A DNA stretch of 64,000 nucleotides, taken from contig NZ_VMDU01000016.1 of assembly GCF_008271465.1 (NCBI RefSeq), positions 1-64,000 of the forward strand, in the 5' to 3' direction. This stretch comes from Tabrizicola flagellatus. GTDB taxonomy: Bacteria; Pseudomonadota; Alphaproteobacteria; Rhodobacterales; Rhodobacteraceae. Each line of letters opens with the position of its first letter. The stretch's first letter is position 1. Positions 1 to 64,000 of this stretch are shown here, in pieces. A model generated the notes under the pieces. That model saw only the letters and a program-made list of their open reading frames with translations, was not told the origin of the DNA and ran no database searches. The translations under genes were made by a program, and so were the position numbers.

Positions 1-1
1 T

Positions 2-394
2 CCTCGCAGACCCACCTTGGCACATCGATGCCGTCGGGGGGCGGTCACATCATCAGAGCCGATGCAGCCCTATGTCTGGACGATCAACGGTGCCGTCTGG
101 GGCCAGCACCAGCCGGTCACGGCGCGCAGAGGCGAGCGGGTTGTGCTCTCGTTCCACAACATGTCGATGATGGGGCACCCGATTCATCTGCACGGCCACG
201 TGTTCCAGGTGGTCGGCATCAATGGACAGCGCGTTGCCGGCGCCCTGCGCGATACGGTCTACGTGCCGCCGATGTCGATGGTCGACGTGGCGCTCGACGC
301 GGGCGAGGCCGCGCGCTGGATGCTGCATTGCCATCACATGCCGCATCTGTCGACCGGCATGATGACCGAGTTCGCGGTCACGGCATCGGCCTGA
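2..394 (+). CDS. Multicopper oxidase, C-terminal part (cut by window edge)
   Basis: C-terminal cupredoxin domain of a periplasmic multicopper oxidase, which oxidises a metal or organic substrate and reduces O2 to water. The visible copper-binding motifs are HPIHLHGH (type 2/3 histidines) and HCHHMPHLSTGM, which fits HCHxxxHxxxxM of the type 1 and type 3 sites. The frame is open from the first bases of the window, so the true start lies upstream. Only about 125-130 residues of a protein usually 450-600 long are seen. The substrate cannot be told from this domain. Confidence 0.8.
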   Translation, partial: PRRPTLAHRCRRGAVTSSEPMQPYVWTINGAVWGQHQPVTARRGERVVLSFHNMSMMGHPIHLHGHVFQVVGINGQRVAGALRDTVYVPPMSMVDVALDAGEAARWMLHCHHMPHLSTGMMTEFAVTASA

Positions 395-875
395 CCGCAG
401 GCGGGGCATTCGCCTCGGGCGCCCCGACCTCTCGATCGAGGCGATGGCGCGCCCCACCATTTTCTGGCGAAGCTCGCGGTAATGGGCCTCTCGCAGCGCG
501 GAAAGCAGGAGAACGACATCATGAGCTGAAACGACATGGGTGCCGGAATGGGCTGGCGTCGCAGCTGAATCGCGTGGCCGCCCCGCCATCGCAAGTCGAG
601 TTGGATCCCGGTCGCGTTCGGGTGGCGGAAGGGACGGGCCTGAACGACACCCGTCTTTCGTTCGGATGCACCTCGCTGGAGGTCGGCCGGACAGAAACGC
701 ATGCACGACGCAGGTTTGTGCTACCTTGCTTCGGACGCGGCGCGCGCCTTGAGGGTTGGGCAGGCTGCCAACGGGCAGCGGAACGCTGTCTTCAGGAAAC
801 CCTCACACCCCGTCGGCCCCTCTCTGGCGGCGATCCGTATCTGCATCATGTCTCGCGGATTCATGTCCCTGCGGG
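395..875. other. Intergenic stretch, no supported gene
   Basis: About 480 bases between the multicopper oxidase stop and the 3' end of the truncated Rrf2 gene. Open frames exist on both strands, but none has a recognisable domain, a convincing ribosome binding site or an N-terminus. No terminator, tRNA or repeat was identified here. It may contain decayed coding sequence, since the next two genes are both broken. Confidence 0.5.
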
Positions 876-1241
876 TCATGTCGTACCTGCGGGATAGGCG
901 CAGTCGGCCAAGGTCGTCCTGTCCAGATCGTCGAGGAATACCTGGACCGCATGGGCCAGCCGCGCCTTGAGGCGGCACTGCGGCGTCAGGGTGCAGCTGT
1001 TGCCGGCCGGGGCAAAGCATTCCACCAGAGCCTTGCCCGCCTCCAGTCGTGCCACCACCTCGCCCAGGCGGATCTCCGAGGCGGGTCGCGCAAGCTTCGC
1101 CCCGCCGCCCCCGCCGCGCCTGGCCTCGATGTAGCCGGCCGCCGCCAGGGCTGAGATCACCTTGGCCAGATGGTTGCGCGAAATGCGAAACTCGTCGGCC
1201 AGTTCGGCCGTGGTGAAGGCGCGGTCGGGTTCGTTGGTCAC
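876..1241 (-). pseudogene. Rrf2-family regulator (NsrR-like), 5'-truncated
   Basis: Encodes a winged-helix Rrf2 repressor body: the recognition-helix region ISRNHLAKVISALAAAGYIE, the wing RRGGGGGAKLARP, and a cysteine cluster (CFAPAGNSCTLTPQC) typical of the iron-sulfur ligands of NsrR-like proteins. The normal first 20-25 residues (initiator Met, first helix) are absent. Reading upstream past about base 1241, the frame runs antisense to hsdR and no longer resembles the family. A frame continues to a possible start at 1283, but those residues look like read-through. NsrR-type proteins sense nitric oxide; the target here is unknown. The truncation point coincides with that of hsdR. Confidence 0.75.
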
Positions 1242-3348
1242 GGACCGCGACGATCTCGACAAGCAGATCAAGGACACCTTCAAGTCCTGTGACCTCGAAC
1301 CGGTTCGGGCGACGAGTGGGTCTCATCTTCTGGAGCTCGTCCACAACAAGGCTCCGCTGGTCACCACGATCATCAACAAGTTCGACACGGCGCTGAGGAA
1401 CAGCAAGCTGGCGGACGACGACCCGAACATCTTCGTGCTGGTCGACGAGAGCCACAGGACGCAGACGGGGCGCTACGGCGGCCACAGCCAGTTCGCCGCC
1501 AAGATGCGACGCCTCCTGCCCAAGGCCTGCTACCTCGGCTTCACCGGCACGCCCCTGCTGAAGAAGGAGAAGAACACGCTTTCGACCTTCGGGCGGCTGA
1601 TCCACCGCTACGCCATCGACGAGGCGGTCGCCGACGGCGCCGTCGTGCCGCTGCTCTACGAGGGACGACTTGTGGAGCAGCAGGTCTCTGGCACCGTGAT
1701 CGACCGCTGGTTCGAGAAGATCAGCGAGGGGCTCACCGAGGACCAGAAGCGTGATCTGAAGCGGAAGTTCTCCCGGATGGACGCGTTGGCCAAGACCGAC
1801 CAGGCCATCCGAGCCAAGGCGTTCGACATCTCCGAGCACTATCGCCAGCACTGGCAGGGGACCGGCTTCAAGGCGCAGCTCGTTGCCCCCTCGAAGGCCG
1901 CGGCCGTCCGCTTCAAGGAGGTTCTCGACGAGATCGGCCATGTCTCGAGTGCGATCGTCATCTCCCCGCCGGATGAGAACGAGGGCAACGAGGAGGTCGA
2001 CCAGGAATCCAAGGACCTCGTCCGCCGCTTCTGGTCGCAGATGATGGCGCGGTACAAGACCGAGGAAGAGTACAATCGCCAGATCATCGATGCCTTCAAG
2101 GGTTCCGGCGATCCGGAGATCCTGATCGTCGTCTCCAAGCTGCTCACCGGCTTCGACGCGCCCCGGAACACGGTCCTTTATGTCTGCAAGTCCCTGAAGG
2201 AACACAATCTCCTGCAGGCGATTGCACGGGTGAACCGGCTCTACGAGGACGGCGGAACGGAGAAACAGTTCGGCTTCATCGTCGACTATGAGGGGCTGCT
2301 GGGCGAGCTGGACAGTGCGCTGACGACGTACAGCGCCTTCGAAGGCTACGAGGCGGCTGACCTCGCCGGAACGGTGCATGACGTCCGCGAGGAGATCCGC
2401 AAGCTGCCCCAGCTGCACGATCAGCTCTGGGATCTCTTCAAACCGGTTCGAAACAAGAAGGACATGGAGCAGTTCGAGCAGCACCTCGCTGACGAGGCGC
2501 TGCGCCATGAGTTCTACGGGCGCCTCAAGGCATTCAGCCGCTGCCTGCACATCTCGCTCTCGTCCGACAAGCTGTTCGATGTCTTCGACGAGGCCAAGAT
2601 CGATGCCCTGAAACGCGACTGGAAGCAGTTCTCCGAACTCAAGCGCTCGGTCCAGCTCCGCTACCAGGAGACGGTCGATGTCCGCGAGTTCGAGCCGAAG
2701 ATCCAGAAGCTGCTCGACGACCATGTCGTGGCGATGCCTGCCGAGACCATCATCGAGGTGGTGAACATCAACGATCCTGATGCGCTGAAGGCGGTCGTCG
2801 AGGAGACGGGCGTCTCCGAAGCCTCGAGGGCGGACCGCATCGCCAGCGCCACCCGGCGGGCAATCACCGAGAAAATGGATGAGGACCCGACGTTCTACAA
2901 ACAGTTCTCCGAGCTGCTCGAAGAGACCATTCGCGCCTATCGCGAGAAGCGGCTCTCCGAGCGCGAGTACCTGAACAGCGTCGTGGACCTCGCGAGCAAG
3001 GTGGCACGCAAGGATCGGGGCCGGGATGTTCCTGAAAGCATCCGGGGCGATGAGGATGCACAGGCGTTCTTCGGTGTCCTGGAAGGTCAGCTCAAGATCA
3101 AGGACGATGAGCCGGTGGCCGGCGACGAAGCAGCATCCATCGCCCTGGAGATCATCGACATCATCAAGTCCCACCTGATCGTCGACATCTGGTCGAACGA
3201 AGTGGCCCAGAACAAACTGCGCAATGCCATCGATGACTACTTCTTCGATGTTCTGCGTGACGAGAGGGGCGTCGACCTGCACGTGGAGGTGCTCGACGAC
3301 CTCGAACTCAAGATCATGGACCTCGCCCGGGCCCGGTTCGCAGCATGA
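1236..3348 (+). pseudogene. hsdR: Type I restriction enzyme R subunit (HsdR), 5'-truncated
   Basis: About 700 residues of the motor part of a type I restriction endonuclease R subunit. Recognisable homology starts at VTDRDDLD (helicase motif Ia). It keeps VDESHR (DEAD-box/Walker B), GFTGTPL (motif III), QAIARVNR (motif VI) and a long helical C-terminus. Missing are the N-terminal PD-(D/E)xK nuclease domain and the Walker A loop, roughly 300 or more residues, so it should neither cut nor hydrolyse ATP. The frame upstream to a TTG at 1162 is read-through over antisense Rrf2 sequence. No hsdM or hsdS lies in the window. The stop overlaps the start of the next gene (ATGA). Confidence 0.85.
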
Positions 3349-4061
3349 CGCGGGAATTGCATTGCCTGCAGTACGGTGAGCAGGAGATCCGATACGAAAT
3401 CGTCCGCCGCCCGAGGAAGACACTGGAGATCGCCGTCGAGCCGGATGCGTCGGTGGTGATCGCGGCCCCGGAGGACGCGACGCTCGACGCCATAGAAGCC
3501 AAGCTGCGGAAGCGCGCGGCATGGGTGACGCGGCAGCAGCGGTACTTCGCCCAATTCCTTCCAAGAACACCGGAGCGCAGGTTTATCGCCGGTGAGACCC
3601 ATCTCTACCTCGGGCGCCAGTACCGGCTGAAGGTCGTCCCGCATGTACAGGAATGCGTGAAGCTGATCCGCGGCTTCATCGTTGTGCAGACACACCGGTC
3701 GACCAGGCCGGAGGTGACACGCGAACTGGTCGAGGCATGGTACCGGGACCGGGCACACATCAAGTTTCCGGAGCGGATCGAGCTCTGTCTCGGCCACTTC
3801 CCGGATCCGGAGGCATTCAGGCCGAAGGGTCTCATCGTACGTCAGACCCGGCAGCGATGGGGGTCCATGTCACCGGCCGGACGTCTGCTACTGAACCGCC
3901 GCCTCGTGCAGGCGCCGGTCGATGCCATCGACTACGTGATCACCCACGAACTCTGCCACGTGGCCGAACCCCATCACGGGGCAGCCTTCTTCGATCTCCT
4001 CGACAAGGTGATGCCCGACTGGGAGCGCCGGAAGCAGAGACTGGAACGGGCCATGGCCTGA
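3345..4061 (+). CDS. YgjP-like metallopeptidase (DUF45)
   Basis: 238-residue zinc metallopeptidase of the YgjP/DUF45 (M48-like) family. The active-site motif HELCH is at about 201-205 with a third histidine ligand in the following EPHHG, preceded by the family hallmark RWGSMS near 171. The start codon overlaps the hsdR stop (ATGA), so the two are translationally coupled. YgjP-type genes are often found beside type I restriction genes, where a processing or regulatory role has been suspected but is not settled. The gene looks intact although its partner is truncated. Like hsdR it seems less GC-rich than the downstream core genes by eye, consistent with acquired DNA. Confidence 0.85.
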   Translation: MTRELHCLQYGEQEIRYEIVRRPRKTLEIAVEPDASVVIAAPEDATLDAIEAKLRKRAAWVTRQQRYFAQFLPRTPERRFIAGETHLYLGRQYRLKVVPHVQECVKLIRGFIVVQTHRSTRPEVTRELVEAWYRDRAHIKFPERIELCLGHFPDPEAFRPKGLIVRQTRQRWGSMSPAGRLLLNRRLVQAPVDAIDYVITHELCHVAEPHHGAAFFDLLDKVMPDWERRKQRLERAMA

Positions 4062-4326
4062 GAACTTCCGAACCCGGTCGCGGCAGCCCAAACGCGACTC
4101 CAATCCAAGGAATTTCAATGGCTTATATTTCGTCAATATCTACAGGGGCTTATGAGAAATTCACCAAAATGGCGCAGTCATGAGGTCCAGAGAATATCGG
4201 CCCTGAGAGACCGCTTTCGGGCCACCTGTCAGCAGGGGCAGTGCTCAGCCCCTCCCGCATAACCCTCGAAAACAACGGAAAAATCAGGCCGGAACCTGAT
4301 GGGGAGAACGCTTTCGCGAGGGCAAG

Positions 4327-4416
4327 TGGCGGACAGTGAGGGATTCGAACCCTCGAGACGGTTCCCCGCCTACACACTTTCCAGGCGTGCGCCTTCGACC
4401 ACTCGGCCAACTGTCC
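4327..4416 (-). tRNA. tRNA-Ser(GGA)
   Basis: On the minus strand the 7-bp acceptor stem (GGACAGT pairing with ACTGTCC), the T-arm GGTTCGAATCC, a long class II variable arm and an anticodon loop CTGGAAA give tRNA-Ser with anticodon GGA. The 3' CCA is encoded (4327-4329). It lies about 265 bases past the hsdR/YgjP segment. tRNA-Ser genes are common integration sites for genomic islands, but no duplicated tRNA end was found here. Confidence 0.95.
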
Positions 4417-4533
4417 GTCCGGCGCTGATACTCCGGGTTTGGGCGGCTCTTCAAGGGGCTATCTGGCGGCAAACCGGTTTTCCGGCGGCGAGGCCGCCGC
4501 GTGCTGGCGTCCGCCATGCCGCGGATGGCTGGC

Positions 4534-5247
4534 TCAGGCAAGATGAACCGACACGCGGCGGTTCTGGCGGCCCTTGTTCTCGATCTTGCCGATTTCGACC
4601 CGGCCGATTTCGCCGGTCCGGCGGACGTGGGTGCCGCCGCAGGGTTGCAGGTCGATCTGGGCCTCACCGTCAGAAATGCACACGAGGCGCACCCGGCCCT
4701 GGCCCATGGGCGGGCGGACCGACATGGTCTTGACCAGGCCGGGGTTGGCCAGCAGCTCTTCGTCGGTGATCCAGCGGTCGCTGACCGTCAGATCGCGCGC
4801 GATCAGGCCGTTCAGCTCTTCTTCCAGCGCGGCCACATCGCCGGGTGGGTCAGGCATGTCGAAGTCGAGCCGACCCTTGTCGGCCGCGATCTGGCCGCCG
4901 GTGACCGGTAGCGGGATCACCACCGACAACAGATGCAGCGCCGTGTGCACCCGCATGTGCCTGTGCCGGCGACCCCAGTCGATCTGCTGGCGGGCCGGAG
5001 CACCGATCGGGGGCATCGGCGCAGGCTCGGCCGGGATCAGCGCGATGCCGCCCTCGACCTTCAGCGCGGTCGCAATCGGCATCCGGGTACCGCCCCAGTC
5101 CAGCACGCCGCTGTCGCCGGGCTGGCCGCCGCCGGTGGCGTAGAAGACCGAGCGGTCGACGATCAGCCCCCCTTCGGGCGTGTGGCCCGTGATCCGGCAG
5201 TCGGCCGTGGTCAGGTAGGCATCCTCGCGGAACAGCAGGTCAGTCAT
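4534..5247 (-). CDS. alaX: Alanyl-tRNA editing protein AlaX
   Basis: 237-residue free-standing editing protein that hydrolyses Ser- or Gly-mischarged tRNA-Ala in the cytoplasm. It has the zinc-site motif HTALH (about 101-105) and CGGTH (about 203-207), the paired metal ligands of the AlaRS second additional domain. The N-terminal part includes a [12 protein letters not shown] segment, typical of the AlaX group that also carries a region related to the AlaRS C-terminal barrel. It is the last gene of an overlapping run with mscS and cysK; its start overlaps the mscS stop. Confidence 0.9.
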
Positions 5248-7685
5248 CGGTCTGCGCCTTTCACGTCGGACGGAGCAGCGGTGCCGGCGGGTTTCCGGTG
5301 TGCTGCGGACACCTTGTCGCGGCCCACCAGGTCGGCAAGCGCCAGCACCGTCTCGGCGGTGCGGATCGGGTCGGGTTCCGCGGGCGGGGCCGGGGGGGGC
5401 ACGATGTGGATGCCCTCGGCGCGAAGCCGTTCGAGGATGCGGTGGTTCATGTCGCTGCGCACCTGCAACCCGAAGTTCACATCGCGCAGGATCACCCGGA
5501 CCTCGAAGTTCAGCTGCGTCGGCGTGTAGCCCATCAGGACAACGAGCGGCGGCGGGTTGAGGATCGCGAGCGGCTGTTCCTCGGCCACCTCGCGCAGGAT
5601 CTTCTCGACCGCCCTCGTGTCCGACCCTATGGCCACCGACACGGGCACGATGATCCGGCCCGACAGGTTGAAGCGGGTCCAGTTCGTCACCCTTCCGGTG
5701 ATCAGGTCGGCGTTCGGCACGATCACGTCGTTGCGGTCGAAGGTCTCGATCCGGGTGGAGCGGACCGAGATCGCCCGCACCTTTCCCTGCACGTTGCCGA
5801 CCTCGATCCAGTCGCCCTCGCTGACCGGACGTTCGACCAGCAGGATGATGCCCGAGATGAAGTTCGACACGATGTTCTGCAGGCCGAAACCGATACCGAC
5901 GGAAAGGGCACCGGCGACGATGGCCAGGCCGGACAGATCGAGGCCCGCCGCGTTGATCGCGATCAGCGCCGCGAGAAACACCCCGACGTAGCCCACGCCC
6001 GCGACCAGGGCGTTCTGCCCGCCCGGCTCCATCCGCGTCTTGGGCAGGATCGAGGTGCGCAGCGCGCCCTGGAACAGGCGCGTCAGCATGTAGCCGATCA
6101 GGAATATGGCGGCAAAGATCAGGAAGTTCGACGGCGAGATCCGCGTGCCGCCCACCTGGAAGCCCTCGGTGAACCGCGCCCAGAGCTCGGTCAGGTCCGA
6201 GGCGCGCGCGCCCCAGATCAGCGCCAGCAGCGGCAGCGAGGCGATCGAGAGCGCGAACCCCGCCAGCACCGGCACGAGGCCATCGCGTGCCGACTGGTCC
6301 GACCGGGTGATCAGCGCCCAGCCGTCGCCGATCAGGCGTTGCAGGATGAACAGGATGGCGATCAGCGCAAAGGACAGCATCGCCGGATAGATCATCGCTT
6401 CGGCGGCCTGCACATAGCCGAAGCCCGCCAGTACCGGGCCGGCGATGCCGACCGCCGTCAACCCCCGCGCGAGAAGCAGGATCAGCCGCAGCCCGTAGCT
6501 GGCGGCCTTCGCATCGGCCTCGGCAACGCCGCGCAGGGTGCGGCCCAGGCGGATCAGGACCAGTCCCCCGGTCAGCAGGATCGGGAAGGACATCACGGCC
6601 GTCGTGGCGTCCGAATAGGCCTGCGCGTCCATCGCGGCGGCGCGCAACAGGTTGGCGGCCATCACCAGACCCATCAGCACCGACAGGAAGCGCCCCTCGG
6701 CCCGCCGTTCGGGCGGCAGCGGCAGGACCGGATCATCGTCCTGAACCCTTGGAAACACCCGCGCGCCGATCCAGGCGAAGCCGAAGACGATGACCCCGGC
6801 GAAGGGCAGGGTGACGGCGATCATCGTGCCGACCTCGCCCAGCAGGCCGCTGGCCAGAAGCGCCCAGGACAGCGCCACAACGCCCAGGCTTGGCAGGACG
6901 ATCCCGCCCAGCGAGGCGATCAGCGACCAGAAATGCCGCCCCCTCACCGAGGCGCCGACCTGCAAGCGCTCGGAAAACCGTTCGATCCAGCGGCGCACAT
7001 AGATCACCAGCGCCAGCGCCACGACGATCAGCACCAGGATCAGGGGCAGGTTGTCGAACAGTTCTTCCCGCGCCGCTGGCCGGCTCCAGGCCTCCGAAGT
7101 CTCGTCCCACAGCCGCTGCACCGTGTCGGCCAGGCCGATCGCGGCCTCCGGCCAGTTGCCGGGGTTCAGCGGCGAGGGCCAGAGCTGCAGCAGCCGGTCC
7201 GCCTGGCGTTCGCGCAGGGTGCGGTCGATCTCGTCGATCAGGCCGTCGGCGCGGCGATAGGCTTCCTCGGCGGCGATGCCGGGGGCCTGGGCCTTGACGA
7301 GCTGGCTCGCCAGCTCCTGCCGGCGGGCCGAGATCTCTTCCGCCTCCGCGGCGCCATCGGTCGGGGCGGGCCCCAGCGCGTCGATCTGCTGGCGCAGGGT
7401 GGCGATGCGGGCCGAGTTGGCGCTTTGTGCGCCCAGCAGCGCCGCGCGCCACTTGGCCAGCTGGCCGCGGATTTCCTCCAGCCGCTCGGACGAGGTGTTG
7501 CGGTCCTCGATCTCGGTTTCCGCCCGCTCGGCCATCCGCTCCCACAGCGCATAGTCAAGCTCGGTACCGTCCGTTGCCGGGGCCTCGACCTCTGTCGCCG
7601 TCCCCGTCTGGTCTTGCGCCGGCACGGGCGCTGCTGCCAGCCCGATCCCCAGAGCGAGGCCAAGGCAGAGGAGAAGCCGCCTCAT
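5244..7685 (-). CDS. MscS-family mechanosensitive channel with DUF3772 N-terminus
   Basis: 813-residue inner-membrane mechanosensitive channel. It has a signal peptide (first ~24 residues, ending APVPAQ), a helical periplasmic DUF3772-like region to about residue 190, then roughly ten hydrophobic segments and the MscS pore/beta domain. The pore and beta region is recognisable by LSVGIGFGLQNIVSNFISG and by ERPVSEGDWIEVGNVQGKV. Large MscS proteins of this kind (MscK/YbiO-like) release solutes on hypo-osmotic shock. The start overlaps the cysK stop and the stop overlaps the alaX start, so the three genes form one transcription unit. Confidence 0.9.
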   Translation of the reverse strand: MRRLLLCLGLALGIGLAAAPVPAQDQTGTATEVEAPATDGTELDYALWERMAERAETEIEDRNTSSERLEEIRGQLAKWRAALLGAQSANSARIATLRQQIDALGPAPTDGAAEAEEISARRQELASQLVKAQAPGIAAEEAYRRADGLIDEIDRTLRERQADRLLQLWPSPLNPGNWPEAAIGLADTVQRLWDETSEAWSRPAAREELFDNLPLILVLIVVALALVIYVRRWIERFSERLQVGASVRGRHFWSLIASLGGIVLPSLGVVALSWALLASGLLGEVGTMIAVTLPFAGVIVFGFAWIGARVFPRVQDDDPVLPLPPERRAEGRFLSVLMGLVMAANLLRAAAMDAQAYSDATTAVMSFPILLTGGLVLIRLGRTLRGVAEADAKAASYGLRLILLLARGLTAVGIAGPVLAGFGYVQAAEAMIYPAMLSFALIAILFILQRLIGDGWALITRSDQSARDGLVPVLAGFALSIASLPLLALIWGARASDLTELWARFTEGFQVGGTRISPSNFLIFAAIFLIGYMLTRLFQGALRTSILPKTRMEPGGQNALVAGVGYVGVFLAALIAINAAGLDLSGLAIVAGALSVGIGFGLQNIVSNFISGIILLVERPVSEGDWIEVGNVQGKVRAISVRSTRIETFDRNDVIVPNADLITGRVTNWTRFNLSGRIIVPVSVAIGSDTRAVEKILREVAEEQPLAILNPPPLVVLMGYTPTQLNFEVRVILRDVNFGLQVRSDMNHRILERLRAEGIHIVPPPAPPAEPDPIRTAETVLALADLVGRDKVSAAHRKPAGTAAPSDVKGADR

Positions 7686-8716
7686 GCGTCTTCGTAGACC
7701 GTGGGGATCGCGCGGGCCGGCCGGTCAAGCCAGCCGGGAACCGGCAGGCCCTTTTCCTTCAGGAAGGTCGGGTTGTAGATCTTGGACTGATACCGGCTGC
7801 CGTAGTCGCACAGGATGGTGACGATGGTCTTGCCCGGCCCCATCTCGCGCGCCATGCGGATCGCGCCGGCGATGTTGATGCCGGTCGAGCCGCCCATGCA
7901 CAGCCCCTCTTCCGTCAGGAGGTCGAAGATGATCGGCAGCGCCTCGGCATCGGGGATGCGGTAGCTGAAATCCGGCCGGAAGCCTTCGAGGTTCGCGGTG
8001 ATCCGGCCCTGGCCGATGCCCTCGGTGATGGACGTGCCGGGGGCCTCGAGCTTGCCGGTGGTGTAATAGCTGTGCAGCGCCGCGCCTTCGGGGTCGGCAA
8101 GGCCGATCTTCACGCCCTTCGGTTGCAGCGCCATGCCGACGCCCGCCAGCGTGCCGCCCGAGCCCACGGCGCAGATGAAGCCGTCCACCCTGCCGCCGGT
8201 CTGCTCCCAGATCTCGGGGCCCGTGGTCTCGATATGGGCCTGGCGGTTGGCCACGTTGTCGAACTGGTTGGCCCAGATCGCGCCATTGGGTTCGGTCTTG
8301 GCCAGCGCCTCGGCCAGACGGCCGGAATAGCGGACATAGTTGTTCGGGTTGCGGTAGGGCGCAGCCGGCACCTGCACCAGTTCCGCTCCAGCCAGACGCA
8401 GCATGTCCTTCTTCTCCTGGCTCTGGGTCTCCGGGATCACGATCACCGTGCGGAACCCCATCGAGGCCCCGACCAGCGCCAGACCGATCCCGGTATTTCC
8501 CGCCGTCCCCTCGACGATGGTGCCGCCAGGCCTGAGCAGACCCTTCGCCACCGCGTCCCGGATGATGTAGAGCGCCGCCCGGTCCTTTACCGACTGGCCG
8601 GGATTCATGAACTCGGCCTTGCCGAGGATGGTGCAGCCCGTCAACTCCGAAGCCTTCTTCAACTTTAGAAGCGGCGTGTTCCCGATCGTATCGGCAAGAT
8701 CCTGGTGAATGCGCAT
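7682..8716 (-). CDS. cysK: Cysteine synthase A-type PLP enzyme
   Basis: 344-residue beta-family PLP enzyme, expected to make cysteine from O-acetylserine and sulfide. The cofactor lysine lies in NPGQSVKDRAA (about K44), the phosphate loop in EGTAGNTGIGLA, and GSGGT recurs at mid-protein. The start at 8716 is chosen because a strong GGAAGGA lies just upstream and homology begins at once (IGNTPLLKLKK); an in-frame start 18 codons earlier lacks support. It is longer at the C-terminus than E. coli CysK (323). First gene of the cysK-mscS-alaX run. A cystathionine-beta-synthase-like specificity is not excluded. Confidence 0.88.
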   Translation of the reverse strand: MRIHQDLADTIGNTPLLKLKKASELTGCTILGKAEFMNPGQSVKDRAALYIIRDAVAKGLLRPGGTIVEGTAGNTGIGLALVGASMGFRTVIVIPETQSQEKKDMLRLAGAELVQVPAAPYRNPNNYVRYSGRLAEALAKTEPNGAIWANQFDNVANRQAHIETTGPEIWEQTGGRVDGFICAVGSGGTLAGVGMALQPKGVKIGLADPEGAALHSYYTTGKLEAPGTSITEGIGQGRITANLEGFRPDFSYRIPDAEALPIIFDLLTEEGLCMGGSTGINIAGAIRMAREMGPGKTIVTILCDYGSRYQSKIYNPTFLKEKGLPVPGWLDRPARAIPTVYEDA

Positions 8717-8819
8717 TGGGCGGTCCTTCCTTGGTTTCCAAGGTGTATGTGCGGCGGCCGCCAAACTCAAGCTGCGAGGGGGAAGGTCGGGCGATGCCAG
8801 CGCACCCCGATGCTGCAGG

Positions 8820-8909
<90 letters not shown>

Positions 8910-9096
8910 GCGCTTCAGGGGTCGTCTATGTCCGGCGGTCATTAACCGGGAGCGTTCCGATGCGCAAGGGGCATTCGGCAAAATGGACAGGCTGCGAAGT
9001 GCCGCGATCACGGGCAGTTGCGGGATCAGCGCCTTGGCAAGGCCTGGGGAACGCATTACCTCTTCCAGCAAGGCCGACGCCTTATTCGGGGGACCG

Positions 9097-9954
9097 ATGC
9101 CCAAGTTCCTGCCTCGTCTCGCACTTGTAGCCCTTTTCGCGGCGGCCTCGCCCCTGGCGGCGGAAACCGCAATCAAGACGCAGGGCGCCGAGCAGTCGGT
9201 GACCGAACTCGGCAAGGTCATGCGGCTTGAGGAACTGTTCGAGGTTCTGCGCGAGGAGGGGCTCGACCATGGCCGCACTCTGGAGACGGACATGTTCCCA
9301 TCCCGCGGCGGTGCGGAATGGGCCGGAACAGTGTCACGGATCTATGATCTGGATCGTCTGCGACCGGAATTCGAAGCCGCACTTGCAGAAGAGATCGGCA
9401 ACGACCCCGCTGTCCTTGACGGCATCGTCGCCTTCTACGGCTCGGAACTCGGCCAGCGGATCCTCGGTCTCGAGATCGAGGCACGGCGGGCCTTTCTTGA
9501 CACGGCCGCCGAAGAGGCTGCCCGCGTCGCAGCCGACGAGGCAGCCGCATCGCGCGATCCCAAGGTCGCGCTGATCCGCAGGATGATCGAGGTCGCCGAC
9601 CTTCTGGAAGCCAACGTCGCGAGCACGATGTCCGGCAACCTCGCCTTCATGACCGGCATGGCCGAGACCGGCGTCTACGGTCGAACCATGCCCGAGGACG
9701 AGATCCTGGCCGATATCTGGTCACGCGAGGAACAGATCCGGTCGGACGTCTCGACCTGGCTGGCCGCCTATCTGGGTTTTGCCTATGCCCCGCTGTCGGA
9801 AGACGAGCTTGCCTCCTATGTGGCATTCTGGGAAAGCCCGGCAGGCCAGCGGCTGAACGCGGCGCTGTTCGTGGCCTTCGACCGGGTGTTCCGTCCCGTC
9901 TCGCTCGACCTTGGTCGGGCCGCGGGACGGGCAATGCTGGGCCGCGAAATCTGA
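9097..9954 (+). CDS. Exported DUF2059-containing protein
   Basis: 285-residue secreted protein with a signal peptide in the first ~21 residues (hydrophobic core then SPLAAETA). It contains two copies of a DUF2059-like helical unit, seen as DGIVAFYGSELGQRI and YVAFWESPAGQRLNAAL (YxSPxGxR-type signature). DUF2059 has no established biochemical function. The start is placed at the ATG that begins the signal peptide; the open frame extends upstream, across the tRNA-Ser gene, and is not coding there. It stands alone between the tRNA and the rplU promoter. Confidence 0.75.
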   Translation: MPKFLPRLALVALFAAASPLAAETAIKTQGAEQSVTELGKVMRLEELFEVLREEGLDHGRTLETDMFPSRGGAEWAGTVSRIYDLDRLRPEFEAALAEEIGNDPAVLDGIVAFYGSELGQRILGLEIEARRAFLDTAAEEAARVAADEAAASRDPKVALIRRMIEVADLLEANVASTMSGNLAFMTGMAETGVYGRTMPEDEILADIWSREEQIRSDVSTWLAAYLGFAYAPLSEDELASYVAFWESPAGQRLNAALFVAFDRVFRPVSLDLGRAAGRAMLGREI

Positions 9955-9964
9955 AGCGGAGCGC

Positions 9965-9993
9965 TTGACAGCAGACCCGCTTCACCGCATAAG
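9965..9993 (+). promoter_or_regulatory. Probable sigma-70 promoter for rplU-rpmA
   Basis: TTGACA at 9965-9970, a 17-base spacer, then CATAAG at 9988-9993 (four of six matches to the -10 consensus). It implies a leader of about 135 bases before rplU. That leader contains a perfect 6-bp hairpin (10045-10060, CGCCCC-atcc-GGGGCG) and another GC-rich stem near 10071-10091, so it may be a structured ribosomal-protein leader. Confidence 0.55.
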
Positions 9994-10135
9994 CGCGCAT
10001 CCTGGCCAGGGGCGACTCTGGGCCGGGGTTTATGTTTTAACTGACGCCCCATCCGGGGCGCGCTGTCCGAGGCGGGGAAACCCCGAGAACGCCCGAAAGG
10101 GGGCCACAGGGCGCGGAGCGATGGAAGGAAAGACC

Positions 10136-10609
10136 ATGTTTGCGGTCCTCAAGACCGGCGGCAAGCAGTACAAGGTGCAGGCGGGCGACGTGCTGCGCGT
10201 TGAGAAGCTGGATGCCGTGGCCGGTGACAAGATCCAGTTCAACGAGATCCTGATGGTCGGCACGACCATCGGCATGCCCTTCGTCAAGGGCGCCGCCGTG
10301 CAGGCTGAGGTCATCGACCAGATCAAGGGCGAGAAGACCATCCATTACGTCAAGCGCCGCCGGAAGCACTCCAGCCAGCGCACCAAGGGCCACCGCCAGC
10401 ACCTGACGCTGGTGCGCGTGACCGAGGTCCTGGAAAAGGGTGGCGACAAGACGGGCGTCAAGGCCGCGATCGGCACCGTTGCCGCCCGCCGCGCCGCGCA
10501 CGAGGCCCCCGGTGCCGCCAAGGCCGAAAAGCCGGTCAAGGCCGCCGCCGCGCCCGAGGCCGCCGAGAAACCGAAGCGTGCCGCCAAGGCCGCTGCAGCG
10601 CAGGAGTAA
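10136..10609 (+). CDS. rplU: 50S ribosomal protein L21
   Basis: 157-residue L21 of the large subunit, binding 23S rRNA. The first ~103 residues are the conserved fold (MFAVLKTGGKQYKVQAGD at the start, YVKRRRKHSSQRTKGHRQ later). The last ~50 residues are a Lys/Ala/Pro-rich low-complexity tail, as often seen in alphaproteobacterial L21. The start is fixed by GGAAGGA upstream and by homology; the frame extends further upstream without coding sense. It lies 6 bases from rpmA. Confidence 0.97.
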   Translation: MFAVLKTGGKQYKVQAGDVLRVEKLDAVAGDKIQFNEILMVGTTIGMPFVKGAAVQAEVIDQIKGEKTIHYVKRRRKHSSQRTKGHRQHLTLVRVTEVLEKGGDKTGVKAAIGTVAARRAAHEAPGAAKAEKPVKAAAAPEAAEKPKRAAKAAAAQE

Positions 10610-10615
10610 GACCCC

Positions 10616-10885
10616 ATGGCACACAAGAAAGCAGGCGGTTCGTCCCGCAACGGTCGCGACTCGGCCGGTCGTCGCCTGGGCGTTAAGCTCTACGGCGGCC
10701 AGCATGCCATTCCCGGCAACATCATCTGCCGTCAGCGCGGGACCAAGTGGTTCCCGGGCGAGGGCGTGGGCATGGGCACCGACCACACGATCTTCGCCAC
10801 CGTCGAGGGCCGCGTGACCTTCAAGAAGGGCCTCAAGGGCCGCACCTTCATTTCGGTGCTCCCCGTGTCGGAGGCAGCTGAGTAA
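10616..10885 (+). CDS. rpmA: 50S ribosomal protein L27
   Basis: 89-residue L27, located near the peptidyl-transferase centre. The N-terminus [16 protein letters not shown] and the [19 protein letters not shown] block are diagnostic. Co-transcribed with rplU. In many bacteria the GTPase gene obgE follows; here a terminator and an acetyltransferase gene follow instead. Confidence 0.98.
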
Positions 10886-10913
10886 GCCGAACCTTTACAA
10901 TCGGATTGTAGAT

Positions 10914-10950
10914 GGGGGATCGGCCGAAGGGCCGGTCCCCCTTCTCGTCT
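10914..10950 (+). terminator. Rho-independent terminator after rpmA
   Basis: GGGGATCGGCC, loop GAAG, then GGCCGGTCCCC with one mismatch, followed by CTTCTCGTCT. A smaller perfect palindrome, TACAAT-CGG-ATTGTA, lies just upstream at 10896-10910. Position and orientation fit the end of the rplU-rpmA unit, although the T-tract is weak. Confidence 0.65.
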
Positions 10951-11074
10951 CGAGGGACCGTTCCCGGTCGCGAATGTGGCGCCTCGCCATGACGTGACCG
11001 TGAAACGGTCAAACAATCGGGCGATTGCACGGGTAACCGGCAATTCCCACATGTGCTTCAAAAGGGAGGGAGCC

Positions 11075-11614
11075 ATGATCCTGGAGAAGATCGCCAGTCC
11101 GGTCGAGATTGCGACCGAACGGTTCACGCTGCGCCCGGTGCGGAAGTCCGACGCCGGCCTCTTCGCGCTTTACGCCGGGGACAAGCGCGTGGCCGAGGCG
11201 ACGCAAGGAATCCCGCATCCCCTGCCGCCCGGCGCGGCCGAGGCCTTCTGCGCCCGTGCCATGGCGTCCGGCGGGGAAGAGGACATCTGGGTCATGGACG
11301 GCACCCGCTCGGGCCTGCCCGAGGTGCTGGGGGTCATCAGCCTGAAGAAGATGGACCGCGGCCAGTCAGAGGTTGCCTTCTGGGTCGCCCCCGCCTTCTG
11401 GAACCACGGCATCGCGTCGGAGGCGGTCAACGCGCTGGTCGCGGCCAATCCGCAGAAGAACTGCACGATGTTCGCCGAGGCCTTCCAGGACAATCCCGGC
11501 TCGGCGCGCGTGCTGACCAATGCGGGTTTCCAGTATCTGGGCGACGCCGAAAGCTTCTCGGTCGCGCGCGGGGTCACGGTGCCGACCTGGACCTACATCC
11601 GCAAGCTCGACTGA
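11075..11614 (+). CDS. GNAT-family N-acetyltransferase (RimJ/RimL type)
   Basis: 179-residue acetyltransferase with the layout of the RimJ/RimL group that acetylates protein or small-molecule amines using acetyl-CoA: TERFTLRPVRKSDAG at the N-terminus, then GVISLKKMDRGQSEVAFWVA and NPGSARVLTNAGFQYLG near the end. The start at 11075 follows a strong GGGAGGGAG; an upstream frame lacks support. In related genomes one or two such genes commonly sit after rpmA, so a ribosome-linked role is plausible but unproven. A palindromic repeat separates it from the convergent thiE-like gene. Confidence 0.85.
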   Translation: MILEKIASPVEIATERFTLRPVRKSDAGLFALYAGDKRVAEATQGIPHPLPPGAAEAFCARAMASGGEEDIWVMDGTRSGLPEVLGVISLKKMDRGQSEVAFWVAPAFWNHGIASEAVNALVAANPQKNCTMFAEAFQDNPGSARVLTNAGFQYLGDAESFSVARGVTVPTWTYIRKLD

Positions 11615-11621
11615 ATCGGCG

Positions 11622-11693
11622 GCTCCTCGTTCGCCTTCGGCTCCTCGTCGCGGGGCGGGCCCGAAGCGAGGAGCGACGAAGTCGGACGACGGG
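11622..11693. repeat. Dispersed palindromic element, copy A
   Basis: Inverted repeat with arms of about 26-29 bases: left CCTCGTT-CGCCTTCGGC-TCCTCG, right (reversed) CGTCGTC-CGACTTCGTCG-CTCCTCGC. Each arm holds a mini-hairpin (GCC-TTC-GGC on the left, CGAC-TTC-GTCG on the right). It fills the gap between two convergent genes, where it might also act as a bidirectional terminator. The right arm matches copy B at 25 of 26 bases by eye. Confidence 0.8.
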
Positions 11694-11696
11694 CGG

Positions 11697-12320
11697 TCAG
11701 TCGAGGGGCGCCAGCAGCGCCTTCAGCGCGGCCAGCGGGTTGTCGGCCCCCCAGATTTCCTCGCCCACGGCGAAGAAATCGGTGACGGGGCCGAACTTCG
11801 CCACCAGCTCGGCCGTCAGCGCGCCTTCGGCGATGATCGGGACCTCGATCACCTCTGACCACCATTCGAACAGCTCGAAGGGAGCGCGGCTGCCGTCGCC
11901 GAGGCGCGTCTCGCCGATGGGGCCGAAGCTGCAGTAGTCGGCACCGGCCTCGCCGGCGGTCATGCCGTCATGTTTCGATCTGCCGCAGAAGGCGCCGACG
12001 ATGGCGTCGGGGCCCAGGTCCTTGCGGGCCTTTCGCACGTTCCGCGCCCCGTCCGTCAGGTGCACTCCGTCCAGCCCCAGCCGCTCGGCCAGGATCAGGT
12101 GGTTTTCGATCACCACCGCCACGTCGCGGGCATGCGCCGCCTCGCGCGCCGCATCGGCGGCGCGCATCAGGATGTCTTCGTCCCGCGTTGCCAGCGACAG
12201 CCTCAGGCAGGCGATCTCCACCCCGTCGAGGACTTGGCCAAGGCGATCCGAGAAGGTCTCGGGATCGAAGGTCGGGGGGGTTATCAGGGTGATCTGCGGG
12301 CGGTCGTCTGCGGCCATCAT
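11697..12320 (-). CDS. Thiamine-phosphate synthase-like protein
   Basis: 207-residue TIM-barrel protein of the ThiE/TenI superfamily. Thiamine-phosphate synthase joins HMP-PP to the thiazole phosphate. Family features include ENHLILAERLGLDGVHLTDG in the middle, the phosphate-loop region DYCSFGPIGETRLGDG and the C-terminal FAVGEEIW. It is not near other thiamine genes and no TPP riboswitch was seen, so it may be a ThiE paralogue. Two adjacent start codons (12320, 12317) are possible. Confidence 0.8.
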   Translation of the reverse strand: MMAADDRPQITLITPPTFDPETFSDRLGQVLDGVEIACLRLSLATRDEDILMRAADAAREAAHARDVAVVIENHLILAERLGLDGVHLTDGARNVRKARKDLGPDAIVGAFCGRSKHDGMTAGEAGADYCSFGPIGETRLGDGSRAPFELFEWWSEVIEVPIIAEGALTAELVAKFGPVTDFFAVGEEIWGADNPLAALKALLAPLD

Positions 12321-12450
12321 GGGCTCCGAATTCGTCTTCCGGCCCGTCTATCAGCCTTTCTGCGGCTTGGCTACCTGCCGGGTCGCGCTGTCCGCTTGCC
12401 AGCACCCGGTCCGTCCCCTATCTGGCCGGGACGCCTTCCAGGAGTCCCGC

Positions 12451-13188
12451 ATGATCCCTCCCGTCTTCATCCTCGTCCGGCCCCAGATGGGCGAGAACAT
12501 CGGCGCCGCGGCGCGGGCGATGCTGAACTTCGGGCTGGAGCGGATGCGGGTCGTGGGGCCGCGGGACGGCTGGCCGAACCCGAAGGCGGTGGCGATGGCC
12601 AGCGGGGCGGGGCGGGTGCTGGACCATGCCGGACTGTTTCCAGACCTGCCCGGGGCCATCGCGGACTGCGACTTCGTCTTCGCCACCACCGCTCGGGGGC
12701 GGGAGCTGGTGAAGGAGGTCGTGACCCCGGAGCGCGCGATGGATATGGCCCGCGCGATGGGGGCGGAGGGGAAGCGGGTGGGCGTCCTCTTCGGGCCGGA
12801 ACGGGCGGGGCTGGAGAACGAGGACATCATCCGGGCCAATGCCATCGTCACCGTGCCGGTGAACCCGGATTTCCCTTCGCTGAACCTCGCGCAATGCGTG
12901 CTGCTTCTGGGCTACGAATGGCGGCGGCAGGCGGGGGAGGTGCCGGCCTCGGTCATGGAACTGGCACGGACCGAGTTTGCCAGCCGTGAGGAGGTGGACC
13001 GGCTGGCCGACCATTTCGAGGAGCGGCTGGAGGCGGCGGGGTTCTTCTTTCCGGCCACCAAGGTCGAGGGGATGAAGGCCAACCTGCGGAACATGTGGGG
13101 CCGGCTGGGCCTGACCCGGGCCGAGGTGCAGACCTTCCACGGCATGCTGCGCCAGATCGCCTGGAAGCTGAAGAAGCAGGGCGACTAG
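12451..13188 (+). CDS. SPOUT RNA 2'-O-methyltransferase (TrmJ-like)
   Basis: 245-residue SpoU-family enzyme that methylates ribose 2'-OH from S-adenosylmethionine; TrmJ modifies position 32 of tRNAs. The three SPOUT motifs are visible: N-terminal RPQMGENIGAAARAMLNFG, then GVLFGPERAGLENEDI, and the knot motif FPSLNLAQCVLLLGYE. A TrmJ-like C-terminal helical extension follows. The start at 12451 is placed by homology; open sequence upstream overlaps the divergent thiE-like gene. Confidence 0.88.
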   Translation: MIPPVFILVRPQMGENIGAAARAMLNFGLERMRVVGPRDGWPNPKAVAMASGAGRVLDHAGLFPDLPGAIADCDFVFATTARGRELVKEVVTPERAMDMARAMGAEGKRVGVLFGPERAGLENEDIIRANAIVTVPVNPDFPSLNLAQCVLLLGYEWRRQAGEVPASVMELARTEFASREEVDRLADHFEERLEAAGFFFPATKVEGMKANLRNMWGRLGLTRAEVQTFHGMLRQIAWKLKKQGD

Positions 13189-13393
13189 GCCAGTCTGTCC
13201 ACGGTGGACATTTCCGGATAATCCTGCAAGAGCAATGCCTTGCTCGCGGACATATACCGTTCGTTAACGTGCTTTTTCCGACCCCGACCTGAGGCTGAGG
13301 GCGGGCGATCCCGCCGGGCGCCATGTCGCGGTCTGGTCTGGTGCGGCCTGACGGGCTATGCTTGCCGCATAACAGCAGAAACGGGCAGGCAGC

Positions 13394-14662
13394 ATGGCAC
13401 AGGCAAGGACGACAGAGGGGGTTTCCCGGCGGGGACTGATGCTGACGGGGGCGGCGGCGATGCTGTCGGCCTGCGTGAGCGGCGGGCGGTCGGGCGGCGG
13501 GGGAGGGGGCGGCTACCGCGCGCCCGATCCGGTACCGCGGGCGGTGCCGAACCCGGGCTGGGATGCCTGGGTCGAGGGTTTCAGGGCGCGCGCGGCGGCG
13601 GGCGGGATCAGCCGGGGCACGCTGGACACCGCCTTCCGCGGCGCGGGTTTCCTGCCCGAGGTGATCGAGAAGGACCGCAACCAGACCGAGTTCAAGCGCA
13701 GCCTCGAGGATTACCTGAACATCGCCGCCTCTGACGAGCGCGTGAGCCTTGGCCGCCAGAAATACGCGCAATACGGGGGCGTGCTGTCGGCCATCGAGGC
13801 GCGCTATGGCGTCGAGGGCAACGTGGTCGCGGCGGTCTGGGGGCTGGAAAGCTTCTTCGGGACGCGGCGCGGCAATGTGCCGGTGGTCTCGGCCCTGTCC
13901 ACGCTGGCCTACGAGGGCCGGCGCGGCGCCTTCTTCGAAAGCCAGTTGCTCGCGGCGCTGATGATCCTGCAGGCGGGCGATGTCTCGGCCAGCGCGATGA
14001 CCGGCAGCTGGGCCGGGGCGATGGGGCATACCCAGTTCATCCCGACCAGCTACCTGGCCTATGCGGTGGATTTCAACGGCGACGGGCGACGCGACATCTG
14101 GTCGGAGGATCCGACCGATGCGCTGGCCTCGACCGCGGCCTATCTGGCCAGGTCGGGCTGGACGCGCGGCCTGCCCTGGGGGATGGAAGTCACGCTTCCC
14201 GCGGGGTTCAACACGGGGCTTCTGGGGCGCGGCAAAGGGCAATCGGCGGCCGACTGGCAGGCGCTGGGCGTGCGGTCGGCGGACGGGCGGGCGCTGGCGG
14301 GCGGGTCGATCATCGCGGGCGGCAATGCGGGCGGAGCGCCGTATTTCCTGCTGACGCAGAACTTCGCCACCATCCTGCGCTACAACAACGCGCAGAACTA
14401 CGCGATCGGGGTTGGGCACCTGTCGGACCGGATCCTGGGCCGGGGTCCGGTGCAGGCCTCGTTCGGGCCGGATGCGAACGGGCTGACCAAGGCCGACCGG
14501 CAGGAGTTGCAGCGGCTGCTGACCGCGCGCGGCTTCGACACAGGCGGCACGGACGGGGTGATCGGGGCCAGGACCAGGGCCGCGATCAGCGCCTATCAGG
14601 GCAGCATCGGGGTGCCGGTGACGGGCGAGCCGAGCCTGGAACTGCTGCGCCGGTTGCGCTGA
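13394..14662 (+). CDS. MltB-family lytic murein transglycosylase lipoprotein
   Basis: 422-residue lytic transglycosylase that cleaves peptidoglycan to 1,6-anhydro products. The N-terminus has SRRGLMLTG, a possible twin-arginine motif, running into lipobox LSAC (Cys27), so it is probably a lipidated envelope protein. A Gly-rich linker follows, then the MltB catalytic domain with the acid in VWGLESFFGTRRG (about Glu152) and GAMGHTQFIPTSY. A PG-binding_1 domain occupies about residues 350-422 (DRQELQRLLTARGFDTGGTD). Translation is direct with no internal break. Confidence 0.92.
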   Translation: MAQARTTEGVSRRGLMLTGAAAMLSACVSGGRSGGGGGGGYRAPDPVPRAVPNPGWDAWVEGFRARAAAGGISRGTLDTAFRGAGFLPEVIEKDRNQTEFKRSLEDYLNIAASDERVSLGRQKYAQYGGVLSAIEARYGVEGNVVAAVWGLESFFGTRRGNVPVVSALSTLAYEGRRGAFFESQLLAALMILQAGDVSASAMTGSWAGAMGHTQFIPTSYLAYAVDFNGDGRRDIWSEDPTDALASTAAYLARSGWTRGLPWGMEVTLPAGFNTGLLGRGKGQSAADWQALGVRSADGRALAGGSIIAGGNAGGAPYFLLTQNFATILRYNNAQNYAIGVGHLSDRILGRGPVQASFGPDANGLTKADRQELQRLLTARGFDTGGTDGVIGARTRAAISAYQGSIGVPVTGEPSLELLRRLR

Positions 14663-14687
14663 GGCGGTCCTGGACGGGAAGGGGCGG

Positions 14688-14965
14688 ATGACGCAGCGCG
14701 TCCATGCGATGAGCGTGGCGAAGGTCTATCCGCTCTATCTGGCCAAGGTGGAGCGGACGGGCCGGACGCGGGCCGAGCTGGACGCGGTGATCTTCTGGCT
14801 GACCGCTCGTCGTCCGACTGCGTCGCTCCTCGCTCTGGCGCACCCCGCGACGAGACGCCGGAGGCGATCGAGGAGCCGCTGATGCGCGAGAATCGCAGCC
14901 TGGACAAGCTGGTGAACGGAACCGCCAGGGGCCGGCCGCTGGCGAAGGTGCTGCGACAGGGCTGA
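14688..14965 (+). pseudogene. DUF2200 gene disrupted by a palindromic element
   Basis: The first ~39 residues match a DUF2200 protein (VYPLYLAKVERTGRTRAEL...IFWLT) and the last ~34 match its end (EEPLMRENRSLDKLVNGTA...KVLRQG, stop at 14963-14965). Between them, where the family has roughly 45 residues with a conserved cysteine region, there is only element copy B (14805-14854). The first part runs into the element and stops at 14882; the C-terminal part continues in another frame. The middle of the gene has therefore been lost and replaced by the repeat. DUF2200 function is unknown. Confidence 0.8.
14805..14854. repeat. Dispersed palindromic element, copy B, inside a gene
   Basis: Left arm GCTCGTCGTC-CGACTGCGTCG-CTCCTCGC is nearly complete, with mini-hairpin CGAC-TGC-GTCG. 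The right arm is reduced to GCGACGAG. The core matches the right arm of copy E and, with one difference in 26, the right arm of copy A. It is the only copy found within coding sequence. Confidence 0.8.
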
Positions 14966-14992
14966 GGGCGCGCGCGGGACTGCGGGCGGATG

Positions 14993-15011
14993 CCTCCGGC
15001 GGGAGTTTTTG
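14993..15011 (+). terminator. Short GC hairpin with T-tract
   Basis: CTCC-GGCG-GGAG followed by five T. It lies between the disrupted DUF2200 gene and the convergent olsA. Sequences of the type CCTCCGGCGGGAG plus T are common at gene ends in Rhodobacteraceae, in my recollection. The stem is short, so confidence is moderate. Confidence 0.45.
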
Positions 15012-15038
15012 GAAAAGGGCAAGGGCAGGGGCCTTGCG

Positions 15039-15860
15039 TCAGGCGGCGGCGTGCGGGTGCGAGGTGCGGATCACCCGCTCGCAATGCTGCGACAGCGTCT
15101 TGCGGTCGTCGAAGGCATCTACGGGCACTTCGGGGTGGAAGATGACCTCGACCCGGCCCTGGCGGCGGGTGGCGAGGGTTTTCAAGAGGTGGCTGGCGAA
15201 GTCCATGTCGCCCCACCAGCCGTAATGGCGCGGATCCTCTCCTTCGGGGGCGTGGTAGATCACGGTGACGGGCTGGATGTGCATGGACCGCACCAGCGCC
15301 GGGGCGAAGAAGGCCTGGAAGAGCGTGGACTTGAAGGGCAGGACGCGGATCGCGTCGGTCGAGGTGCCTTCGGGGAAGAAGAGAAGCCGGTGGCCGGCCT
15401 GGAGGCGGGATTCGAAGATCTGCTGCTGTTTCTTCGCCTCGGTCCCCTTGCGGGCGATGAACACGGTGCCGGTGGCACGGGCGAGCCAGCCGATACCGGG
15501 CCAGTCGGCGACCTCGGCCTTGGCGACGAAATAGACGGTCTGGGCGGCGTTCAGCACGAAGATGTCGAGCCAGGAGGAATGGTTGGCGACGATGGCTCCG
15601 GTCCGGGTCATCGGGCGGCCGTGGAGCGTGAGCGGCAGGCGCAGGATGCGCAGGGCACCGCGGCAGACGGCCTTGGTGATGTGGGGGGTCACGGGGCGGG
15701 CCTGGCCGCAGAGCGGCCATTCCACGAGGCGCACGAGGAGGAGGACGACAAGGCCGCCATAGGTGAGCGCGCCGAGCAGGGTGCCGCGCCAGAGGACGCG
15801 GAGCCAGCCCGCGGGGGTGATGCGCAGCGGCGGCGGGGCGGCGGTGTGCCAGTCGCTCAT
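15039..15860 (-). CDS. olsA: 1-acyl-glycerol-3-phosphate / lyso-ornithine lipid acyltransferase
   Basis: 273-residue PlsC-family membrane acyltransferase. A hydrophobic segment (about 27-45) precedes the catalytic HX4D motif NHSSWLD (His94, Asp99) and the acceptor-site motif FFPEGTS. Its start overlaps the stop of the adjacent olsB-like gene (ATGA). That coupling suggests it is OlsA, adding the second, ester-linked fatty acid to lyso-ornithine lipid. A role in phosphatidic acid synthesis is possible as well. Confidence 0.85.
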   Translation of the reverse strand: MSDWHTAAPPPLRITPAGWLRVLWRGTLLGALTYGGLVVLLLVRLVEWPLCGQARPVTPHITKAVCRGALRILRLPLTLHGRPMTRTGAIVANHSSWLDIFVLNAAQTVYFVAKAEVADWPGIGWLARATGTVFIARKGTEAKKQQQIFESRLQAGHRLLFFPEGTSTDAIRVLPFKSTLFQAFFAPALVRSMHIQPVTVIYHAPEGEDPRHYGWWGDMDFASHLLKTLATRRQGRVEVIFHPEVPVDAFDDRKTLSQHCERVIRTSHPHAAA

Positions 15861-16636
15861 CCGCCGGCCTTGCGGACGTAGAATTCGCGGTGGCGGGCCG
15901 ACATCTGGCCCGTGTCCATCACCAGGCAGACATCGGTGGTGTTGAAGTCGCGGTCGATCCAGGCGCCGTCGCCGACGAAACCGCCGAGCCGGAGATAGGC
16001 CTTGATCAGCGCGGGCGTCGCGGCCATGGCGGCGCGGCGGTCGAGGCTGGCGGGGGGGACCAGGTCCATCTCCTGCCGGTGCGGGGGGAGCGCCCGGACC
16101 CGCATCTCGGGCGGGGCGAGATGGTGGTGATGGAGGTAGGAAAGCGGCTGGGCCAGGGCGGGGATGTCGGTGCCGTGGAAGGAGGCGGCGCCGAACAGGA
16201 CCTCGATCCCGCGGTCGAGCACATAGTCGGCCAGCCCGTTCCACAGGTGGAACATCGCCGTGCCGCCGCGGTGGTCGGCATGGACGCAGGAGCGGCCGAG
16301 TTCGAGGAGATGCCGGCCCGAGGCGAGGAGGGGCGTCAGGTCGAACTCGGACTCGGAATAGAAGCGGCCGGCACTGGCGCGGCGTTCACCGGGCATGATG
16401 CGGTAGGCGCCGATGACATGGGTCAGGGTGGCAGGGTCGATGCGGCGGTCGACCAGGATCAGGTGGTCGAAATGCGGGTCGAACTCGTCGCGCTCGAGCC
16501 CGGCCGCATGGTCCACCAGCGGGCCGTCGCCGCCAAGTTCGCGCACGAAGACCTGGTAGCGCAGGGCCTGCGCTGCTGCCAGATCCTCGGGCGTGGTCGC
16601 AAGCCGGACGGCGTAGGGAGACTCTGCGGCAGACAT
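15857..16636 (-). CDS. olsB: L-ornithine N-alpha-acyltransferase OlsB
   Basis: 259-residue GNAT-fold (hemolysin-like acyltransferase) protein that transfers a 3-hydroxyacyl chain from ACP to ornithine, the first step of the phosphate-free ornithine lipids. Diagnostic blocks are ALRYQVFVRELG at the N-terminus, LELGRSCVHADHRGG in the middle and LIKAYLRLGGFVGDGAW near the end. Immediately upstream of and overlapping olsA. Ornithine lipids often rise under phosphate limitation, but no Pho box was seen. Confidence 0.9.
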   Translation of the reverse strand: MSAAESPYAVRLATTPEDLAAAQALRYQVFVRELGGDGPLVDHAAGLERDEFDPHFDHLILVDRRIDPATLTHVIGAYRIMPGERRASAGRFYSESEFDLTPLLASGRHLLELGRSCVHADHRGGTAMFHLWNGLADYVLDRGIEVLFGAASFHGTDIPALAQPLSYLHHHHLAPPEMRVRALPPHRQEMDLVPPASLDRRAAMAATPALIKAYLRLGGFVGDGAWIDRDFNTTDVCLVMDTGQMSARHREFYVRKAGG

Positions 16637-16756
16637 CGACCCGGTTCTGGACTTCCAACGCGAGTGACTTAGCCAGCGGGCGCCCGTTTTGCAACCGTTT
16701 GCCGGACGGCGGGCGGGCCTGTCAATTCCCGGTTGAGTTTCACCGGCGGATTCGCA

Positions 16757-16939
16757 CTATGGGTGATCAGTTCCCGCCACCGGCAGAAGGAAGACCCGCT
16801 TGCTGTCGATCACGACCTTTCCGCCATGTTCGAAGTTCACTGTTACCTTGCTGTCGATGTTCGACTGTACCTGACCCAGACCCCAGTCTTCCCGGTCCGG
16901 GTGGCGCACCAGCATTCCCGGTTCGAGAAGTCCCGCCAT
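16757..16939 (-). CDS. Small DUF3553 protein
   Basis: 60-residue protein matching DUF3553 over its whole length: LEPGMLVRHPDREDWGLGQV followed by VNFEHGGKVVID. Related modules occur at the end of some UvrD-type helicases and may bind nucleic acid or protein; this free-standing form has no known function. It diverges from chpT, with only 23 bases between the two start codons, so the promoters must overlap the genes. Confidence 0.8.
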   Translation of the reverse strand: MAGLLEPGMLVRHPDREDWGLGQVQSNIDSKVTVNFEHGGKVVIDSKRVFLLPVAGTDHP

Positions 16940-16962
16940 ATCCTGTCCTTTCGCCCGGTTCG

Positions 16963-17562
16963 ATGATGCAAGACAAGCCCGACCTCGCCGCCCTGATCGC
17001 CTCGCGCATCTGCCATGACCTTATCAGCCCGATCGGGGCGATAGGCAACGGGGTGGAGCTTCTGGCGATGGAGCCGGGGGGCGCGCGGCCGGAAATGGCG
17101 CTGATCTCGGAAAGCGTGGCCAATGCCAATGCGCGGATCCGGTTCTTCCGGGTCTGTTTTGGCCAGGCCGGCAGCGACCAGCGGATCGCGCGGTCCGAAG
17201 TGGTGGCGATCCTGGGCGACCTGGGGCGCGGGGGGCGGATCAGCTATGCCTGGACCAGCCCCGGCGACCTGCCGCGCCGCGAGGTGCGGCTTGCCTTCCT
17301 GCTCTTGCAATGCCTGGAAAGCGCGCTGGCCTATGGCGGGCGGATCAACGTCACCCGGTCCGAGACCGGCTGGTCGGTCCTGGCCGAGGCGCCGCGGCTG
17401 AAGGTCGATCCCGCGCTGTGGGAGGTGCTGACCGAGCCGCGCGCACCGGCCGAGATCGGCGCGAACCAGGTGCATTTCGCGCTGGTGCCAGAGGAACTGG
17501 CCCGGCAGGGCCGGCGCCTTGTCACCGAGATCGGCGAAACGACGATCCGGCTGACGTTCTAG
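16963..17562 (+). CDS. chpT: Histidine phosphotransferase ChpT
   Basis: 199-residue phosphotransfer protein that in alphaproteobacteria passes phosphate from CckA to CtrA and CpdR. The phospho-accepting histidine lies in RICHDLISPIGAIGNGVELL, and the C-terminal part is a degenerate ATPase-like fold without nucleotide-binding motifs. Two adjacent ATGs (16963, 16966) can start it. Its presence supports the alphaproteobacterial assignment; in Rhodobacterales this pathway mainly controls motility, gene transfer agent and quorum-linked traits. Confidence 0.9.
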   Translation: MMQDKPDLAALIASRICHDLISPIGAIGNGVELLAMEPGGARPEMALISESVANANARIRFFRVCFGQAGSDQRIARSEVVAILGDLGRGGRISYAWTSPGDLPRREVRLAFLLLQCLESALAYGGRINVTRSETGWSVLAEAPRLKVDPALWEVLTEPRAPAEIGANQVHFALVPEELARQGRRLVTEIGETTIRLTF

Positions 17563-17607
17563 GCTGCAATCCGAATTTGCCGTCGCCCGCCGCAGGAGCG
17601 CCGGGCC

Positions 17608-18483
17608 TCAAGCCCCGTCCGCGCCGGTGTCGTCTTCGGGCGTCGGCGGCGACAGGTCCTCGAACACCCGGTCGATGCGGTCCATCTGCTTGCCCGCCCG
17701 CATCATGCCGATCCGGCGGAACAGCCCGCGCGGGTCGCTGTTCAGGCGTTGCAACAGGTGGCAGGCCAGCGGCCCGACGACGGGGGCCTTGCGCGCCTCG
17801 TTCCAGATCTGGGCCAGAAGGTTGATGTCGAGCCCGCCGGTGGCCAGGTTGAAATGCGGCATGTCGAGCGGCAGGCTCCGGCCCCGGATGCGGCCGATCG
17901 GGAAGGGGGTCGCGGCGTCGAGGCCGGAGTGCAGGCGTTCGTATTCGTAGAGCTTCATCAGCGAAAACAGCACGTTGATCGACAGGCCCACGCGGCGCTG
18001 GGCCTCGGTCTCGCCATGGTCGCCGAAGGTGATGGCGGACGATATCAGCCAGCGCCCCGGCAGGTGCGGCATCAAGGCCGGCCCCGCCTCGGCCCAGATG
18101 CGGCGGAAGAGGGCGGGGGCATGGGCCGGATACCGCTGCTTGCGCAGATGCGCGATCAGGATGGCGTTGACGGCCGCGAGTTCCGGCTTGCCTGCCAGTT
18201 CCAACCGCATCTGGTGCAGCTTGCGGGCATGCAGCGTCTGCGAGCCTTCCAGCGGCGGCAGGTCGTGCGGGATCCGCGCGGCCAGCAGCGACGCGAGGTC
18301 GAGGTCGGCGGGCGGGAACCAGTCGCGCGCCGCGAGCTTCAGCCGGCGCCGGCGCTGGCCCCAGATCCCGATCAGGCTGTCCGGGGCATCCGGGTAGGTT
18401 TCAACCCCGGTCTCCGGATCGGGCTCGGTCGGATCGGGTTCTGGCGGATCGGGTTCCGGCGGATCGAGCTCGGGGGTCGTCAT
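17608..18483 (-). CDS. Conserved hypothetical protein with acidic Pro-Glu-Asp repeats
   Basis: 291 residues that I do not recognise. The N-terminus carries about five tandem repeats of a PEPDP-type unit (residues ~5-24), followed by a mixed alpha-helical body with no clear catalytic motif, signal peptide or membrane segment. The acidic C-terminus ends TPEDDTGADGA. The repeats are also visible as 15-base DNA repeats at about 18420-18470. It is convergent with chpT and downstream of prfC in the same direction, 74 bases from its start. A cytoplasmic location is inferred only from the lack of export signals. Confidence 0.7.
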   Translation of the reverse strand: MTTPELDPPEPDPPEPDPTEPDPETGVETYPDAPDSLIGIWGQRRRRLKLAARDWFPPADLDLASLLAARIPHDLPPLEGSQTLHARKLHQMRLELAGKPELAAVNAILIAHLRKQRYPAHAPALFRRIWAEAGPALMPHLPGRWLISSAITFGDHGETEAQRRVGLSINVLFSLMKLYEYERLHSGLDAATPFPIGRIRGRSLPLDMPHFNLATGGLDINLLAQIWNEARKAPVVGPLACHLLQRLNSDPRGLFRRIGMMRAGKQMDRIDRVFEDLSPPTPEDDTGADGA

Positions 18484-18557
18484 GCGGTCAGGGGCCTCCG
18501 GCGCCGCGAGGGTGGGCGGAGGCTAGGGCGCGGGGGCCGGGCGGTCAATGCCCTGGC

Positions 18558-20153
18558 CTAGACCATCATCTCCTTGGTCGCGGTCAGCTTGACGCCGGGA
18601 TAGTCGCGCACCACGCGGTCGATGTCCCATTGCAGGCGGGTCAGGAACACGAGGTCCCCGTCGCTGTCATGCGCGATATGGCCCTTGTTGACGTTCACGA
18701 GCTTCTCGATCTCCGCCTTGTCGCCGGAAATCCAGCGGGCGGAGGTGAAGTTCGACCCCTCGAAGCGGACGGGCAGGCTGTATTCCTGCTCGATCCGGCT
18801 GGCCAGCACGTCGAATTGCAAGGCCCCCACGACGCCCACGATGTAGCCCGAGCCGATCATCGGCTTGAAGACCTTGGCCGCGCCTTCCTCGGCGAACTGG
18901 GTCAGCGCCTTTTCCAGGTGCTTGGCCTTCATCGGGTCGGTGGCGCGGATGGTCTGGAGAAGTTCCGGCGCGAAGCTCGGGATGCCGGTGAAGCGCAGGG
19001 ATTCGCCTTCGGTCAGCGCGTCGCCGATGCGCAACTGGCCGTGGTTCGGGATGCCGATGATGTCGCCCGCCCAGGCTTCCTCGGCCAGTTCGCGGTCGGC
19101 GGCGAGGAAGAGGACCGGATTGGTGATCGACATGGGCTTTTTCGAGCGCACATGGAACAGCTTCATGCCGCGTTCGAAATGGCCCGAGGCGAGGCGGACG
19201 AAGGCCACCCGGTCGCGGTGCTTCGGGTCCATGTTGGCCTGGACCTTGAAGACGAAGCCGGTGACGGCGGGTTCGGACGGGTCGATCTGACGTTCGGCGG
19301 CCTTCTGCGGCTGCGGCTCGGGCCCGTATTCGCCGATGCCATCCATCAGTTCCTTCACGCCGAAGGAGTTGATCGCCGAGCCGAACCAGATCGGCGTCAT
19401 CGAGCCGTTGAGGAAGGCCGTGCGGTCGAAGGCGGGCAGAAGCTCGCGCGCCATTTCCAGTTCCTCGTGGAACTTCGCCAGCAGGTCGGCGGGGATGTGT
19501 TCGGCAAGCTTGGGGTCGTCCACCCCGCTGATCTTGATCGATTCCGCCACCCGGTTGCGGTCGGCGCGGTCCATGATCTCCAGCCGGTCGTGCAGAAGGT
19601 CATAGGCGCCAATGAAGTCGCGTCCCATGCCGATCGGCCAGGAGGCGGGCGTCACGTCGATCGCGAGGTTTTCCTGGATCTCGTCGATGATGGCGAAGGT
19701 ATCGCGGCTTTCGCGGTCCATCTTGTTGCAGAAGGTCAGGATCGGCAGGTCGCGCAGCCGGCAGACCTCGAACAGCTTGCGGGTCTGGGATTCCACGCCC
19801 TTGGCCCCGTCGATCACCATGATTGCGGCATCAACGGCGGTCAGCGTGCGGTAGGTGTCCTCGGAAAAGTCGCTGTGGCCGGGGGTATCGACCAGGTTGA
19901 AGCGGAAATCGCGGTAGTCGAACGACATGGCCGAGGCCGAAACGGAGATTCCGCGCTCCTGTTCCAGCTTCATGAAGTCCGACCGGGTGCGCCGGGCATC
20001 GCCCTTGGCGCGGACCTGGCCCGCCATCTGGATCGCACCGCCGAACAGCAGGAACTTTTCGGTCAGCGTGGTCTTGCCGGCGTCGGGGTGCGAGATGATC
20101 GCAAAGGTCCGGCGGCGGGCGATTTCAGGCGGAAGGGGGGCACGGTTCGACAT
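18558..20153 (-). CDS. prfC: Peptide chain release factor 3
   Basis: 531-residue translational GTPase that ejects RF1/RF2 from the ribosome after termination. G-domain motifs are complete: G1 SHPDAGKTTLTEK, the RGIS region, G3 DTPGHSDF and G4 NKMD. The RF3-typical insertion KGDARRTRSDFMKLEQERG distinguishes it from EF-G. Length matches the family (about 530). Confidence 0.97.
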   Translation of the reverse strand: MSNRAPLPPEIARRRTFAIISHPDAGKTTLTEKFLLFGGAIQMAGQVRAKGDARRTRSDFMKLEQERGISVSASAMSFDYRDFRFNLVDTPGHSDFSEDTYRTLTAVDAAIMVIDGAKGVESQTRKLFEVCRLRDLPILTFCNKMDRESRDTFAIIDEIQENLAIDVTPASWPIGMGRDFIGAYDLLHDRLEIMDRADRNRVAESIKISGVDDPKLAEHIPADLLAKFHEELEMARELLPAFDRTAFLNGSMTPIWFGSAINSFGVKELMDGIGEYGPEPQPQKAAERQIDPSEPAVTGFVFKVQANMDPKHRDRVAFVRLASGHFERGMKLFHVRSKKPMSITNPVLFLAADRELAEEAWAGDIIGIPNHGQLRIGDALTEGESLRFTGIPSFAPELLQTIRATDPMKAKHLEKALTQFAEEGAAKVFKPMIGSGYIVGVVGALQFDVLASRIEQEYSLPVRFEGSNFTSARWISGDKAEIEKLVNVNKGHIAHDSDGDLVFLTRLQWDIDRVVRDYPGVKLTATKEMMV

Positions 20154-20670
20154 GGGCGCGACATATCCGCCGCGCCGGCCCAGTGCAAGGATCGGCTCGG
20201 TCCGGGGGCAGGCGGATCACCGGGACGCCCCGGGGGCAGCAGCGGGCATCCGTTTCGCGACAGGTCGAGCCGGCAATCGCCGCAGCCTTGCATTCGACTG
20301 AGGCCGAAAGGATGCCGCGCGGATACTCGAGAGGGAAGGGGACGGAACCCTCCGGCGCGGAAGGAAGGATCCTGAGCCACGGACAGACCGCATTGCCGCC
20401 GATGCCGCACAAGAAGGCCGGGAGCATCCGATCCAGCGCGGTGTCGCCGCACACCTTGCTTTCCGGTGCCGGAGGCCGAGGCCGGGAGCAGGGCAAGACA
20501 GAGGGCATGGCGCGGAGTCACCGCTGCACGAGGAAGCGATCGTCGAAATGGAGGCTGGACCAGGTCAAGCCGTTTCGGCAAGACTGGAGCGCGACATGTT
20601 CTTGCCGAGTTTGCGGGGAAACCCGACCGTTCTGCTGCCAGCGAATTCTGTCCCTACTCATAGGCATTGC
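20154..20670. other. Intergenic stretch upstream of prfC and the ATP-grasp gene
   Basis: About 515 bases between divergent genes; it should contain both promoters. A minus-strand frame (20125-20508) could encode a cysteine-rich protein of 127 residues, but it overlaps the prfC start and resembles nothing I know. Two alternative in-frame starts for the ATP-grasp gene (20548, 20596) also fall here. No repeat or RNA gene seen. Confidence 0.4.
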
Positions 20671-21729
20671 ATGGAAGTTCTTTTCCGAACGGCCAGGAGC
20701 ATCGGCAAGCGCGTGCTGCGGCATCATTGCAGCCGCAATCATCTGAGGGCCGCGCGCGGGACCCTGGAGATGCTGGAACGCCGCGACGGGCCTCTGAGCG
20801 CTGCCGACCGCGGCCGCTGCGATGCCTACGCGGTCGAGGTGCTGGGCCACGCGAAATTCGCCCCCTGGCTTTACGTCTATTCGCATGTGGCCGGGGAATT
20901 CCGGGAGGGCTGGATCCCCGACAACTTCTTCGACGAATGCGTGTTGCCGCACAACTCGGGCAGGCATGGCGAGCTGTCGCAGTTCCGCAGCCTCAACGGC
21001 ATCCTGTTCGACGCGCCCGAGTTTCCCGACCTTGCCGTGCAGATCAACGGGATGGTGATCGGACGGGATGGCAAGCCGGTCGCGCGCAAGGATCTGACCG
21101 CCGTGCTTTTCGGGCAGGGCGACCGCATCGTGTTCAAGAGCGACGCCACGCAGTCCGGTCTTGGGCTTCGGGTGCTGGACCGCGCCTCGTTCGACCCTGA
21201 CGGGATAGGGCGGCTTGGAGCGGGCGTGTTCCAGCCCTTCGTCCGGCAGCATCCCGAGTTCCACCGGATCGGGAACAGCACGGCGGTGACCACGCTGCGC
21301 CTGACCACGGCGACCGACGACAGCGGCACGCCGCAGGTTCGGGCGGCCTTTCTCTGCATCGGGATGGCCGGGGACGTGCATATCCGGGCGGGGACGGATG
21401 CGCTGGTGCCCGTCGATCCTGCCACAGGCGAGATGTCACCGGTGGGCTATGTTCCCGACTGGCAGCGCACCGACCGCCACCCGGATTCCGGCGTCCTTTT
21501 CGCGGGCTTCGAACTGCCGGAGTGGGAAGCGTGCCGGGATGTCGCCCTGCGCTACCACGCGCGCCTTCCCTTCGTGCGTTGCATCGGCTGGGACGTGACC
21601 GTGGACGATCAGGGCGCGGTGCGGATCCTGGAATGGAACGGCGGCCATACCGGAATCAAGTTCACCGAGGCGACGCAAGGCCCGTGCTTTGCCGACCTCG
21701 GCTGGCACCGCCTGCGCCGGCCGACCTAG
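20671..21729 (+). CDS. Sugar-transfer-associated ATP-grasp protein
   Basis: About 352 residues related to the ATP-grasp family found with sugar transferases in polysaccharide loci. The C-terminal ATP/Mg site is represented by FVRCIGWDVTVDDQG and ILEWNGGHTGIKFTEA (Glu and Asn ligands), and the middle by VFKSDATQSGLG. Such enzymes ligate a carboxylate to an amine or similar; the substrate is unknown. No glycosyltransferase lies nearby, which is unusual for the family. The start is uncertain: ATG at 20671 begins the recognisable part (MEVLFRTARSIGKRV); 20596 and 20548 are alternatives. Confidence 0.75.
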   Translation: MEVLFRTARSIGKRVLRHHCSRNHLRAARGTLEMLERRDGPLSAADRGRCDAYAVEVLGHAKFAPWLYVYSHVAGEFREGWIPDNFFDECVLPHNSGRHGELSQFRSLNGILFDAPEFPDLAVQINGMVIGRDGKPVARKDLTAVLFGQGDRIVFKSDATQSGLGLRVLDRASFDPDGIGRLGAGVFQPFVRQHPEFHRIGNSTAVTTLRLTTATDDSGTPQVRAAFLCIGMAGDVHIRAGTDALVPVDPATGEMSPVGYVPDWQRTDRHPDSGVLFAGFELPEWEACRDVALRYHARLPFVRCIGWDVTVDDQGAVRILEWNGGHTGIKFTEATQGPCFADLGWHRLRRPT

Positions 21730-21838
21730 GCCGGCGGGTTGCCCGGGGGCAGGTCCGGCCCATCGGGATCCCGGCGACGAGGACGCGCTTGTGCGCCGGG
21801 CACGGCCTGATAGGCTGGGCCGCGACAGGAGGACTGCG

Positions 21839-22615
21839 ATGGATCTGGGCATCAGGGGAAAGCGGGCGCTGGTCTGCGCCTCGTCCAAGGGGCTGGGGCG
21901 GGGCTGCGCCGAGGCCCTGGCCGAGGCGGGCGTCGATCTGGTGATGAACGCGCGGGGCGCCGAGGCGCTGGAGGCGGCGGCGGAAGAGATCCGGGCAAGG
22001 CACCGGGTGAAGGTGGTCGCGGTGGCGGGGGACATCACCTCTGACGCGGGGCGGGCGGCGGTGCTGGCGCATGGGCCGTTCGACATCCTGGTGACCAATG
22101 CCGGCGGGCCGCCGCCGGGGATGTGGTCGGACTGGACGCGCGAGGATTTCATCAAGGCGCTGGATGCCAACATGCTGACGCCCATCGCGCTGATGCAGGC
22201 GGTGCTGCCGGGGATGATGGCGCGAGGATGGGGCCGCGTGGTCAACATCACCAGCGTCTCGGTCAAGGCGCCCGTCTCGGTGCTGGGCCTGTCGAACTCG
22301 GCCCGGGCGGGGCTGACCGGCTTCGTCGCCGGCACCTCGCGGCAGGTGGCGGGCAAGGGAGTGACGATCAACAACCTGTTGCCCGGCATCCATGCCACCG
22401 ACCGGGCGGTGGCCCTGGACATGGCTGTCGTCAAGGCCCGGGGCATCAGCATGGAGGAGGCGATCGCGGAACGCGCCGCCACCATCCCCGCAGGACGCTA
22501 CGGCACCCCGGCCGAGTTCGGCGCGGCCTGCGCATTCCTCTGTTCGCAGCACGCCGGCTTCATCGTCGGGCAGAACATCCTGCTGGACGGCGGGGCTACC
22601 AATACGACGCTGTAG
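21839..22615 (+). CDS. Atypical short-chain dehydrogenase (SDR), catalytic Tyr missing
   Basis: 258-residue SDR-fold protein preceded by a strong AGGAGG. The NAD(P) site is altered (ALVCASSKGLGRGCAEA in place of TGxxxGxG), though NAGG follows at the usual place. Where the family has YxxxK it reads GLSNSARAGLTGF, so both catalytic Tyr and Lys are absent. This matches the group of non-canonical SDRs annotated as beta-ketoacyl reductase-like, whose activity is uncertain. It converges with a small membrane-protein gene 6 bases away. Confidence 0.82.
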   Translation: MDLGIRGKRALVCASSKGLGRGCAEALAEAGVDLVMNARGAEALEAAAEEIRARHRVKVVAVAGDITSDAGRAAVLAHGPFDILVTNAGGPPPGMWSDWTREDFIKALDANMLTPIALMQAVLPGMMARGWGRVVNITSVSVKAPVSVLGLSNSARAGLTGFVAGTSRQVAGKGVTINNLLPGIHATDRAVALDMAVVKARGISMEEAIAERAATIPAGRYGTPAEFGAACAFLCSQHAGFIVGQNILLDGGATNTTL

Positions 22616-22621
22616 CAGCGG

Positions 22622-23089
22622 TCAGCCGTAGGCCGACCGCCGCCGTCCGGGATCGAGAACCCCCAGCGTCGCCAGAAGGCTTGCGCCAATGGCCCAGGCC
22701 CAGGCCCCGGCGCCGAGCATGCGCTGGGTCATCTCGGGGATGGACGAGCCCGAGAAGGACAGGCCCGTCGCCTCGGCCTGGCCGATCAGCGACAGAAGCG
22801 CCCAGGCCACCAGCGCGACCGGCACCGCCCCGGTCAGGAAGGCCAGAAGCCGCGACTCGCGCCCGATCAGGGCGAAGGCGACGAACAGCGCGGCCAGCAC
22901 GAAGGAGCAGCCATAGGCGATGGTCTCGGGTCGGGCGCCGGCCAGGATGTCATGGGCTCGGGCCGCGTCCATCTCGCGCAGCACGGTCCAGGGCACGACG
23001 TTTTCGCCGAAAGGCGAGGAAAGCCAAGGCAGGAAGAGGCTGGCAAGAATGGCAAGCGCGGCAACAAGGGCAAGCGGACGTGTCAACAT
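22622..23089 (-). CDS. Small four-helix membrane protein, function unknown
   Basis: 155-residue protein with four hydrophobic segments at roughly residues 5-24, 56-76, 83-105 and 128-148. The first loop after helix 1 (SPFGENVVPWTVLREMDAAR) would face the periplasm. I do not recognise a family. The start at 23089 is chosen because the first helix follows at once. It is divergent from the FbpC-like ATPase with about 230 bases between. Confidence 0.6.
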   Translation of the reverse strand: MLTRPLALVAALAILASLFLPWLSSPFGENVVPWTVLREMDAARAHDILAGARPETIAYGCSFVLAALFVAFALIGRESRLLAFLTGAVPVALVAWALLSLIGQAEATGLSFSGSSIPEMTQRMLGAGAWAWAIGASLLATLGVLDPGRRRSAYG

Positions 23090-23317
23090 CGGGGCACCTT
23101 TCGGCGGATCAATCCTGCAAGCGAAACACCGGTTGCGGATTGCGTCAATTTTCCCTTGCGCGAGAGCCGGAATTGGCGCGATGGCCGCATCAATCCCGCG
23201 CCGCATGCCGGGTTTGGTGCGCAGCCGTCCAGAGTGCGGCGACGCCCCGCAGGTCTGGTCTTGCCCGGCCCGACTCACGCTGCTAGGGGAAAGCCTGACG
23301 GATTTGCTTGAGTATCC

Positions 23318-24400
23318 ATGCCCGATACCCCGCCCCTGCGCCTGGACGTCATCAACCTTGGCCGGTCCTTCGGCGGGCGCAAGGTGGTGGACGGGGTTTC
23401 GCTGTCGGTGGCGGCCGGGCAGGTGACCTGTCTGCTTGGCCCCTCGGGCTGCGGCAAGTCCACCACGCTGCGGATGATCGCCGGGGTCGAGCGCGCAGAT
23501 GCCGGCGAGGTGCGGCTGGATGGCCAGACCGTCGCCGGGCCGGGGGTGCATGTCCCGCCCGAGGTGCGCTCGGTCGGGCTGATGTTCCAGGACTTCGCGC
23601 TGTTCCCGCATCTGACGGTGGCCGAGAACGTGGGCTTCGGCCTGCGCATGGACCGGGCCGAGAAGGCGCGGCGGGTGGGCGAGCTGCTGGAAAAGGTCGA
23701 TCTGGCGGGCTTCGGGCCGAAGCATCCGCACGAGCTGTCGGGCGGCGAGCAGCAGCGCGTGGCGCTGGCCCGGGCGCTGGCGCCGAACCCGCGGGTGATG
23801 CTGATGGACGAGCCCTTCTCGGGGCTGGACAACCGGTTGCGCGACGGGATCCGCGACCGGACGCTGGAGATCCTGAAGGAGGCGGGCGCGGCGGTGCTTC
23901 TGGTCACGCACGAACCCGACGAGGCGATGCGCATGGCCGACGAGATCGCCTTGATGCGCGCGGGCCGGATCGTGCAGAAGGGCGCGCCCTACAACGTCTA
24001 CAACGCTCCGGTGGACAAGGCGGCGGCGGCCTTCTTCAGCGACATCAACGTGATCCGGGGCGTCTCGAAGGGCGCGCTGACCGAGACGCCCTTCGGCGCC
24101 TTCCTCACCCCTGGCCATGCCGACGGCGCCGAGGTCGAGATCGTGATCCGCCCGCAGCACCTGCGCATCGACTTCGACCGCGGCGGGCGCGGCCCCAACC
24201 CCACGCCCGAGGACGGCGTGCCCGCGCGGGGAACGGTGGTCCGCAGCCGCTATCTGGGTCGCGAGAGCCTGGTGGATTTCAGGATGGATGTCGCGGGGAC
24301 GAAGCTGACCGCCAGCGTGCCCGGTGTCTTCCTGCCCAAACCCGGCACCGTCCTGTGGCTGATGATCCGCCGCGACCGCTGCTTCGTCTTCGGCGTGTGA
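23318..24400 (+). CDS. ABC transporter ATP-binding protein (FbpC/PotA type)
   Basis: 360-residue ATPase of the iron(III)/polyamine/sugar importer class. It has Walker A GPSGCGKST, Q-loop FQDFALFPH, signature LSGGEQQRVALARAL, Walker B VMLMDEPF, the H-loop (LLVTHEPDEA) and a C-terminal TOBE-like domain (about 235-360). No permease or binding-protein gene is adjacent, so it is an orphan subunit here. Its neighbour on the other strand is a short HTH regulator ending 16 bases away. Confidence 0.85.
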   Translation: MPDTPPLRLDVINLGRSFGGRKVVDGVSLSVAAGQVTCLLGPSGCGKSTTLRMIAGVERADAGEVRLDGQTVAGPGVHVPPEVRSVGLMFQDFALFPHLTVAENVGFGLRMDRAEKARRVGELLEKVDLAGFGPKHPHELSGGEQQRVALARALAPNPRVMLMDEPFSGLDNRLRDGIRDRTLEILKEAGAAVLLVTHEPDEAMRMADEIALMRAGRIVQKGAPYNVYNAPVDKAAAAFFSDINVIRGVSKGALTETPFGAFLTPGHADGAEVEIVIRPQHLRIDFDRGGRGPNPTPEDGVPARGTVVRSRYLGRESLVDFRMDVAGTKLTASVPGVFLPKPGTVLWLMIRRDRCFVFGV

Positions 24401-24415
24401 CGGCGGCGGTCCGGG

Positions 24416-24772
24416 TCAGGGCGGTTCGGCCTCGATCCCGGACTGGGGCAAGAGGGTCGTGACCTTGTAGAGCAGGCTGCGCGCCGCCCGTGCGCGCGGG
24501 TTCCCCTCCTGGCCCACGTGGCGCAGCCCCTCGACCAGCGCCTCCAGCTCGTCCGGGGTCAGCATGGTCGGCGGCAGCACCAGCGGCGAGCGCAGGATGT
24601 AGCCGAGGCCCCGTTCGCCCTCGACCGGCATGCCGGTGGCGGCCAGCATCTCCATGTCGCGCCAGATCGTGCGGGTCGAGACCCCGGTGCGCGCGGCAAG
24701 TTCGGCCGCCGTGTGCAGCCGCCCGTCGCGCAGGGCCTGGACGATGTCGTAAAGGCGGGCGTCGCGTTTCAT
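24416..24772 (-). CDS. YafY/DeoR-type HTH regulator, short form
   Basis: 118-residue regulator with an N-terminal HTH_11 domain (LHTAAELAARTGVSTRTIWR) and only the beginning of the C-terminal region (YILRSPLVLPPTMLTPDELEAL). Full-length relatives have about 230 residues with a WYL or related ligand domain, which is absent. The stop lies just before the end of the convergent ATPase gene. Either the protein is a naturally short member or it has lost its C-terminus. A palindrome upstream (24802-24821) is a probable operator for autoregulation. Confidence 0.75.
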   Translation of the reverse strand: MKRDARLYDIVQALRDGRLHTAAELAARTGVSTRTIWRDMEMLAATGMPVEGERGLGYILRSPLVLPPTMLTPDELEALVEGLRHVGQEGNPRARAARSLLYKVTTLLPQSGIEAEPP

Positions 24773-24801
24773 GGGGCCGGACCGGGGAAGGGGAGGGACT
24801 T

Positions 24802-24821
24802 ACTGACAAAATACTGTCAGT
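24802..24821. promoter_or_regulatory. Palindromic operator ACTGACA-N6-TGTCAGT
   Basis: A perfect 7-bp inverted repeat with a 6-base AT-rich spacer (AAATAC), 30 bases upstream of the HTH regulator start and about 110 bases upstream of tatA. TGACA/TGTCA palindromes are known for YafY-like regulators, as far as I recall, so it probably autoregulates that gene. An effect on tatA is conceivable. Confidence 0.6.
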
Positions 24822-24931
24822 TGACTGCATTTGCCAAGCGGCTTGGGTCTTGGAAGCCGGGCAATCGGGGGCGTAATTGGGGGCAGTAACGGATTCCGCC
24901 CCGGCATCGGGGCCTGCATGGAGGGGTTCTC

Positions 24932-25144
24932 ATGCTCAACAACATCGGTCTTCCCGGCCTGCTCCTGATTGCGATCGTGGTGCTGGTCCTGTTCGGCAAG
25001 GGCAAGGTGTCGAGTCTGATGGGCGAGGTCGGCAAGGGCATCACGGCCTTCAAGAAGGGCGTGAACGACGGCGCGAAGGAAATCGAGGACGCCAAGGCCG
25101 AGGCCGCCAAGGATGTGACGCCTGCCGAAAAGGACAAGGCCTGA
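24932..25144 (+). CDS. tatA: Twin-arginine translocase subunit TatA
   Basis: 70-residue pore-forming subunit of the Tat system that exports folded proteins. One N-terminal membrane helix ([13 protein letters not shown]), the hinge FGKGK, and an amphipathic helix ([16 protein letters not shown]) are followed by a charged tail. First of tatA-tatB-tatC. Possible clients in this window are the BMP binding protein and the MltB-like lipoprotein, which both carry SRRG at the N-terminus. Confidence 0.95.
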
Positions 25145-25171
25145 CCTGACAGGCCGTCCGGGAGACGGGAC

Positions 25172-25744
25172 ATGGATCTCAGCTGGTCCGAACTTCTGGT
25201 CGTCGGCATCGTCGCGCTGATCTTCATCGGCCCGAAGGATCTGCCCGGCATGTTCCGCGAGCTTGGCCGGTTCACCGCCAAGGTCCGGTCGATGGGGCGC
25301 GAGTTCAGCCGGGCGATGGAACAGGCGGCGAAGGAGTCGGGCGTCAAGGACGTGGCCGACGACCTGAAGAAGGTCACCTCGCCCAAGGCCATGGGGCTGG
25401 ATGCGGTGAAGTCCGCCGCCGACAAGTTCGAGAAATGGGATCCGCTGAAGAACGCGGCCAAGCCAACGAAGCCCCTGACCCCTGCACCGATGCCGGCGGC
25501 GATGACCGCGGCGCCGGTGGCCGAGGCCGCCACGGCCGCGGCGGCACCCGCGGTGCCGGAAGGTGCGGGCCCGGCCACGGCAGCGCTTTACGAACAGAAG
25601 GCCGCGCGCAAGGCGGTGGTGGACGAGGCGGCGGCCAGGCTGCGCGCCCTGTCCGAACCCGCAGCCGCCGAGGCCCAGCCCGCCGCCAAGGCGCCCGGCC
25701 GGCGGCGCAGGAAGGCCGACCCGCAGGGTGGTGACGCAGCATGA
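25172..25744 (+). CDS. tatB: Twin-arginine translocase subunit TatB
   Basis: 190-residue TatB, part of the TatBC receptor for twin-arginine signal peptides. It starts MDLSWSELLVVGIVALIFIG, then GPKDLPGMFRELGRF marks the hinge and amphipathic helix. A long Ala/Pro-rich, charged C-terminal region (about 100-190) follows, ending RRRRKADPQGG-like. Its stop overlaps the start of tatC (ATGA). Confidence 0.95.
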   Translation: MDLSWSELLVVGIVALIFIGPKDLPGMFRELGRFTAKVRSMGREFSRAMEQAAKESGVKDVADDLKKVTSPKAMGLDAVKSAADKFEKWDPLKNAAKPTKPLTPAPMPAAMTAAPVAEAATAAAAPAVPEGAGPATAALYEQKAARKAVVDEAAARLRALSEPAAAEAQPAAKAPGRRRRKADPQGGDAA

Positions 25745-26646
25745 GCGCGAAGGACGAGATCGACGACAGCTCGGCCCCCCTGGTCGAGCATCTGGCCGAA
25801 CTGCGCAACCGGCTGATCTGGTCGGTCACGGCCTTCATCGTGGCCATGCTGGCCTGTTTCGTGGTGGCCGACCCGATCCTGAACTTCCTGCTGCGCCCGA
25901 TCGAGCAGGCGATGCGCGAGCTGGGCAACCCGAACCCGGTGATGCAATACACCGCGCCGCAGGAATATTTCTTCACGCTGGTCCATATCTCGGTCGTGGC
26001 CGGGCTGATGGTCAGCTTTCCGGTCATCGCCTACCAGCTCTGGCGCTTCGTGGCGCCGGGACTCTACCGCAGCGAGAAGCAGGCCTTCCTGCCCTTCCTG
26101 ATCGCCTCGCCGGTGCTGTTCCTGCTGGGCGCGACCTTTGCGCATTATGTGGTGACGCCCATCGCCATGCGCTTCTTCCTCGGCTTTGCCGACAGCGCCT
26201 CGATCCTGTCGGTGCTGGCGCCGATGCTGACCGATGTGCCCGCCGACGTGCCTGCCGCGGCGCCGAAGGAAGGCATCGAGATCGTCTTCCAGGGCAAGGT
26301 GAACGAGACGCTGGACATCAGTCTTAAGCTGATCATCGCCTTCGGCCTATGCTTCCAGCTGCCGGTCCTTCTGACGCTGATGGGCAAGGCGGGGCTGGCG
26401 ACCTCGGCCGGCCTCGCGGGGATGCGCAAGTATGCCATCGTCGTCATCCTGATCGTCGCCGCGCTCGTCACGCCGCCGGACGTGATGAGCCAGCTGATCC
26501 TGTTCTTCGCCGTCTATCCGCTCTACGAGGTGTCGATCTTCCTGATCCGCCGCATCGAAAAGCGCCGCGAGGCGGAACTGCGCGCCGAGGGGCTCTGGGA
26601 TGACGAGACCGACGGCCCCTCCGACACGGCCGAGCCCAAGGCATGA
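25741..26646 (+). CDS. tatC: Twin-arginine translocase subunit TatC
   Basis: 301-residue, six-helix signal-peptide receptor. It has the N-terminal PLVEHLAELRNRLIWS, the helix 2-3 region QEYFFTLVHISVVAGL, and FGLCFQLPVLLTLMGKAGL. A longer than usual periplasmic loop (about 165-195, rich in Asp/Pro/Ala) lies between helices 3 and 4; E. coli TatC has 258 residues. Its stop overlaps the start of the DUF815 gene, so tatABC and DUF815 are one unit. Confidence 0.95.
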   Translation: MSAKDEIDDSSAPLVEHLAELRNRLIWSVTAFIVAMLACFVVADPILNFLLRPIEQAMRELGNPNPVMQYTAPQEYFFTLVHISVVAGLMVSFPVIAYQLWRFVAPGLYRSEKQAFLPFLIASPVLFLLGATFAHYVVTPIAMRFFLGFADSASILSVLAPMLTDVPADVPAAAPKEGIEIVFQGKVNETLDISLKLIIAFGLCFQLPVLLTLMGKAGLATSAGLAGMRKYAIVVILIVAALVTPPDVMSQLILFFAVYPLYEVSIFLIRRIEKRREAELRAEGLWDDETDGPSDTAEPKA

Positions 26647-27482
26647 CCGACCCGCTTGACCGCATCGCCGCCGCGCTGGAGCGGCTGGCCCCCGCGCCGA
26701 TGCCCGCGCCCGATTTCGCGGCCGAGGCCTTCGTCTGGCACACGGGGCCCGACCGGCTGGAACCCGTGGCGCGGGTCTCGCGGGTGGACATCGGCCTGCT
26801 GGTCGGCGTCAACCGCGCGCGCGACACGCTCCTGGAGAACACCCGGCATTTCGCCGCCGGCCTGCCTGCGAACAACGCGCTTTTGTGGGGCGCGCGGGGG
26901 ATGGGGAAGTCGAGCCTGGTCAAGGCGGTCCATGCCGCCGTGCGGGCGGAAGGCCATGACCTGAAGATCGTGGAACTGAGCCGCGAGGACCTGCCCTCGG
27001 TGCAGCGCCTGCTGGCGCACCTGCGCGCCGCGCCGCACCGGTTCCTGCTGTTCTGCGACGACCTGTCGTTCTCTCACGACGACCAGCACTACAAGTCGCT
27101 GAAGGCGGTCCTGGACGGCGGGATCGAGGGACGGCCCGAGAACGTGCTGTTCTACGCCACCTCGAACCGCCGGCACCTGATGCCGCGCGACATGATCGAG
27201 AACGAACGCTCGACCGCGATCAACCCCTCCGAGGCGGTGGAGGAGAAGGTGTCGCTGTCCGATCGCTTCGGGCTGTGGCTGGGGTTCCATCCCTGCGGCC
27301 AGGACGATTACCTGGACATGATCCGCGGCTATTGTGCGGCGCATGGCGTGAACGTCCCCGAAGAGCGGCTGCACGCCGAGGCGATCGAATGGCAGGCAAC
27401 GCGGGGCGGGCGGTCGGGCCGGGTGGCCTGGCAGTTCTTCTGCGACCTCGCCGCCCGCGAGGGGGTGCGCCTCCGGGCCTGA
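26643..27482 (+). CDS. DUF815 AAA-type ATPase
   Basis: 279-residue cytoplasmic P-loop ATPase of the DUF815 family. Walker A is GARGMGKSS (about 83-91) and Walker B RFLLFCDDLSF; a sensor-like NVLFYATSNRRHLMPRDM follows. Its substrate is unknown. It overlaps tatC by ATGA, an arrangement I associate with alphaproteobacteria, which hints at a link to export or envelope quality control, but nothing in the sequence proves this. Confidence 0.88.
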   Translation: MTDPLDRIAAALERLAPAPMPAPDFAAEAFVWHTGPDRLEPVARVSRVDIGLLVGVNRARDTLLENTRHFAAGLPANNALLWGARGMGKSSLVKAVHAAVRAEGHDLKIVELSREDLPSVQRLLAHLRAAPHRFLLFCDDLSFSHDDQHYKSLKAVLDGGIEGRPENVLFYATSNRRHLMPRDMIENERSTAINPSEAVEEKVSLSDRFGLWLGFHPCGQDDYLDMIRGYCAAHGVNVPEERLHAEAIEWQATRGGRSGRVAWQFFCDLAAREGVRLRA

Positions 27483-27533
27483 CGGCGGGTTTGCCTTCGC
27501 GCCCGGCGACGTGTATCCTGAGCGCAAGCCATC

Positions 27534-28808
27534 ATGCTGACCGAGATCCTTGTCATCCTCGCCCTGATCGTCCTGAACGGCGTGCTCGCCATGTCCGAGC
27601 TGGCCATCGTCAGCGCGCGTCCGGCCCGTCTGAAGCCGCTGGAAGGCAAGAGCCGCGGCGCGCGCATGGCCTTGCGGCTGGCAGAGCATCCGGGCCGGTT
27701 CCTGTCCACCGTGCAGATCGGCATCACCGCGGTCGGCATCCTGTCGGGCGCGCTGTCTGGGGCGACGTTGGGCCAGCGGTTGCAAATCTGGCTGGTCGGG
27801 CAGGGCGTGGCAACCGACTGGGCCGCGACGCTGGGGGTGGGCGGGGTGGTGGTGGCGATCACCTATGTCAGCCTGATCGTGGGCGAACTGGTCCCGAAAC
27901 AGCTGGCGCTGCGCAATGCCGAAGGACTGGCGATGCGCGTGGCGCCGGCAATGACGCTTCTGTCGGTCGTCGCCGCGCCGCTGGTCTGGTTCCTGGACCG
28001 GTCCGGCCGCCTGCTTCTGTGGCTGCTCGGCCAGCGCGGCGCGGGCGAGAACCGCGTCACCGAAGAGGAGGTGCATGTCCTTCTGGCCGAAGCCCACGAG
28101 GGCGGGGTGCTGGAGACCGAGGAGCGCGAGATGATCACCGGGGTGATGCGCCTGTCGGACCGCACCGCGCGGGCGCTGATGACCCCCCGGCACGAGGTGG
28201 AGATGCTGCCGCTGGAGGCCACCGGGGCCGAGGCGGTGGCCGCCGTTCGCCGCGTCGCCCGCCCGCGGATGCCGGTGGCCAATGCCGAGGGCGAGGTGGT
28301 GGGCATCGTGCTGCTGGCCGATGCCTTCCAGGCCGTCTCGCGCCGCGAGCCGCTGGAGATCCGGGCGCTGGTGCGCGAGGTGCCGGTGGTCTCGGACCGG
28401 GCCGAGGCGCTGGACGTGCTGGAGATCCTGCAGAAATCCGAACACCATTTCGCGCTGGTCTATGACGAATACGGCACCTTCGAGGGCATCCTCACCACCG
28501 GCGACGTGCTGGAGGCGATCACCGGCGCCGTGGCGGCCAGCGAGGCGGACGAACCCGCGCTGGTCACGCGCGAGGACGGCAGCCATCTGGTCGCGGGCTG
28601 GATGCCGGTGGACGAATTCTGCGACCGCCTGGGCCTGCCGCGCGAGATGGCGGGGGATTACGATACCGTGGCCGGGCTGATCCTGCACCAGATGGGCCGG
28701 ATCCCCGAGCTTGGCGCGCATTTCACCGCACATGGCTACCGCTTCGAGGTCATCGACCTGGACGGGCGGCGGATCGACAAGGTGCTGGTCTCGCGCCCGG
28801 GTGGCTGA
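27534..28808 (+). CDS. CNNM/CorC-family membrane protein (hemolysin-like)
   Basis: 424-residue protein with a DUF21 transmembrane domain (about 1-190; N-terminal LTEILVILALIVLNGVLAMSE), a pair of CBS domains (about 205-325) and a CorC_HlyC domain at the C-terminus (about 335-420). Members act in magnesium/cobalt efflux or tolerance; older 'hemolysin' labels are historical. It starts about 50 bases after the DUF815 gene and converges with the NlpD-like gene. Confidence 0.9.
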   Translation: MLTEILVILALIVLNGVLAMSELAIVSARPARLKPLEGKSRGARMALRLAEHPGRFLSTVQIGITAVGILSGALSGATLGQRLQIWLVGQGVATDWAATLGVGGVVVAITYVSLIVGELVPKQLALRNAEGLAMRVAPAMTLLSVVAAPLVWFLDRSGRLLLWLLGQRGAGENRVTEEEVHVLLAEAHEGGVLETEEREMITGVMRLSDRTARALMTPRHEVEMLPLEATGAEAVAAVRRVARPRMPVANAEGEVVGIVLLADAFQAVSRREPLEIRALVREVPVVSDRAEALDVLEILQKSEHHFALVYDEYGTFEGILTTGDVLEAITGAVAASEADEPALVTREDGSHLVAGWMPVDEFCDRLGLPREMAGDYDTVAGLILHQMGRIPELGAHFTAHGYRFEVIDLDGRRIDKVLVSRPGG

Positions 28809-28823
28809 GCCGGGTCCGGCGGA

Positions 28824-29999
28824 CTATTGCAGATAGCCCACCGGGTCGAAGCTCTGCTTCGAGGTGTTGCGCACCTCGAAATGCACGAAGGCGGGATCGC
28901 CCGCCGCGACCTTGCCGATGGCCTGGCCGCGCTTGACCGCATCGCCCTTCTTCACCGTCATTCCGGTCACGCCGACATAGACCGTCAGAAGATCCCCCGC
29001 GTGGCGGATGATGACGATGCCCTTGCCGGTGGTGTCCGAAGAGATGACCGTCACCGTTCCGGCTTCGGCGGCGACCACCGGGCTGCCGGCCGGTGCGGCG
29101 ATGTCGATGCCCTGGTTCTTCTTCGGGTCGTAGCCGCGGATGATCTTGCCCGAGGCCGGCATCGCCATCTTCGAGGGCGTGGACTTCGCCGCGCCGAGGT
29201 CGGGCGAGGGCGGGGTGCCCTTGGGCTTGGTGCCCGTGGGCTCGGTCTTTTCGTCCGGCAGGGGTTTTTTCGCCGAGGGCGGCTCGGGCGTGGGGCTGCC
29301 GACGCCCGGCGGGGTCGGGACGGGTTCGGGGTTCGGCGCAGGCCCGGTCGCGATCGGGATGATCAGCGTCTGCCCTTCGCGCACGCCCATGTCCGCGCCG
29401 AGCTGGTTCCAGTCGGCCAGGGCCTTGGCCGAGACGTTGTAGGTCCGCGCGATGGTGAAGGCGGTCTCGCCCCGCGCGACGCGGTGGGTCAGCGGCTGGC
29501 CGGAGATCGGCTTCGAAGCGGCGGGAGAGGTGCCCGCGGCCGGTTTCGTCGCCGGTGCCGCGGTGTCGAGCGCAGTGGTGGCGATCGAGGTGATGTCGAT
29601 CCCGCCGCCCGCCGACGGGCCGGTTCCGCCGATCACCGCCGGCTGCGGGCTGGCCGCGACACGTTTCGGCAGCAGCAGCATCTCGCCCTCGCGCAGGGGG
29701 TCGGTCGCGCGCAGCGCATTGGTCCTCGCCAGCTCTTCGGGGTTCATCCCCAGCCGGCCGGCCATGCTGGCGACCGTTTCGCCGCGACGGGCCGTCGCCA
29801 TCTGGTAATCGGGGTAGGAGATGATGCCGTTCGCGTCCGGCTGCGGCGCCGCCGCCGTCGCCTGCAAGGCCGCGTTCGAGGTGTCGCCGGCACCCTGACG
29901 CAGATCCCAGTCCAGCGCCCCGGTATTGATACAGCCCGACAGGGCCAGGGCCCCCGCGCTCAGCAGCAAACCCGCCCGAAGTCTTGTCGTTCTCGCCAT
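28824..29999 (-). CDS. nlpD: NlpD-like LysM/M23 lipoprotein, catalytic site degenerate
   Basis: 391-residue envelope lipoprotein: lipobox LALSGC (Cys23), two LysM domains (about 55-100 and 170-215), a Pro-rich linker and an M23 domain (about 280-385). The zinc ligands of active M23 peptidases are missing: the first His is replaced (NQGIDIAAP), and the HxH position reads TVYVGVTG. E. coli NlpD is similarly inactive and activates the amidase AmiC. Gene order surE-pcm-nlpD supports this name. The start at 29999 begins the signal peptide. Confidence 0.85.
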   Translation of the reverse strand: MARTTRLRAGLLLSAGALALSGCINTGALDWDLRQGAGDTSNAALQATAAAPQPDANGIISYPDYQMATARRGETVASMAGRLGMNPEELARTNALRATDPLREGEMLLLPKRVAASPQPAVIGGTGPSAGGGIDITSIATTALDTAAPATKPAAGTSPAASKPISGQPLTHRVARGETAFTIARTYNVSAKALADWNQLGADMGVREGQTLIIPIATGPAPNPEPVPTPPGVGSPTPEPPSAKKPLPDEKTEPTGTKPKGTPPSPDLGAAKSTPSKMAMPASGKIIRGYDPKKNQGIDIAAPAGSPVVAAEAGTVTVISSDTTGKGIVIIRHAGDLLTVYVGVTGMTVKKGDAVKRGQAIGKVAAGDPAFVHFEVRNTSKQSFDPVGYLQ

Positions 30000-30055
30000 C
30001 TGGTCCCGCCTGATCATCCGCCGCCCGGTTCGGCCCGGTTTTGTGGGCCCGCAGT

Positions 30056-30727
30056 CTACTCGGAGCCCATCCCCTCTACCAGTGGAACAAAGCGCACCGG
30101 GCGGAGTTCCTCGTAATCAAACCCGCGTGAGGTCCGCGTCACCTTGATCAGCGACTGCACCGCATCCGACTGGCCGACTGGCACCACCATGATCCCGCCG
30201 GGCTTCAGCTGCTCCAGCAGGGGGCCGGGCGGATCCTCGGCCGCCGCCGTCACGATGATCCGGTCGAAGGGCGCCTGGTCGGGCAGCCCGTGCGAGCCGT
30301 CGGCCGGGATCGCGGTGATGTTCACCAGACCCAGTTCGCGGAACAGCTCGGACGCCTCGCGCACCAGGCGGCGGTAGCGGTCCACGGTATAGACCCGGCG
30401 GGCCAGCTGCGACAGGACGGCGGCCTGGTAGCCGGACCCGGTGCCCACCTCCAGCACCGTGTCGCGCGGGCTGACCTGAAGGGCCTGGGTCATCAGGCCG
30501 ACGACCGAGGGCTGGCTGATCGTCTGGCCGCAGGCGATGGGCAGGGGCATGTCCTCGTAGGCGCGGTCGGCGAAGATGTTGCGCACGAAAAGGCCGCGGT
30601 CGATCTTCTCCATCGCGGTCAGGACGCGGGTGTCGGTCACGCCGCGTGATCGGAGGGCAAAGAGAAAGCGCATCTTGCGTTCGGCAAGCTCTTCGGAGGT
30701 GGGGCGGTCCTCCGGTCCCTCGGTCAT
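30056..30727 (-). CDS. pcm: Protein-L-isoaspartate O-methyltransferase
   Basis: 223-residue SAM-dependent repair enzyme that methylates isoaspartyl residues in aged proteins. It has [19 protein letters not shown] (substrate site) and [19 protein letters not shown] (SAM motif I). Its start overlaps the surE stop, and the NlpD-like gene follows, the classical surE-pcm-nlpD order linked to stationary-phase survival. Confidence 0.93.
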
Positions 30728-31509
30728 GCGAGCCTGGCCTCGAGGTCGGCCAGAAGGTCGTGCGCGGTGAGGTCCGCGCGCATCGGCGTGACCGAGATGA
30801 AACCGTCCAGGTTCACCGCCGCGTCCGATCCGGGCAGGGTGGGCGTGTGCTGGTGACCGCCCTTGATCCAGAGGAACTTGCGCCCCGAGGGCGACATGTG
30901 CGGCTCGACGCTGAAGGCGGTGTCGCGGCGGAAACCCTGCGGCGCGACCCGCATGCCCCGGGTCGCGGCGGCTGGCTGAGGCGGGAAGTTGATGTTGTAG
31001 AACACCCGGTAATCGTCCTGCGTCCAGAGCCCCTTGTCCAGAAGCGCCCGCACCACCCCCGCGCCATGGACGCGCGCGCTTTCGAAAGGATCGGAGAGCC
31101 GGACATTCTCGGGCCCGAAGAACTGCGACAGGGCGATCGCGGGGACGCCCTGCAGGGCCGCCTCCATCGCCCCGCCGATCGTGCCGGAGTACAGGACGTT
31201 CTCGGCCGCGTTGTTGCCCCGGTTGACGCCAGAGAGCACGAGGTCCGGCCGCGCGCCGTCCAGCACGTCGTAGATCGCGGCCAGCACGCAATCGGCCGGG
31301 GAGCCTTCGGCGGCGAACCGGCGGGGGCCAAGCTCGGCAATCATCATCGGGTGGGTGTAGCTGATGCAGTGGCCGACGCCCGATTGCTCGAAGGCCGGCG
31401 CCACGGTCCAGACCTCTCCGCTTGGGCCGGCAATCTCGGTGGCGATGGCAGTCAGAACCTCAAGCCCCGGCGCGTTGATGCCGTCGTCGTTGGTGATGAG
31501 GATGCGCAT
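30724..31509 (-). CDS. surE: 5'-nucleotidase SurE
   Basis: 261-residue metal-dependent phosphatase acting on nucleoside monophosphates. It starts [19 protein letters not shown] with the Asp-Asp metal ligands, and contains [20 protein letters not shown], the family's metal/substrate signature. The ATG at 31509 is preferred over an earlier in-frame start because the family begins at this motif. First gene of surE-pcm-nlpD. Confidence 0.95.
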
Positions 31510-31578
31510 GTGTCGGGGGTTCCTTCGGACCTGCCCCTGATTAGACGAGGGCGGGGGGCGCTTCAAGGCACAGGACAG

Positions 31579-31646
31579 GCTCGTCGTTCGACTTCGTCTC
31601 CTCCTCGCGGGGGGGGGGGCGAGGAGAAGCGCAGCGCACGACGAGC
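31579..31646. repeat. Dispersed palindromic element, copy C
   Basis: Left arm GCTCGTCGTT-CGACTTCGTC-TCCTCCTCGC, right arm (reversed) GCTCGTCGTG-CGCTGCGC-TTCTCCTCGC. The loop is a run of 11 G (31609-31619), a place where sequencing or replication slippage is likely. It lies upstream of surE and downstream of iolB, in a 226-base gap that otherwise shows only possible promoter sequence. Confidence 0.8.
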
Positions 31647-31735
31647 AGCCTCGCTCGAGCCTGAGCCCAGTTTGACGCCCGAAGAAAGATGTCCGCGAGG
31701 CGCGGGGATCGCCATCCGGTCGCGTGTGGACGAGA

Positions 31736-32542
31736 TCAGGCGTCGCGCCTGGCGATCCATTCGTGGTCGGGGTCGTTCTGGAACCGCCACTTGCGGATCG
31801 GACCGGCCATGACGTTCAGGTAATACATCTCGTAGCCGTAGGGCGCGCCGCAGGGATGGTGCCCTTTAGGGACCAGCACGACATCGTGGTTCTTCACCGT
31901 CATGGTCTCATCCAGGCTGCCGTCCTCGGTATAGACCCGCTGGATGCCGAAGCCCTGGGCGGGGTTCAGGCGGTGGTAGTAGGTTTCCTCCAGATAGGTC
32001 ATCCGGGGGAAGTCGTCCTCGTCATGGCGGTGGCTGGGGTAGCTCGACCAGTGGCCGGCGGGGGTGAAGACCTCGGTCACCAGAAGGCTGTCGGCGACCT
32101 CGCGGCCCTCCATCGCGATGTTGTTGACGTGTCGCGTGTTGGTGCCCTTGCCGCGCGGGGTCAGCTCGATCCCGTCCGGGCCGAGGCGCTGGGCCTTGTG
32201 CCCGCCCTTGCCGGGAGCCTTGCAGACGCCGATGGTGCAGGGGGTGGTGGCGACGGCGCGCCAGGTCGTGCCGTTCGGAACGTAGAGGCAATGCGGCGGG
32301 GTCTTCTCGAAGACATCCATCCGCTCGCCCATCTCGCCCCAGTCCTGCCCGGCGGCCTGCACCTTCGCCTTCCCTTCGACGATCACCAGGATCACCTCGG
32401 TCTCGCCGGTTGTCTCCTCGGCTACGTCGCCCGGCTCCAGCCGGTAGAGCGTGAAGCCGACATAGCCCCAGCCCGCGCTTTCGGGGGTGATCTCATGCAC
32501 CTTGCCGCGGGTGCCGGTGGGATGGCGCAGGAGGTCGGGCAT
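31736..32542 (-). CDS. iolB: 5-deoxy-glucuronate isomerase IolB
   Basis: 268-residue cupin-type isomerase converting 5-deoxy-glucuronate to 2-deoxy-5-keto-gluconate in myo-inositol catabolism. The metal site is seen in [20 protein letters not shown], and [20 protein letters not shown] closes the barrel. Start choice: ATG at 32542 with GAGG upstream; a GTG at 32554 overlapping the iolE stop is the alternative. Last gene of the iol operon in this window. Confidence 0.93.
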
Positions 32543-32550
32543 GGCTTGCC

Positions 32551-33459
32551 TCACGGACGCGAGTGGTCGATGGTCAGGCCGGCCTTGGCGCAGACCTTCA
32601 GGATGTGCTCGTAGCCCATCTTCGAGTATTCGTAGGGCGGGGCCTTGGCGGGGTCCTGTTCGGCCTCGACCACGATCCAGCCCGCGTAATCCATTGCCTT
32701 CAGTTTGTCGGCCACCGCCTGGAAGTCGATGCAGCCGTCGCCCGGCACGGTGAAGGCCCCGGCGATCACGGCGTCGAGGAAGCTGCGGTTGTTCTTCCGA
32801 ACGTCCGCCACGACCTCGGGCCGGATGTCCTTGAAATGGACGTGGTGGACGCGGGACGCCCAGCTGTGCAACACGCGCATCACGTCCGCGCCGCCGAAGA
32901 GGAGATGCCCGGTGTCGAAGAGAAGCTTCACCTCGGGGGTGGAGCCTTCCATCAGCGCGTTCACGTCATCCTCGCTCTCGATGAACGAGCCCATGTGGTG
33001 ATGGTAGGCCAGCGTAACACCCTGATCGGCCATCCACTTCGCCAGTTCGGACAGCTTCGCGCCGTAGGCCCGCACTTCGGCGGCGGCGAATTTCGGGCGG
33101 TTGTTCACCGGCACGGCGATGTCGCCCTGCACGGTGTTCGAACATTCCGCATAGACGATGCAGGGGGCCTTCAGCGCCGCGAACTGTTCGACCTGCTGGC
33201 GCACCGCCTCGATTTCCGTCTTCACGTCGTTTCTGAGGAGATTGCCGGAACACCAGCCGCCGCAAAGGAAAAGTCCGTTCGCGTTCAGATAGGACCGCAG
33301 CCCTTCGGTATCCGCCGGCATCCGCCGCCCGCGTTCGACGCCGGTATAGCCGATCTCGCGCGCCTCGCGGAGCGCCTGCTCCATCGTGTAGGCGGCGGTC
33401 AGGTCCGGCAGGTCGTCGTTCTGCCAGGAGATGGGAGAGATCCCGATCTTCACGCTCAT
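32551..33459 (-). CDS. iolE: Myo-inosose-2 dehydratase IolE
   Basis: 302-residue TIM-barrel enzyme dehydrating 2-keto-myo-inositol to the 3,5/4-trihydroxycyclohexane-1,2-dione. Begins with the family signature IGISPISWQNDDLPDL; LLFDTGHLLFGGAD and VHFKDIRPEV carry metal ligands. It lies 10 bases downstream of iolD and directly upstream of iolB. Confidence 0.95.
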   Translation of the reverse strand: MSVKIGISPISWQNDDLPDLTAAYTMEQALREAREIGYTGVERGRRMPADTEGLRSYLNANGLFLCGGWCSGNLLRNDVKTEIEAVRQQVEQFAALKAPCIVYAECSNTVQGDIAVPVNNRPKFAAAEVRAYGAKLSELAKWMADQGVTLAYHHHMGSFIESEDDVNALMEGSTPEVKLLFDTGHLLFGGADVMRVLHSWASRVHHVHFKDIRPEVVADVRKNNRSFLDAVIAGAFTVPGDGCIDFQAVADKLKAMDYAGWIVVEAEQDPAKAPPYEYSKMGYEHILKVCAKAGLTIDHSRP

Positions 33460-33469
33460 TCGTCTGTCC

Positions 33470-35311
33470 TCAGTTCACCAGCCATTGCGCGCGTGCGCCG
33501 GCCTCATGTTCCTTGCGCGCTTCCAGCACCGAGGGCCGGGTCGAGACCTCGGGCACGCCCACCTCCCACCAGCTGCCGCCCGCGCCGGTGCCGGGTCCGG
33601 GGTCGGTGTCGATGACGATGACCGTGGGCACGGTCGCCCCCTTCGCCGCCTCAAGCGCGGCCTCGAGCCCCGCGATGCCGTCGGCCTTGACCGCCTTCGC
33701 CCCCATCGCCGCGGCATGGGCGACAAAGTCGATGTGGCTGGGGTTCACGTGATAGGCGTCGTCGAGAAGGTTGTTGAACGGCGCGCCGCCGGTGTGTTTC
33801 TGCAAGCGGTTGATGCAGCCGAAACCGCGGTTGTCGGTCAGGACCACGGTGAAGGGCACGCCCATCATGACGGCCGTGGCGAGTTCGCTGTTGGCCATCA
33901 TGTAGGACCCGTCGCCGACCATGCAGATCACGTCGCGGTCGGGCCGGGCCATCTTGATCCCCAGGGCGCCCGCGATCTCGTAGCCCATGGTCGAGAAGCC
34001 GTATTCCATGTGATAGCCGCCCTGCGCGCCGCGCCAGAGCGTGTGCAGGACGCCCGGCATCGACCCCGCCGCGCCCATCACGATGGTCTCTGGCGTGGCG
34101 CTGCGGTTCACCGCTCCCACGACCTGCGCGTCGCTGGGCAGCTGATTGCCCACCGGCGCGGCCATGAGCGAAGCGGTGGTGGCGAACCAGGCGTCGCGCG
34201 CGGCGAAATCGGGATCGGCAAAGCGGTGCGCGCCCAGAGCGGCCGAAAGCCGCTCTAGCGCGACCTTCGCATCGGCGACCAACGCCTGCGCCCCGCGCTT
34301 GGTGGCATCCCAGGGCTGGACGTTGATCGACAGGATCCTGCGCCCAGGCCGCCTGAAGATCGTCCAGCTGCCGGTGGTGAAGTCCTGAAGCCGCGTGCCG
34401 ACCGCCAGCACCAGATCGGCCTCGGCCGCCAGCTTGTTGCCGCAGTCCGAGCCGGTCACGCCGGGCGTGCCGAAGTTGAGCCGCTCTTCCCAGTCCACCG
34501 CGCCCTTGCCCGCCTGGGTCTCGACCAGCGGGATGTTGTGGCGGCGCGCGAAGTCCAGAAGCGTGGCCTCGGCGCCGGAGTAGAGGACGCCCCCGCCCGC
34601 GACGATCAGCGGCCGTTCGGCAGCCTTGAGCGCGGCGACGGCGGCCTCCAGCTCGCGCTGGTCGGGTTCGGGGCGGCGGATTTGCCAGACCCGGGGGGTG
34701 AAGAATTCCACAGGATAATCATAGGCTTCGGCCTGCGTGTCCTGGCAGAAGGCAAGGCAGACCGGCCCGCAGGTGGCGGGATCGGTCATCACCTGAAGCG
34801 CGCGGGGCAGCGCGGTCAGGATGTGCTCCGGCCGGCTGATACGGTCGAAGTAGCGCACCACGGGGCGGAAGCAGTCGTTGGCGGAAACGATGCCGTCGCC
34901 GAAATCCTCGACCTGTTGCAGCACCGGGTCCGGCGCGCGGGAGGCAAAGACATCGCCGGGGATCATCAGGACCGGGATCCGGTTGACATGCGCCAGCGCC
35001 GCCGCGGTGACGAGGTTCGTGGCCCCCGGCCCGATCGAGGTCGTCACCGCCATGGCCTTCCGCCGCCGCATCGTCTTGGCATAGGCGATGGCGGTATGGG
35101 CCATGGTCTGTTCGTTGTGGCCGCGCCAGGTGGGCAGGGCGTCGCGGTGGGCGTGCAGCGCCTCGCCCAGGCCCGCGACGTTGCCATGGCCGAAGATCGC
35201 CCAGACGCCCTCGATGAAGCGGGAGCCGTCCTCGGCCTGTTGCAGCGACAGCCAGCGCACCATGGCCTGGGCGGCGGTCAGCCGCACGGTTTCGTGGCGG
35301 GTCGTGGTCAT
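33470..35311 (-). CDS. iolD: Trihydroxycyclohexanedione hydrolase IolD
   Basis: 613-residue thiamine-diphosphate enzyme that opens the inositol-derived ring to 5-deoxy-glucuronate. The ThDP-binding motif is GDGSYMMANSELATAVMMG with DNRGFGC following, and GPGATNLVTAAALAHVNRIP sits in the N-terminal domain. Start overlaps the iolC stop (ATGA). Length is normal (about 610-640). Confidence 0.95.
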   Translation of the reverse strand: MTTTRHETVRLTAAQAMVRWLSLQQAEDGSRFIEGVWAIFGHGNVAGLGEALHAHRDALPTWRGHNEQTMAHTAIAYAKTMRRRKAMAVTTSIGPGATNLVTAAALAHVNRIPVLMIPGDVFASRAPDPVLQQVEDFGDGIVSANDCFRPVVRYFDRISRPEHILTALPRALQVMTDPATCGPVCLAFCQDTQAEAYDYPVEFFTPRVWQIRRPEPDQRELEAAVAALKAAERPLIVAGGGVLYSGAEATLLDFARRHNIPLVETQAGKGAVDWEERLNFGTPGVTGSDCGNKLAAEADLVLAVGTRLQDFTTGSWTIFRRPGRRILSINVQPWDATKRGAQALVADAKVALERLSAALGAHRFADPDFAARDAWFATTASLMAAPVGNQLPSDAQVVGAVNRSATPETIVMGAAGSMPGVLHTLWRGAQGGYHMEYGFSTMGYEIAGALGIKMARPDRDVICMVGDGSYMMANSELATAVMMGVPFTVVLTDNRGFGCINRLQKHTGGAPFNNLLDDAYHVNPSHIDFVAHAAAMGAKAVKADGIAGLEAALEAAKGATVPTVIVIDTDPGPGTGAGGSWWEVGVPEVSTRPSVLEARKEHEAGARAQWLVN

Positions 35312-37218
35312 GACTTTCCTCCCTCGCGGCTGGCGTCCCAGATGGCGCAGAGCCTTGCGTATTTCTCTACCATGATCGCCACCGCCGCCCCATCGGTGAT
35401 CTCGCCCCGGAACCAGGCGCGGGCGGCATCGGCAAAGATCGTGCGGCCGACGGCGAAACCTTTCACCAGCGGCTGGCGCGCCGCAAGCCGGAACGAGGCG
35501 GCAAGGTCTGCCTCGGCCGCGTCGAGGCCAAGGACGACGACACCGCGCACATGGGGGTCGTTCTCGGCAATCGCGGCGCAGGCCTTCGTCCAGGCGGCGT
35601 CGGAGGTGAAGGGTTCCAGCTTCCACCAGTCGGGATAGACGCCAAGCGCATAGAAGCGGCGGATGACCTCGGCGCTGGTCTCGTCGGTGACGGGGGCGAC
35701 CTTGGAGGGGATGATCTCCAAGAGCATCTCCAGCCGGTTGCGGCGGCAGGCGTGGAAGAGGCGCAGGACCGTTTCCTCCTGCGCGGCCTTCGTCGCCGCG
35801 TCGTCGGCGGGATGGTAGAAGCACAGGACCTTGACCACATGGGACAGCGGCCATTCCTGCAACCCGCCGAGGTCGGGGCCAAGCTCGGGCTCCAGCGTCA
35901 GGGGGCGCGAGCCGGGCCATTCGACGGGCCGCCCGATCCAGAGGCCGGTGCCCGCCGCGCGGTAGAGCGCATCGCGCCCCAGCCGGCTGTCGCAGAGGAT
36001 GCCGTGGCCGGGCTTGCCGTCCGCGACCTTGAGGGCTGCATCCAGGCACAGCTGCTTGAAGGCGCCGATCCTGTCGGGCGTGGCGCCCTCCATCTGTTCC
36101 AGCTGCATCCGGTGGTCGAAGGCGAAGACGCGCATCGTGGACAAGTCGCCGTGCCGGTTGGTGGACCAGTGGATCTGTTCCAGCGCGCGGTCCTTGCGGA
36201 GCGCCCTTTCGACCACGCCGCGGTTCAGGAAGAACTGCAATTCCTCCCAGCTGGGGTAGGCGGGGGTGCAGCCGTGGCGGCTGACGGCGAAGGCGCCGCA
36301 GGCGTTGGCGTATTTCAGCGCCACGGGCCAGGGTTCGCCGTCGAGCCAGCCCTTCAGGAGTCCCGACATGAACCCGTCGCCCGCGCCGAGGACGTTGAAC
36401 ACCTCGATCGGAAAGCCGGGGCCGCTCTCGCCCTCGTCCAGGCTGTCGGGGATGGCGCCGGTGAAGGCGCCGGCGCCCATCGGACCGCGCTTGCAGACCA
36501 GCGTCGCGCCGCTGACGGCACGGACGGCGCGCAGGGCGGCGATGGTGTCGGTCGAACCGCCGGCGATGTGGAATTCCTCTTCCGTGCCCACGATCAGGTC
36601 GAAGAGGTGCAGGGTCGATTGCAGCTTGGCGGTGACGGCCGCGCTTTCGATGAACCGGCTTTCCCCCGCGCCATGTCCGGCAAGGCCCCAGAGGTTCGGC
36701 CGGTAGTCGATGTCGAGCGCGGTCTGCGCCCCGTGTTTCCGGGCCAGGGTCAGCGCCTTCAGGACGGCGGCCTCGGTCCGGGGGTGGCTGAGATGCGTGC
36801 CGGTGGCCACGACCGACCGCGCCTCGGCGATGAAGCCTTCGTCGATGTCGTCCTCGCTCAAGCCCATGTCGGCGCAGTTCTCGCGGTAGAAGATCAGCGG
36901 GAACTGGTGCTGGTCGCGGATGCCGAGAAGGACGAGCGCGGTCAGACGCTCCGGGTCGGTCCTGACGCCCCGCACGTCAACGCCTTCGCGCGCCAGTTCC
37001 TCGCGGATGAAGCGGCCCATGTGTTCGTCGCCGACGCGGGTGATGAGCGCCGATTTCAGGCCAAGCCTCGCGGTCCCGGCGGCCATGTTGGTGGGCGAGC
37101 CGCCGATGTATTTCTGGAAGGACCCCATGTCCTCGAGCCTGCCGCCGACCTGCGCGCCGTAGAGATCGACCGAGGAGCGACCGATGGTGATGACATCGAG
37201 GGATTTCGGGGTGGGCAT
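35308..37218 (-). CDS. iolC: Fused 5-dehydro-2-deoxygluconokinase / DUF2090 aldolase-like protein (IolC-IolJ)
   Basis: 636 residues in two parts. The first ~325 are a PfkB/ribokinase-fold kinase (GRSSVDLYGAQVGGRLEDMG at the start, NVLGAGDGFMSGLLKGWL holding the catalytic Asp) that phosphorylates 2-deoxy-5-keto-gluconate. The remaining ~300 are a DUF2090 domain (FAFDHRMQLEQM at its start), thought to act as the following aldolase (IolJ-like). The fusion is common in proteobacterial iol operons. An IolR-type operator lies 29 bases upstream of the start. Confidence 0.92.
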   Translation of the reverse strand: MPTPKSLDVITIGRSSVDLYGAQVGGRLEDMGSFQKYIGGSPTNMAAGTARLGLKSALITRVGDEHMGRFIREELAREGVDVRGVRTDPERLTALVLLGIRDQHQFPLIFYRENCADMGLSEDDIDEGFIAEARSVVATGTHLSHPRTEAAVLKALTLARKHGAQTALDIDYRPNLWGLAGHGAGESRFIESAAVTAKLQSTLHLFDLIVGTEEEFHIAGGSTDTIAALRAVRAVSGATLVCKRGPMGAGAFTGAIPDSLDEGESGPGFPIEVFNVLGAGDGFMSGLLKGWLDGEPWPVALKYANACGAFAVSRHGCTPAYPSWEELQFFLNRGVVERALRKDRALEQIHWSTNRHGDLSTMRVFAFDHRMQLEQMEGATPDRIGAFKQLCLDAALKVADGKPGHGILCDSRLGRDALYRAAGTGLWIGRPVEWPGSRPLTLEPELGPDLGGLQEWPLSHVVKVLCFYHPADDAATKAAQEETVLRLFHACRRNRLEMLLEIIPSKVAPVTDETSAEVIRRFYALGVYPDWWKLEPFTSDAAWTKACAAIAENDPHVRGVVVLGLDAAEADLAASFRLAARQPLVKGFAVGRTIFADAARAWFRGEITDGAAVAIMVEKYARLCAIWDASREGGKS

Positions 37219-37246
37219 CGGCTGGGCTCCGACTCGGGCAGCTGCA

Positions 37247-37262
37247 TGGAATGAATATTCCA
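37247..37262. promoter_or_regulatory. IolR-type operator upstream of iolC
   Basis: TGGAAT-GAAT-ATTCCA, a 16-base palindrome of the GGAA-N6-TTCC type reported for rhizobial IolR, between iolR and iolC. It shares length and half-sites with the palindrome upstream of iolR, suggesting the repressor controls an internal promoter for iolCDEB. Confidence 0.75.
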
Positions 37263-37283
37263 TTTTCGCCCCTGACGGAAGCC

Positions 37284-38120
37284 CTAAGTTTCGCGCCGGG
37301 CGGCGACGGCGACGGCGAGGGACAGCGCCAGCGCGATGACGGCGGACAGCGACCGGAAGGCGCCGAAGTCGATCTCGGCCACGGTCAGCACGGTATCGGC
37401 GACGGCAGAGACCTGGGTGCCGGGCGGGTCCGTCAGCGCGACGACCGGAAGGCCGCGATCCCGGGCCAGGGCCGCCAGCGCAAGGGTTTCCTCGGACCAC
37501 GGCGCAAAGGTGATGGCGATGAGCGCATCGCCCGGCAGCAGCGACGCGCGCTGGCCAAGCCCGGCCACCCCATCGTGCAACACCGCCGCGACGCCCAGCT
37601 TGTCGAAGACATAGGCGAGGTAAGAGGCCACGGGGAACGACCGCCGGAACCCTGCCAGATGGATGGCCCTGGCCTGGGCCAGCGTCGCAACTGCTTGATT
37701 CAACGCGATTTCGTCGAGATTTCGGGCGAGCGCCTCCATGGACTGCCGGCCGGCATCGACGAATTCGGCGACCAGGGTCGCGGGCCGGCCGGCGCCGCCG
37801 GCCTTCAGGTTCGCCAGCCGCGTGGCATAGTCGGGCGCGGCGCGAGTCAGGGCCTCGCGGAACAGCCGCTGCATCTCGGCATAGCCGGAGAAGCCCATGA
37901 TCTGACAGAAGCGCATCACCGCCGAGGGCGGCACGCCGGCGCCCTCGGCGATCTGGGCCACCGTGGACAGCGCGATGGAGTCCATGTGCCGCGCGATGTG
38001 GTCGGCGCATTGCTGCAGACGGCGGGGAAGCTGGCCGTTCAGGCCCGTCAACCGGTCACGGAAGGCTTCGACCGATTGCGGGGTATCGCGTGCGGCAAGT
38101 TCGGAGTCGTCCTTGGACAT
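37284..38120 (-). CDS. iolR: RpiR-family repressor IolR
   Basis: 278-residue regulator with an N-terminal HTH_6 domain (STVAQIAEGAGVPPSAVMRF, about 48-67) and a C-terminal SIS sugar-phosphate-binding domain (about 125-260; RAIHLAGFRRSFPVASYLAY). The start at 38120 is supported by homology. In rhizobia IolR represses iolRCDEB until an inositol intermediate binds. The same order and two matching operators are present here, so autoregulation and control of iolC onward are likely. Confidence 0.9.
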   Translation of the reverse strand: MSKDDSELAARDTPQSVEAFRDRLTGLNGQLPRRLQQCADHIARHMDSIALSTVAQIAEGAGVPPSAVMRFCQIMGFSGYAEMQRLFREALTRAAPDYATRLANLKAGGAGRPATLVAEFVDAGRQSMEALARNLDEIALNQAVATLAQARAIHLAGFRRSFPVASYLAYVFDKLGVAAVLHDGVAGLGQRASLLPGDALIAITFAPWSEETLALAALARDRGLPVVALTDPPGTQVSAVADTVLTVAEIDFGAFRSLSAVIALALSLAVAVAARRET

Positions 38121-38157
38121 TCGGGTCTCTTGGCGGCTGCCGGACCAGCATAGCATA

Positions 38158-38173
38158 TGGAACAAATGTTCCA
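38158..38173. promoter_or_regulatory. IolR-type operator upstream of iolR
   Basis: Perfect palindrome TGGAACA-AA-TGTTCCA, 38 bases upstream of the iolR start. It fits GGAA-N6-TTCC, the same pattern as the site before iolC. Confidence 0.78.
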
Positions 38174-38274
38174 AGCCTTCTCTTCCCTGCGGGATGCGAC
38201 GGGCCAGGCCCCCGAGAAGGCAGCAGGCCCCGGTCATGGCGACCGGGGCCTGCGCTGGTGTGAGGCAGGACGGG

Positions 38275-39369
38275 TTACTGGCTGAGCTTGTTGTACTCGG
38301 CCAGGCCGGTGGCGAGGATGTCGTACCATTCGCCCGACTCGCGCATCTCGGTGATGCCGCGGTTCAGCATGGCGATGTAGACCCGGCCACGCGGATTGTT
38401 CTTCGAGGTCAGGAAGTGATACGAGATGAAGGTGGTCAGGGCCGGGTTGGTCACCACCTTGTCGGTGACACCCAGTTCCTTGAAGTTCGCCACCGAGGTT
38501 TCCGTCTCGATCGAGTAGATGTCGACCTCGCCCTTGAGCAGCATGTTGGCGCAGTCGATCGGATTCTTCGGCGCGACGTATTCCACGATCGGCGGGGTCA
38601 GGCCCTGCACTTCGAGGTCGCCCAGCGGCCAGGCTTCGGGCCGGCAGATCTTGGCGCCGGCGTATTCCGCGAAGGACCGGGCATTGGCATACTTGCTGTC
38701 GGGCAGGGTGTTGAAGGTATAGGCCGCCTCGTAGATCGGCAGCGAGAAGTCGAAGTCGGTGCACATCCGGGCCGAGAATTCGCCCAGCATGTCGAGTTTC
38801 GAGCAGTCCGGCGATTCCCAGGCGATCGACACGTCGAAGGCGCCCGAGGGCAGCAGCGTGTCGATGTGCGACATCCAGTCGTCCACATAGGCGACGGTAT
38901 AGTCCCGGTCGTTGCCGCCGCGCTGCATGGCCGTTGCGGCCATGCGCACGAAGATGCCACCGCCGGTCAGCGATTCGTCGGTAAACGGTTTCCAGTTGTT
39001 CGAGGTGACGAATTTCAGCGGGGGTTCGTAGATGTTCGATTTCTTGGCGGTGGCTTCCTGCTTCTTGGTTTCGGCCTCGATGATCGAGCTGAGCTCCTGG
39101 TCAGGCGTCAGGCGGCCGTCCTCGCAGGGCAGGATCAGCTGCATCCCGGCCGGCAGGCTGTTCGGGTTGGCCGCCAGCGCGTCGCGGTTCGCGTTGAAGA
39201 TCATCTGGTAGTCGAAGGTGCCGTAGGCGGCCTGGGCGATCGAGCCCAGCGTGTCGCCGTCCTTCACGGTATAGGTGGTGCAGGCTTCCTGGGCCGAGGC
39301 GATGAACGGCAGCGAAATCATCGCAGCCGCGAGAATCGGAAGCCGGTGCAGATGCGAAGCGGTTCTCAT
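38275..39369 (-). CDS. Secreted LysM plus solute-binding domain protein (paralogue 1)
   Basis: 364 residues: signal peptide (1-26, ending FIASA), a LysM domain (about 32-82; YTVKDGDTLGSIAQAAYG) bracketed by two cysteines (CTTYTV and LPC) that could form a disulfide, a Lys/Glu-rich helix (about 88-112), then a type 3 periplasmic solute-binding domain (about 118-355) with cysteines in SPDCSK and RMCTDFDF. It should sit in the periplasm on peptidoglycan. It lacks any adjacent ABC permease and instead lies downstream of a paralogue and a membrane Ser/Thr kinase, which suggests sensing rather than import. Ligand unknown. Confidence 0.85.
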   Translation of the reverse strand: MRTASHLHRLPILAAAMISLPFIASAQEACTTYTVKDGDTLGSIAQAAYGTFDYQMIFNANRDALAANPNSLPAGMQLILPCEDGRLTPDQELSSIIEAETKKQEATAKKSNIYEPPLKFVTSNNWKPFTDESLTGGGIFVRMAATAMQRGGNDRDYTVAYVDDWMSHIDTLLPSGAFDVSIAWESPDCSKLDMLGEFSARMCTDFDFSLPIYEAAYTFNTLPDSKYANARSFAEYAGAKICRPEAWPLGDLEVQGLTPPIVEYVAPKNPIDCANMLLKGEVDIYSIETETSVANFKELGVTDKVVTNPALTTFISYHFLTSKNNPRGRVYIAMLNRGITEMRESGEWYDILATGLAEYNKLSQ

Positions 39370-39546
39370 GGCGGGTTTCCTCGTGGGGTGCTTGATGGGA
39401 CTGATGACGCGCAACAAACGAAACAAGACTGGTCTTGGCACAGCATAGGGTTGAGTAGATGGCGCGAATAAGGCGAATGATTGGTCATTCGCAGCCAAAC
39501 TGGAAACGTCGGGGCCTGTGACTTGGGGCGATCGGGCCTGCATGGA

Positions 39547-40662
39547 TCACTCCGACTGGCGCTGCTGGTTCAGCGCGGTCGAGACGATGTCGTACCACTC
39601 GCCGGATTCGTACATCTCGATCATCCCGGCATCGAGAGCCCCCAGCATGGCAACGGCGCGGGGATTGGACTTGTGCGCGATGACATGCAGGCTGAGGATC
39701 GTGGACAGGTGCGGATTCTGACCGATCGTCGCGATGAGGCCCAGCTTGGCAACGGTCGAGTCGCCGACCTCGGAGTCGACCGAGACCAGGTCCACCTCGC
39801 CTGCGGCCAGCGCCCGGAAACATTCCTTGACGTTCTCGCCGCGCACCAGCGTCACGACATTTGCCGTCAGGCCGGCCGCATCGAGCACGCCTGCGGTGTA
39901 GCCCTCGGGACGGCAGATCCGCTTGCCCTCGAACTCGGCATAGCTGGTTGCCGCCATCAGCCCGCTGTCGCGCGTGGCGAAGAAGGCATCGACGATCTCG
40001 TAGAAGGGCCCCGAGAAAGCAAAGTCGTTGCAGCGGGCCTGGTCCCCGGGCGACAGCATGGCAGCGCCTTCGCAGTCGGGACGGATCCAGGGAAAGCTCA
40101 GGTCGTAGGCGCCCGAGGGCAAGAGCGCATCGATATGCGCCTGCCAGTCCGACACGAAGCTGATCGTGTAGGGAATGGACGGGTCGGCGCGGAAGATCGC
40201 CATCTCGACAAGCTGGGTCATCATGCCGCCGCCGGGCAGGGTCTTGTCGGCAAAGGGCGCATAGCCGTTGCCGGTGACGATGGCCAGGGGCCGCTCGGTA
40301 GCGGGGGCGGGCTGGGTGTCCGGCGTTGCGCTGACCGGCGTCGCGCTTGTCGGCGTCGCGTTGGCTGCCGCCGCGCTGATCGGCGTCACGCCTTCCGGTG
40401 CCGCTTCGGCTGTCGGCTCTGCGCAGGGGATCGTCAGAACCGAACCGATTTCGATCAGGTCGGCCTTCTCGCCGATCACGGCGACATTGGCGTCATAGAT
40501 CCGCCGGTAGAGGTCGCCGTCGCCATAGGCCTTGTTGGCGATCCGGCGCAGGTTGTCGCCGGCGCGCACCGTGTAGGAAGAGCAGGCCTCCTGCGCCACG
40601 GCGGCCGCCCCGGTCAGAAGCAGAGCCGTGGTGCCAAGCAGGAATATGCGCGAGACGTTCAT
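39547..40662 (-). CDS. Secreted LysM plus solute-binding domain protein (paralogue 2)
   Basis: 371 residues with the same plan as the next gene: signal peptide (1-23, ending AAVAQ), LysM (about 29-80; YTVRAGDNLRRIANKAYG) flanked by cysteines (EACSS and TIPC), an Ala/Thr/Pro linker with SATPVSATPD-type repeats (about 81-122), and a type 3 solute-binding domain (about 125-365). Conserved with its paralogue are PDCEGA/PDCSKL, the second cysteine, KRICRPE/KICRPE and the C-terminal ESGEWYDI. The shared features point to an old tandem duplication followed by divergence of the linker. No transporter is adjacent. Confidence 0.85.
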   Translation of the reverse strand: MNVSRIFLLGTTALLLTGAAAVAQEACSSYTVRAGDNLRRIANKAYGDGDLYRRIYDANVAVIGEKADLIEIGSVLTIPCAEPTAEAAPEGVTPISAAAANATPTSATPVSATPDTQPAPATERPLAIVTGNGYAPFADKTLPGGGMMTQLVEMAIFRADPSIPYTISFVSDWQAHIDALLPSGAYDLSFPWIRPDCEGAAMLSPGDQARCNDFAFSGPFYEIVDAFFATRDSGLMAATSYAEFEGKRICRPEGYTAGVLDAAGLTANVVTLVRGENVKECFRALAAGEVDLVSVDSEVGDSTVAKLGLIATIGQNPHLSTILSLHVIAHKSNPRAVAMLGALDAGMIEMYESGEWYDIVSTALNQQRQSE

Positions 40663-40757
40663 GTTGCTTGCTCCTTGTTCCGTCTGATCGGCCCGGCGAC
40701 CGTTCGGCCGAGCCCGTCGGGGCGTAAGTCTGGCTTTGCCATTTCTGCCTGCCGGCC

Positions 40758-40967
40758 TCAGTCCGCCCGACCCGGTAGGGCAGGGCCCGTCTGTCTCCCC
40801 GCCGCCGATCTCGCCACCGCCCGGTCAAGGGCATTGACCAGCTCGTCAAGGCTTGTCGTGCCATGGCCGGGGAGCAGGGTGTCGCGCGCGGATCCCCCCT
40901 GCGCCAGAGCCGGACCGGGGCCTGGCATGGCCGTTCTGGCCCGGTGGTTGGCGACGATGGGCCTCAT
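40758..40967 (-). CDS. Possible 69-residue protein coupled to the kinase stop
   Basis: An ATG overlaps the kinase stop codon (ATGA), and the frame stays open for 69 codons with high GC at third positions, like neighbouring real genes. The predicted product is basic with Pro/Gly-rich stretches and one helical segment (TTSLDELVNALDRAVARS). It fills most of the 300-base gap between the kinase gene and the first LysM protein. I recognise no family and see no good separate ribosome binding site. Coupling and codon use are the only support. Confidence 0.35.
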   Translation of the reverse strand: MRPIVANHRARTAMPGPGPALAQGGSARDTLLPGHGTTSLDELVNALDRAVARSAAGRQTGPALPGRAD

Positions 40968-43252
40968 GGTGCCGCAGCCAGGGCAAGGTTCATGTCTGCC
41001 GTCTCCACCTTGTTGTCGCGGACGATAGAGAATTCGGTCCGCGTCGCCTTCCGGTCGACCAGCTGGCCGAGGATGTCCTCGATCGAGGTCGGACCGTCCA
41101 GCGCGACCCCGGTGCTCTTGTCGCGGAACAGCAGGTCTCCGGGGCGCAGCGTGGTCATCCCTTGCTGGGCAACGCCGGTGACTTCCGTCTTCCACACCCC
41201 GTCCACCGTCAGCGTGCGCAGCTGGATGCCGTTCGCCAGGGTGACGAGGCGCTGGGCATCGACGGTCAGAAGGCCCGAGTTGCGTTCCCCGTTCGATGTC
41301 GAATAGTCGGCCACCATGCGCGCCTTGCCGTCGCCATCGACCTGCATCGCGTTCAGAATGGCCGCTGTCAGCGCCTTGGCCGTGGGGGTGGGACTGCCAT
41401 TGATCGAGTGGATGACCATCCCCTGCTGCAACCAAGGCCCGGCCGAGGCGAGGTCGGCCTCAGGCGAAATGCGCAGGATCTGCGCGACCGGCTTGCCGCC
41501 GACGATCCGGTCGTCGGCGGTGAAGGGAATCACGGCATCCCAGACGGCAAAGGCCACCTGCGCCGGTGCCGGAGCGCCGGCGGGTGCGGTCGGCGATTCG
41601 GTGGCGGGCGTGACCGCGGCCGAGGCTTCCGGTGCGGCCGGTGCGTCTGCTGCGGTTGCCGGATCCTGCGCTGCCGCGACGGTGGCCTCGGCGGGCGTGT
41701 CGGTGCTCTGGTCGGCAACGGGCGCGGAATCGGTGGCGGCGGAACCGGTTTCGGCAGCAGTCGCCGGGGCGGGGTCTGAAGGGGGTTCGCTTGTCGGGGT
41801 CGCCGCCGGAATCCGGGTCGCCGCCTCGGTCCCCTCCGTCTCTGGCACCGGGGACGCAGGTTGGTCTGCCGGGGGCGTGGGGGCGGGATCAGTGACCGCT
41901 GCCGGGGTCTCGGGGGCATCCGGCGACGCGACGGCGACGTCGGCGGCCGGCACCGCGGCCGGCACTTCAGTCGCGGTCGCGACAAGGCTGTCCGGCCCTG
42001 CCTCCGGAACGACCGGAGCGTCGGACAAGTAGACGAAGCCGCCCGCCGCAACCGCCACGGCCACGGCCACGCCGGCGATCACGGGCATCGACCCTCTGCC
42101 ACGCTGCCGCGCGGCGGGCTCTTGGTTCGGTGCCGCCACGGAGGGCGCCCGGGCCGAGGGGGCGCGTGCGAGATCCGCTTCGGCGGGGACTGCCATGGCC
42201 CTGTCCTGACCCGAAATGCCGTCGATGGTCATGCCCGTGTCGCGCCTGAAATCGCGGACCAGCCGGTGCACCGCATCTTCGGTTCCCGGCGCGGGTTCGG
42301 CCGGAACCGCGGCGAAGGGCGCACTGCTGTCATACATGGTCAGCCATTCCGCGGCCGACTGGATGCGCTGTTTCGGCAGTGTGTTCAATGCCTTGTCGAT
42401 CGCTTCCAGGAACCCTTTCGGATAGCCCTGGATGCGACCGCTCAGCGGGACGAAGGGATCGGGCCGGTCCTCGGCCAGGGCGGCGAGCCGGGCCTGACCG
42501 TTGACCGGCGCCTCGCCGGAGATGACGTGATAGAGGGTGGCGGCAAGGGCGTAGAGATCGCTCCAGGGCCCCTGCTCGGACCCGGCGATGTAGAACTCCT
42601 GCGGGGAATAGCCGTCCTTCACGACCCGCAGCGCCGACATGGCGCGGTTGGTCTGGCTGGCCTTTTCGCGTGCCGCGCCGAAGTCGATCAGGATCGGCTC
42701 GCCCGCCTTGTCGATCAGCACGTTGTCCGGCGAGATGTCCCGGTGCAGCATGTCGTTTTCGTGGATGAAGCCGACCGCCTTCAGAAGCTTGGTGGTGATC
42801 TCGACGATGTGCTGCTTCGACAGCGGCGCACCTTCACCGTCGATGATCTGTTGCAGGTCCATCCCGTCGATGTAGTCGATCGCCATGTAGGCGGTGCCGT
42901 TGTCCTCGAACACCTGGTGCACGGCGACGATGTTCGGATGCACGATCTTGGCCAGGCTGCGCGCCTCACGCACGAAGAGCTGGACGATCGAGCGCAGCTC
43001 GGCCGAATGGGCTCGCGACCGCGCGGCGACCATGACCTTGGAGCGGCGGCAGACCGAAGAGGGGAAGCATTCCTTGATGACGACGTCGCGGTCCAGGCTG
43101 TCCTTGGCCAGATAGGTGATCCCGAAGCCGCCCGAGTTGATGTAGCGGGTGATCGTGTACTGCCCCTTGAGCAGCTTGGTGCCCGGCTGCAGTTCGTCGA
43201 TCAGGTCATCGACCTCGTCGACCGCGGGTTCTGCCGCCTTCTGTTGCGCCAT
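40964..43252 (-). CDS. Membrane-anchored Ser/Thr protein kinase with exported C-terminal domain
   Basis: About 762 residues. A Hanks-type kinase domain (about 30-305) has the Gly loop SGGFGITYLAKD, the Lys in VVIKECF, catalytic loop HRDISPDN, DFG (LIDFGAAR) and YSPQE in place of APE; all catalytic residues are present. One membrane helix follows (about 389-410), then an Ala/Pro/Thr-rich linker of ~150 residues and a C-terminal region (about 575-760) with PDZ-like repeats (WLQQGMVIHSINGSPTPT; TTLRPGDLLF). This predicts a cytoplasmic kinase sensing the periplasm. ATG at 43252 is preferred (GGAAGGG 9 bases upstream); a GTG at 43261 is too close to it. Two secreted LysM proteins follow. Confidence 0.88.
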   Translation of the reverse strand: MAQQKAAEPAVDEVDDLIDELQPGTKLLKGQYTITRYINSGGFGITYLAKDSLDRDVVIKECFPSSVCRRSKVMVAARSRAHSAELRSIVQLFVREARSLAKIVHPNIVAVHQVFEDNGTAYMAIDYIDGMDLQQIIDGEGAPLSKQHIVEITTKLLKAVGFIHENDMLHRDISPDNVLIDKAGEPILIDFGAAREKASQTNRAMSALRVVKDGYSPQEFYIAGSEQGPWSDLYALAATLYHVISGEAPVNGQARLAALAEDRPDPFVPLSGRIQGYPKGFLEAIDKALNTLPKQRIQSAAEWLTMYDSSAPFAAVPAEPAPGTEDAVHRLVRDFRRDTGMTIDGISGQDRAMAVPAEADLARAPSARAPSVAAPNQEPAARQRGRGSMPVIAGVAVAVAVAAGGFVYLSDAPVVPEAGPDSLVATATEVPAAVPAADVAVASPDAPETPAAVTDPAPTPPADQPASPVPETEGTEAATRIPAATPTSEPPSDPAPATAAETGSAATDSAPVADQSTDTPAEATVAAAQDPATAADAPAAPEASAAVTPATESPTAPAGAPAPAQVAFAVWDAVIPFTADDRIVGGKPVAQILRISPEADLASAGPWLQQGMVIHSINGSPTPTAKALTAAILNAMQVDGDGKARMVADYSTSNGERNSGLLTVDAQRLVTLANGIQLRTLTVDGVWKTEVTGVAQQGMTTLRPGDLLFRDKSTGVALDGPTSIEDILGQLVDRKATRTEFSIVRDNKVETADMNLALAAAP

Positions 43253-43261
43253 CTCGTTCAC

Positions 43262-43576
43262 CCTTCCGACACCGATGCGTGGGTTCAGCCGCCTTGGCCC
43301 CTGCAGAGCCCCCGGACTTCAAGACGGGACCCGGCGCACGGACAATCGTCCACACCAACGCATCAATTCATCGCAACCGTGATGGTTGTGGATGAGGGCG
43401 AAAATGGGGCGATCAAGAGGAGATTTGAAGGATGGATCCTTTCAACCCTGACGCGAGGCGGCGGTTCGACCCCATCTATCCGCTCGCTGCCCGGTCGGGC
43501 GGCAGTGCGTTGTTTCTTGGCCGGAATGAATCAGCCTCTGGCCGGGCGGATCCGGCGCACGGCGCGAATCGGGGCC
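43262..43576. other. Gap upstream of the kinase gene
   Basis: About 315 bases between the amidohydrolase stop and the kinase start, both genes on the minus strand. It should hold the kinase promoter. A plus-strand ATG at 43432 with AGGAG before it opens a frame that soon runs antisense into the amidohydrolase and shows no domain. Nothing else is seen. Confidence 0.4.
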
Positions 43577-44845
43577 TCAGCCGAGCCTGCGCCGCACCGT
43601 TCCCGGGCGCGCCGGCAGGTCCAGCCGGGCATCGTTGCGCTGGCGTTCGGCCACCAGACGGCCCTTCGAGATCACCGCCAGCCGGTCGGGCCGCAGGCGC
43701 AGTGCCTCGGTCGGGGTGCCGGCGTCGAGCACGACGAGGCTTGCCAGGCAGCCGGGGCGCAGGCCGTAGTCCGAAAGCCCCATGATCTGCGCGTTGGTCT
43801 CGGTCACCATGGTGAAACAGCGTGCCATTTCCGCCGGATGCGTCATCTGCGCGACATGCAGGCCCATGAAGGCCACGTCCAGCATGTCCGCCGTGCCAAG
43901 CGAATACCAGGGGTCCAGCACGCAGTCCTGTCCCCAGCCGACGGGGATGCCCAGGGCCTGCATCTCCTTCACCCGTGTCAGGCCACGCCGCTTGGGATAG
44001 GTGTCGTGGCGGCCTTGCAGGGTGATGTTGATGAGCGGGTTCGGGATCGCGGTCATGCCCGACTCGGCGATCAGCGGCAGAAGTTTGGAGACATAGTAGT
44101 TGTCCATCGAATGCATCGAGGTCAGGTGGCTGCCCGCCGCCCGCCCGCCGAGGCCATGCCGCGTCACCTCGCGCGCCATTGTTTCCACATGGCGGGACAT
44201 CGGATCGTCGGTCTCGTCGCAATGCACGTCCCACATCAGGCCGCGCTCGGCGGCGATGCGGGCGAGGTCGCGCAGGCTTTCCGCGCCTTCCTCCATCGTG
44301 CGTTCGAAATGGGGGATGCCGCCGACCACGTCCACGCCCATGTCCAGCGCGCGCAGGACGTTCTGCCGGCCCGTGGGCGTGCGGTAAAGCCCGTCCTGCG
44401 GGAAGGCCACCAGTTGCAGGTCGAGGTAGGGGGCTACCCGCCGCTTGACCTCCAGCATCGCCTCGACCCCGCGCAGGTGGTCGGGCGTGGTATCGACATG
44501 GGTGCGGATCGCCAGAAGGCCCATGCTGACCGCCCAGTCGCAATAGGTCAGCGCGCGGGCGACCATCTCCTCCACCGTGGCGATCTCGCGCAACTCCCCC
44601 CAGAGCGCGATGCCCTCCAGCAGCGTGCCCGAGGCGTTCACCCGGGGCAGGCCGTAGCTCAGCGTCGCGTCCATGTGGAAATGCGGGTCCACAAAGGGCG
44701 GCGAGACGAGGTCTCCGGTCGCGTCGATCACCCGGCCTGCCTCGGCCGGGAGGCGTCCCACGGCGGCGATCCGGTCGCCGGTGATCCCGATATCGGCCAC
44801 CGTCCCGTCGGGGAGCGTCCCGCCCTTGACCAGGATGTCGAACAT
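43577..44845 (-). CDS. Cytosine deaminase-like amidohydrolase
   Basis: 422-residue metal-dependent hydrolase of the cytosine deaminase/CodA group. Metal ligands are seen in DPHFHMDA (His55, His57), HCDETDD and GWGQDCVLDPW (the aspartate ligand region), in the usual order. It lies 1-2 bases downstream of a BMP-type ABC transporter operon in the same direction, so it probably acts on the imported nucleobase, nucleoside or a related cyclic amide. Isocytosine or creatinine-like substrates cannot be ruled out. Confidence 0.85.
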   Translation of the reverse strand: MFDILVKGGTLPDGTVADIGITGDRIAAVGRLPAEAGRVIDATGDLVSPPFVDPHFHMDATLSYGLPRVNASGTLLEGIALWGELREIATVEEMVARALTYCDWAVSMGLLAIRTHVDTTPDHLRGVEAMLEVKRRVAPYLDLQLVAFPQDGLYRTPTGRQNVLRALDMGVDVVGGIPHFERTMEEGAESLRDLARIAAERGLMWDVHCDETDDPMSRHVETMAREVTRHGLGGRAAGSHLTSMHSMDNYYVSKLLPLIAESGMTAIPNPLINITLQGRHDTYPKRRGLTRVKEMQALGIPVGWGQDCVLDPWYSLGTADMLDVAFMGLHVAQMTHPAEMARCFTMVTETNAQIMGLSDYGLRPGCLASLVVLDAGTPTEALRLRPDRLAVISKGRLVAERQRNDARLDLPARPGTVRRRLG

Positions 44846-44846
44846 C

Positions 44847-45791
44847 TCAGCGTTCCCCCTTGTTGTAGGGCACCATCAGCGCCGCCGGCACCTCGGCCCG
44901 TCGCGACATCAGGATAAGCGCCAGGATCGACAGTATGAAGGGCAGGGCGAGGAACAGCTGATAGGGCAGCACCGCGCCCAGCGAGGTCTGTTGCAGCCGG
45001 ATCTGCAGGGCATCGAAGGCGGCAAAGAGGATCGCGCCCAGGACCGCCTTGCCGGGTTTCCAGGCCCCGAACACGACCAGCGCAATGCAGATCCAGCCGC
45101 GGCCATTGACCATCTCGAAGAAGAAGGACGAAAAGGCCGACAGCGTCAGGAACGCGCCCCCCACCGCCATCAGCCCGGACCCGACGATCACCGCCCCCAT
45201 CCGCAGCCCGGTGGCCGACAGTCCCTGCGCCTCGACCGCCGCCGGGTTCTCGCCCACTGCGCGCACCGCCAGCCCAAGCGGCGTGCGATACAGTGTGAAG
45301 GCCACCAGTCCAGCCACCGCGAAGGCGGCCCAGGTCAGCGCCGTCTGCGACAGGGCGGTGCCGATCCAGGGCAGGTCGGACAGGCCGGGGATCGACAGCG
45401 GCTGGAAGGGCTGGATCTTCGGCGGGCTGGTGACTTCGGGCAGCATCAGCCGGTAGGCGAAGGAGGCGGACGCCGTGGCCAACAGCGTTACCCCCAGCCC
45501 GACGACATGCTGCGACAGGCCGAAGGGCACGGTCAGGGTGGAGTGCAGAAGCCCGAACAGCATCCCCGCCGCCATCGCCACCGCGACCCCGCCCCAGAGC
45601 GGCATCCCCTGATAGACCGCCATCCAGCCGGTGAAGGCGCCGATGACCATGATCCCCTCGATGCCAAGGTTCAGCACGCCCGCGCGTTCGCAGATGAGTT
45701 CCCCCATCGTCGCCAGGATCAGCGGCGAGGCGATGCGGATGACGGCGGCCCAGAAGCTGGCCGAGATCAGGATATCGACGATCTCGCTCAT
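44847..45791 (-). CDS. ABC transporter permease (nucleoside type, NupQ-like)
   Basis: 314-residue BPD_transp_2 permease with about 9 hydrophobic segments. The family signature GELICERAGVLNLGIEGIMV is near the N-terminus and NGRGWICIALVVFGAWKPG near the C-terminus. It overlaps the second permease gene (ATGA) and lies just upstream of the deaminase-like gene. Confidence 0.9.
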   Translation of the reverse strand: MSEIVDILISASFWAAVIRIASPLILATMGELICERAGVLNLGIEGIMVIGAFTGWMAVYQGMPLWGGVAVAMAAGMLFGLLHSTLTVPFGLSQHVVGLGVTLLATASASFAYRLMLPEVTSPPKIQPFQPLSIPGLSDLPWIGTALSQTALTWAAFAVAGLVAFTLYRTPLGLAVRAVGENPAAVEAQGLSATGLRMGAVIVGSGLMAVGGAFLTLSAFSSFFFEMVNGRGWICIALVVFGAWKPGKAVLGAILFAAFDALQIRLQQTSLGAVLPYQLFLALPFILSILALILMSRRAEVPAALMVPYNKGER

Positions 45792-46831
45792 CCCCGCACC
45801 ACCCGGACCCTGGTCAGAAGGATCGCCAGCACCATGAACAGAAGCGCCGTGGCCAGCAGCATGTCGGCGATATAGGTCGGCACGCCCGCCGCGCGGCTCA
45901 TCGCGTCGGAGCCGACGAAGATCCCCGCCACGAAGATCGCCGTCAGGATCACGCCCAGGGGATGCAAGAGCGCCAGCATGGCGACGATGATGCCCGTATA
46001 GCCGAACCCGGGCGACAGGTCCGACGACAGATGCCCCTTAAGCCCCGCCACCTCGGACCAGCCGGCGAGCGCGGCGAGGCCGCCGGACAGAAGCGCGGTC
46101 TTCACCAGCACCGTGTTGACCGGCATGCCCGCAAAGCGCGCGGCCTCGGGGTTCTGCCCCACAGCGCGGATCTCGAAGCCGAGCGTCGTGCGGGTCTGGA
46201 TCACCCAGACCACGACTGCCGCGATGATCGCCAGCGCGAAGCCCCAGTGCAGCCGCAATCCATCGACGATGCGGGGCAGGCGGGCCTCGGGGATCAGGGC
46301 CGGGGATTTCGGCCAGCCCATGCCCATCGGGTCCTTCAGCGGACCTTCCAGAAGGTAGCTGACGAACAGGAGCATGATGAAGTTGAGAAGCAGCGTGGTG
46401 ACCACCTCATCCACCCCCAGCCGCGTCTTGAGCAGCACCGGCCCCAGCAGCAGCGCCGCCCCCGCCAGCATCGCCGCCAGCGCCGACACGGGCAGGACCA
46501 GCGGGCTACCCAGAGCCCCGGTGCCCAGAAGGACCGCGACGATCGCCCCCGCATAAAGCTGCGCCTCGGCGCCGATGTTCCACAGCTTGGCCCGGAAGGC
46601 GACGGCGACGGCAAGGCCGGTGAAGATCAGGGGCGTCGCGCGGTTCAGCGTCTCGAGGATCGCGAGCTTCGACCCCAGCGCGCCCTTGGCGATCTGGCCG
46701 AGGACTGCGAGGGGGTTCGCCCCGGCGATCAGCGCAAGCGCCATGGCGACGCCCAGCGTGGCGACCAGCGCGAGCGCCGGTAGCCCGAGGCGCCGCGCGG
46801 CCGAGGGGTTGGGAATGGGTTCAAGCCGCAT
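45788..46831 (-). CDS. ABC transporter permease (nucleoside type, NupP-like)
   Basis: 347-residue BPD_transp_2 permease. ALIFTGLAVAVAFRAKLWNI-like N-terminal half (here PLIFTGLAVAVAFRAKLWNI, A-loop region), EIRAVGQNPEAARFAGM in the cytoplasmic coupling loop, and about 10 membrane segments. It overlaps the ATPase gene by 11 bases and the other permease by 4. The two permeases would form the heterodimeric channel. Confidence 0.9.
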   Translation of the reverse strand: MRLEPIPNPSAARRLGLPALALVATLGVAMALALIAGANPLAVLGQIAKGALGSKLAILETLNRATPLIFTGLAVAVAFRAKLWNIGAEAQLYAGAIVAVLLGTGALGSPLVLPVSALAAMLAGAALLLGPVLLKTRLGVDEVVTTLLLNFIMLLFVSYLLEGPLKDPMGMGWPKSPALIPEARLPRIVDGLRLHWGFALAIIAAVVVWVIQTRTTLGFEIRAVGQNPEAARFAGMPVNTVLVKTALLSGGLAALAGWSEVAGLKGHLSSDLSPGFGYTGIIVAMLALLHPLGVILTAIFVAGIFVGSDAMSRAAGVPTYIADMLLATALLFMVLAILLTRVRVVRG

Positions 46832-48356
46832 CCGTGTCCCCGAACTTCTGCCCGGCCATCCACAGACCGAGGTCCGCCGCCGTCATCGTCCCGCGCGCAA
46901 AACCGGGCGACAGGCGACCTTGAGACATCACATGAATGACATCCGACAAGGCCATGATTTCATCCAGGTCTTCGGAAATCAGCAGGACCGCCGCCCCCCG
47001 GTCGCGCGCGGCGATCAGCTGGCCCTGCACATAGGCGATCGCGCCCACGTCCAGCCCCCGCACCGGCTGGTTCGCCAGGATGATGTCCGGCCCCGGCGCC
47101 ATCGCCCGGCCCAGGATCAGCTTCTGCATGTTCCCGCCCGACAGGAGACGGATGCGCGTCGATGGCCCCGGGCAGCGCACATCGTAGTCCTTGATGATCC
47201 CTTCCGCGAAGGCCCGTGCCGCGCGCCAGTCCATCCAGGCGCGCCGGGAAAAGCGGCTGCGATAGGCTTCCAGCACCGCGTTCTCGGTCAGGTCGAAATC
47301 GGCGATCGAGCCCTGGTGGTGCCGGTCCTCGGGGATCCGCGCCACGCCGCGCGCCAGGGCTTCGCCCGGGCTCCAGACCTTCGGCTCCTGCCCATGCAGC
47401 GACAGCTGCCCCGCCGCAGGCACGGCCAGCCCGCCGACGATCTCGGCCAGCGCCGCTTGCCCGTTGCCCGACACCCCGGCAAGCCCGGTGATCTGCCCCG
47501 CCCGCAGTTCCAGCGTCACCGCCTTCAGCCCCGGCGCTGCCCCGCGGTCGGGGGTCGAGACCCCCTCCAGCCGCATCAGCACCGGTCCCGGCGCCCGCGC
47601 CTCGGCGCGCGGCAGGGACAACTCTCCCCCCACCATCAGCGCCGCGAGTGCCGCCTTGTCGGTGGCATGGGTATCGACCTCGCCCACCACGCGGCCGTGC
47701 CGCAAGACCACGCAGCGGTCGGCGATGGCCATGACTTCGTGCAGCTTGTGGCTGATGAAGATGACCGACAGCCCCAGCGCCGTGGCCTTGCGCAAGGTGG
47801 CGAAAAGCGCGTCCGATTCCTGCGGTGTCAGCACGGCGGTCGGTTCGTCCAGGATCAGGATGCGCGCGTCGCGGTACAGCGCCTTCAGGATCTCGACCCG
47901 CTGGCGTTCGCCGACCGACAGGCGGCCGACCTTGGCGTCGGGGTGGACGGCCAGCCCGAAATCGCGCGACAGGCGTTCCACCTTCGCCCGCGCGCCGCCG
48001 TGCGATCGCGACCAGAGGCTTTCGGTGCCAAGCGTGATGTTCTCCAGCACGGTCAGGTTGCCGGCCAGCGTGAAGTGCTGGTGCACCATCCCCACCCCCG
48101 CCGCCAGCGCCGCGCGCGGGGTGCCGGGCGGCAGCGGCTGGCCGAAGACCTCCACCGTCCCCTCGTCGGCCACATAGTGCCCGAAGAGGATGTTCATCAG
48201 CGTGGTCTTGCCGGCGCCGTTTTCCCCAAGCAGGGCCACGACTTCGCCGCGCCGCAGGGTCAGGCTGACCGCATCGTTCGCGGTCAGCGCGCCGAAGCGC
48301 TTGGTGATGCGGTCGAGGCGGAGGACGACCTCCGCCTCCGCTGGTCCGGTGGTCAC
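46821..48356 (-). CDS. ABC transporter ATPase, double nucleotide-binding domain (NupO-like)
   Basis: 511 residues with two ABC domains, as in sugar/nucleoside importers. The first is complete: Walker A GENGAGKTT, signature LSVGERQRVEILKAL, Walker B LILDEPTAVL. The second has the degenerate GVSGNGQAALAE loop and LSGGNMQKLILGRAM, normal for this class. It starts with GTG at 48356, overlapping the binding-protein stop (GTGA). Confidence 0.92.
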   Translation of the reverse strand: MTTGPAEAEVVLRLDRITKRFGALTANDAVSLTLRRGEVVALLGENGAGKTTLMNILFGHYVADEGTVEVFGQPLPPGTPRAALAAGVGMVHQHFTLAGNLTVLENITLGTESLWSRSHGGARAKVERLSRDFGLAVHPDAKVGRLSVGERQRVEILKALYRDARILILDEPTAVLTPQESDALFATLRKATALGLSVIFISHKLHEVMAIADRCVVLRHGRVVGEVDTHATDKAALAALMVGGELSLPRAEARAPGPVLMRLEGVSTPDRGAAPGLKAVTLELRAGQITGLAGVSGNGQAALAEIVGGLAVPAAGQLSLHGQEPKVWSPGEALARGVARIPEDRHHQGSIADFDLTENAVLEAYRSRFSRRAWMDWRAARAFAEGIIKDYDVRCPGPSTRIRLLSGGNMQKLILGRAMAPGPDIILANQPVRGLDVGAIAYVQGQLIAARDRGAAVLLISEDLDEIMALSDVIHVMSQGRLSPGFARGTMTAADLGLWMAGQKFGDTDAA

Positions 48357-49366
48357 GACGACTTCGGCTCGGTGTCGTCGATGGTCACGGTGAAGCTGCC
48401 GTCCCTGATCGCGGCCTCCTTCTCGGCCACCAGCGCCATGACCTCGGCCGGAACCTTGCCCTCGAAGGTGCCGAGCGGCGCCAGAGAGCAGCCGCCCGCC
48501 TTCATGTAGGAATAGACGCCGTAGTTGTCGGCCTTGAAGGTGCCCGCCTGCACTGCGGCCACGGCGGCGTTCAGCGTCGGTTCGAAGTGCCACAGCGCCG
48601 AGGTGACGACGGTTTCGGGATAGTCGCCTTGCGTGTCGATCACGTTGCCGATGGCCAGCACGCCCCGTTCCTTGGCCGCGTCCGACACGCCGAAGCGTTC
48701 GGCATACATCAGGTCCGCGCCGCCATCGATCATCGCGAAGGCGGTTTCCTTGGCCTTGGGCGGATCGAACCAGGACCCGATGAACGAAACCTGGAACTTC
48801 GTGTCCGGCTTCACCTCGCGCACGCCCGCCATGAAGGCATTCATCAGCCGGTTGACCTCGGGGATCGGGAAGCCGCCGACCATGCCGATGTTGCCCTTGG
48901 TCATGCCACCCGCGACGATGCCCGATAGGTAAGCCGCGTCCTGGATGTAGTTGTCGAAGACCGCGAGGTTCGGGTTCGCGGCCTCGTCCGGCATGAAGGA
49001 GGACCCCAGCAGGAATGCCACATCCGGGTATTCCGCGCAGACCTCGCGCGCCTCGGCCTCGGCGCCGAAGATCTCGCCCACGATCAGCTTGACGCCGGCC
49101 TCGCAGTATTCGCGCATGACGCGGGGATAGTCGGTGTTCGCCACGTTCTCGGTGTAGGTATAGTCCACCGTCCCGGCGGCCTTCAGCGCCTCGGCCGCGA
49201 TGTGGATGCGGCTGACCCATTGCTGTTCGACCGGCACCGTGTAGATGCCCGCCATCCTGATCGGCTCTTGCGCAAGGGCCATGCGCGGCAGATTCGCCGC
49301 GACCGAGGCCGCCGCCCCGCCCAGAAGCAGACCGCGACGCGAGACCGTGAAGCTTGCTGTGGTCAT
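48353..49366 (-). CDS. BMP-family substrate-binding protein
   Basis: 337-residue periplasmic binding protein of the Med/BMP family, which binds nucleosides or related bases. A twin-arginine-like signal (SRRGLLLGGAAASVAANLP) suggests Tat export; the mature part has AGIYTVPVEQQWVSRIH and GNIGMVGGFPIPEVNRLMNA. It heads an operon with the ATPase, two permeases and the deaminase-like gene. Two palindromes lie 30-62 bases upstream of its start, fitting repression by the divergent GntR protein. Confidence 0.92.
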   Translation of the reverse strand: MTTASFTVSRRGLLLGGAAASVAANLPRMALAQEPIRMAGIYTVPVEQQWVSRIHIAAEALKAAGTVDYTYTENVANTDYPRVMREYCEAGVKLIVGEIFGAEAEAREVCAEYPDVAFLLGSSFMPDEAANPNLAVFDNYIQDAAYLSGIVAGGMTKGNIGMVGGFPIPEVNRLMNAFMAGVREVKPDTKFQVSFIGSWFDPPKAKETAFAMIDGGADLMYAERFGVSDAAKERGVLAIGNVIDTQGDYPETVVTSALWHFEPTLNAAVAAVQAGTFKADNYGVYSYMKAGGCSLAPLGTFEGKVPAEVMALVAEKEAAIRDGSFTVTIDDTEPKSS

Positions 49367-49395
49367 GTGAGTGCCTATCCCTGTTGCTGGTTTTC

Positions 49396-49428
49396 GGTAA
49401 TTTTTACCAAAAGGTAAAACTCTTTACC
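49396..49428. promoter_or_regulatory. Paired palindromes, probable GntR operator
   Basis: GGTAA-TTT-TTACC (49396-49408) and GGTAAA-ACTC-TTTACC (49413-49428), four bases apart, in the AT-rich gap between the BMP gene and the gntR gene. Both half-sites read GGTAA(A). FCD-type GntR proteins bind palindromes with GGT/ACC-like ends, so these are good candidate sites. Confidence 0.65.
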
Positions 49429-49628
49429 GATTCGTTACAAGCTTCAGTTTGGCCGGACAGGTCTTGCGGGCAAGCGCCAGACCGAAGGCTTGCGGATTGG
49501 TGAAAGGCAAGGCGTTTCAGGCCGTTGTCGGCTGTTTTTCAAGCGTCTTGTGAAACCGGAAGCCATCAATCGTAGGGAATCGACCTGGCCTGCGCCTCGT
49601 GGCAGGGTCGGGAGCAGGAGGCGACGCG

Positions 49629-50294
49629 ATGACCATTCCCTTTGCCGGCCCGCAGATCCCCGCCCTGGTCCAGCGCATCCTCGAGCGGATCGACCTTGGC
49701 CAGCTGAACCCCGGCGATCTTCTGGACGAGGCCGAACTGGCCGAAGCGCACCGGGTGTCCCGCACCCCCGTGCGCGAGGCGATCCTCTATCTCGAGGCGC
49801 TGGGCCTGGTGCGCCGCCTGCCGCGCAAGGGGGCGATGATCTTCCGCCCGACGCTGGAAGAATTCCTCGCCATCCTCGAGGTCCATGCCAAGCTGGAAGG
49901 CCAGGCGGCGGGGCTGGCCGCGCGGCGGCTGTCGCGGCAGGGGGCCGAGGATCTGGAGGCTGCCGTCCGCGCCTGCGAGGCCAAGGCGGAGGCCAGCCCC
50001 GACAGCGACCCGGACGGCTACTACCAGCTGAACCTGCGCTTCCATGCCTGTGTCGCCACGGCCTCGGGCAACGGCGTGCTGCTGGAAAGCCTCAAGACCA
50101 ATGCGCGGCGGCTGCTGGCCTATTACCGGGCGCGGTATCGTTTCGCCGGCGCGATCCCGGCCTCGGCGGCCGACCATCGCCGGATCGCCCAGGCGATCTT
50201 CGACCGCGACGCCGCCGGGGCCGAAGCGCTGATGCAGGCCCATGTCCAGTTCGACCAGGTGACCGCGATGGACTTGCTCGCGGCGCTATCGTAA
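49629..50294 (+). CDS. GntR-family regulator (FCD type)
   Basis: 221 residues: N-terminal winged helix (DEAELAEAHRVSRTPVREAI, about 32-51) and C-terminal FCD ligand domain (about 75-215) with the metal-site pattern LNLRFHACV and SAADHRRIAQAI. Divergent from the BMP transporter operon and convergent, with a 9-base overlap, with the glutamine amidotransferase gene. It probably controls the transporter through the palindromes at 49396-49428; the P450 cluster is another possible target. Confidence 0.88.
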   Translation: MTIPFAGPQIPALVQRILERIDLGQLNPGDLLDEAELAEAHRVSRTPVREAILYLEALGLVRRLPRKGAMIFRPTLEEFLAILEVHAKLEGQAAGLAARRLSRQGAEDLEAAVRACEAKAEASPDSDPDGYYQLNLRFHACVATASGNGVLLESLKTNARRLLAYYRARYRFAGAIPASAADHRRIAQAIFDRDAAGAEALMQAHVQFDQVTAMDLLAALS

Positions 50295-51032
50295 GGCCTG
50301 CCCAAGATTTTTCGTCGAAAGATCCTGGGCTTGCGTCTGCTCCATGAAGCGGGCGATCCATTCGGCAAAGCGGGGGCCCTCGGTGCCCCGCGGCAGCGAG
50401 GCGCGCGCGTCCCGGCCGACCGGCTCGGGAAGTTTCGGGGCGAATTCCTCGACCAGGGCTGCCAGGAACTCCGGCCTCATTTCCGGGTGATACTGGGTGG
50501 CAAAAACCCGGTCGCCGATGCGGTAGCAGGCCGCGGGGCAACCGGGCGCACGGCCGATGACCTCGGCGCCCGGCGGCAGCACTGTCACCTGCTCGCCATG
50601 CGCGGCTGCGAGGCGGAAGCGGTCCACCGGGTCCATCCAGGGGGCGGGGGCGATGACCTCGGTCTCGGCGATTCCAAGCACGAAGGGGCCGGGATTCGGC
50701 CCCACGGTCCCGCCGAGGGCCTTGGCAATGGCCTGGTGCCCGAAGCAGGCCCCGGCCATGGGCTTGCCCGCGGCAAAGGCATCACGGATCAGCTTCAGAA
50801 GCCGGTCGATCCAGGCCTCGTCATCATGGACCGATGAGGGGCTTCCGCCGATCAGGAAGCCGTCAAAGCCCTGAATATCTGCGGGAAACGCACCCTTCGG
50901 CAGGTCGAAGGCCCTCACCGTCCAGCCTGGCCGGACCGCGTGGATCAGGCTGCGGAACTTCTCGACATCGCGCGGATGGCGGGCCGCGAAGGCGCTGTCG
51001 TCGGTGTTCGTGGCCAGCACCGCGATATGCAT
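50286..51032 (-). CDS. Class I glutamine amidotransferase-like hydrolase
   Basis: 248-residue GATase fold. The nucleophile is Cys in GACFGHQ, and the His-Glu pair lies in TQYHPEM. With no synthase domain or partner, it likely hydrolyses a gamma-glutamyl amide. It is divergent from the P450/GS-like/ferredoxin genes with only 61 bases between. In aniline degradation a similar GATase (TdnT-type) works opposite a GS-like enzyme (TdnQ-type), so it may release the amine from its glutamyl adduct. Substrate not determined. Confidence 0.85.
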   Translation of the reverse strand: MHIAVLATNTDDSAFAARHPRDVEKFRSLIHAVRPGWTVRAFDLPKGAFPADIQGFDGFLIGGSPSSVHDDEAWIDRLLKLIRDAFAAGKPMAGACFGHQAIAKALGGTVGPNPGPFVLGIAETEVIAPAPWMDPVDRFRLAAAHGEQVTVLPPGAEVIGRAPGCPAACYRIGDRVFATQYHPEMRPEFLAALVEEFAPKLPEPVGRDARASLPRGTEGPRFAEWIARFMEQTQAQDLSTKNLGQALR

Positions 51033-51093
51033 GAGATTTCCCTTTACATATTTAACATGCGTATCATTATGCAAAAGCAGGGGAGGGGCAAGC
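51033..51093. promoter_or_regulatory. Divergent promoter region, amidotransferase / P450
   Basis: A 61-base AT-rich gap in otherwise GC-rich DNA must hold both promoters. It contains TTTACATATTTAACATG and ATCATTATGC, and ends with GGGGAGGGG, a strong ribosome binding site for the P450 gene. No clean palindrome like the GGTAA sites was seen. Confidence 0.5.
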
Positions 51094-52350
51094 ATGACGA
51101 TCTGGGTGCCGAAGGATGACGGCTATGCCGACCTGACCAGCCACGACACCTTCGTGCAGGGCGCGCCGCACAACACTTTCGCGCGCCTGCGCCGCGAGGA
51201 CCCGATGCACTGGACCGACTACGCCCAGGGGCAGGGCTTCTGGTCGGTCACCCGGCACGAGGACATCCTGCGCCTGAACGGCCAGCCCGACCTCTTGTCC
51301 TCGGCCCGCGGCATCCGGATGGAGGACCAGAGCTACGAGGAATACCTCGCGCGCCGCACCTTTCAGGAAACCGACCCGCCCGAACACATGCTGACCCGGG
51401 TGAAGGTGGCGAAGGCCTTCTCCAAGCCGGTGATCGCCGGGTTCGAGCAGGCAATCCGCGACCTCTGCACGACGATCCTCGATGCCGCGCTGGAGAAGGG
51501 CACGTTCGACGCCACGAAGGAGATCGCCCGCGAACTGCCCATGCGCATGCTGGGCCGCATCGTCGGCCTGCCGGACGGGGACCTGCCATGGCTGGTGGAA
51601 AAGGGCGATGCGCTGATCGCCAACACCGATCCCGATTTCACCAGCCATGTGCTGGACAAGCTGACGACCGACGAATTCCGCATGATGCCGTTCAACTCTC
51701 CGGCGGGGGCGGAGCTTTACGCCTATGCGCGCGACCTGATGGCGCGGAAGGAGGCCGCGGGGGACACCTCGGGCGTGCTGCACATGATCCTGCAACCGGG
51801 TCACGACGGGTCGGTGATGCCCGAGCACGAGTTCCGCAATTTCTTCTGCCTGATCGTGGCGGCGGGCAACGATACCACGCGCTATTCCATCGCCGCCGGC
51901 ATCCAGGCTCTGGCGCATCAGCCCGAGCTTCTGCCCTTGATCCGGTCGGGCGCCGTGGACGAGACCATGGCCGACGAGATCATCCGCTGGGCCAGCCCCA
52001 CCGCCTATTTTCGCCGCACTGCCACCCGCGATTTCGAGATGCACGGAAAGCAGGTCCGGGCGGGTGACAAGGTGCTCTACTGGTTCGCTTCCGCCAACCG
52101 CGACGAGACGGTGTTCGACCAGCCCTTCCGCGTCGATCTCGCGCGCAGCCCAAACAAGCACCTCGCCTTCGGCCAGGGGGGGCCGCATCTGTGCCTGGGG
52201 ATGTGGCTGGCGCGGCTGGAGGTGCGCGTGCTGTTCCAGGAACTGGCGAGGCGCATCAAGTCCGTCGAGCCGGCCGGAGAGCAGAAGTTCCTGCGCTCGA
52301 ATTTCGTGGCCGGACTGAAAAGTCTGCCGGTGCGCGTGACGCTGCACTGA
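51094..52350 (+). CDS. Cytochrome P450
   Basis: 418-residue soluble P450 monooxygenase. I-helix AGNDTTR (about 257-263), the ExxR pair in DEIIRWA, and the haem loop AFGQGGPHLCLG with ligand Cys367. It heads a unit with a GS-like ligase (15 bases on) and a 2Fe-2S ferredoxin (9 bases further), the latter its likely electron donor. No ferredoxin reductase gene is present. N-dealkylation or hydroxylation of an amine is inferred from the neighbours. Confidence 0.93.
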   Translation: MTIWVPKDDGYADLTSHDTFVQGAPHNTFARLRREDPMHWTDYAQGQGFWSVTRHEDILRLNGQPDLLSSARGIRMEDQSYEEYLARRTFQETDPPEHMLTRVKVAKAFSKPVIAGFEQAIRDLCTTILDAALEKGTFDATKEIARELPMRMLGRIVGLPDGDLPWLVEKGDALIANTDPDFTSHVLDKLTTDEFRMMPFNSPAGAELYAYARDLMARKEAAGDTSGVLHMILQPGHDGSVMPEHEFRNFFCLIVAAGNDTTRYSIAAGIQALAHQPELLPLIRSGAVDETMADEIIRWASPTAYFRRTATRDFEMHGKQVRAGDKVLYWFASANRDETVFDQPFRVDLARSPNKHLAFGQGGPHLCLGMWLARLEVRVLFQELARRIKSVEPAGEQKFLRSNFVAGLKSLPVRVTLH

Positions 52351-52365
52351 CCAAGGGGGGATGAC

Positions 52366-53658
52366 ATGGCCGACCGCCTGCGCGCGATGTTCTGCGACCA
52401 CCTCAGCCTGATGCGGGGCAAGTATCTGCCCGCGCACAAGCTGAAATCCGACGGCACGCGGCTGGCGCGGCCGACCTTCTCCGTGCACTGGGACAAGGAC
52501 CTGATCCTCGACGCCCCCCATACGAAATGCCGCGAGGGCATCCCGGACATGGAGCTGCGCTGGGTCGCCGAGGAAATCCGCGACGGCTGGGAGCCCGACA
52601 CGAAGGTCGTCACCGGCGATCTTTACGACAGCGAGGGCCAGCGCATCCCGCTCTGCCCGCGCGGGGCGCTGAAACGCGCGGTGGCCGACTGGGCGGCGCA
52701 GGGTCTGACGCCGAAGGTCGGGATCGAGCTGGAAGCCTATGCCTTCGAGATCGCCGAGGACGGCAGCGTCGCGCCGATGCGCGCGCCGGGCGGCATCGTC
52801 TATGGCACCGGCCCCTTCGCCGATCCCGCCGGTTTCACCGACGCGATCTGGCAGCGGGCCGAGGCGGCGGGCTTCCGGCTGGAGCTCATCACCGCCGAGT
52901 ACGACACGCCGCAGTTCGAGTTCACCCTCGCCTATGACGAGGCGGTGCGTGCGGTGGACGAGATGGTCCTTTTCCGCCAGATGACGCGCGAAGTGGCGCT
53001 GGACCACGGCATCCTGTTGACATTCCTGCCGAAACCGATCCCGGAAAAGGGCGGCTCGGGGCTGCATTTCAATATCTCCTTCGCCGACAGGACCGGGGCG
53101 AACGCACTCATGACCGGGCCGAAGGGCGGGCCGGGGCACATGAATGATCTGGCCAGGGGTGTCGTTGCGGGCTGGCTGCATCACCACAAGGGGCTTGCGG
53201 GCCTTCTGGCGCCCACGGTCGGCAGCTACCTGCGGCTGCAACCGGCCTCGATGTCGGGCTACTGGTGCAACTGGGGCGGCGACCATCGCGGCGTCACGGT
53301 CCGCGTGTCGGAAGAGGGCGGCCCCAAGACGCGGCTGGAACACCGGATGGCCGATGCCAGCTGCAACCCCTATACCGCGCTGGCCGCGCTGTTGCAGGCC
53401 GGCCGGCTGGGGGTGGAGGCCGGCCACGCGCTTCCCGCGCCCGAGGCCGGCGACGGCTTCGACCGCACCGATGCCGGGCATGGCGTGGCCGGGTCCCTGT
53501 CCGAGGCGATGGACGATCTGGCCGCCGATACCGCCCTGGCAAAGGCGCTGGGCCCCGAACTCGTGGAACACCACCTGTTCATGAAGCGGATCGAGGTGGA
53601 CAAGACCGCTGGCCTCGAAGGCGCGGCATTGCGCGACTATTACATCTGGTATGTCTGA
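52366..53658 (+). CDS. Glutamine synthetase-like gamma-glutamyl amine ligase
   Basis: 430-residue GS-III/PuuA-like enzyme. The beta-grasp N-domain is short; the catalytic domain has GIELEAYAFEI and ELITAEYDTPQFEF (metal Glu ligands), GGSGLHFNIS (the His in the NGSGMHxH region) and the C-terminal TRLEHRMADASCNPYTALAA. Real GS for nitrogen assimilation is usually near glnB; this gene is instead between a P450 and a ferredoxin. It probably joins glutamate to an amine substrate using ATP. Gamma-glutamylpolyamine or N-methylglutamine-type products are possible. Confidence 0.88.
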   Translation: MADRLRAMFCDHLSLMRGKYLPAHKLKSDGTRLARPTFSVHWDKDLILDAPHTKCREGIPDMELRWVAEEIRDGWEPDTKVVTGDLYDSEGQRIPLCPRGALKRAVADWAAQGLTPKVGIELEAYAFEIAEDGSVAPMRAPGGIVYGTGPFADPAGFTDAIWQRAEAAGFRLELITAEYDTPQFEFTLAYDEAVRAVDEMVLFRQMTREVALDHGILLTFLPKPIPEKGGSGLHFNISFADRTGANALMTGPKGGPGHMNDLARGVVAGWLHHHKGLAGLLAPTVGSYLRLQPASMSGYWCNWGGDHRGVTVRVSEEGGPKTRLEHRMADASCNPYTALAALLQAGRLGVEAGHALPAPEAGDGFDRTDAGHGVAGSLSEAMDDLAADTALAKALGPELVEHHLFMKRIEVDKTAGLEGAALRDYYIWYV

Positions 53659-53667
53659 GGGCCCGCG

Positions 53668-53982
53668 ATGCACGCCACCTGGAAACTGGCCGATGGCCGC
53701 GAGATCACCCTGGACGTGCCGGAGGGCGAAAGCCTGATGCAGGCCGCCACCCGGCACGGGGTGCCCGGCATCATCGGCGAATGCGGCGGCTCGCTGTCCT
53801 GCGCGACCTGCCATGTCGTCGTCGATCCCGCCTGGGCCGACCGCGCCGGCCCGCCCGGCGCCTTCGAGGAGGACATGCTCGACATCACCGAGGCCGGTCG
53901 CGAGCCGACCTCGCGCCTGTCCTGCCAGATCCGGATGAGCGCGGCGCTGGACGGGATCGTCGTTCGGGTGCCGCAGGGCTGA
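53668..53982 (+). CDS. 2Fe-2S ferredoxin (adrenodoxin type)
   Basis: 104-residue ferredoxin with cluster ligands Cys39, Cys45, Cys48 (ECGGSLSCATC) and Cys86 (RLSCQI), the CX5CX2C...C pattern of ferredoxins that serve P450s. It lies 9 bases after the GS-like gene. A palindromic element (copy D) follows its stop. Confidence 0.93.
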   Translation: MHATWKLADGREITLDVPEGESLMQAATRHGVPGIIGECGGSLSCATCHVVVDPAWADRAGPPGAFEEDMLDITEAGREPTSRLSCQIRMSAALDGIVVRVPQG

Positions 53983-53998
53983 CCCTTCCCCCGGCATC

Positions 53999-54063
53999 GC
54001 TCGTCGATGCCTTCGGCACTCCTCGCTGGTGCCCCCGACGAGAAGGCGAAGCCGAACGAGGAG
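53999..54063. repeat. Dispersed palindromic element, copy D
   Basis: Left arm CTCGTCGA-TGCCTTCGGCA-CTCCTCGC; right arm reversed CTCCTCGTTC-GGCTTCGCC-TTCTCGTC. The mini-hairpins are TGCC-TTC-GGCA and GGC-TTC-GCC, different in sequence from copies A-C but still self-complementary. It lies between the ferredoxin and the phosphatase gene. Confidence 0.75.
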
Positions 54064-54129
54064 GGCAGCTTGTCTTTCGCCGGTGATGTGGTCCGGCTAG
54101 CCTGCCACGGCGAGCCAGAGGATGCGCCC

Positions 54130-54918
54130 ATGACCGACCTGATCGACCTTGACCGCCTGTCCAGAATCCTGACCGAAGCGGGCACACAGGCGCTGGGCTT
54201 CTTCGACACTCTCGCCGACCGTGCCATCGAGGCCAAGGCGCCCGGCGACCTCGTGTCGGACGCCGACCGCGCGGTCGAGGCGACGCTCCGCCGCCTTCTG
54301 GCCCACGACTTCCCCGGCGACGGCATCCTGGGCGAGGAGATGGGCGGCACGTCGAAGGGTCGCTTCTGGGCCGTGGATCCGATCGACGGCACGGCGAACT
54401 TCCTCTCCGGTCTGCCGTTCTGGACCATTTCCGTCGGGTTGATGGACGAAGGCCGCCCCGTTGCCGGGGGCATCATCGCCCCGGCGCTGGGCTTGATGGC
54501 GGTGGGCGGCGGCGCCGGCCCCCTGCACGAGACCGGCCTTGCCGCCGGATCGCGCGCCGCCATGCCCGGCTGCATCGGCCTTGGACGCAACCCGCGCTGG
54601 CCGGTGGCCGACCGCCATGCCGTCGAGGCCGCCTGCGAGACCGCGGGCCTTGCGCCGCGCGTCCTCGGCTCTTGCGCGCTGGCGCTGATGCTGGTCGCGA
54701 CCGGACGGCTGGCCGGCTATGTCGAGGCCCGGGTCGGTGGCCTGTGGGACTGCGCCGGAGGCCTTGCCCTCTGCCGGGCCGCCGGCCTGCCGACCGCCTT
54801 CCGGACCCATGCGGACGGGACGGTGGACCTTGTGGCGGGCGAGGTGTTCGGCCTGGTCGAAGGCAGGCCCTGGGCCGCGGATCTGGTGCCGGGAGAGCGT
54901 CAGACTTTTCAAGCTTGA
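54130..54918 (+). CDS. Inositol monophosphatase-family phosphatase
   Basis: 262-residue Li+-sensitive, Mg-dependent phosphatase fold. Metal-site motifs: DLVSDADRAVE, GILGEEMG and WAVDPIDGTANFLSG (the family signature), and LWDCAGGLALCRAAG at the C-terminus (third Asp). Substrates of the family include inositol phosphates, histidinol phosphate and PAP. The start follows an upstream gap of 66 bases after element copy D, so it may have its own promoter. No link to the distant iol operon is shown. Confidence 0.88.
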   Translation: MTDLIDLDRLSRILTEAGTQALGFFDTLADRAIEAKAPGDLVSDADRAVEATLRRLLAHDFPGDGILGEEMGGTSKGRFWAVDPIDGTANFLSGLPFWTISVGLMDEGRPVAGGIIAPALGLMAVGGGAGPLHETGLAAGSRAAMPGCIGLGRNPRWPVADRHAVEAACETAGLAPRVLGSCALALMLVATGRLAGYVEARVGGLWDCAGGLALCRAAGLPTAFRTHADGTVDLVAGEVFGLVEGRPWAADLVPGERQTFQA

Positions 54919-54989
54919 AACATCTTGAGGCCGCCCGGCACTTCCCCTAACCTGCCGGGGCGCGAACCGGGCGGGAAGGACGGGATCAC

Positions 54990-56963
54990 TTGGCCACGAA
55001 CAGCACGGCGGGGGGGTATTTCCTCTATCATTCCATCGGCATCTATCCGGGCAAGGAGGACGACCTCGCCCGCGCGATGGCCGAGTTCTCGGCGGTCTGG
55101 TCTGCCCCGGATGACAGGCAATGGGGCTATGTGCTGCGCAAGCGGCAGGATTTCATCGACCGCTGGCGGCGGCTGATCAACGTCCCCAAGGGCAGCCTGA
55201 CCACGGTGGACAACGTGACCGAGGGGTTGCAGAAGATCCTCCGCGCGCTGCCGGACGGGATGCTGCGCGGGAAACGGGTGCTGACGGCGGCGGACTGTTT
55301 CCCCTCGCTGCATTTCCTGTTGCAGGGTCTGGCGCCGAAGATGGGCTTCACGCTGACCACCGTGCCGCTGTCCGAGGGCCGCGCCTGGGTGGAGACCGAG
55401 GACTTTCTCGCCCACTGGGGCCCGGATGTGGGGCTGGCGCTGCTGACCTGGGTGACCTCGATCGGCTCGTCGAAGATGGATTATCCGGCGCTGGTCGCGC
55501 ATGGCCGGGCCATGGGCAGCCTGATGGTCGCCGACATCACGCAAGGGGCGGGGCTGATGCCCTTCGATGCGATGAACCCGAAAGTGGATTTCGTCGTCTC
55601 GACCAGCCTGAAATGGCTGTGCGGCACGCCCGGCGCGGGGATCCTTTACGCCGACAAGGACCTGATCCCGATGCTGACGCCGGAAGGGCGGGGGTGGTTC
55701 TCCCAGAACAATCCCTTCTCCTGGGACCTCGACAAGTTCGACTATGCCCCCGACATCCGCCGTTTCGACACCGGCACGCCGGGGTCGGTGGCGGCCATCG
55801 CATCGCTGCCGGCGCTGGAATGGTTCTCGAAGCAGGACCTGACCGAGGTAGCCGCGCACAACCGCCGCCTGGTGGGCCGGGTGATCGAGCGGGCCGACCG
55901 GCTGGACCTGCCGCTGCACTCTCCGCGTGACGCCGACCGGCGCGGCGGGGCGGTGATGATACGCATGCCCGACAAGGCCGAGGCGGCAGCCTGCGTCGGT
56001 GCCCTGGGGGTCGAGGGCTATTCGGTCGATTGCCGCGGGCCGATCCTGCGCATGTCGCCGGGCTTCGTGACCGAGGACAGTGCGGTGGATGCCGTCTTCG
56101 ACCTGGTCGAAGAGGTGATGGCCCGCCGCCGCCGGCGTTTCCCCGGGCAGGGGGACAAGACGGGCAATCCGGCAGAGGTCCTGTCGGCCCTGACCGCCGG
56201 TCTTGCCGGCGGGGGCGTGCGGGTGGTTGACCTGACCGCCCAGCTTGGCCCCGAAACCCCGATCCTGCGCCTGCCCGAGGATCTCGCCCGGAACACGCCC
56301 AAGGTCGCCATCCACCGGATCAGCGCCTATGACAAGGACGGTCCGTTCTGGGCCTGGAACTGGCTGGAGCTGGGCGAGCACTCCGGCACCCATTTCGACG
56401 CGCCGCACCATTGGCTCTCGGGCAAGGACCACCCGGACGGCTTCACCGACACGCTGTCGGTCCAGCGCCTTATCGCGCCGGCCAATGTCATCGACTGTTC
56501 GGCCGAGGCGGCGGCGGACCCGGACTTCCTGCTGACGGCCGCGCATGTGAAGGCCTGGGAGGCGCAGCATGGCGAGATCGGCCCCGGCGAATGGGTGCTG
56601 ATGCGCACCGACTGGGACCGCCGCGCCCATGACGTGGCGCTGTTCCTGAACGAGGACCCGGACCCCTACGAGGACGGCTCGCATTCCCCTGGCCCCTCGA
56701 CCGACTGCATCGACTATCTCCTCGGCAAGGGCATCGTCGGCTGGGGCACCCAGTGCATCGGCACGGATGCGGGCATGGCCGGCAAGTTCAGCCCGCCCTT
56801 CCCGGCGCACAACCTGCTGCACCGGGACAACTGCTTTGGCCTGGCGAGCCTGTGCAACCTCGACCAGCTGCCGCCGAAGGGCGCGCTTCTGATCGCGGCG
56901 CCGCTGAAGATCCGAGGCGGCACCGGCTCGCCCATCCGCGCGCTGGCGCTGGTGCCCGGCTGA
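54990..56963 (+). CDS. Fusion: kynureninase-like PLP domain plus cyclase/formamidase domain
   Basis: 657 residues read without a break. Residues ~1-385 are a class V aminotransferase fold like kynureninase (VADITQGAG with the pyridine-N Asp182; cofactor Lys208 in STSLKWLCGTPGAG). Residues ~400-655 are a cyclase-family metal hydrolase like kynurenine formamidase KynB (EHSGTHFDAPHHW, the HxGTHxDxPxH signature). Such a protein could deformylate N-formylkynurenine and cleave kynurenine to anthranilate, but the substrate may differ. No tryptophan dioxygenase gene is near. TTG start at 54990, GGAAGGA upstream. The single frame through both domains argues against sequencing error. Confidence 0.82.
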   Translation: MATNSTAGGYFLYHSIGIYPGKEDDLARAMAEFSAVWSAPDDRQWGYVLRKRQDFIDRWRRLINVPKGSLTTVDNVTEGLQKILRALPDGMLRGKRVLTAADCFPSLHFLLQGLAPKMGFTLTTVPLSEGRAWVETEDFLAHWGPDVGLALLTWVTSIGSSKMDYPALVAHGRAMGSLMVADITQGAGLMPFDAMNPKVDFVVSTSLKWLCGTPGAGILYADKDLIPMLTPEGRGWFSQNNPFSWDLDKFDYAPDIRRFDTGTPGSVAAIASLPALEWFSKQDLTEVAAHNRRLVGRVIERADRLDLPLHSPRDADRRGGAVMIRMPDKAEAAACVGALGVEGYSVDCRGPILRMSPGFVTEDSAVDAVFDLVEEVMARRRRRFPGQGDKTGNPAEVLSALTAGLAGGGVRVVDLTAQLGPETPILRLPEDLARNTPKVAIHRISAYDKDGPFWAWNWLELGEHSGTHFDAPHHWLSGKDHPDGFTDTLSVQRLIAPANVIDCSAEAAADPDFLLTAAHVKAWEAQHGEIGPGEWVLMRTDWDRRAHDVALFLNEDPDPYEDGSHSPGPSTDCIDYLLGKGIVGWGTQCIGTDAGMAGKFSPPFPAHNLLHRDNCFGLASLCNLDQLPPKGALLIAAPLKIRGGTGSPIRALALVPG

Positions 56964-56965
56964 GG

Positions 56966-57031
56966 GCCTCGTCGTTCGACTGTGTCTCCTCCCCGGTGGT
57001 CCGCGAGGAGCGACGCAGTCGACGACGAGCC
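56966..57031. repeat. Dispersed palindromic element, copy E
   Basis: Left arm GCCTCGTCGTT-CGACTGTGTC-TCCTCCC; right arm reversed GGCTCGTCGT-CGACTGCGTCG-CTCCTCG. The right arm has the mini-hairpin CGAC-TGC-GTCG also present in copy B. It starts three bases after the fusion gene stop. Confidence 0.82.
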
Positions 57032-57092
57032 TTTGCGCGGCCGACCGATGCGCGGCATTGAGGCGCGTCGCAAAACAGGCGATAAGCGCAGG

Positions 57093-57545
57093 ATGTCCGA
57101 CGATCCCCCTTCCTTCCGCCAGACCCGCCGCTCGCTGCCGATCGCCCTGCTGCGGGCGCGGGAAACCGTGATGGGGCCCCTGCGGCAGATGCTGGCCACA
57201 TCGGGCATCAACGAACAGAAATGGCGCGTGCTGCGCGTGCTTCAGGAACGCGGGCCGCTGGAACTCAGCCAGGTCGCGGCAGAAGCGGTGCTGCTTCTGT
57301 CCAGCCTGACCCGGATGATCGGGCCGATGGTCGCGGAAGGGCTGATCACCCGCACCACCCCGCCGGAGGACCGCCGCAAGTCGATCGTCGCGATCACCCC
57401 GGCCGGGCTGGCCTTCGTCCAGGCCCATGCCGCGCAAAGCGCCGCGATCCTCGGCCGGATCGAGGCCGAGTTCGGCCATGACCGGCTGGAGCAGCTTCTC
57501 GACTTGCTGGAAGAGCTGCAGAAGCTCGACCTGCGCGGTCCATGA
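57093..57545 (+). CDS. MarR-family regulator (HpaR-like)
   Basis: 150-residue MarR regulator with an N-terminal RRSLPIALLRARETVM and winged helix (ELSQVAAEAVLLLSSLTRMI, wing PPEDRRKSIVAITPAG), the arrangement of HpaR, the repressor of homoprotocatechuate degradation. It follows the PLP/cyclase fusion gene in the same direction; no hpa genes are in the window. An aromatic ligand such as anthranilate or kynurenine is an inference from that neighbour. Confidence 0.85.
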   Translation: MSDDPPSFRQTRRSLPIALLRARETVMGPLRQMLATSGINEQKWRVLRVLQERGPLELSQVAAEAVLLLSSLTRMIGPMVAEGLITRTTPPEDRRKSIVAITPAGLAFVQAHAAQSAAILGRIEAEFGHDRLEQLLDLLEELQKLDLRGP

Positions 57546-57639
57546 CGGAAACGGCGCGCGAAACGGGCAAAACCGGTCTGCGTCCGCCCCGGATTGCGCT
57601 ATCTCTTCCCGCCACGTTCCCAGCCCGGAGCCTTGGCCG

Positions 57640-58884
57640 ATGATCCCGGACCCCGCCGCCTTCCTGCGCCAGCTTTTCGACCGCGCGGTCGAGGTGGCCG
57701 ACCCGATGCGCTCGCTCGCGGGCTTCCTGCCGGAGAAGCCGGGGGGCCGCGTGGTCGTGGTCGGCGCGGGCAAGGCCAGCGCCCGGATGGCCGAGGCGGT
57801 CGAGGCCGTCTGGGGCCCCTGCGAGGGGCTGGTCATCACCCGTTACGGCTATGCGCGCCCCTGTCGCGGGATCGAGATCGTCGAGGCCGCGCATCCCGTG
57901 CCCGATGCGGCCGGCGTCGCGGCCACCGCCCGGATGCTCGAACTCCTGCGCGGGGTGGGAGAGGACGACTTCGTCCTGGCGCTGATCTCGGGCGGGGCCT
58001 CGGCGCTGCTCTGCGCCCCGGTCGAGGGGCTGTCGCTGGCCGAAAAGCAGGCGGTCAACGCGGCACTTCTGGCCTCGGGCGCGCCGATTTCGGCGATGAA
58101 CACGGTGCGCAAGCACCTCAGCCGCGTGAAGGGCGGCCAGCTGGCCGCGGCGGCTCACCCGGCGCGGATGCTTGCCCTGATGATCTCGGACGTGCCGGGG
58201 GACGATCCGGCCCTGATCGGCTCGGGTCCCACGGTCGGCGATGCCAGCACCCCCGACGAGGCGTGCGCGATCCTCGACCGCTGGCAGATCGCGCTTCCGC
58301 CTGCCGCGCATGCCGCGCTGGGCCGGTCGGGCGTGGTGCCGCCGGGGGACGCACGCCTGTCGCGGGTCGAGAACGTCATCTATGCGGCCCCCGCCCAGTC
58401 GCTGGCCGCCGCTGCCGAACTGGCCGCGCCGCTTGCCGAGGTCCGCAGCCTGGGCGACCGGCTGGAGGGCGAGGCACGCGAGGTCGCCCGCGACCAGGCC
58501 CGGTTTGCCCGTGACATAGCAGCGGGCCTGCGCCCCGGCGACCGGCCGGTGCTGCTTCTCTCCGGGGGCGAGTTGACCGTGACCCGGCAGGGCGACGGGG
58601 TGGGCGGGCCGAACGCGGAATTCTGCCTGGCGCTGGCGCTGGCACTGGAGGGCCACCCGCGGATCCATGCGCTGGCCTGCGACACGGACGGTGTGGACGG
58701 CGCCGCCGAGGTGGCGGGCGCGGTGATCGGGCCGGACACGCTGGCCACGCCCGGCGCGGCCGAGGCGCTGGCCCGGAACGATGCCCACGGCTATTTCGCC
58801 CGCGCGGGGGCGCAGGTCGTCACCGGCCCGACCCTGACCAACGTCAACGACTTCCGCGCCATCCTGATCCTGCCGCCGGCTTGA
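57640..58884 (+). CDS. gckA: Glycerate 2-kinase (GckA/MOFRL family)
   Basis: 414-residue kinase making 2-phosphoglycerate from glycerate in the serine cycle or glycolate/tartrate metabolism. N-terminal domain with VVVGAGKASARMAEAVE and LISGGASALLCAP; C-terminal MOFRL domain with LLSGGELTVT and DTDGVDGAAEVAGA. Start at 57640 is set by homology; no strong ribosome binding site. Confidence 0.92.
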   Translation: MIPDPAAFLRQLFDRAVEVADPMRSLAGFLPEKPGGRVVVVGAGKASARMAEAVEAVWGPCEGLVITRYGYARPCRGIEIVEAAHPVPDAAGVAATARMLELLRGVGEDDFVLALISGGASALLCAPVEGLSLAEKQAVNAALLASGAPISAMNTVRKHLSRVKGGQLAAAAHPARMLALMISDVPGDDPALIGSGPTVGDASTPDEACAILDRWQIALPPAAHAALGRSGVVPPGDARLSRVENVIYAAPAQSLAAAAELAAPLAEVRSLGDRLEGEAREVARDQARFARDIAAGLRPGDRPVLLLSGGELTVTRQGDGVGGPNAEFCLALALALEGHPRIHALACDTDGVDGAAEVAGAVIGPDTLATPGAAEALARNDAHGYFARAGAQVVTGPTLTNVNDFRAILILPPA

Positions 58885-59301
58885 GGCCCGCTCCCCGGCG
58901 TCGTCGAGCGTGGCTTCGCGTCCGCTGCCTTGTGCCGCCTGCCCGTGCGGTCCCGGCCCGGCGCCCGCGGCCGGCAGAACCCCGCGCCGGCCTGATCGCC
59001 TGCCGGCATAACCTTGCCCAGTCCGTAAGCGGGCACGACAAGACACTTGATTCAAAGCGATTTCAGAGCGAGCCTTGCCCCTGGTGTCGTGATGAAGGCC
59101 TGTGGACCGAGTGGATCGAACGGCAGACAGCGCCAGACGTTTTGCCCTGTCGCGGGCAAGTGGCCGGGCGCATCTGATGCCTGAAGTCACGGTCTCGCTG
59201 CGGTCCTGCCCCAATGTGGCCTTTTCATGGGCGCAAGGACAGGGTCGCCTTGTGGTGCGTGGTCCCGTTTGTGGGCGAGTTGACGTGATGCTGCCGATCG
59301 G
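58885..59301. other. Intergenic stretch before the GMC oxidoreductase gene
   Basis: About 415 bases with no supported gene. Bases ~58897-58930 (CGTCGTCGAGCGTGGCTTCGC and what follows) resemble one decayed arm of the palindromic family, with no clear partner arm. The rest should include the promoter for the GMC gene, but I see no clear -35/-10 pair. Confidence 0.4.
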
Positions 59302-60960
59302 ATGCGAAAGTTCGCGGGATCTGTCCTGATGCCGATGCGATCCTGGATTCCTTCGGTCATCTCCGGGCAGGCCGCAGCCAGGCCCGCGCCGGGTCAGGAA
59401 TGGGATGTAATCGTGATCGGAACCGGCATCGGTGGCGGTGTCGCCGGTCGCCGGCTGGCCGAAAGCGGCCTGTCGGTCCTGTTCATCGAGAAAGGCCCCC
59501 TCGGCTATCGCACGGAGAGCCAGAACCTTCGCTCCGACATGGATGATTACGCCGCACGGCAGATGCGGGGCTTCTGGCCGACCAGGATCGAGGCGCGTCT
59601 GGATGGTGGTCGGCCGCAACGCTTCTTCGCGCCGATCGGCAGCGGGGTCGGCGGAACCTCGGTGTTCTACGCCGCCGCGGCCGAGCGGCCCGAGCGGCAC
59701 GATCTTGAAAGCACCGACAGCATGCCGCATCCGACAGGGGGCTGGCCGGTCGGCTATGATGCCTTCGCGCCCTATTTCGATCAGGCGGCAGAGCTCCTGT
59801 CGGTCCGGGGCGAGGCCGATCCCGCCTCGGGCCTGCCTGCGCCGCCCTACGCCCCGCCGCCGCTGAGCAGTGCCGAGGCTGCGCTCTTTGAGGACCTGCG
59901 CGGGCTCGGCCTGCATCCCTACCGGGCGCACGAGGCCTTGCGCCGGGTGCCGGGCTGTTCGGACTGCCTTGGTCGCAAGTGCCCCTTGCCCTGCAAGATG
60001 GACGGCCGCTCGGCCGGGATCGAACCGGCGATGGAAACCGGACGCGCGACGCTGATGGCCAACGCATCGGTGGAGGAACTCATCGAAAGCGGTGGGCGGA
60101 TCAGCGAGGTCCGGGTGCGCCGATCGGGGCACGACATGGTGCTGTCGGCCCCGATCATCGTGCTGGCCGCGGGCGCGCTGCATTCGCCGCGGATCCTGCT
60201 GGGGTCGACGGGCACCCATGCGGCGGGCTGTGCCAACTCCAGCGGCTGGGTTGGGCGCGGATTGATGTTCCACCTCAGCGAGATGGTCGCGCTCTGGCCC
60301 CGGCGCGGCCGGCCTGCCGTGGGCGCGACCCGCAGTCTGGCGTTCCGCGATCTGTACGCGGTTGGGGGCAAGCGCCTTGGACTGGTCCAGTCTATGGGGG
60401 TATCGGCGGACGCCGGGCAGATTGCCGCCTATCTCAAGGCCCTGATCGCCCGGTCCCGTCTGTCGCAGGTGCCCGGGATCGGTCGGGTGGCGACGCTGGT
60501 GGCGCGGGTGGGGGGCTTGCTTTTCGGCAAGGCCACGGTGCTGGTCGGCGTCCTGGAGGACCTGCCCTATTACGAGAACCGGGTGCTGCCGCATCCCGAC
60601 GACCCCGAGGTGCCGCTGATCGAATACCGCCTGCACGACGAGCTTCTGGAGCGGCGGGCTTTTTTCCGCCGGGTGATCCGCAGGACACTCGGCCGGTGGC
60701 GGACGCTGCTGCTGGGCATCGGGCCGGATCTCAACTTCGGCCATCCCTGCGGCACCCTGCGCTTCGGGTCCGATCCGAAGACCTCGGTCCTGGATGCCAA
60801 TTGCAAGGCGCATGACCTCGACAATCTCTACGTCGCTGATGCGTCCTTCCTGCCCACTTCGATGGGGGTCAACCCCAGCCTGACGATCGCTGCCAACGCC
60901 CTGCGGGTCGCCGACGTGATCGCGGCTCGCCTGAAAGCCGAAAGGCGGAAAGCGGTTTGA
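59302..60960 (+). CDS. GMC-type FAD-dependent oxidoreductase
   Basis: 552 residues. FAD-binding VIVIGTGIGGGVAGRRLAES near the N-terminus, GSGVGGTSVFYAA, and the catalytic histidine region near GIGPDLNFGHPCGTLRFG; the C-terminus VADASFLPTSMGVNPSLTIA is typical of GMC alcohol/sugar oxidoreductases. A cysteine cluster CSDCLGRKCPLPC (about 223-235) may bind metal, an unusual addition. The start is uncertain (59302 or 59329); neither has a good ribosome binding site. The stop overlaps the next start (TGATG), so it is coupled to an SDR. Confidence 0.85.
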   Translation: MRKFAGSVLMPMRSWIPSVISGQAAARPAPGQEWDVIVIGTGIGGGVAGRRLAESGLSVLFIEKGPLGYRTESQNLRSDMDDYAARQMRGFWPTRIEARLDGGRPQRFFAPIGSGVGGTSVFYAAAAERPERHDLESTDSMPHPTGGWPVGYDAFAPYFDQAAELLSVRGEADPASGLPAPPYAPPPLSSAEAALFEDLRGLGLHPYRAHEALRRVPGCSDCLGRKCPLPCKMDGRSAGIEPAMETGRATLMANASVEELIESGGRISEVRVRRSGHDMVLSAPIIVLAAGALHSPRILLGSTGTHAAGCANSSGWVGRGLMFHLSEMVALWPRRGRPAVGATRSLAFRDLYAVGGKRLGLVQSMGVSADAGQIAAYLKALIARSRLSQVPGIGRVATLVARVGGLLFGKATVLVGVLEDLPYYENRVLPHPDDPEVPLIEYRLHDELLERRAFFRRVIRRTLGRWRTLLLGIGPDLNFGHPCGTLRFGSDPKTSVLDANCKAHDLDNLYVADASFLPTSMGVNPSLTIAANALRVADVIAARLKAERRKAV

Positions 60961-61721
60961 TGCAGGACAGTGCGATCAGGCCGGATGCGCCCGACGCGGT
61001 GGCGGTGGTCACCGGTGCGGGCAGCGAACTGGGGCGGGCCCTTACCGCAACGCTTGCGTTGCGCGGCGTTGCGGTTGCCGGGATATCCGCCACGCCCTAT
61101 CAGGCCGAGCATGCCGCGGTCCTGCCCGTCGTCGCCGATGTCCGCGACCCCGTCGCGGTGGCCGAGGCCTTCCAGACCATCCGCGAAACTCTGGGAGCGC
61201 CGACGATCCTGATCAACGGGGCCGAGGTCTATCCGCACCGCGACATCCTGGAAGAGACCCCGGACAGCTTCATGGACACGGTGCAGCTCAACCTCGGCGG
61301 GGCCTTCAACTGCTGCCACGCTGTCCTGCCGCAGATGGTGGCGTCGGGACGAGGCCGGATCATAAACATCGTGACCTTCGCCGATGTCCGGCCCGCGCCT
61401 CTGGCGGCCGGATATTCGGTCTCGAAGGGTGCGCTGCGCATCCTGACCCGGGCGCTGGTCGCCGATCTGGGCGACCGCTTTCCCGGCATCGTCATCAACG
61501 ACTGGGTGCCCGGAAGCCACACGCCGCGCAAGGGCATCCCCGACGGGGTGGACCCGCGTCTTGCTGCGGAGTGGGGCGCCAATCTGGCGCTTCTGGACGA
61601 CCGGTCGATCAATGGCCTCGTCTTTCTCCAGGACCGCGAGCACCTGCCGCCGCGCTCGCTGCGCGGCCGGGTCAAGGACCGCGTGCTGGGCCGGGGCAGG
61701 GTGCGGGTGCGCCTGAAGTAG
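60960..61721 (+). CDS. Short-chain dehydrogenase/reductase
   Basis: 253-residue SDR: coenzyme loop VVTGAGSELGRALTATLA, NGAEV in place of NAG, and the catalytic pair in AAGYSVSKGALRI. The nucleotide-binding part is slightly shortened and the C-terminus has a long basic tail (RVKDRVLGRGRVRVRLK) with no standard substrate loop. Coupled to the GMC gene by overlap, so the two may act on the same alcohol or sugar. Confidence 0.85.
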   Translation: MQDSAIRPDAPDAVAVVTGAGSELGRALTATLALRGVAVAGISATPYQAEHAAVLPVVADVRDPVAVAEAFQTIRETLGAPTILINGAEVYPHRDILEETPDSFMDTVQLNLGGAFNCCHAVLPQMVASGRGRIINIVTFADVRPAPLAAGYSVSKGALRILTRALVADLGDRFPGIVINDWVPGSHTPRKGIPDGVDPRLAAEWGANLALLDDRSINGLVFLQDREHLPPRSLRGRVKDRVLGRGRVRVRLK

Positions 61722-61799
61722 CGCCTTCGACAGGACCGGGAGCGATTGCAGAACGGCGCCCATCGCGCTATCCCGGTCCCGACCGCGACAGGGGGGAAC

Positions 61800-62729
61800 A
61801 TGAGCCGCGCATTCGTCTTTCCGGGGCAGGGCGCCCAGACCATCGGCATGGGCAAGGCACTCGCCGAGGCCTATCCGGCCGCGAAGGCCGTGTTCGACGA
61901 GGTGGATGCGGCGCTGGGCGAGAAGCTGTCCACCCTGATCTGGGAAGGCGACATCGCCGAGCTGACCCTGACGCAGAACGCCCAGCCCGCGCTGATGGCC
62001 ACCTCGATCGCCGCGCTCCGCGCGCTGGAGTCCGAGGGCTTCGGCATCGACCGGGCCAGTTTCGTCGCCGGGCACAGCCTCGGCGAGTATTCCGCCCTCT
62101 GCGCGGCGGGATCGCTGACCCTGTCGGACACCGCGCGCCTGCTGCGCATCCGCGGCCGGGCGATGCAGGAGGCGGTGCCGGTCGGCGTCGGTGCCATGGC
62201 GGCACTTCTCGGCCTCGACTTCGAGACCGCGACCGCCGTCGCGCAGGAGGCCGCCCAGGGCGAGGTCTGCCAGGCCGCCAACGACAACGATCCGGCGCAG
62301 GTCGTGGTGTCCGGTCACAAGGGCGCCGTCGAACGCGCCGTGGAAATCGCCAAGGCGAGAGGCGCGAAACGCGCGCTGATCCTGCCCGTCTCCGCCCCCT
62401 TCCACTGCGCGCTGATGCAGCCCGCCGCCCGAGTGATGGCCGAGGCGCTGGCGGCCGTCCCGATCCTGAAGCCCGCCGTGCCGGTCGTGGTCAACGTCCG
62501 CGCCGAGGCGGTGACGGAGCCCGATCGGATCATGGACCTGCTGGTTGCCCAGGTCACCGGATCGGTCCGCTGGCGCGAGAGCGTGCTGTGGATGGAGACC
62601 GCCGGCGTCACCGAGTTCTGGGAGATCGGCGCCGGCAAGGCCCTGTCGGGGATGATCAAGCGCATCGCCTCCGGCGCCACCACCCGGGCCATCGGCACGC
62701 CCGAAGACATCGTCGCCCTCAAGGCGTGA
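61800..62729 (+). CDS. fabD: Malonyl-CoA:ACP transacylase
   Basis: 309 residues; supplies malonyl-ACP for fatty acid synthesis. FVFPGQGAQTIGMGKAL at the start, nucleophile in AGHSLGEYSAL, and PFHCALMQPA carrying the catalytic His. The start follows GGGGGGAAC; homology begins at once. Heads fabD-fabG, 11 bases apart. Confidence 0.96.
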   Translation: MSRAFVFPGQGAQTIGMGKALAEAYPAAKAVFDEVDAALGEKLSTLIWEGDIAELTLTQNAQPALMATSIAALRALESEGFGIDRASFVAGHSLGEYSALCAAGSLTLSDTARLLRIRGRAMQEAVPVGVGAMAALLGLDFETATAVAQEAAQGEVCQAANDNDPAQVVVSGHKGAVERAVEIAKARGAKRALILPVSAPFHCALMQPAARVMAEALAAVPILKPAVPVVVNVRAEAVTEPDRIMDLLVAQVTGSVRWRESVLWMETAGVTEFWEIGAGKALSGMIKRIASGATTRAIGTPEDIVALKA

Positions 62730-62740
62730 AGGAGAGTCCC

Positions 62741-63478
62741 ATGTTTGATCTGACCGGAAAGACCGCCCTTGTCACCGGGGCTTCGGGCGGCATCGGCGCC
62801 GAAATCGCCCGCGCTCTCCACGCCGCCGGGGCCACCCTGGGCCTGTCGGGCACGCGGGTCGAGCCGCTGGAGGCCCTGGCCGCCGAACTCGGCAGCCGCG
62901 CGCATGTCCTGCCCTGCAACCTGTCGAACCCCGAAGAGGTCGAGGGTCTGGTGAAACGCGCCGCCGAGGCGATGGGCGCGGTGGACATCCTGGTAAACAA
63001 CGCGGGCATCACCCGCGACGGCCTCGTCATGCGCATGTCGGACGAGGACTGGCAGGCCGTGATCGACGTGAACCTGACCGCGACCTTCCGGCTCTGCCGG
63101 GCGGCGGTGCGCGGCATGATGAAGGCGCGCTGGGGCCGGATCGTCAACATCTCCTCGGTCGTCGGCACAACGGGCAACGCGGGCCAGGTGAACTATGCCG
63201 CCTCCAAGGCGGGCATGGTGGGCCTGTCCAAGTCGCTTGCCGCAGAGGTCGCAAGCCGCGGCATCACCGTGAACTGCGTGGCGCCCGGCTTCATCGAGAC
63301 GGCGATGACCGACAAGCTGAACGAGGCGCAGCGCAGCGCGATCCTGGCTTCGGTGCCAGCGGGCCGGATGGGCACGCCGGAAGAGATCGCGGCGGCGGTC
63401 CTCTACCTTGCCTCGCCGGAAGCGGCCTACGTTACTGGGGCGACGCTGCACGTCAACGGCGGCATGGCCATGGTCTGA
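62741..63478 (+). CDS. fabG: 3-oxoacyl-ACP reductase FabG
   Basis: 245-residue NADPH-dependent SDR reducing 3-oxoacyl-ACP. TGASGGIGAEIARALH, NNAGITRDGLVMRMSDEDW, catalytic Ser in ISSVVGTTGNAGQ and YAASKAGMVG; ends with the family's ATLHVNGGMAMV. AAGGAGAG precedes the start. Part of fabD-fabG-acpP. Confidence 0.97.
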   Translation: MFDLTGKTALVTGASGGIGAEIARALHAAGATLGLSGTRVEPLEALAAELGSRAHVLPCNLSNPEEVEGLVKRAAEAMGAVDILVNNAGITRDGLVMRMSDEDWQAVIDVNLTATFRLCRAAVRGMMKARWGRIVNISSVVGTTGNAGQVNYAASKAGMVGLSKSLAAEVASRGITVNCVAPGFIETAMTDKLNEAQRSAILASVPAGRMGTPEEIAAAVLYLASPEAAYVTGATLHVNGGMAMV

Positions 63479-63509
63479 AACCGAAGCCGCGCAAGTCAGG
63501 TTAAAGCGT

Positions 63510-63538
63510 TTGCCATGCGCCCCGACCCTTGCTATAGG
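63510..63538 (+). promoter_or_regulatory. Probable sigma-70 promoter for acpP
   Basis: TTGCCA at 63510-63515, a 17-base spacer and TATAGG at 63533-63538, about 80 bases before the acpP start. A separate strong promoter for acpP fits the very high levels of ACP that cells make. Confidence 0.6.
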
Positions 63539-63617
63539 CGCGCAGGATTGAGGCCCGGGCGACCGGGTGGAACGGCAAAGGCCGGGAGTGAGCCCAGGCC
63601 AAGATAGAGGAACGGAC

Positions 63618-63851
63618 ATGAGCGACATCGCTGATCGCGTGAAGAAGATCGTCGTCGAGCATCTGGGCGTCGAAGCCGACAAGGTGACGGAATCGGCCTC
63701 GTTCATCGACGACCTGGGTGCGGACTCGCTCGACACGGTCGAGCTGGTCATGGCCTTCGAGGAAGAGTTCGGCATCGAGATCCCGGACGACGCCGCCGAG
63801 ACCATCCAGACCTTCGGCGACGCGGTGAAGTTCATCTCGGAAGCCGCCTGA
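63618..63851 (+). CDS. acpP: Acyl carrier protein
   Basis: 77-residue ACP carrying the growing acyl chain. The phosphopantetheine serine is in [20 protein letters not shown], and the acidic helices are standard. GAGGAACGGAC supplies the ribosome binding site; an in-frame upstream TTG-type extension is not used. OlsB encoded at 15857-16636 would use its 3-hydroxyacyl form as donor. Confidence 0.97.
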
Positions 63852-63876
63852 GCGATTTCGTCCTTCGCGGGACAGC

Positions 63877-63903
63877 GGGGCACCCTTCGGGGTGCCTTTT
63901 GCT
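63877..63903 (+). terminator. Rho-independent terminator after acpP
   Basis: GGCACCC-TTCG-GGGTGCC stem (63879-63896) followed at once by TTTTGCTTT. A strong intrinsic terminator 28 bases after the acpP stop. Confidence 0.88.
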
Positions 63904-63927
63904 TTGGGGCTTGGCCCTTGCCCGCCG

Positions 63928-63993
63928 CTCGTCGAGCACTTCGTGCACTCCTCGCCGATGCCCTCCCGACGAGTGCACGAAGTGCTCGAGGAG
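63928..63993. repeat. Dispersed palindromic element, copy F
   Basis: Left arm CTCGTCGA-GCACTTCGTGC-ACTCCTCGC; right arm reversed CTCCTCGA-GCACTTCGTGC-ACTCGTC. The mini-hairpin is GCAC-TTC-GTGC, a third distinct stem sequence in the family, identical in both arms of this copy. It lies right after the acpP terminator. Confidence 0.82.
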
Positions 63994-64000
63994 GTGCCGG

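Follow-up and report, generated by a model that had tools for sequence, protein, structure and literature searches.

Introduction

The CGTC-tagged REPs of alpha-Proteobacteria are described in a 2013 survey as having an 8-9 bp stem starting with AT, a loop of 4-5 nt and a CCA-like tail (PMC3733652). REPs without a transposase are a standing question; the same survey presents the CGTC repeats as apparently lacking one, and gives closeness to stop codons as a general REP trait (PMC3733652). Among the open-licence PMC papers listed by our searches, none dealt with the repeat described here in Rhodobacteraceae or Tabrizicola. The repeat was noticed in a 64-kb stretch of Tabrizicola flagellatus DNA, called the window below. 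A sequence-only reading of the window had claimed at least six dispersed copies of a REPIN-like element, each made of two inverted arms of about 26 nt with a short spacer and with compensated hairpins.

Results

All six copies are present in the window. A scan with covariance model R1 returned six sites with E values from 6e-18 to 1e-10, and a seventh match at E=0.08; five of the six copies had been included in building R1 and match it partly by construction, and copy 6 was left out of the training set. Copy 1 (11623..11693, plus strand) consists of a 28-nt arm, a 16-nt spacer and a 27-nt arm, and is flanked on both sides by convergent genes that end 8 and 3 nt away. Copy 2 (14806..14875, minus strand), for which the earlier coordinates 14805-14854 were too short, sits inside and interrupts a reading frame that we take to be DUF2200-like; about 128 nt found at this site in 12 relatives are absent here. 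Copy 3 (31580..31645, plus strand) lies in the intergenic space between tandem minus-strand genes, 70 and 90 nt from them. Predicted genes end 17 nt before copy 4 (54000..54063, minus strand) and 4 nt before copy 5 (56968..57029, plus strand), and neither copy was found at the syntenic locus of Tabrizicola thermarum (L096). Copy 6 (63928..63993, minus strand) comes downstream of two features, a small gene prediction (63618-63851) and a terminator-like hairpin (63877-63898) that is distinct from the copy itself. An Rfam search of the window gave only two tRNAs above the gathering score and no match to the repeat family.

Each arm has the form CTC-N-TCG, mini-hairpin, CTC-N'-TCG. Read on the purine strand, this becomes C-GA-N-GA-G, a stem of 3-4 bp closed mostly by a GNA triloop (87 of 95 arm matches), and C-GA-N'-GA-G. 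Wherever two arms lie close together they are inverted, with the pyrimidine arm leading (33/33). The layout had thus been read correctly, with two refinements: the arms are of two unequal kinds, and the spacers of all 47 elements differ. Unequal arms (28 nt plus 26-27 nt) were paired in 36 of the 46 scored elements, where random pairing would give about 23 (p=7e-5). Across the 24 seven-mer positions other than N and N', the consensus was kept in 851 of 864 cells, a count that is partly by construction, since the finder permitted at most one substitution per 7-mer.

The central bases N and N' are complementary in 92 of 94 arms (CG 46, GC 44, TA 1, AT 1, CC 2). In alignment A3 the central pair is complementary in 36/36 and 35/36 copies for the two arms; in alignment A5, to which other genera were added, the figures are 31/34 and 33/34 (one being G-T), and all four Watson-Crick types are used. 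The rule is broken in 4/95 matches of the own genome, 5/40 at orthologous junctions and 5/25 from other genera, and it is kept in only 4 of 17 matches that lack a mini-hairpin. The mini-stems behave similarly: pair 12:18 of arm A is paired in 36/36 copies with 16 two-sided changes, although the copies are related to each other and such counts are of non-independent events. Read by eye, the stems at the same junctions differ between species yet stay paired. The compensated hairpins of the sequence-only reading are therefore real, and their place is within the arms and not between them: mini-stems paired arm-to-arm show no excess covariation. The central bases of A5, when paired between arms in nested fashion, match in 35% of cases against a shuffled mean of 42%, and in crossed fashion in 54% against 45%, a value reached by 20 of 500 shuffles.

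Two folds of the whole dimer were dropped on these grounds. A four-way junction with nested cross-arm stems has no cross-arm covariation excess. Crossed, pseudoknot-like pairing looked strong while only the own genome was considered (93.8% of cells paired, 0/500 shuffles as high), because each arm has one G-centred and one C-centred 7-mer; with other genera included, its score for the central bases was far under that of pairing within arms. In ViennaRNA, 106 arms that had been picked as obeying the N:N' rule gave the purine strand a slight advantage over the pyrimidine strand: its energy was the lower of the two in 87 arms under RNA parameters and in 84 under DNA parameters. For whole dimers, the four-way fold beat the long arm-to-arm hairpin in only 7/36 (RNA) and 8/36 (DNA), in a comparison confined to these two folds.

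The dispersal that had been claimed was borne out, both within the own genome and among related Rhodobacteraceae. With 230 arm matches, against 10 when the pattern was reversed as a control, the own genome holds far more copies than chance would give; some arms enter the count of 230 twice, because their variable-gap matches overlap. Model matches were found in all 32 genomes of the genus that were searched, from 3 to at least 151 per genome. In the family search, R1 matched 11 of 295 genomes, five of them at E<1e-12 (G000, G001, G266, G367, G209), and a class search of 385 genomes with model R2 gave, besides the own genome, two weak matches. No match was obtained in plasmid and phage collections by blastn with one 66-nt copy, or in viral contigs by a scan for the arm pattern. 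The dimer finder detected none in 80 named glycerate-kinase loci; five single arm-like matches were seen in these same loci.

The copies are concentrated at the ends of genes. A facing stop codon lies within 15 nt of 39 of the 44 scored copies (8.8% expected), two stop codons lie within this distance of 19 of the 44 (0.8% expected), and 25 of 47 copies are between convergent genes, where the repeat often takes up the whole gap. Comparison of 60 orthologous junctions revealed both occupied (29) and empty (10) sites, and one and the same junction can be occupied, empty or half-occupied depending on the species. At seven orthologous junctions (L271, L273, L288, L289, L291, L292, L308) other hairpin-forming sequences replace the repeat. 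The copies might have been ordinary intrinsic terminators, but a scan of positions 44-64 kb speaks against this for the three copies that lie there: none of them is a terminator-like match (a G+C-rich hairpin with a T-tract). The scan gave seven such matches against 8.2 from shuffled sequence, and the only one near a copy is the separate hairpin upstream of copy 6.

The search for a TnpA_REP gene proposed with the sequence-only reading was positive: RAYT genes are present in 28 of the 32 genomes of the genus, the own genome included. The Pfam model Y1_Tnp (PF01797) proved to be a false negative as a RAYT test: it matched nothing in the own genome and, above the cut-off, none of the 32 genomes of the genus; there were two sub-cut-off matches in the genus, and tracing one of them revealed the RAYTs. 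Of about 49 RAYT loci, 36 were examined; GTAG hairpins occur at 33 of the 36 and the present repeat family at none. An even spread would place the family at 2.4 of these loci, so its absence shows a lack of association and not avoidance. The four genomes without a RAYT match hold 141, 81, 75 and 28 model matches, and three of these genomes are 99-100% complete. The motif GTAG or CTAC occurs in 0/94 arms and in 0/47 elements within 6 nt outside; it is found inside 2/47 elements, in the spacer or on the spacer's border, and 1/47 has it in the 14 nt flanking the element. The repeats are thus different from the GTAG hairpins that accompany the resident RAYTs. Across the genus, genomes with more copies of the family show a weak tendency to hold more of one GTAG subtype (Spearman 0.44, p=0.013), which could be explained by a shared mobiliser. 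The REPIN reading is partly supported: the inverted doublet of REP-like units stands, and mobilisation by RAYT finds no support. The family has a REPIN-like layout but, on this evidence, is not established as a RAYT-moved REPIN.

Discussion

We interpret these repeats as a REP-type family of dimeric palindromes in which the single arm is the unit of structural selection. The GA steps, which we take to be tandem sheared pairs, would make the purine strand a stable single-stranded DNA hairpin. A putative single-strand DNA processing factor would recognise this hairpin and disperse or maintain the copies. Their survival at 3' ends may mean that they are harmless there, or that they help to end or protect transcripts. 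We give this explanation, taken with all its steps, an even chance of being right. It is a more doubtful suggestion that the arms constitute a single-strand DNA code of GNA-capped hairpins, in which two sheared G.A steps in tandem enclose a free Watson-Crick pair, and that a putative enzyme reads this code and disperses inverted heterodimers among gene-end junctions, beside the ordinary RAYT/GTAG system.

In a classical REPIN arrangement, the resident TnpA_REP (RAYT) would move the repeats in trans and recognise both the GTAG repeats and the present arms. The wide occurrence of RAYT genes in the genus, the arrangement of conserved arms in inverted doublets around a variable spacer, and the weak correlation with GTAG copy number are all consistent with this. 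We nevertheless consider it improbable, given that the RAYT loci examined mostly carry GTAG hairpins and none the present family, and given genomes with 28-141 matches and no RAYT match, and arms devoid of GTAG and CTAC. The almost invariant 7-mers could also suggest a DNA-binding protein that reads double-stranded CTCNTCG direct repeats, with the hairpin as an incidental feature; this leaves the complementary N:N' and the compensated mini-stems unexplained, and we regard it as very improbable. Hairpin-templated repair of quasi-palindromes, a mutational mechanism, could generate complementary stems without selection, and the many complementary versions of the mini-stem agree with such an origin. 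Repair of this kind would, however, also remove the T.C/G.A mismatches of the 7-mers. These are kept in nearly all cells of the count given above, which is partly by construction, and this origin seems to us the most far-fetched of those considered.

Selection could instead act on RNA, with the repeat as a bidirectional 3'-end hairpin, either a barrier to 3'-exonucleases or a terminator, that spreads by copying or gene conversion. The frequency of convergent genes and of paired nearby stop codons argues for such a role, as do the other hairpin formers at some orthologous junctions and the lower computed energy of the arm-to-arm hairpin. A dimer-wide RNA stem should, however, show covariation between the arms, which is absent, and the repeat is missing from 10 of the 60 orthologous junctions. 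Nearness to stop codons, moreover, is common to REPs as described and may only mean that insertion is tolerated there (PMC3733652). We therefore hold selection at the RNA level to be unlikely, though deserving of serious consideration.

The family bears on the question of REPs without a transposase. Repeats without a linked transposase share genomes with a RAYT/GTAG family, and occur in genomes with and without RAYT, so it should be possible to separate the two systems experimentally. The arm rule, with its kept GA steps, its free but complementary N:N' and its GNA loop, tells which strand to fold, and through it recognition of single-stranded DNA can be tested cleanly by mutation.

Comparison with described systems

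With the CGTC-tagged REPs of alpha-Proteobacteria, as their survey describes them, the family shares short palindromes in head-to-head dimers that are often heterodimers, and a location mostly between convergent or tandem genes less than 20 bp from 3' ends (PMC3733652). Those REPs apparently have no transposase of their own (PMC3733652); for the present family, no association with RAYT was seen at the 36 loci examined. The letters CGTC or CCTC are also contained in its CTCGTCG and CTCCTCG. Compared with the published description, the present stems are shorter (3-4 bp) and the loops are mostly of 3 nt, a 7-mer stands at both ends of the arm, and the purine strand carries G.A steps. REPINs moved by RAYT/TnpA_REP are likewise reported as inverted REP doublets with conserved arms, a less conserved spacer and a single-strand fold (PMC3116915, PMC8266576); unlike them, the present family has no GTAG tag, is absent from the RAYT loci examined and is present without RAYT. 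The REP/BIME elements of Escherichia coli resemble it, in the accounts cited, by a stem with conserved mismatches (A12A13-G26C27 in the y REP), by mosaics of two REP kinds and by the large share found near a termination codon (PMC8266576, PMC12306157), but they differ in sequence, bear the GTAG tag and consist of units longer than the present arms. Finally, the GNA triloop closed by G-C pairs recalls DNA mini-hairpins such as d(GCGAAGC) (PMC4686876), with the difference that the latter is an isolated oligonucleotide and the loop described here caps a genomic repeat.

Copies of the GA-Hairpin Family

The six copies claimed in the window by the sequence-only reading, here called the GA-hairpin family, were all found by direct inspection and with R1, a covariance model built from 36 own-genome copies; they lie at 11623-11693, 14806-14875, 31580-31645, 54000-54063, 56968-57029 and 63928-63993. 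R1 recovered the same six places, a result that is partly built in, since five of the six belong to its training set; the drop from these to the next match (E=0.08) is not built in by the training. Across the 42 contigs (3.6 Mb) of the own genome, CTCSTCG-N(6-16)-CTCSTCG, the pattern of an arm, was matched 230 times and its reversed control 10 times, matches that overlap being included. The detailed set comprised the window and 52 stretches around the approximately 100 arm-pattern places listed (contigs C1-C4), and in it the finder delimited 47 paired elements.

The pyrimidine-rich arm came first on either strand in all 33 close pairs of exact arms. Arms were either 28 nt or 26-27 nt long. With one element of odd length set aside, 36 of 46 dimers combined a long and a short arm, more than random pairing would give (p=7e-5); two long arms were joined in 6 and two short arms in 4. 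Of 94 arms, 75 were distinct in sequence, the commonest occurring 8 times, and all 47 spacers differed from one another.

Complementarity within the Arms

Each arm consists of a CTC-N-TCG 7-mer, a mini-hairpin and a CTC-N'-TCG 7-mer, and the central bases N and N' were complementary (CG 46, GC 44, TA 1, AT 1), with two CC exceptions. A separate scan, which accepted any base at N, allowed no deviation at the remaining 7-mer positions and made the mini-hairpin obligatory, found this rule kept in 91/95 matches in the own genome, 35/40 at orthologous junctions of relatives, 13/13 in the relatives' other stretches, 20/25 in other genera and 5/5 in glycerate-kinase loci. Among arm matches without a mini-hairpin, N and N' were complementary in just 4 of 17. 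In an alignment of 34 elements from several genera, the within-arm pairs were kept in 31/34 and 33/34 (one of the latter G-T), with all four Watson-Crick types used at the central pairs. Between arms, the same central bases paired in 35% of cases when nested (shuffled mean 42%) and in 54% when crossed (shuffled mean 45%; reached by 20 of 500 shuffles). The earlier proposal of compensated mini-hairpins holds inside the arms, where the mini-stems covary, but does not extend to covariation between arms.

Read on the purine strand, an arm is C-GA-N-GA-G ... C-GA-N'-GA-G flanking a 3-4 bp stem, mostly with a GNA triloop (GAA 58, GCA 25 and GGA 4 among 95 arm matches). Its 5'-GA-3'/3'-AG-5' steps would form sheared pairs. 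Unusual stability is described for DNA mini-hairpins with a GNA loop (PMC4686876). Energy models favoured the purine strand only slightly, in 87 (RNA parameters) and 84 (DNA parameters) of 106 arms, all of them rule-obeying.

The stems also differed between species at single junctions, as read by eye, with pairing kept throughout: CACC/GGTG, CAAC/GTTG and CGCC/GGCG at locus L041, GGAC/GTCC vs. TGAC/GTCA at L052 and L082, CGAC/GTCG vs. GGAC/GTCC at L070, and GGC/GCC vs. GAC/GTC at L033. Differing stems at one junction may represent independent insertions there in separate species; at L058, one relative (G012, L301) carried the two arm kinds in reverse order. Mutational repair of imperfect palindromes would make stems complementary without selection, and it is very improbable as an explanation: it would erase the 7-mer mismatches, yet the consensus was kept in 851/864 cells, a figure that is partly by construction since the finder tolerated at most one substitution per 7-mer.

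Location, Gain and Loss

With genes predicted by a simple codon model, the 47 elements comprised 25 convergent, 17 tandem and 2 divergent cases, 2 scored within a predicted gene and 1 at an edge; the interrupted frame at 14806 is uncalled by this model. A facing stop codon lay within 15 nt of 39 of 44 scored elements, compared to 8.8% of the window's intergenic positions, and two stop codons each lay within 15 nt of 19 of the 44, compared to 0.8%. An intrinsic-terminator-like hairpin (63877-63898) stands directly ahead of the copy at 63928-63993, so that 3' end carries both kinds of hairpin. Elsewhere in the window, a single frame (54990-56963) matches an aminotransferase class V domain (and kynureninase, below the cut-off) as well as a putative cyclase; it is possibly a fusion of two tryptophan-breakdown enzymes.

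The copy at 14806-14875 breaks a reading frame. Twenty relatives were fetched for this site, and in 12 of them its two flanks align across it at the DNA level, with about 128 nt between them vs. 55 in the own genome, and by this comparison the copy appears clearly to be a gain. Its final 15 nt are identical to relative G006 (L177) at the same place, which suggests that in this one case the copy landed through terminal homology. Another dispersed repeat (GGATGCCTCCGGCGGGAGTTTTTGGAAAAGGGCAAGGG-like), of a kind unrelated to this family, lies at 14984-15035 and matches many places across the genus.

Both occupied and empty sites, which the sequence-only reading proposed to compare, were found among relatives. 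At window site 11623 the finder detected the element in L170, L173 and L181, 3 of the 20 relatives, and Tabrizicola thermarum (L096) had no copy corresponding to 54000 or 56968, its syntenic stretch being shorter at both places. For 12 convergent sites in seven relatives, orthologues were found in 66 of 84 possible cases, and 60 of these junctions were fetched, six weak or contig-end ones being excluded. A model match (E up to 0.01) was present at 29, while 10 were empty, the aligned ends of the two genes being separated by -4 to 9 nt (at L263, L264 and L300 one stop codon was off its aligned place). The other 21 held degenerate or half copies, other hairpins or longer gaps, or the right-hand gene was not found. 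Half copies at L268 (its arm identical to the own-genome one) and L304 suggest loss of copies. At the orthologous convergent junctions L288, L289, L291, L292, L308, L271 and L273, other hairpin-like sequences occupied the position that the element has in the own genome, one example being AAGACTTTTCGAAAAGTCTT, then CAAAATCCTTCGAAGGATTTTG.

Range and the RAYT Question

The search of relatives was positive throughout the genus, where R2, a second covariance model, had matches in 32/32 genomes. R1 matched 11/295 genomes of the family, the strong ones beyond the genus being G266, G367 and G209 (28+26 layout in 9 of 11 copies among those listed), and R2 matched 3/385 across the class including the own genome, the other two weakly; absences here are soft, because any search covering more than 40 genomes ran under stricter filters, with few candidates scored in each genome. 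The simple arm pattern exceeded its control in some other genera too, for example in G056 (107 vs. 7) and G036 (51 vs. 2), both absent from the 11 with an R1 match.

The Pfam Y1_Tnp profile did not detect the genus's RAYTs; a 160-aa protein match was identified as one by NCBIfam NF047646 (E 4e-56) and PDB 4er8 TnpA_REP. RAYTs occurred in 28/32 genus genomes, the own genome included. We examined 36 distinct loci (30 plus six more) of about 49 listed, with flanks from <0.1 kb to 3 kb limited by contig ends. GTAG hairpins, a separate repeat family, lay within the stretch at 33 of the 36. Mobilisation of the GA-hairpin family by a RAYT, as initially suggested, is not supported: the family was present at 0/36 of these loci, with 2.4 expected by even spread, a lack of association and not avoidance. 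Genomes without a RAYT match still had R2 matches (G001 141, G007 81, G015 75, G026 28), in counts that may include both strands of one copy and rest on about 150 scored candidates per genome. Two own-genome RAYT genes (G000:C3:256862-258097, L224 and L242; G000:C4:98800-99710, L243) have adjacent GTAG hairpins of two sequence types.

The GA-hairpin family is REP-type. Its arm structure differs from that of the REP families compared, and we assign it neither to the RAYT-moved nor to the CGTC families. The nearness of its copies to stop codons is a habit already known for REPs: in the two genomes shown in PMC3733652, a distance of at most 20 bp separates most convergent REPs from each of the two 3' ends.
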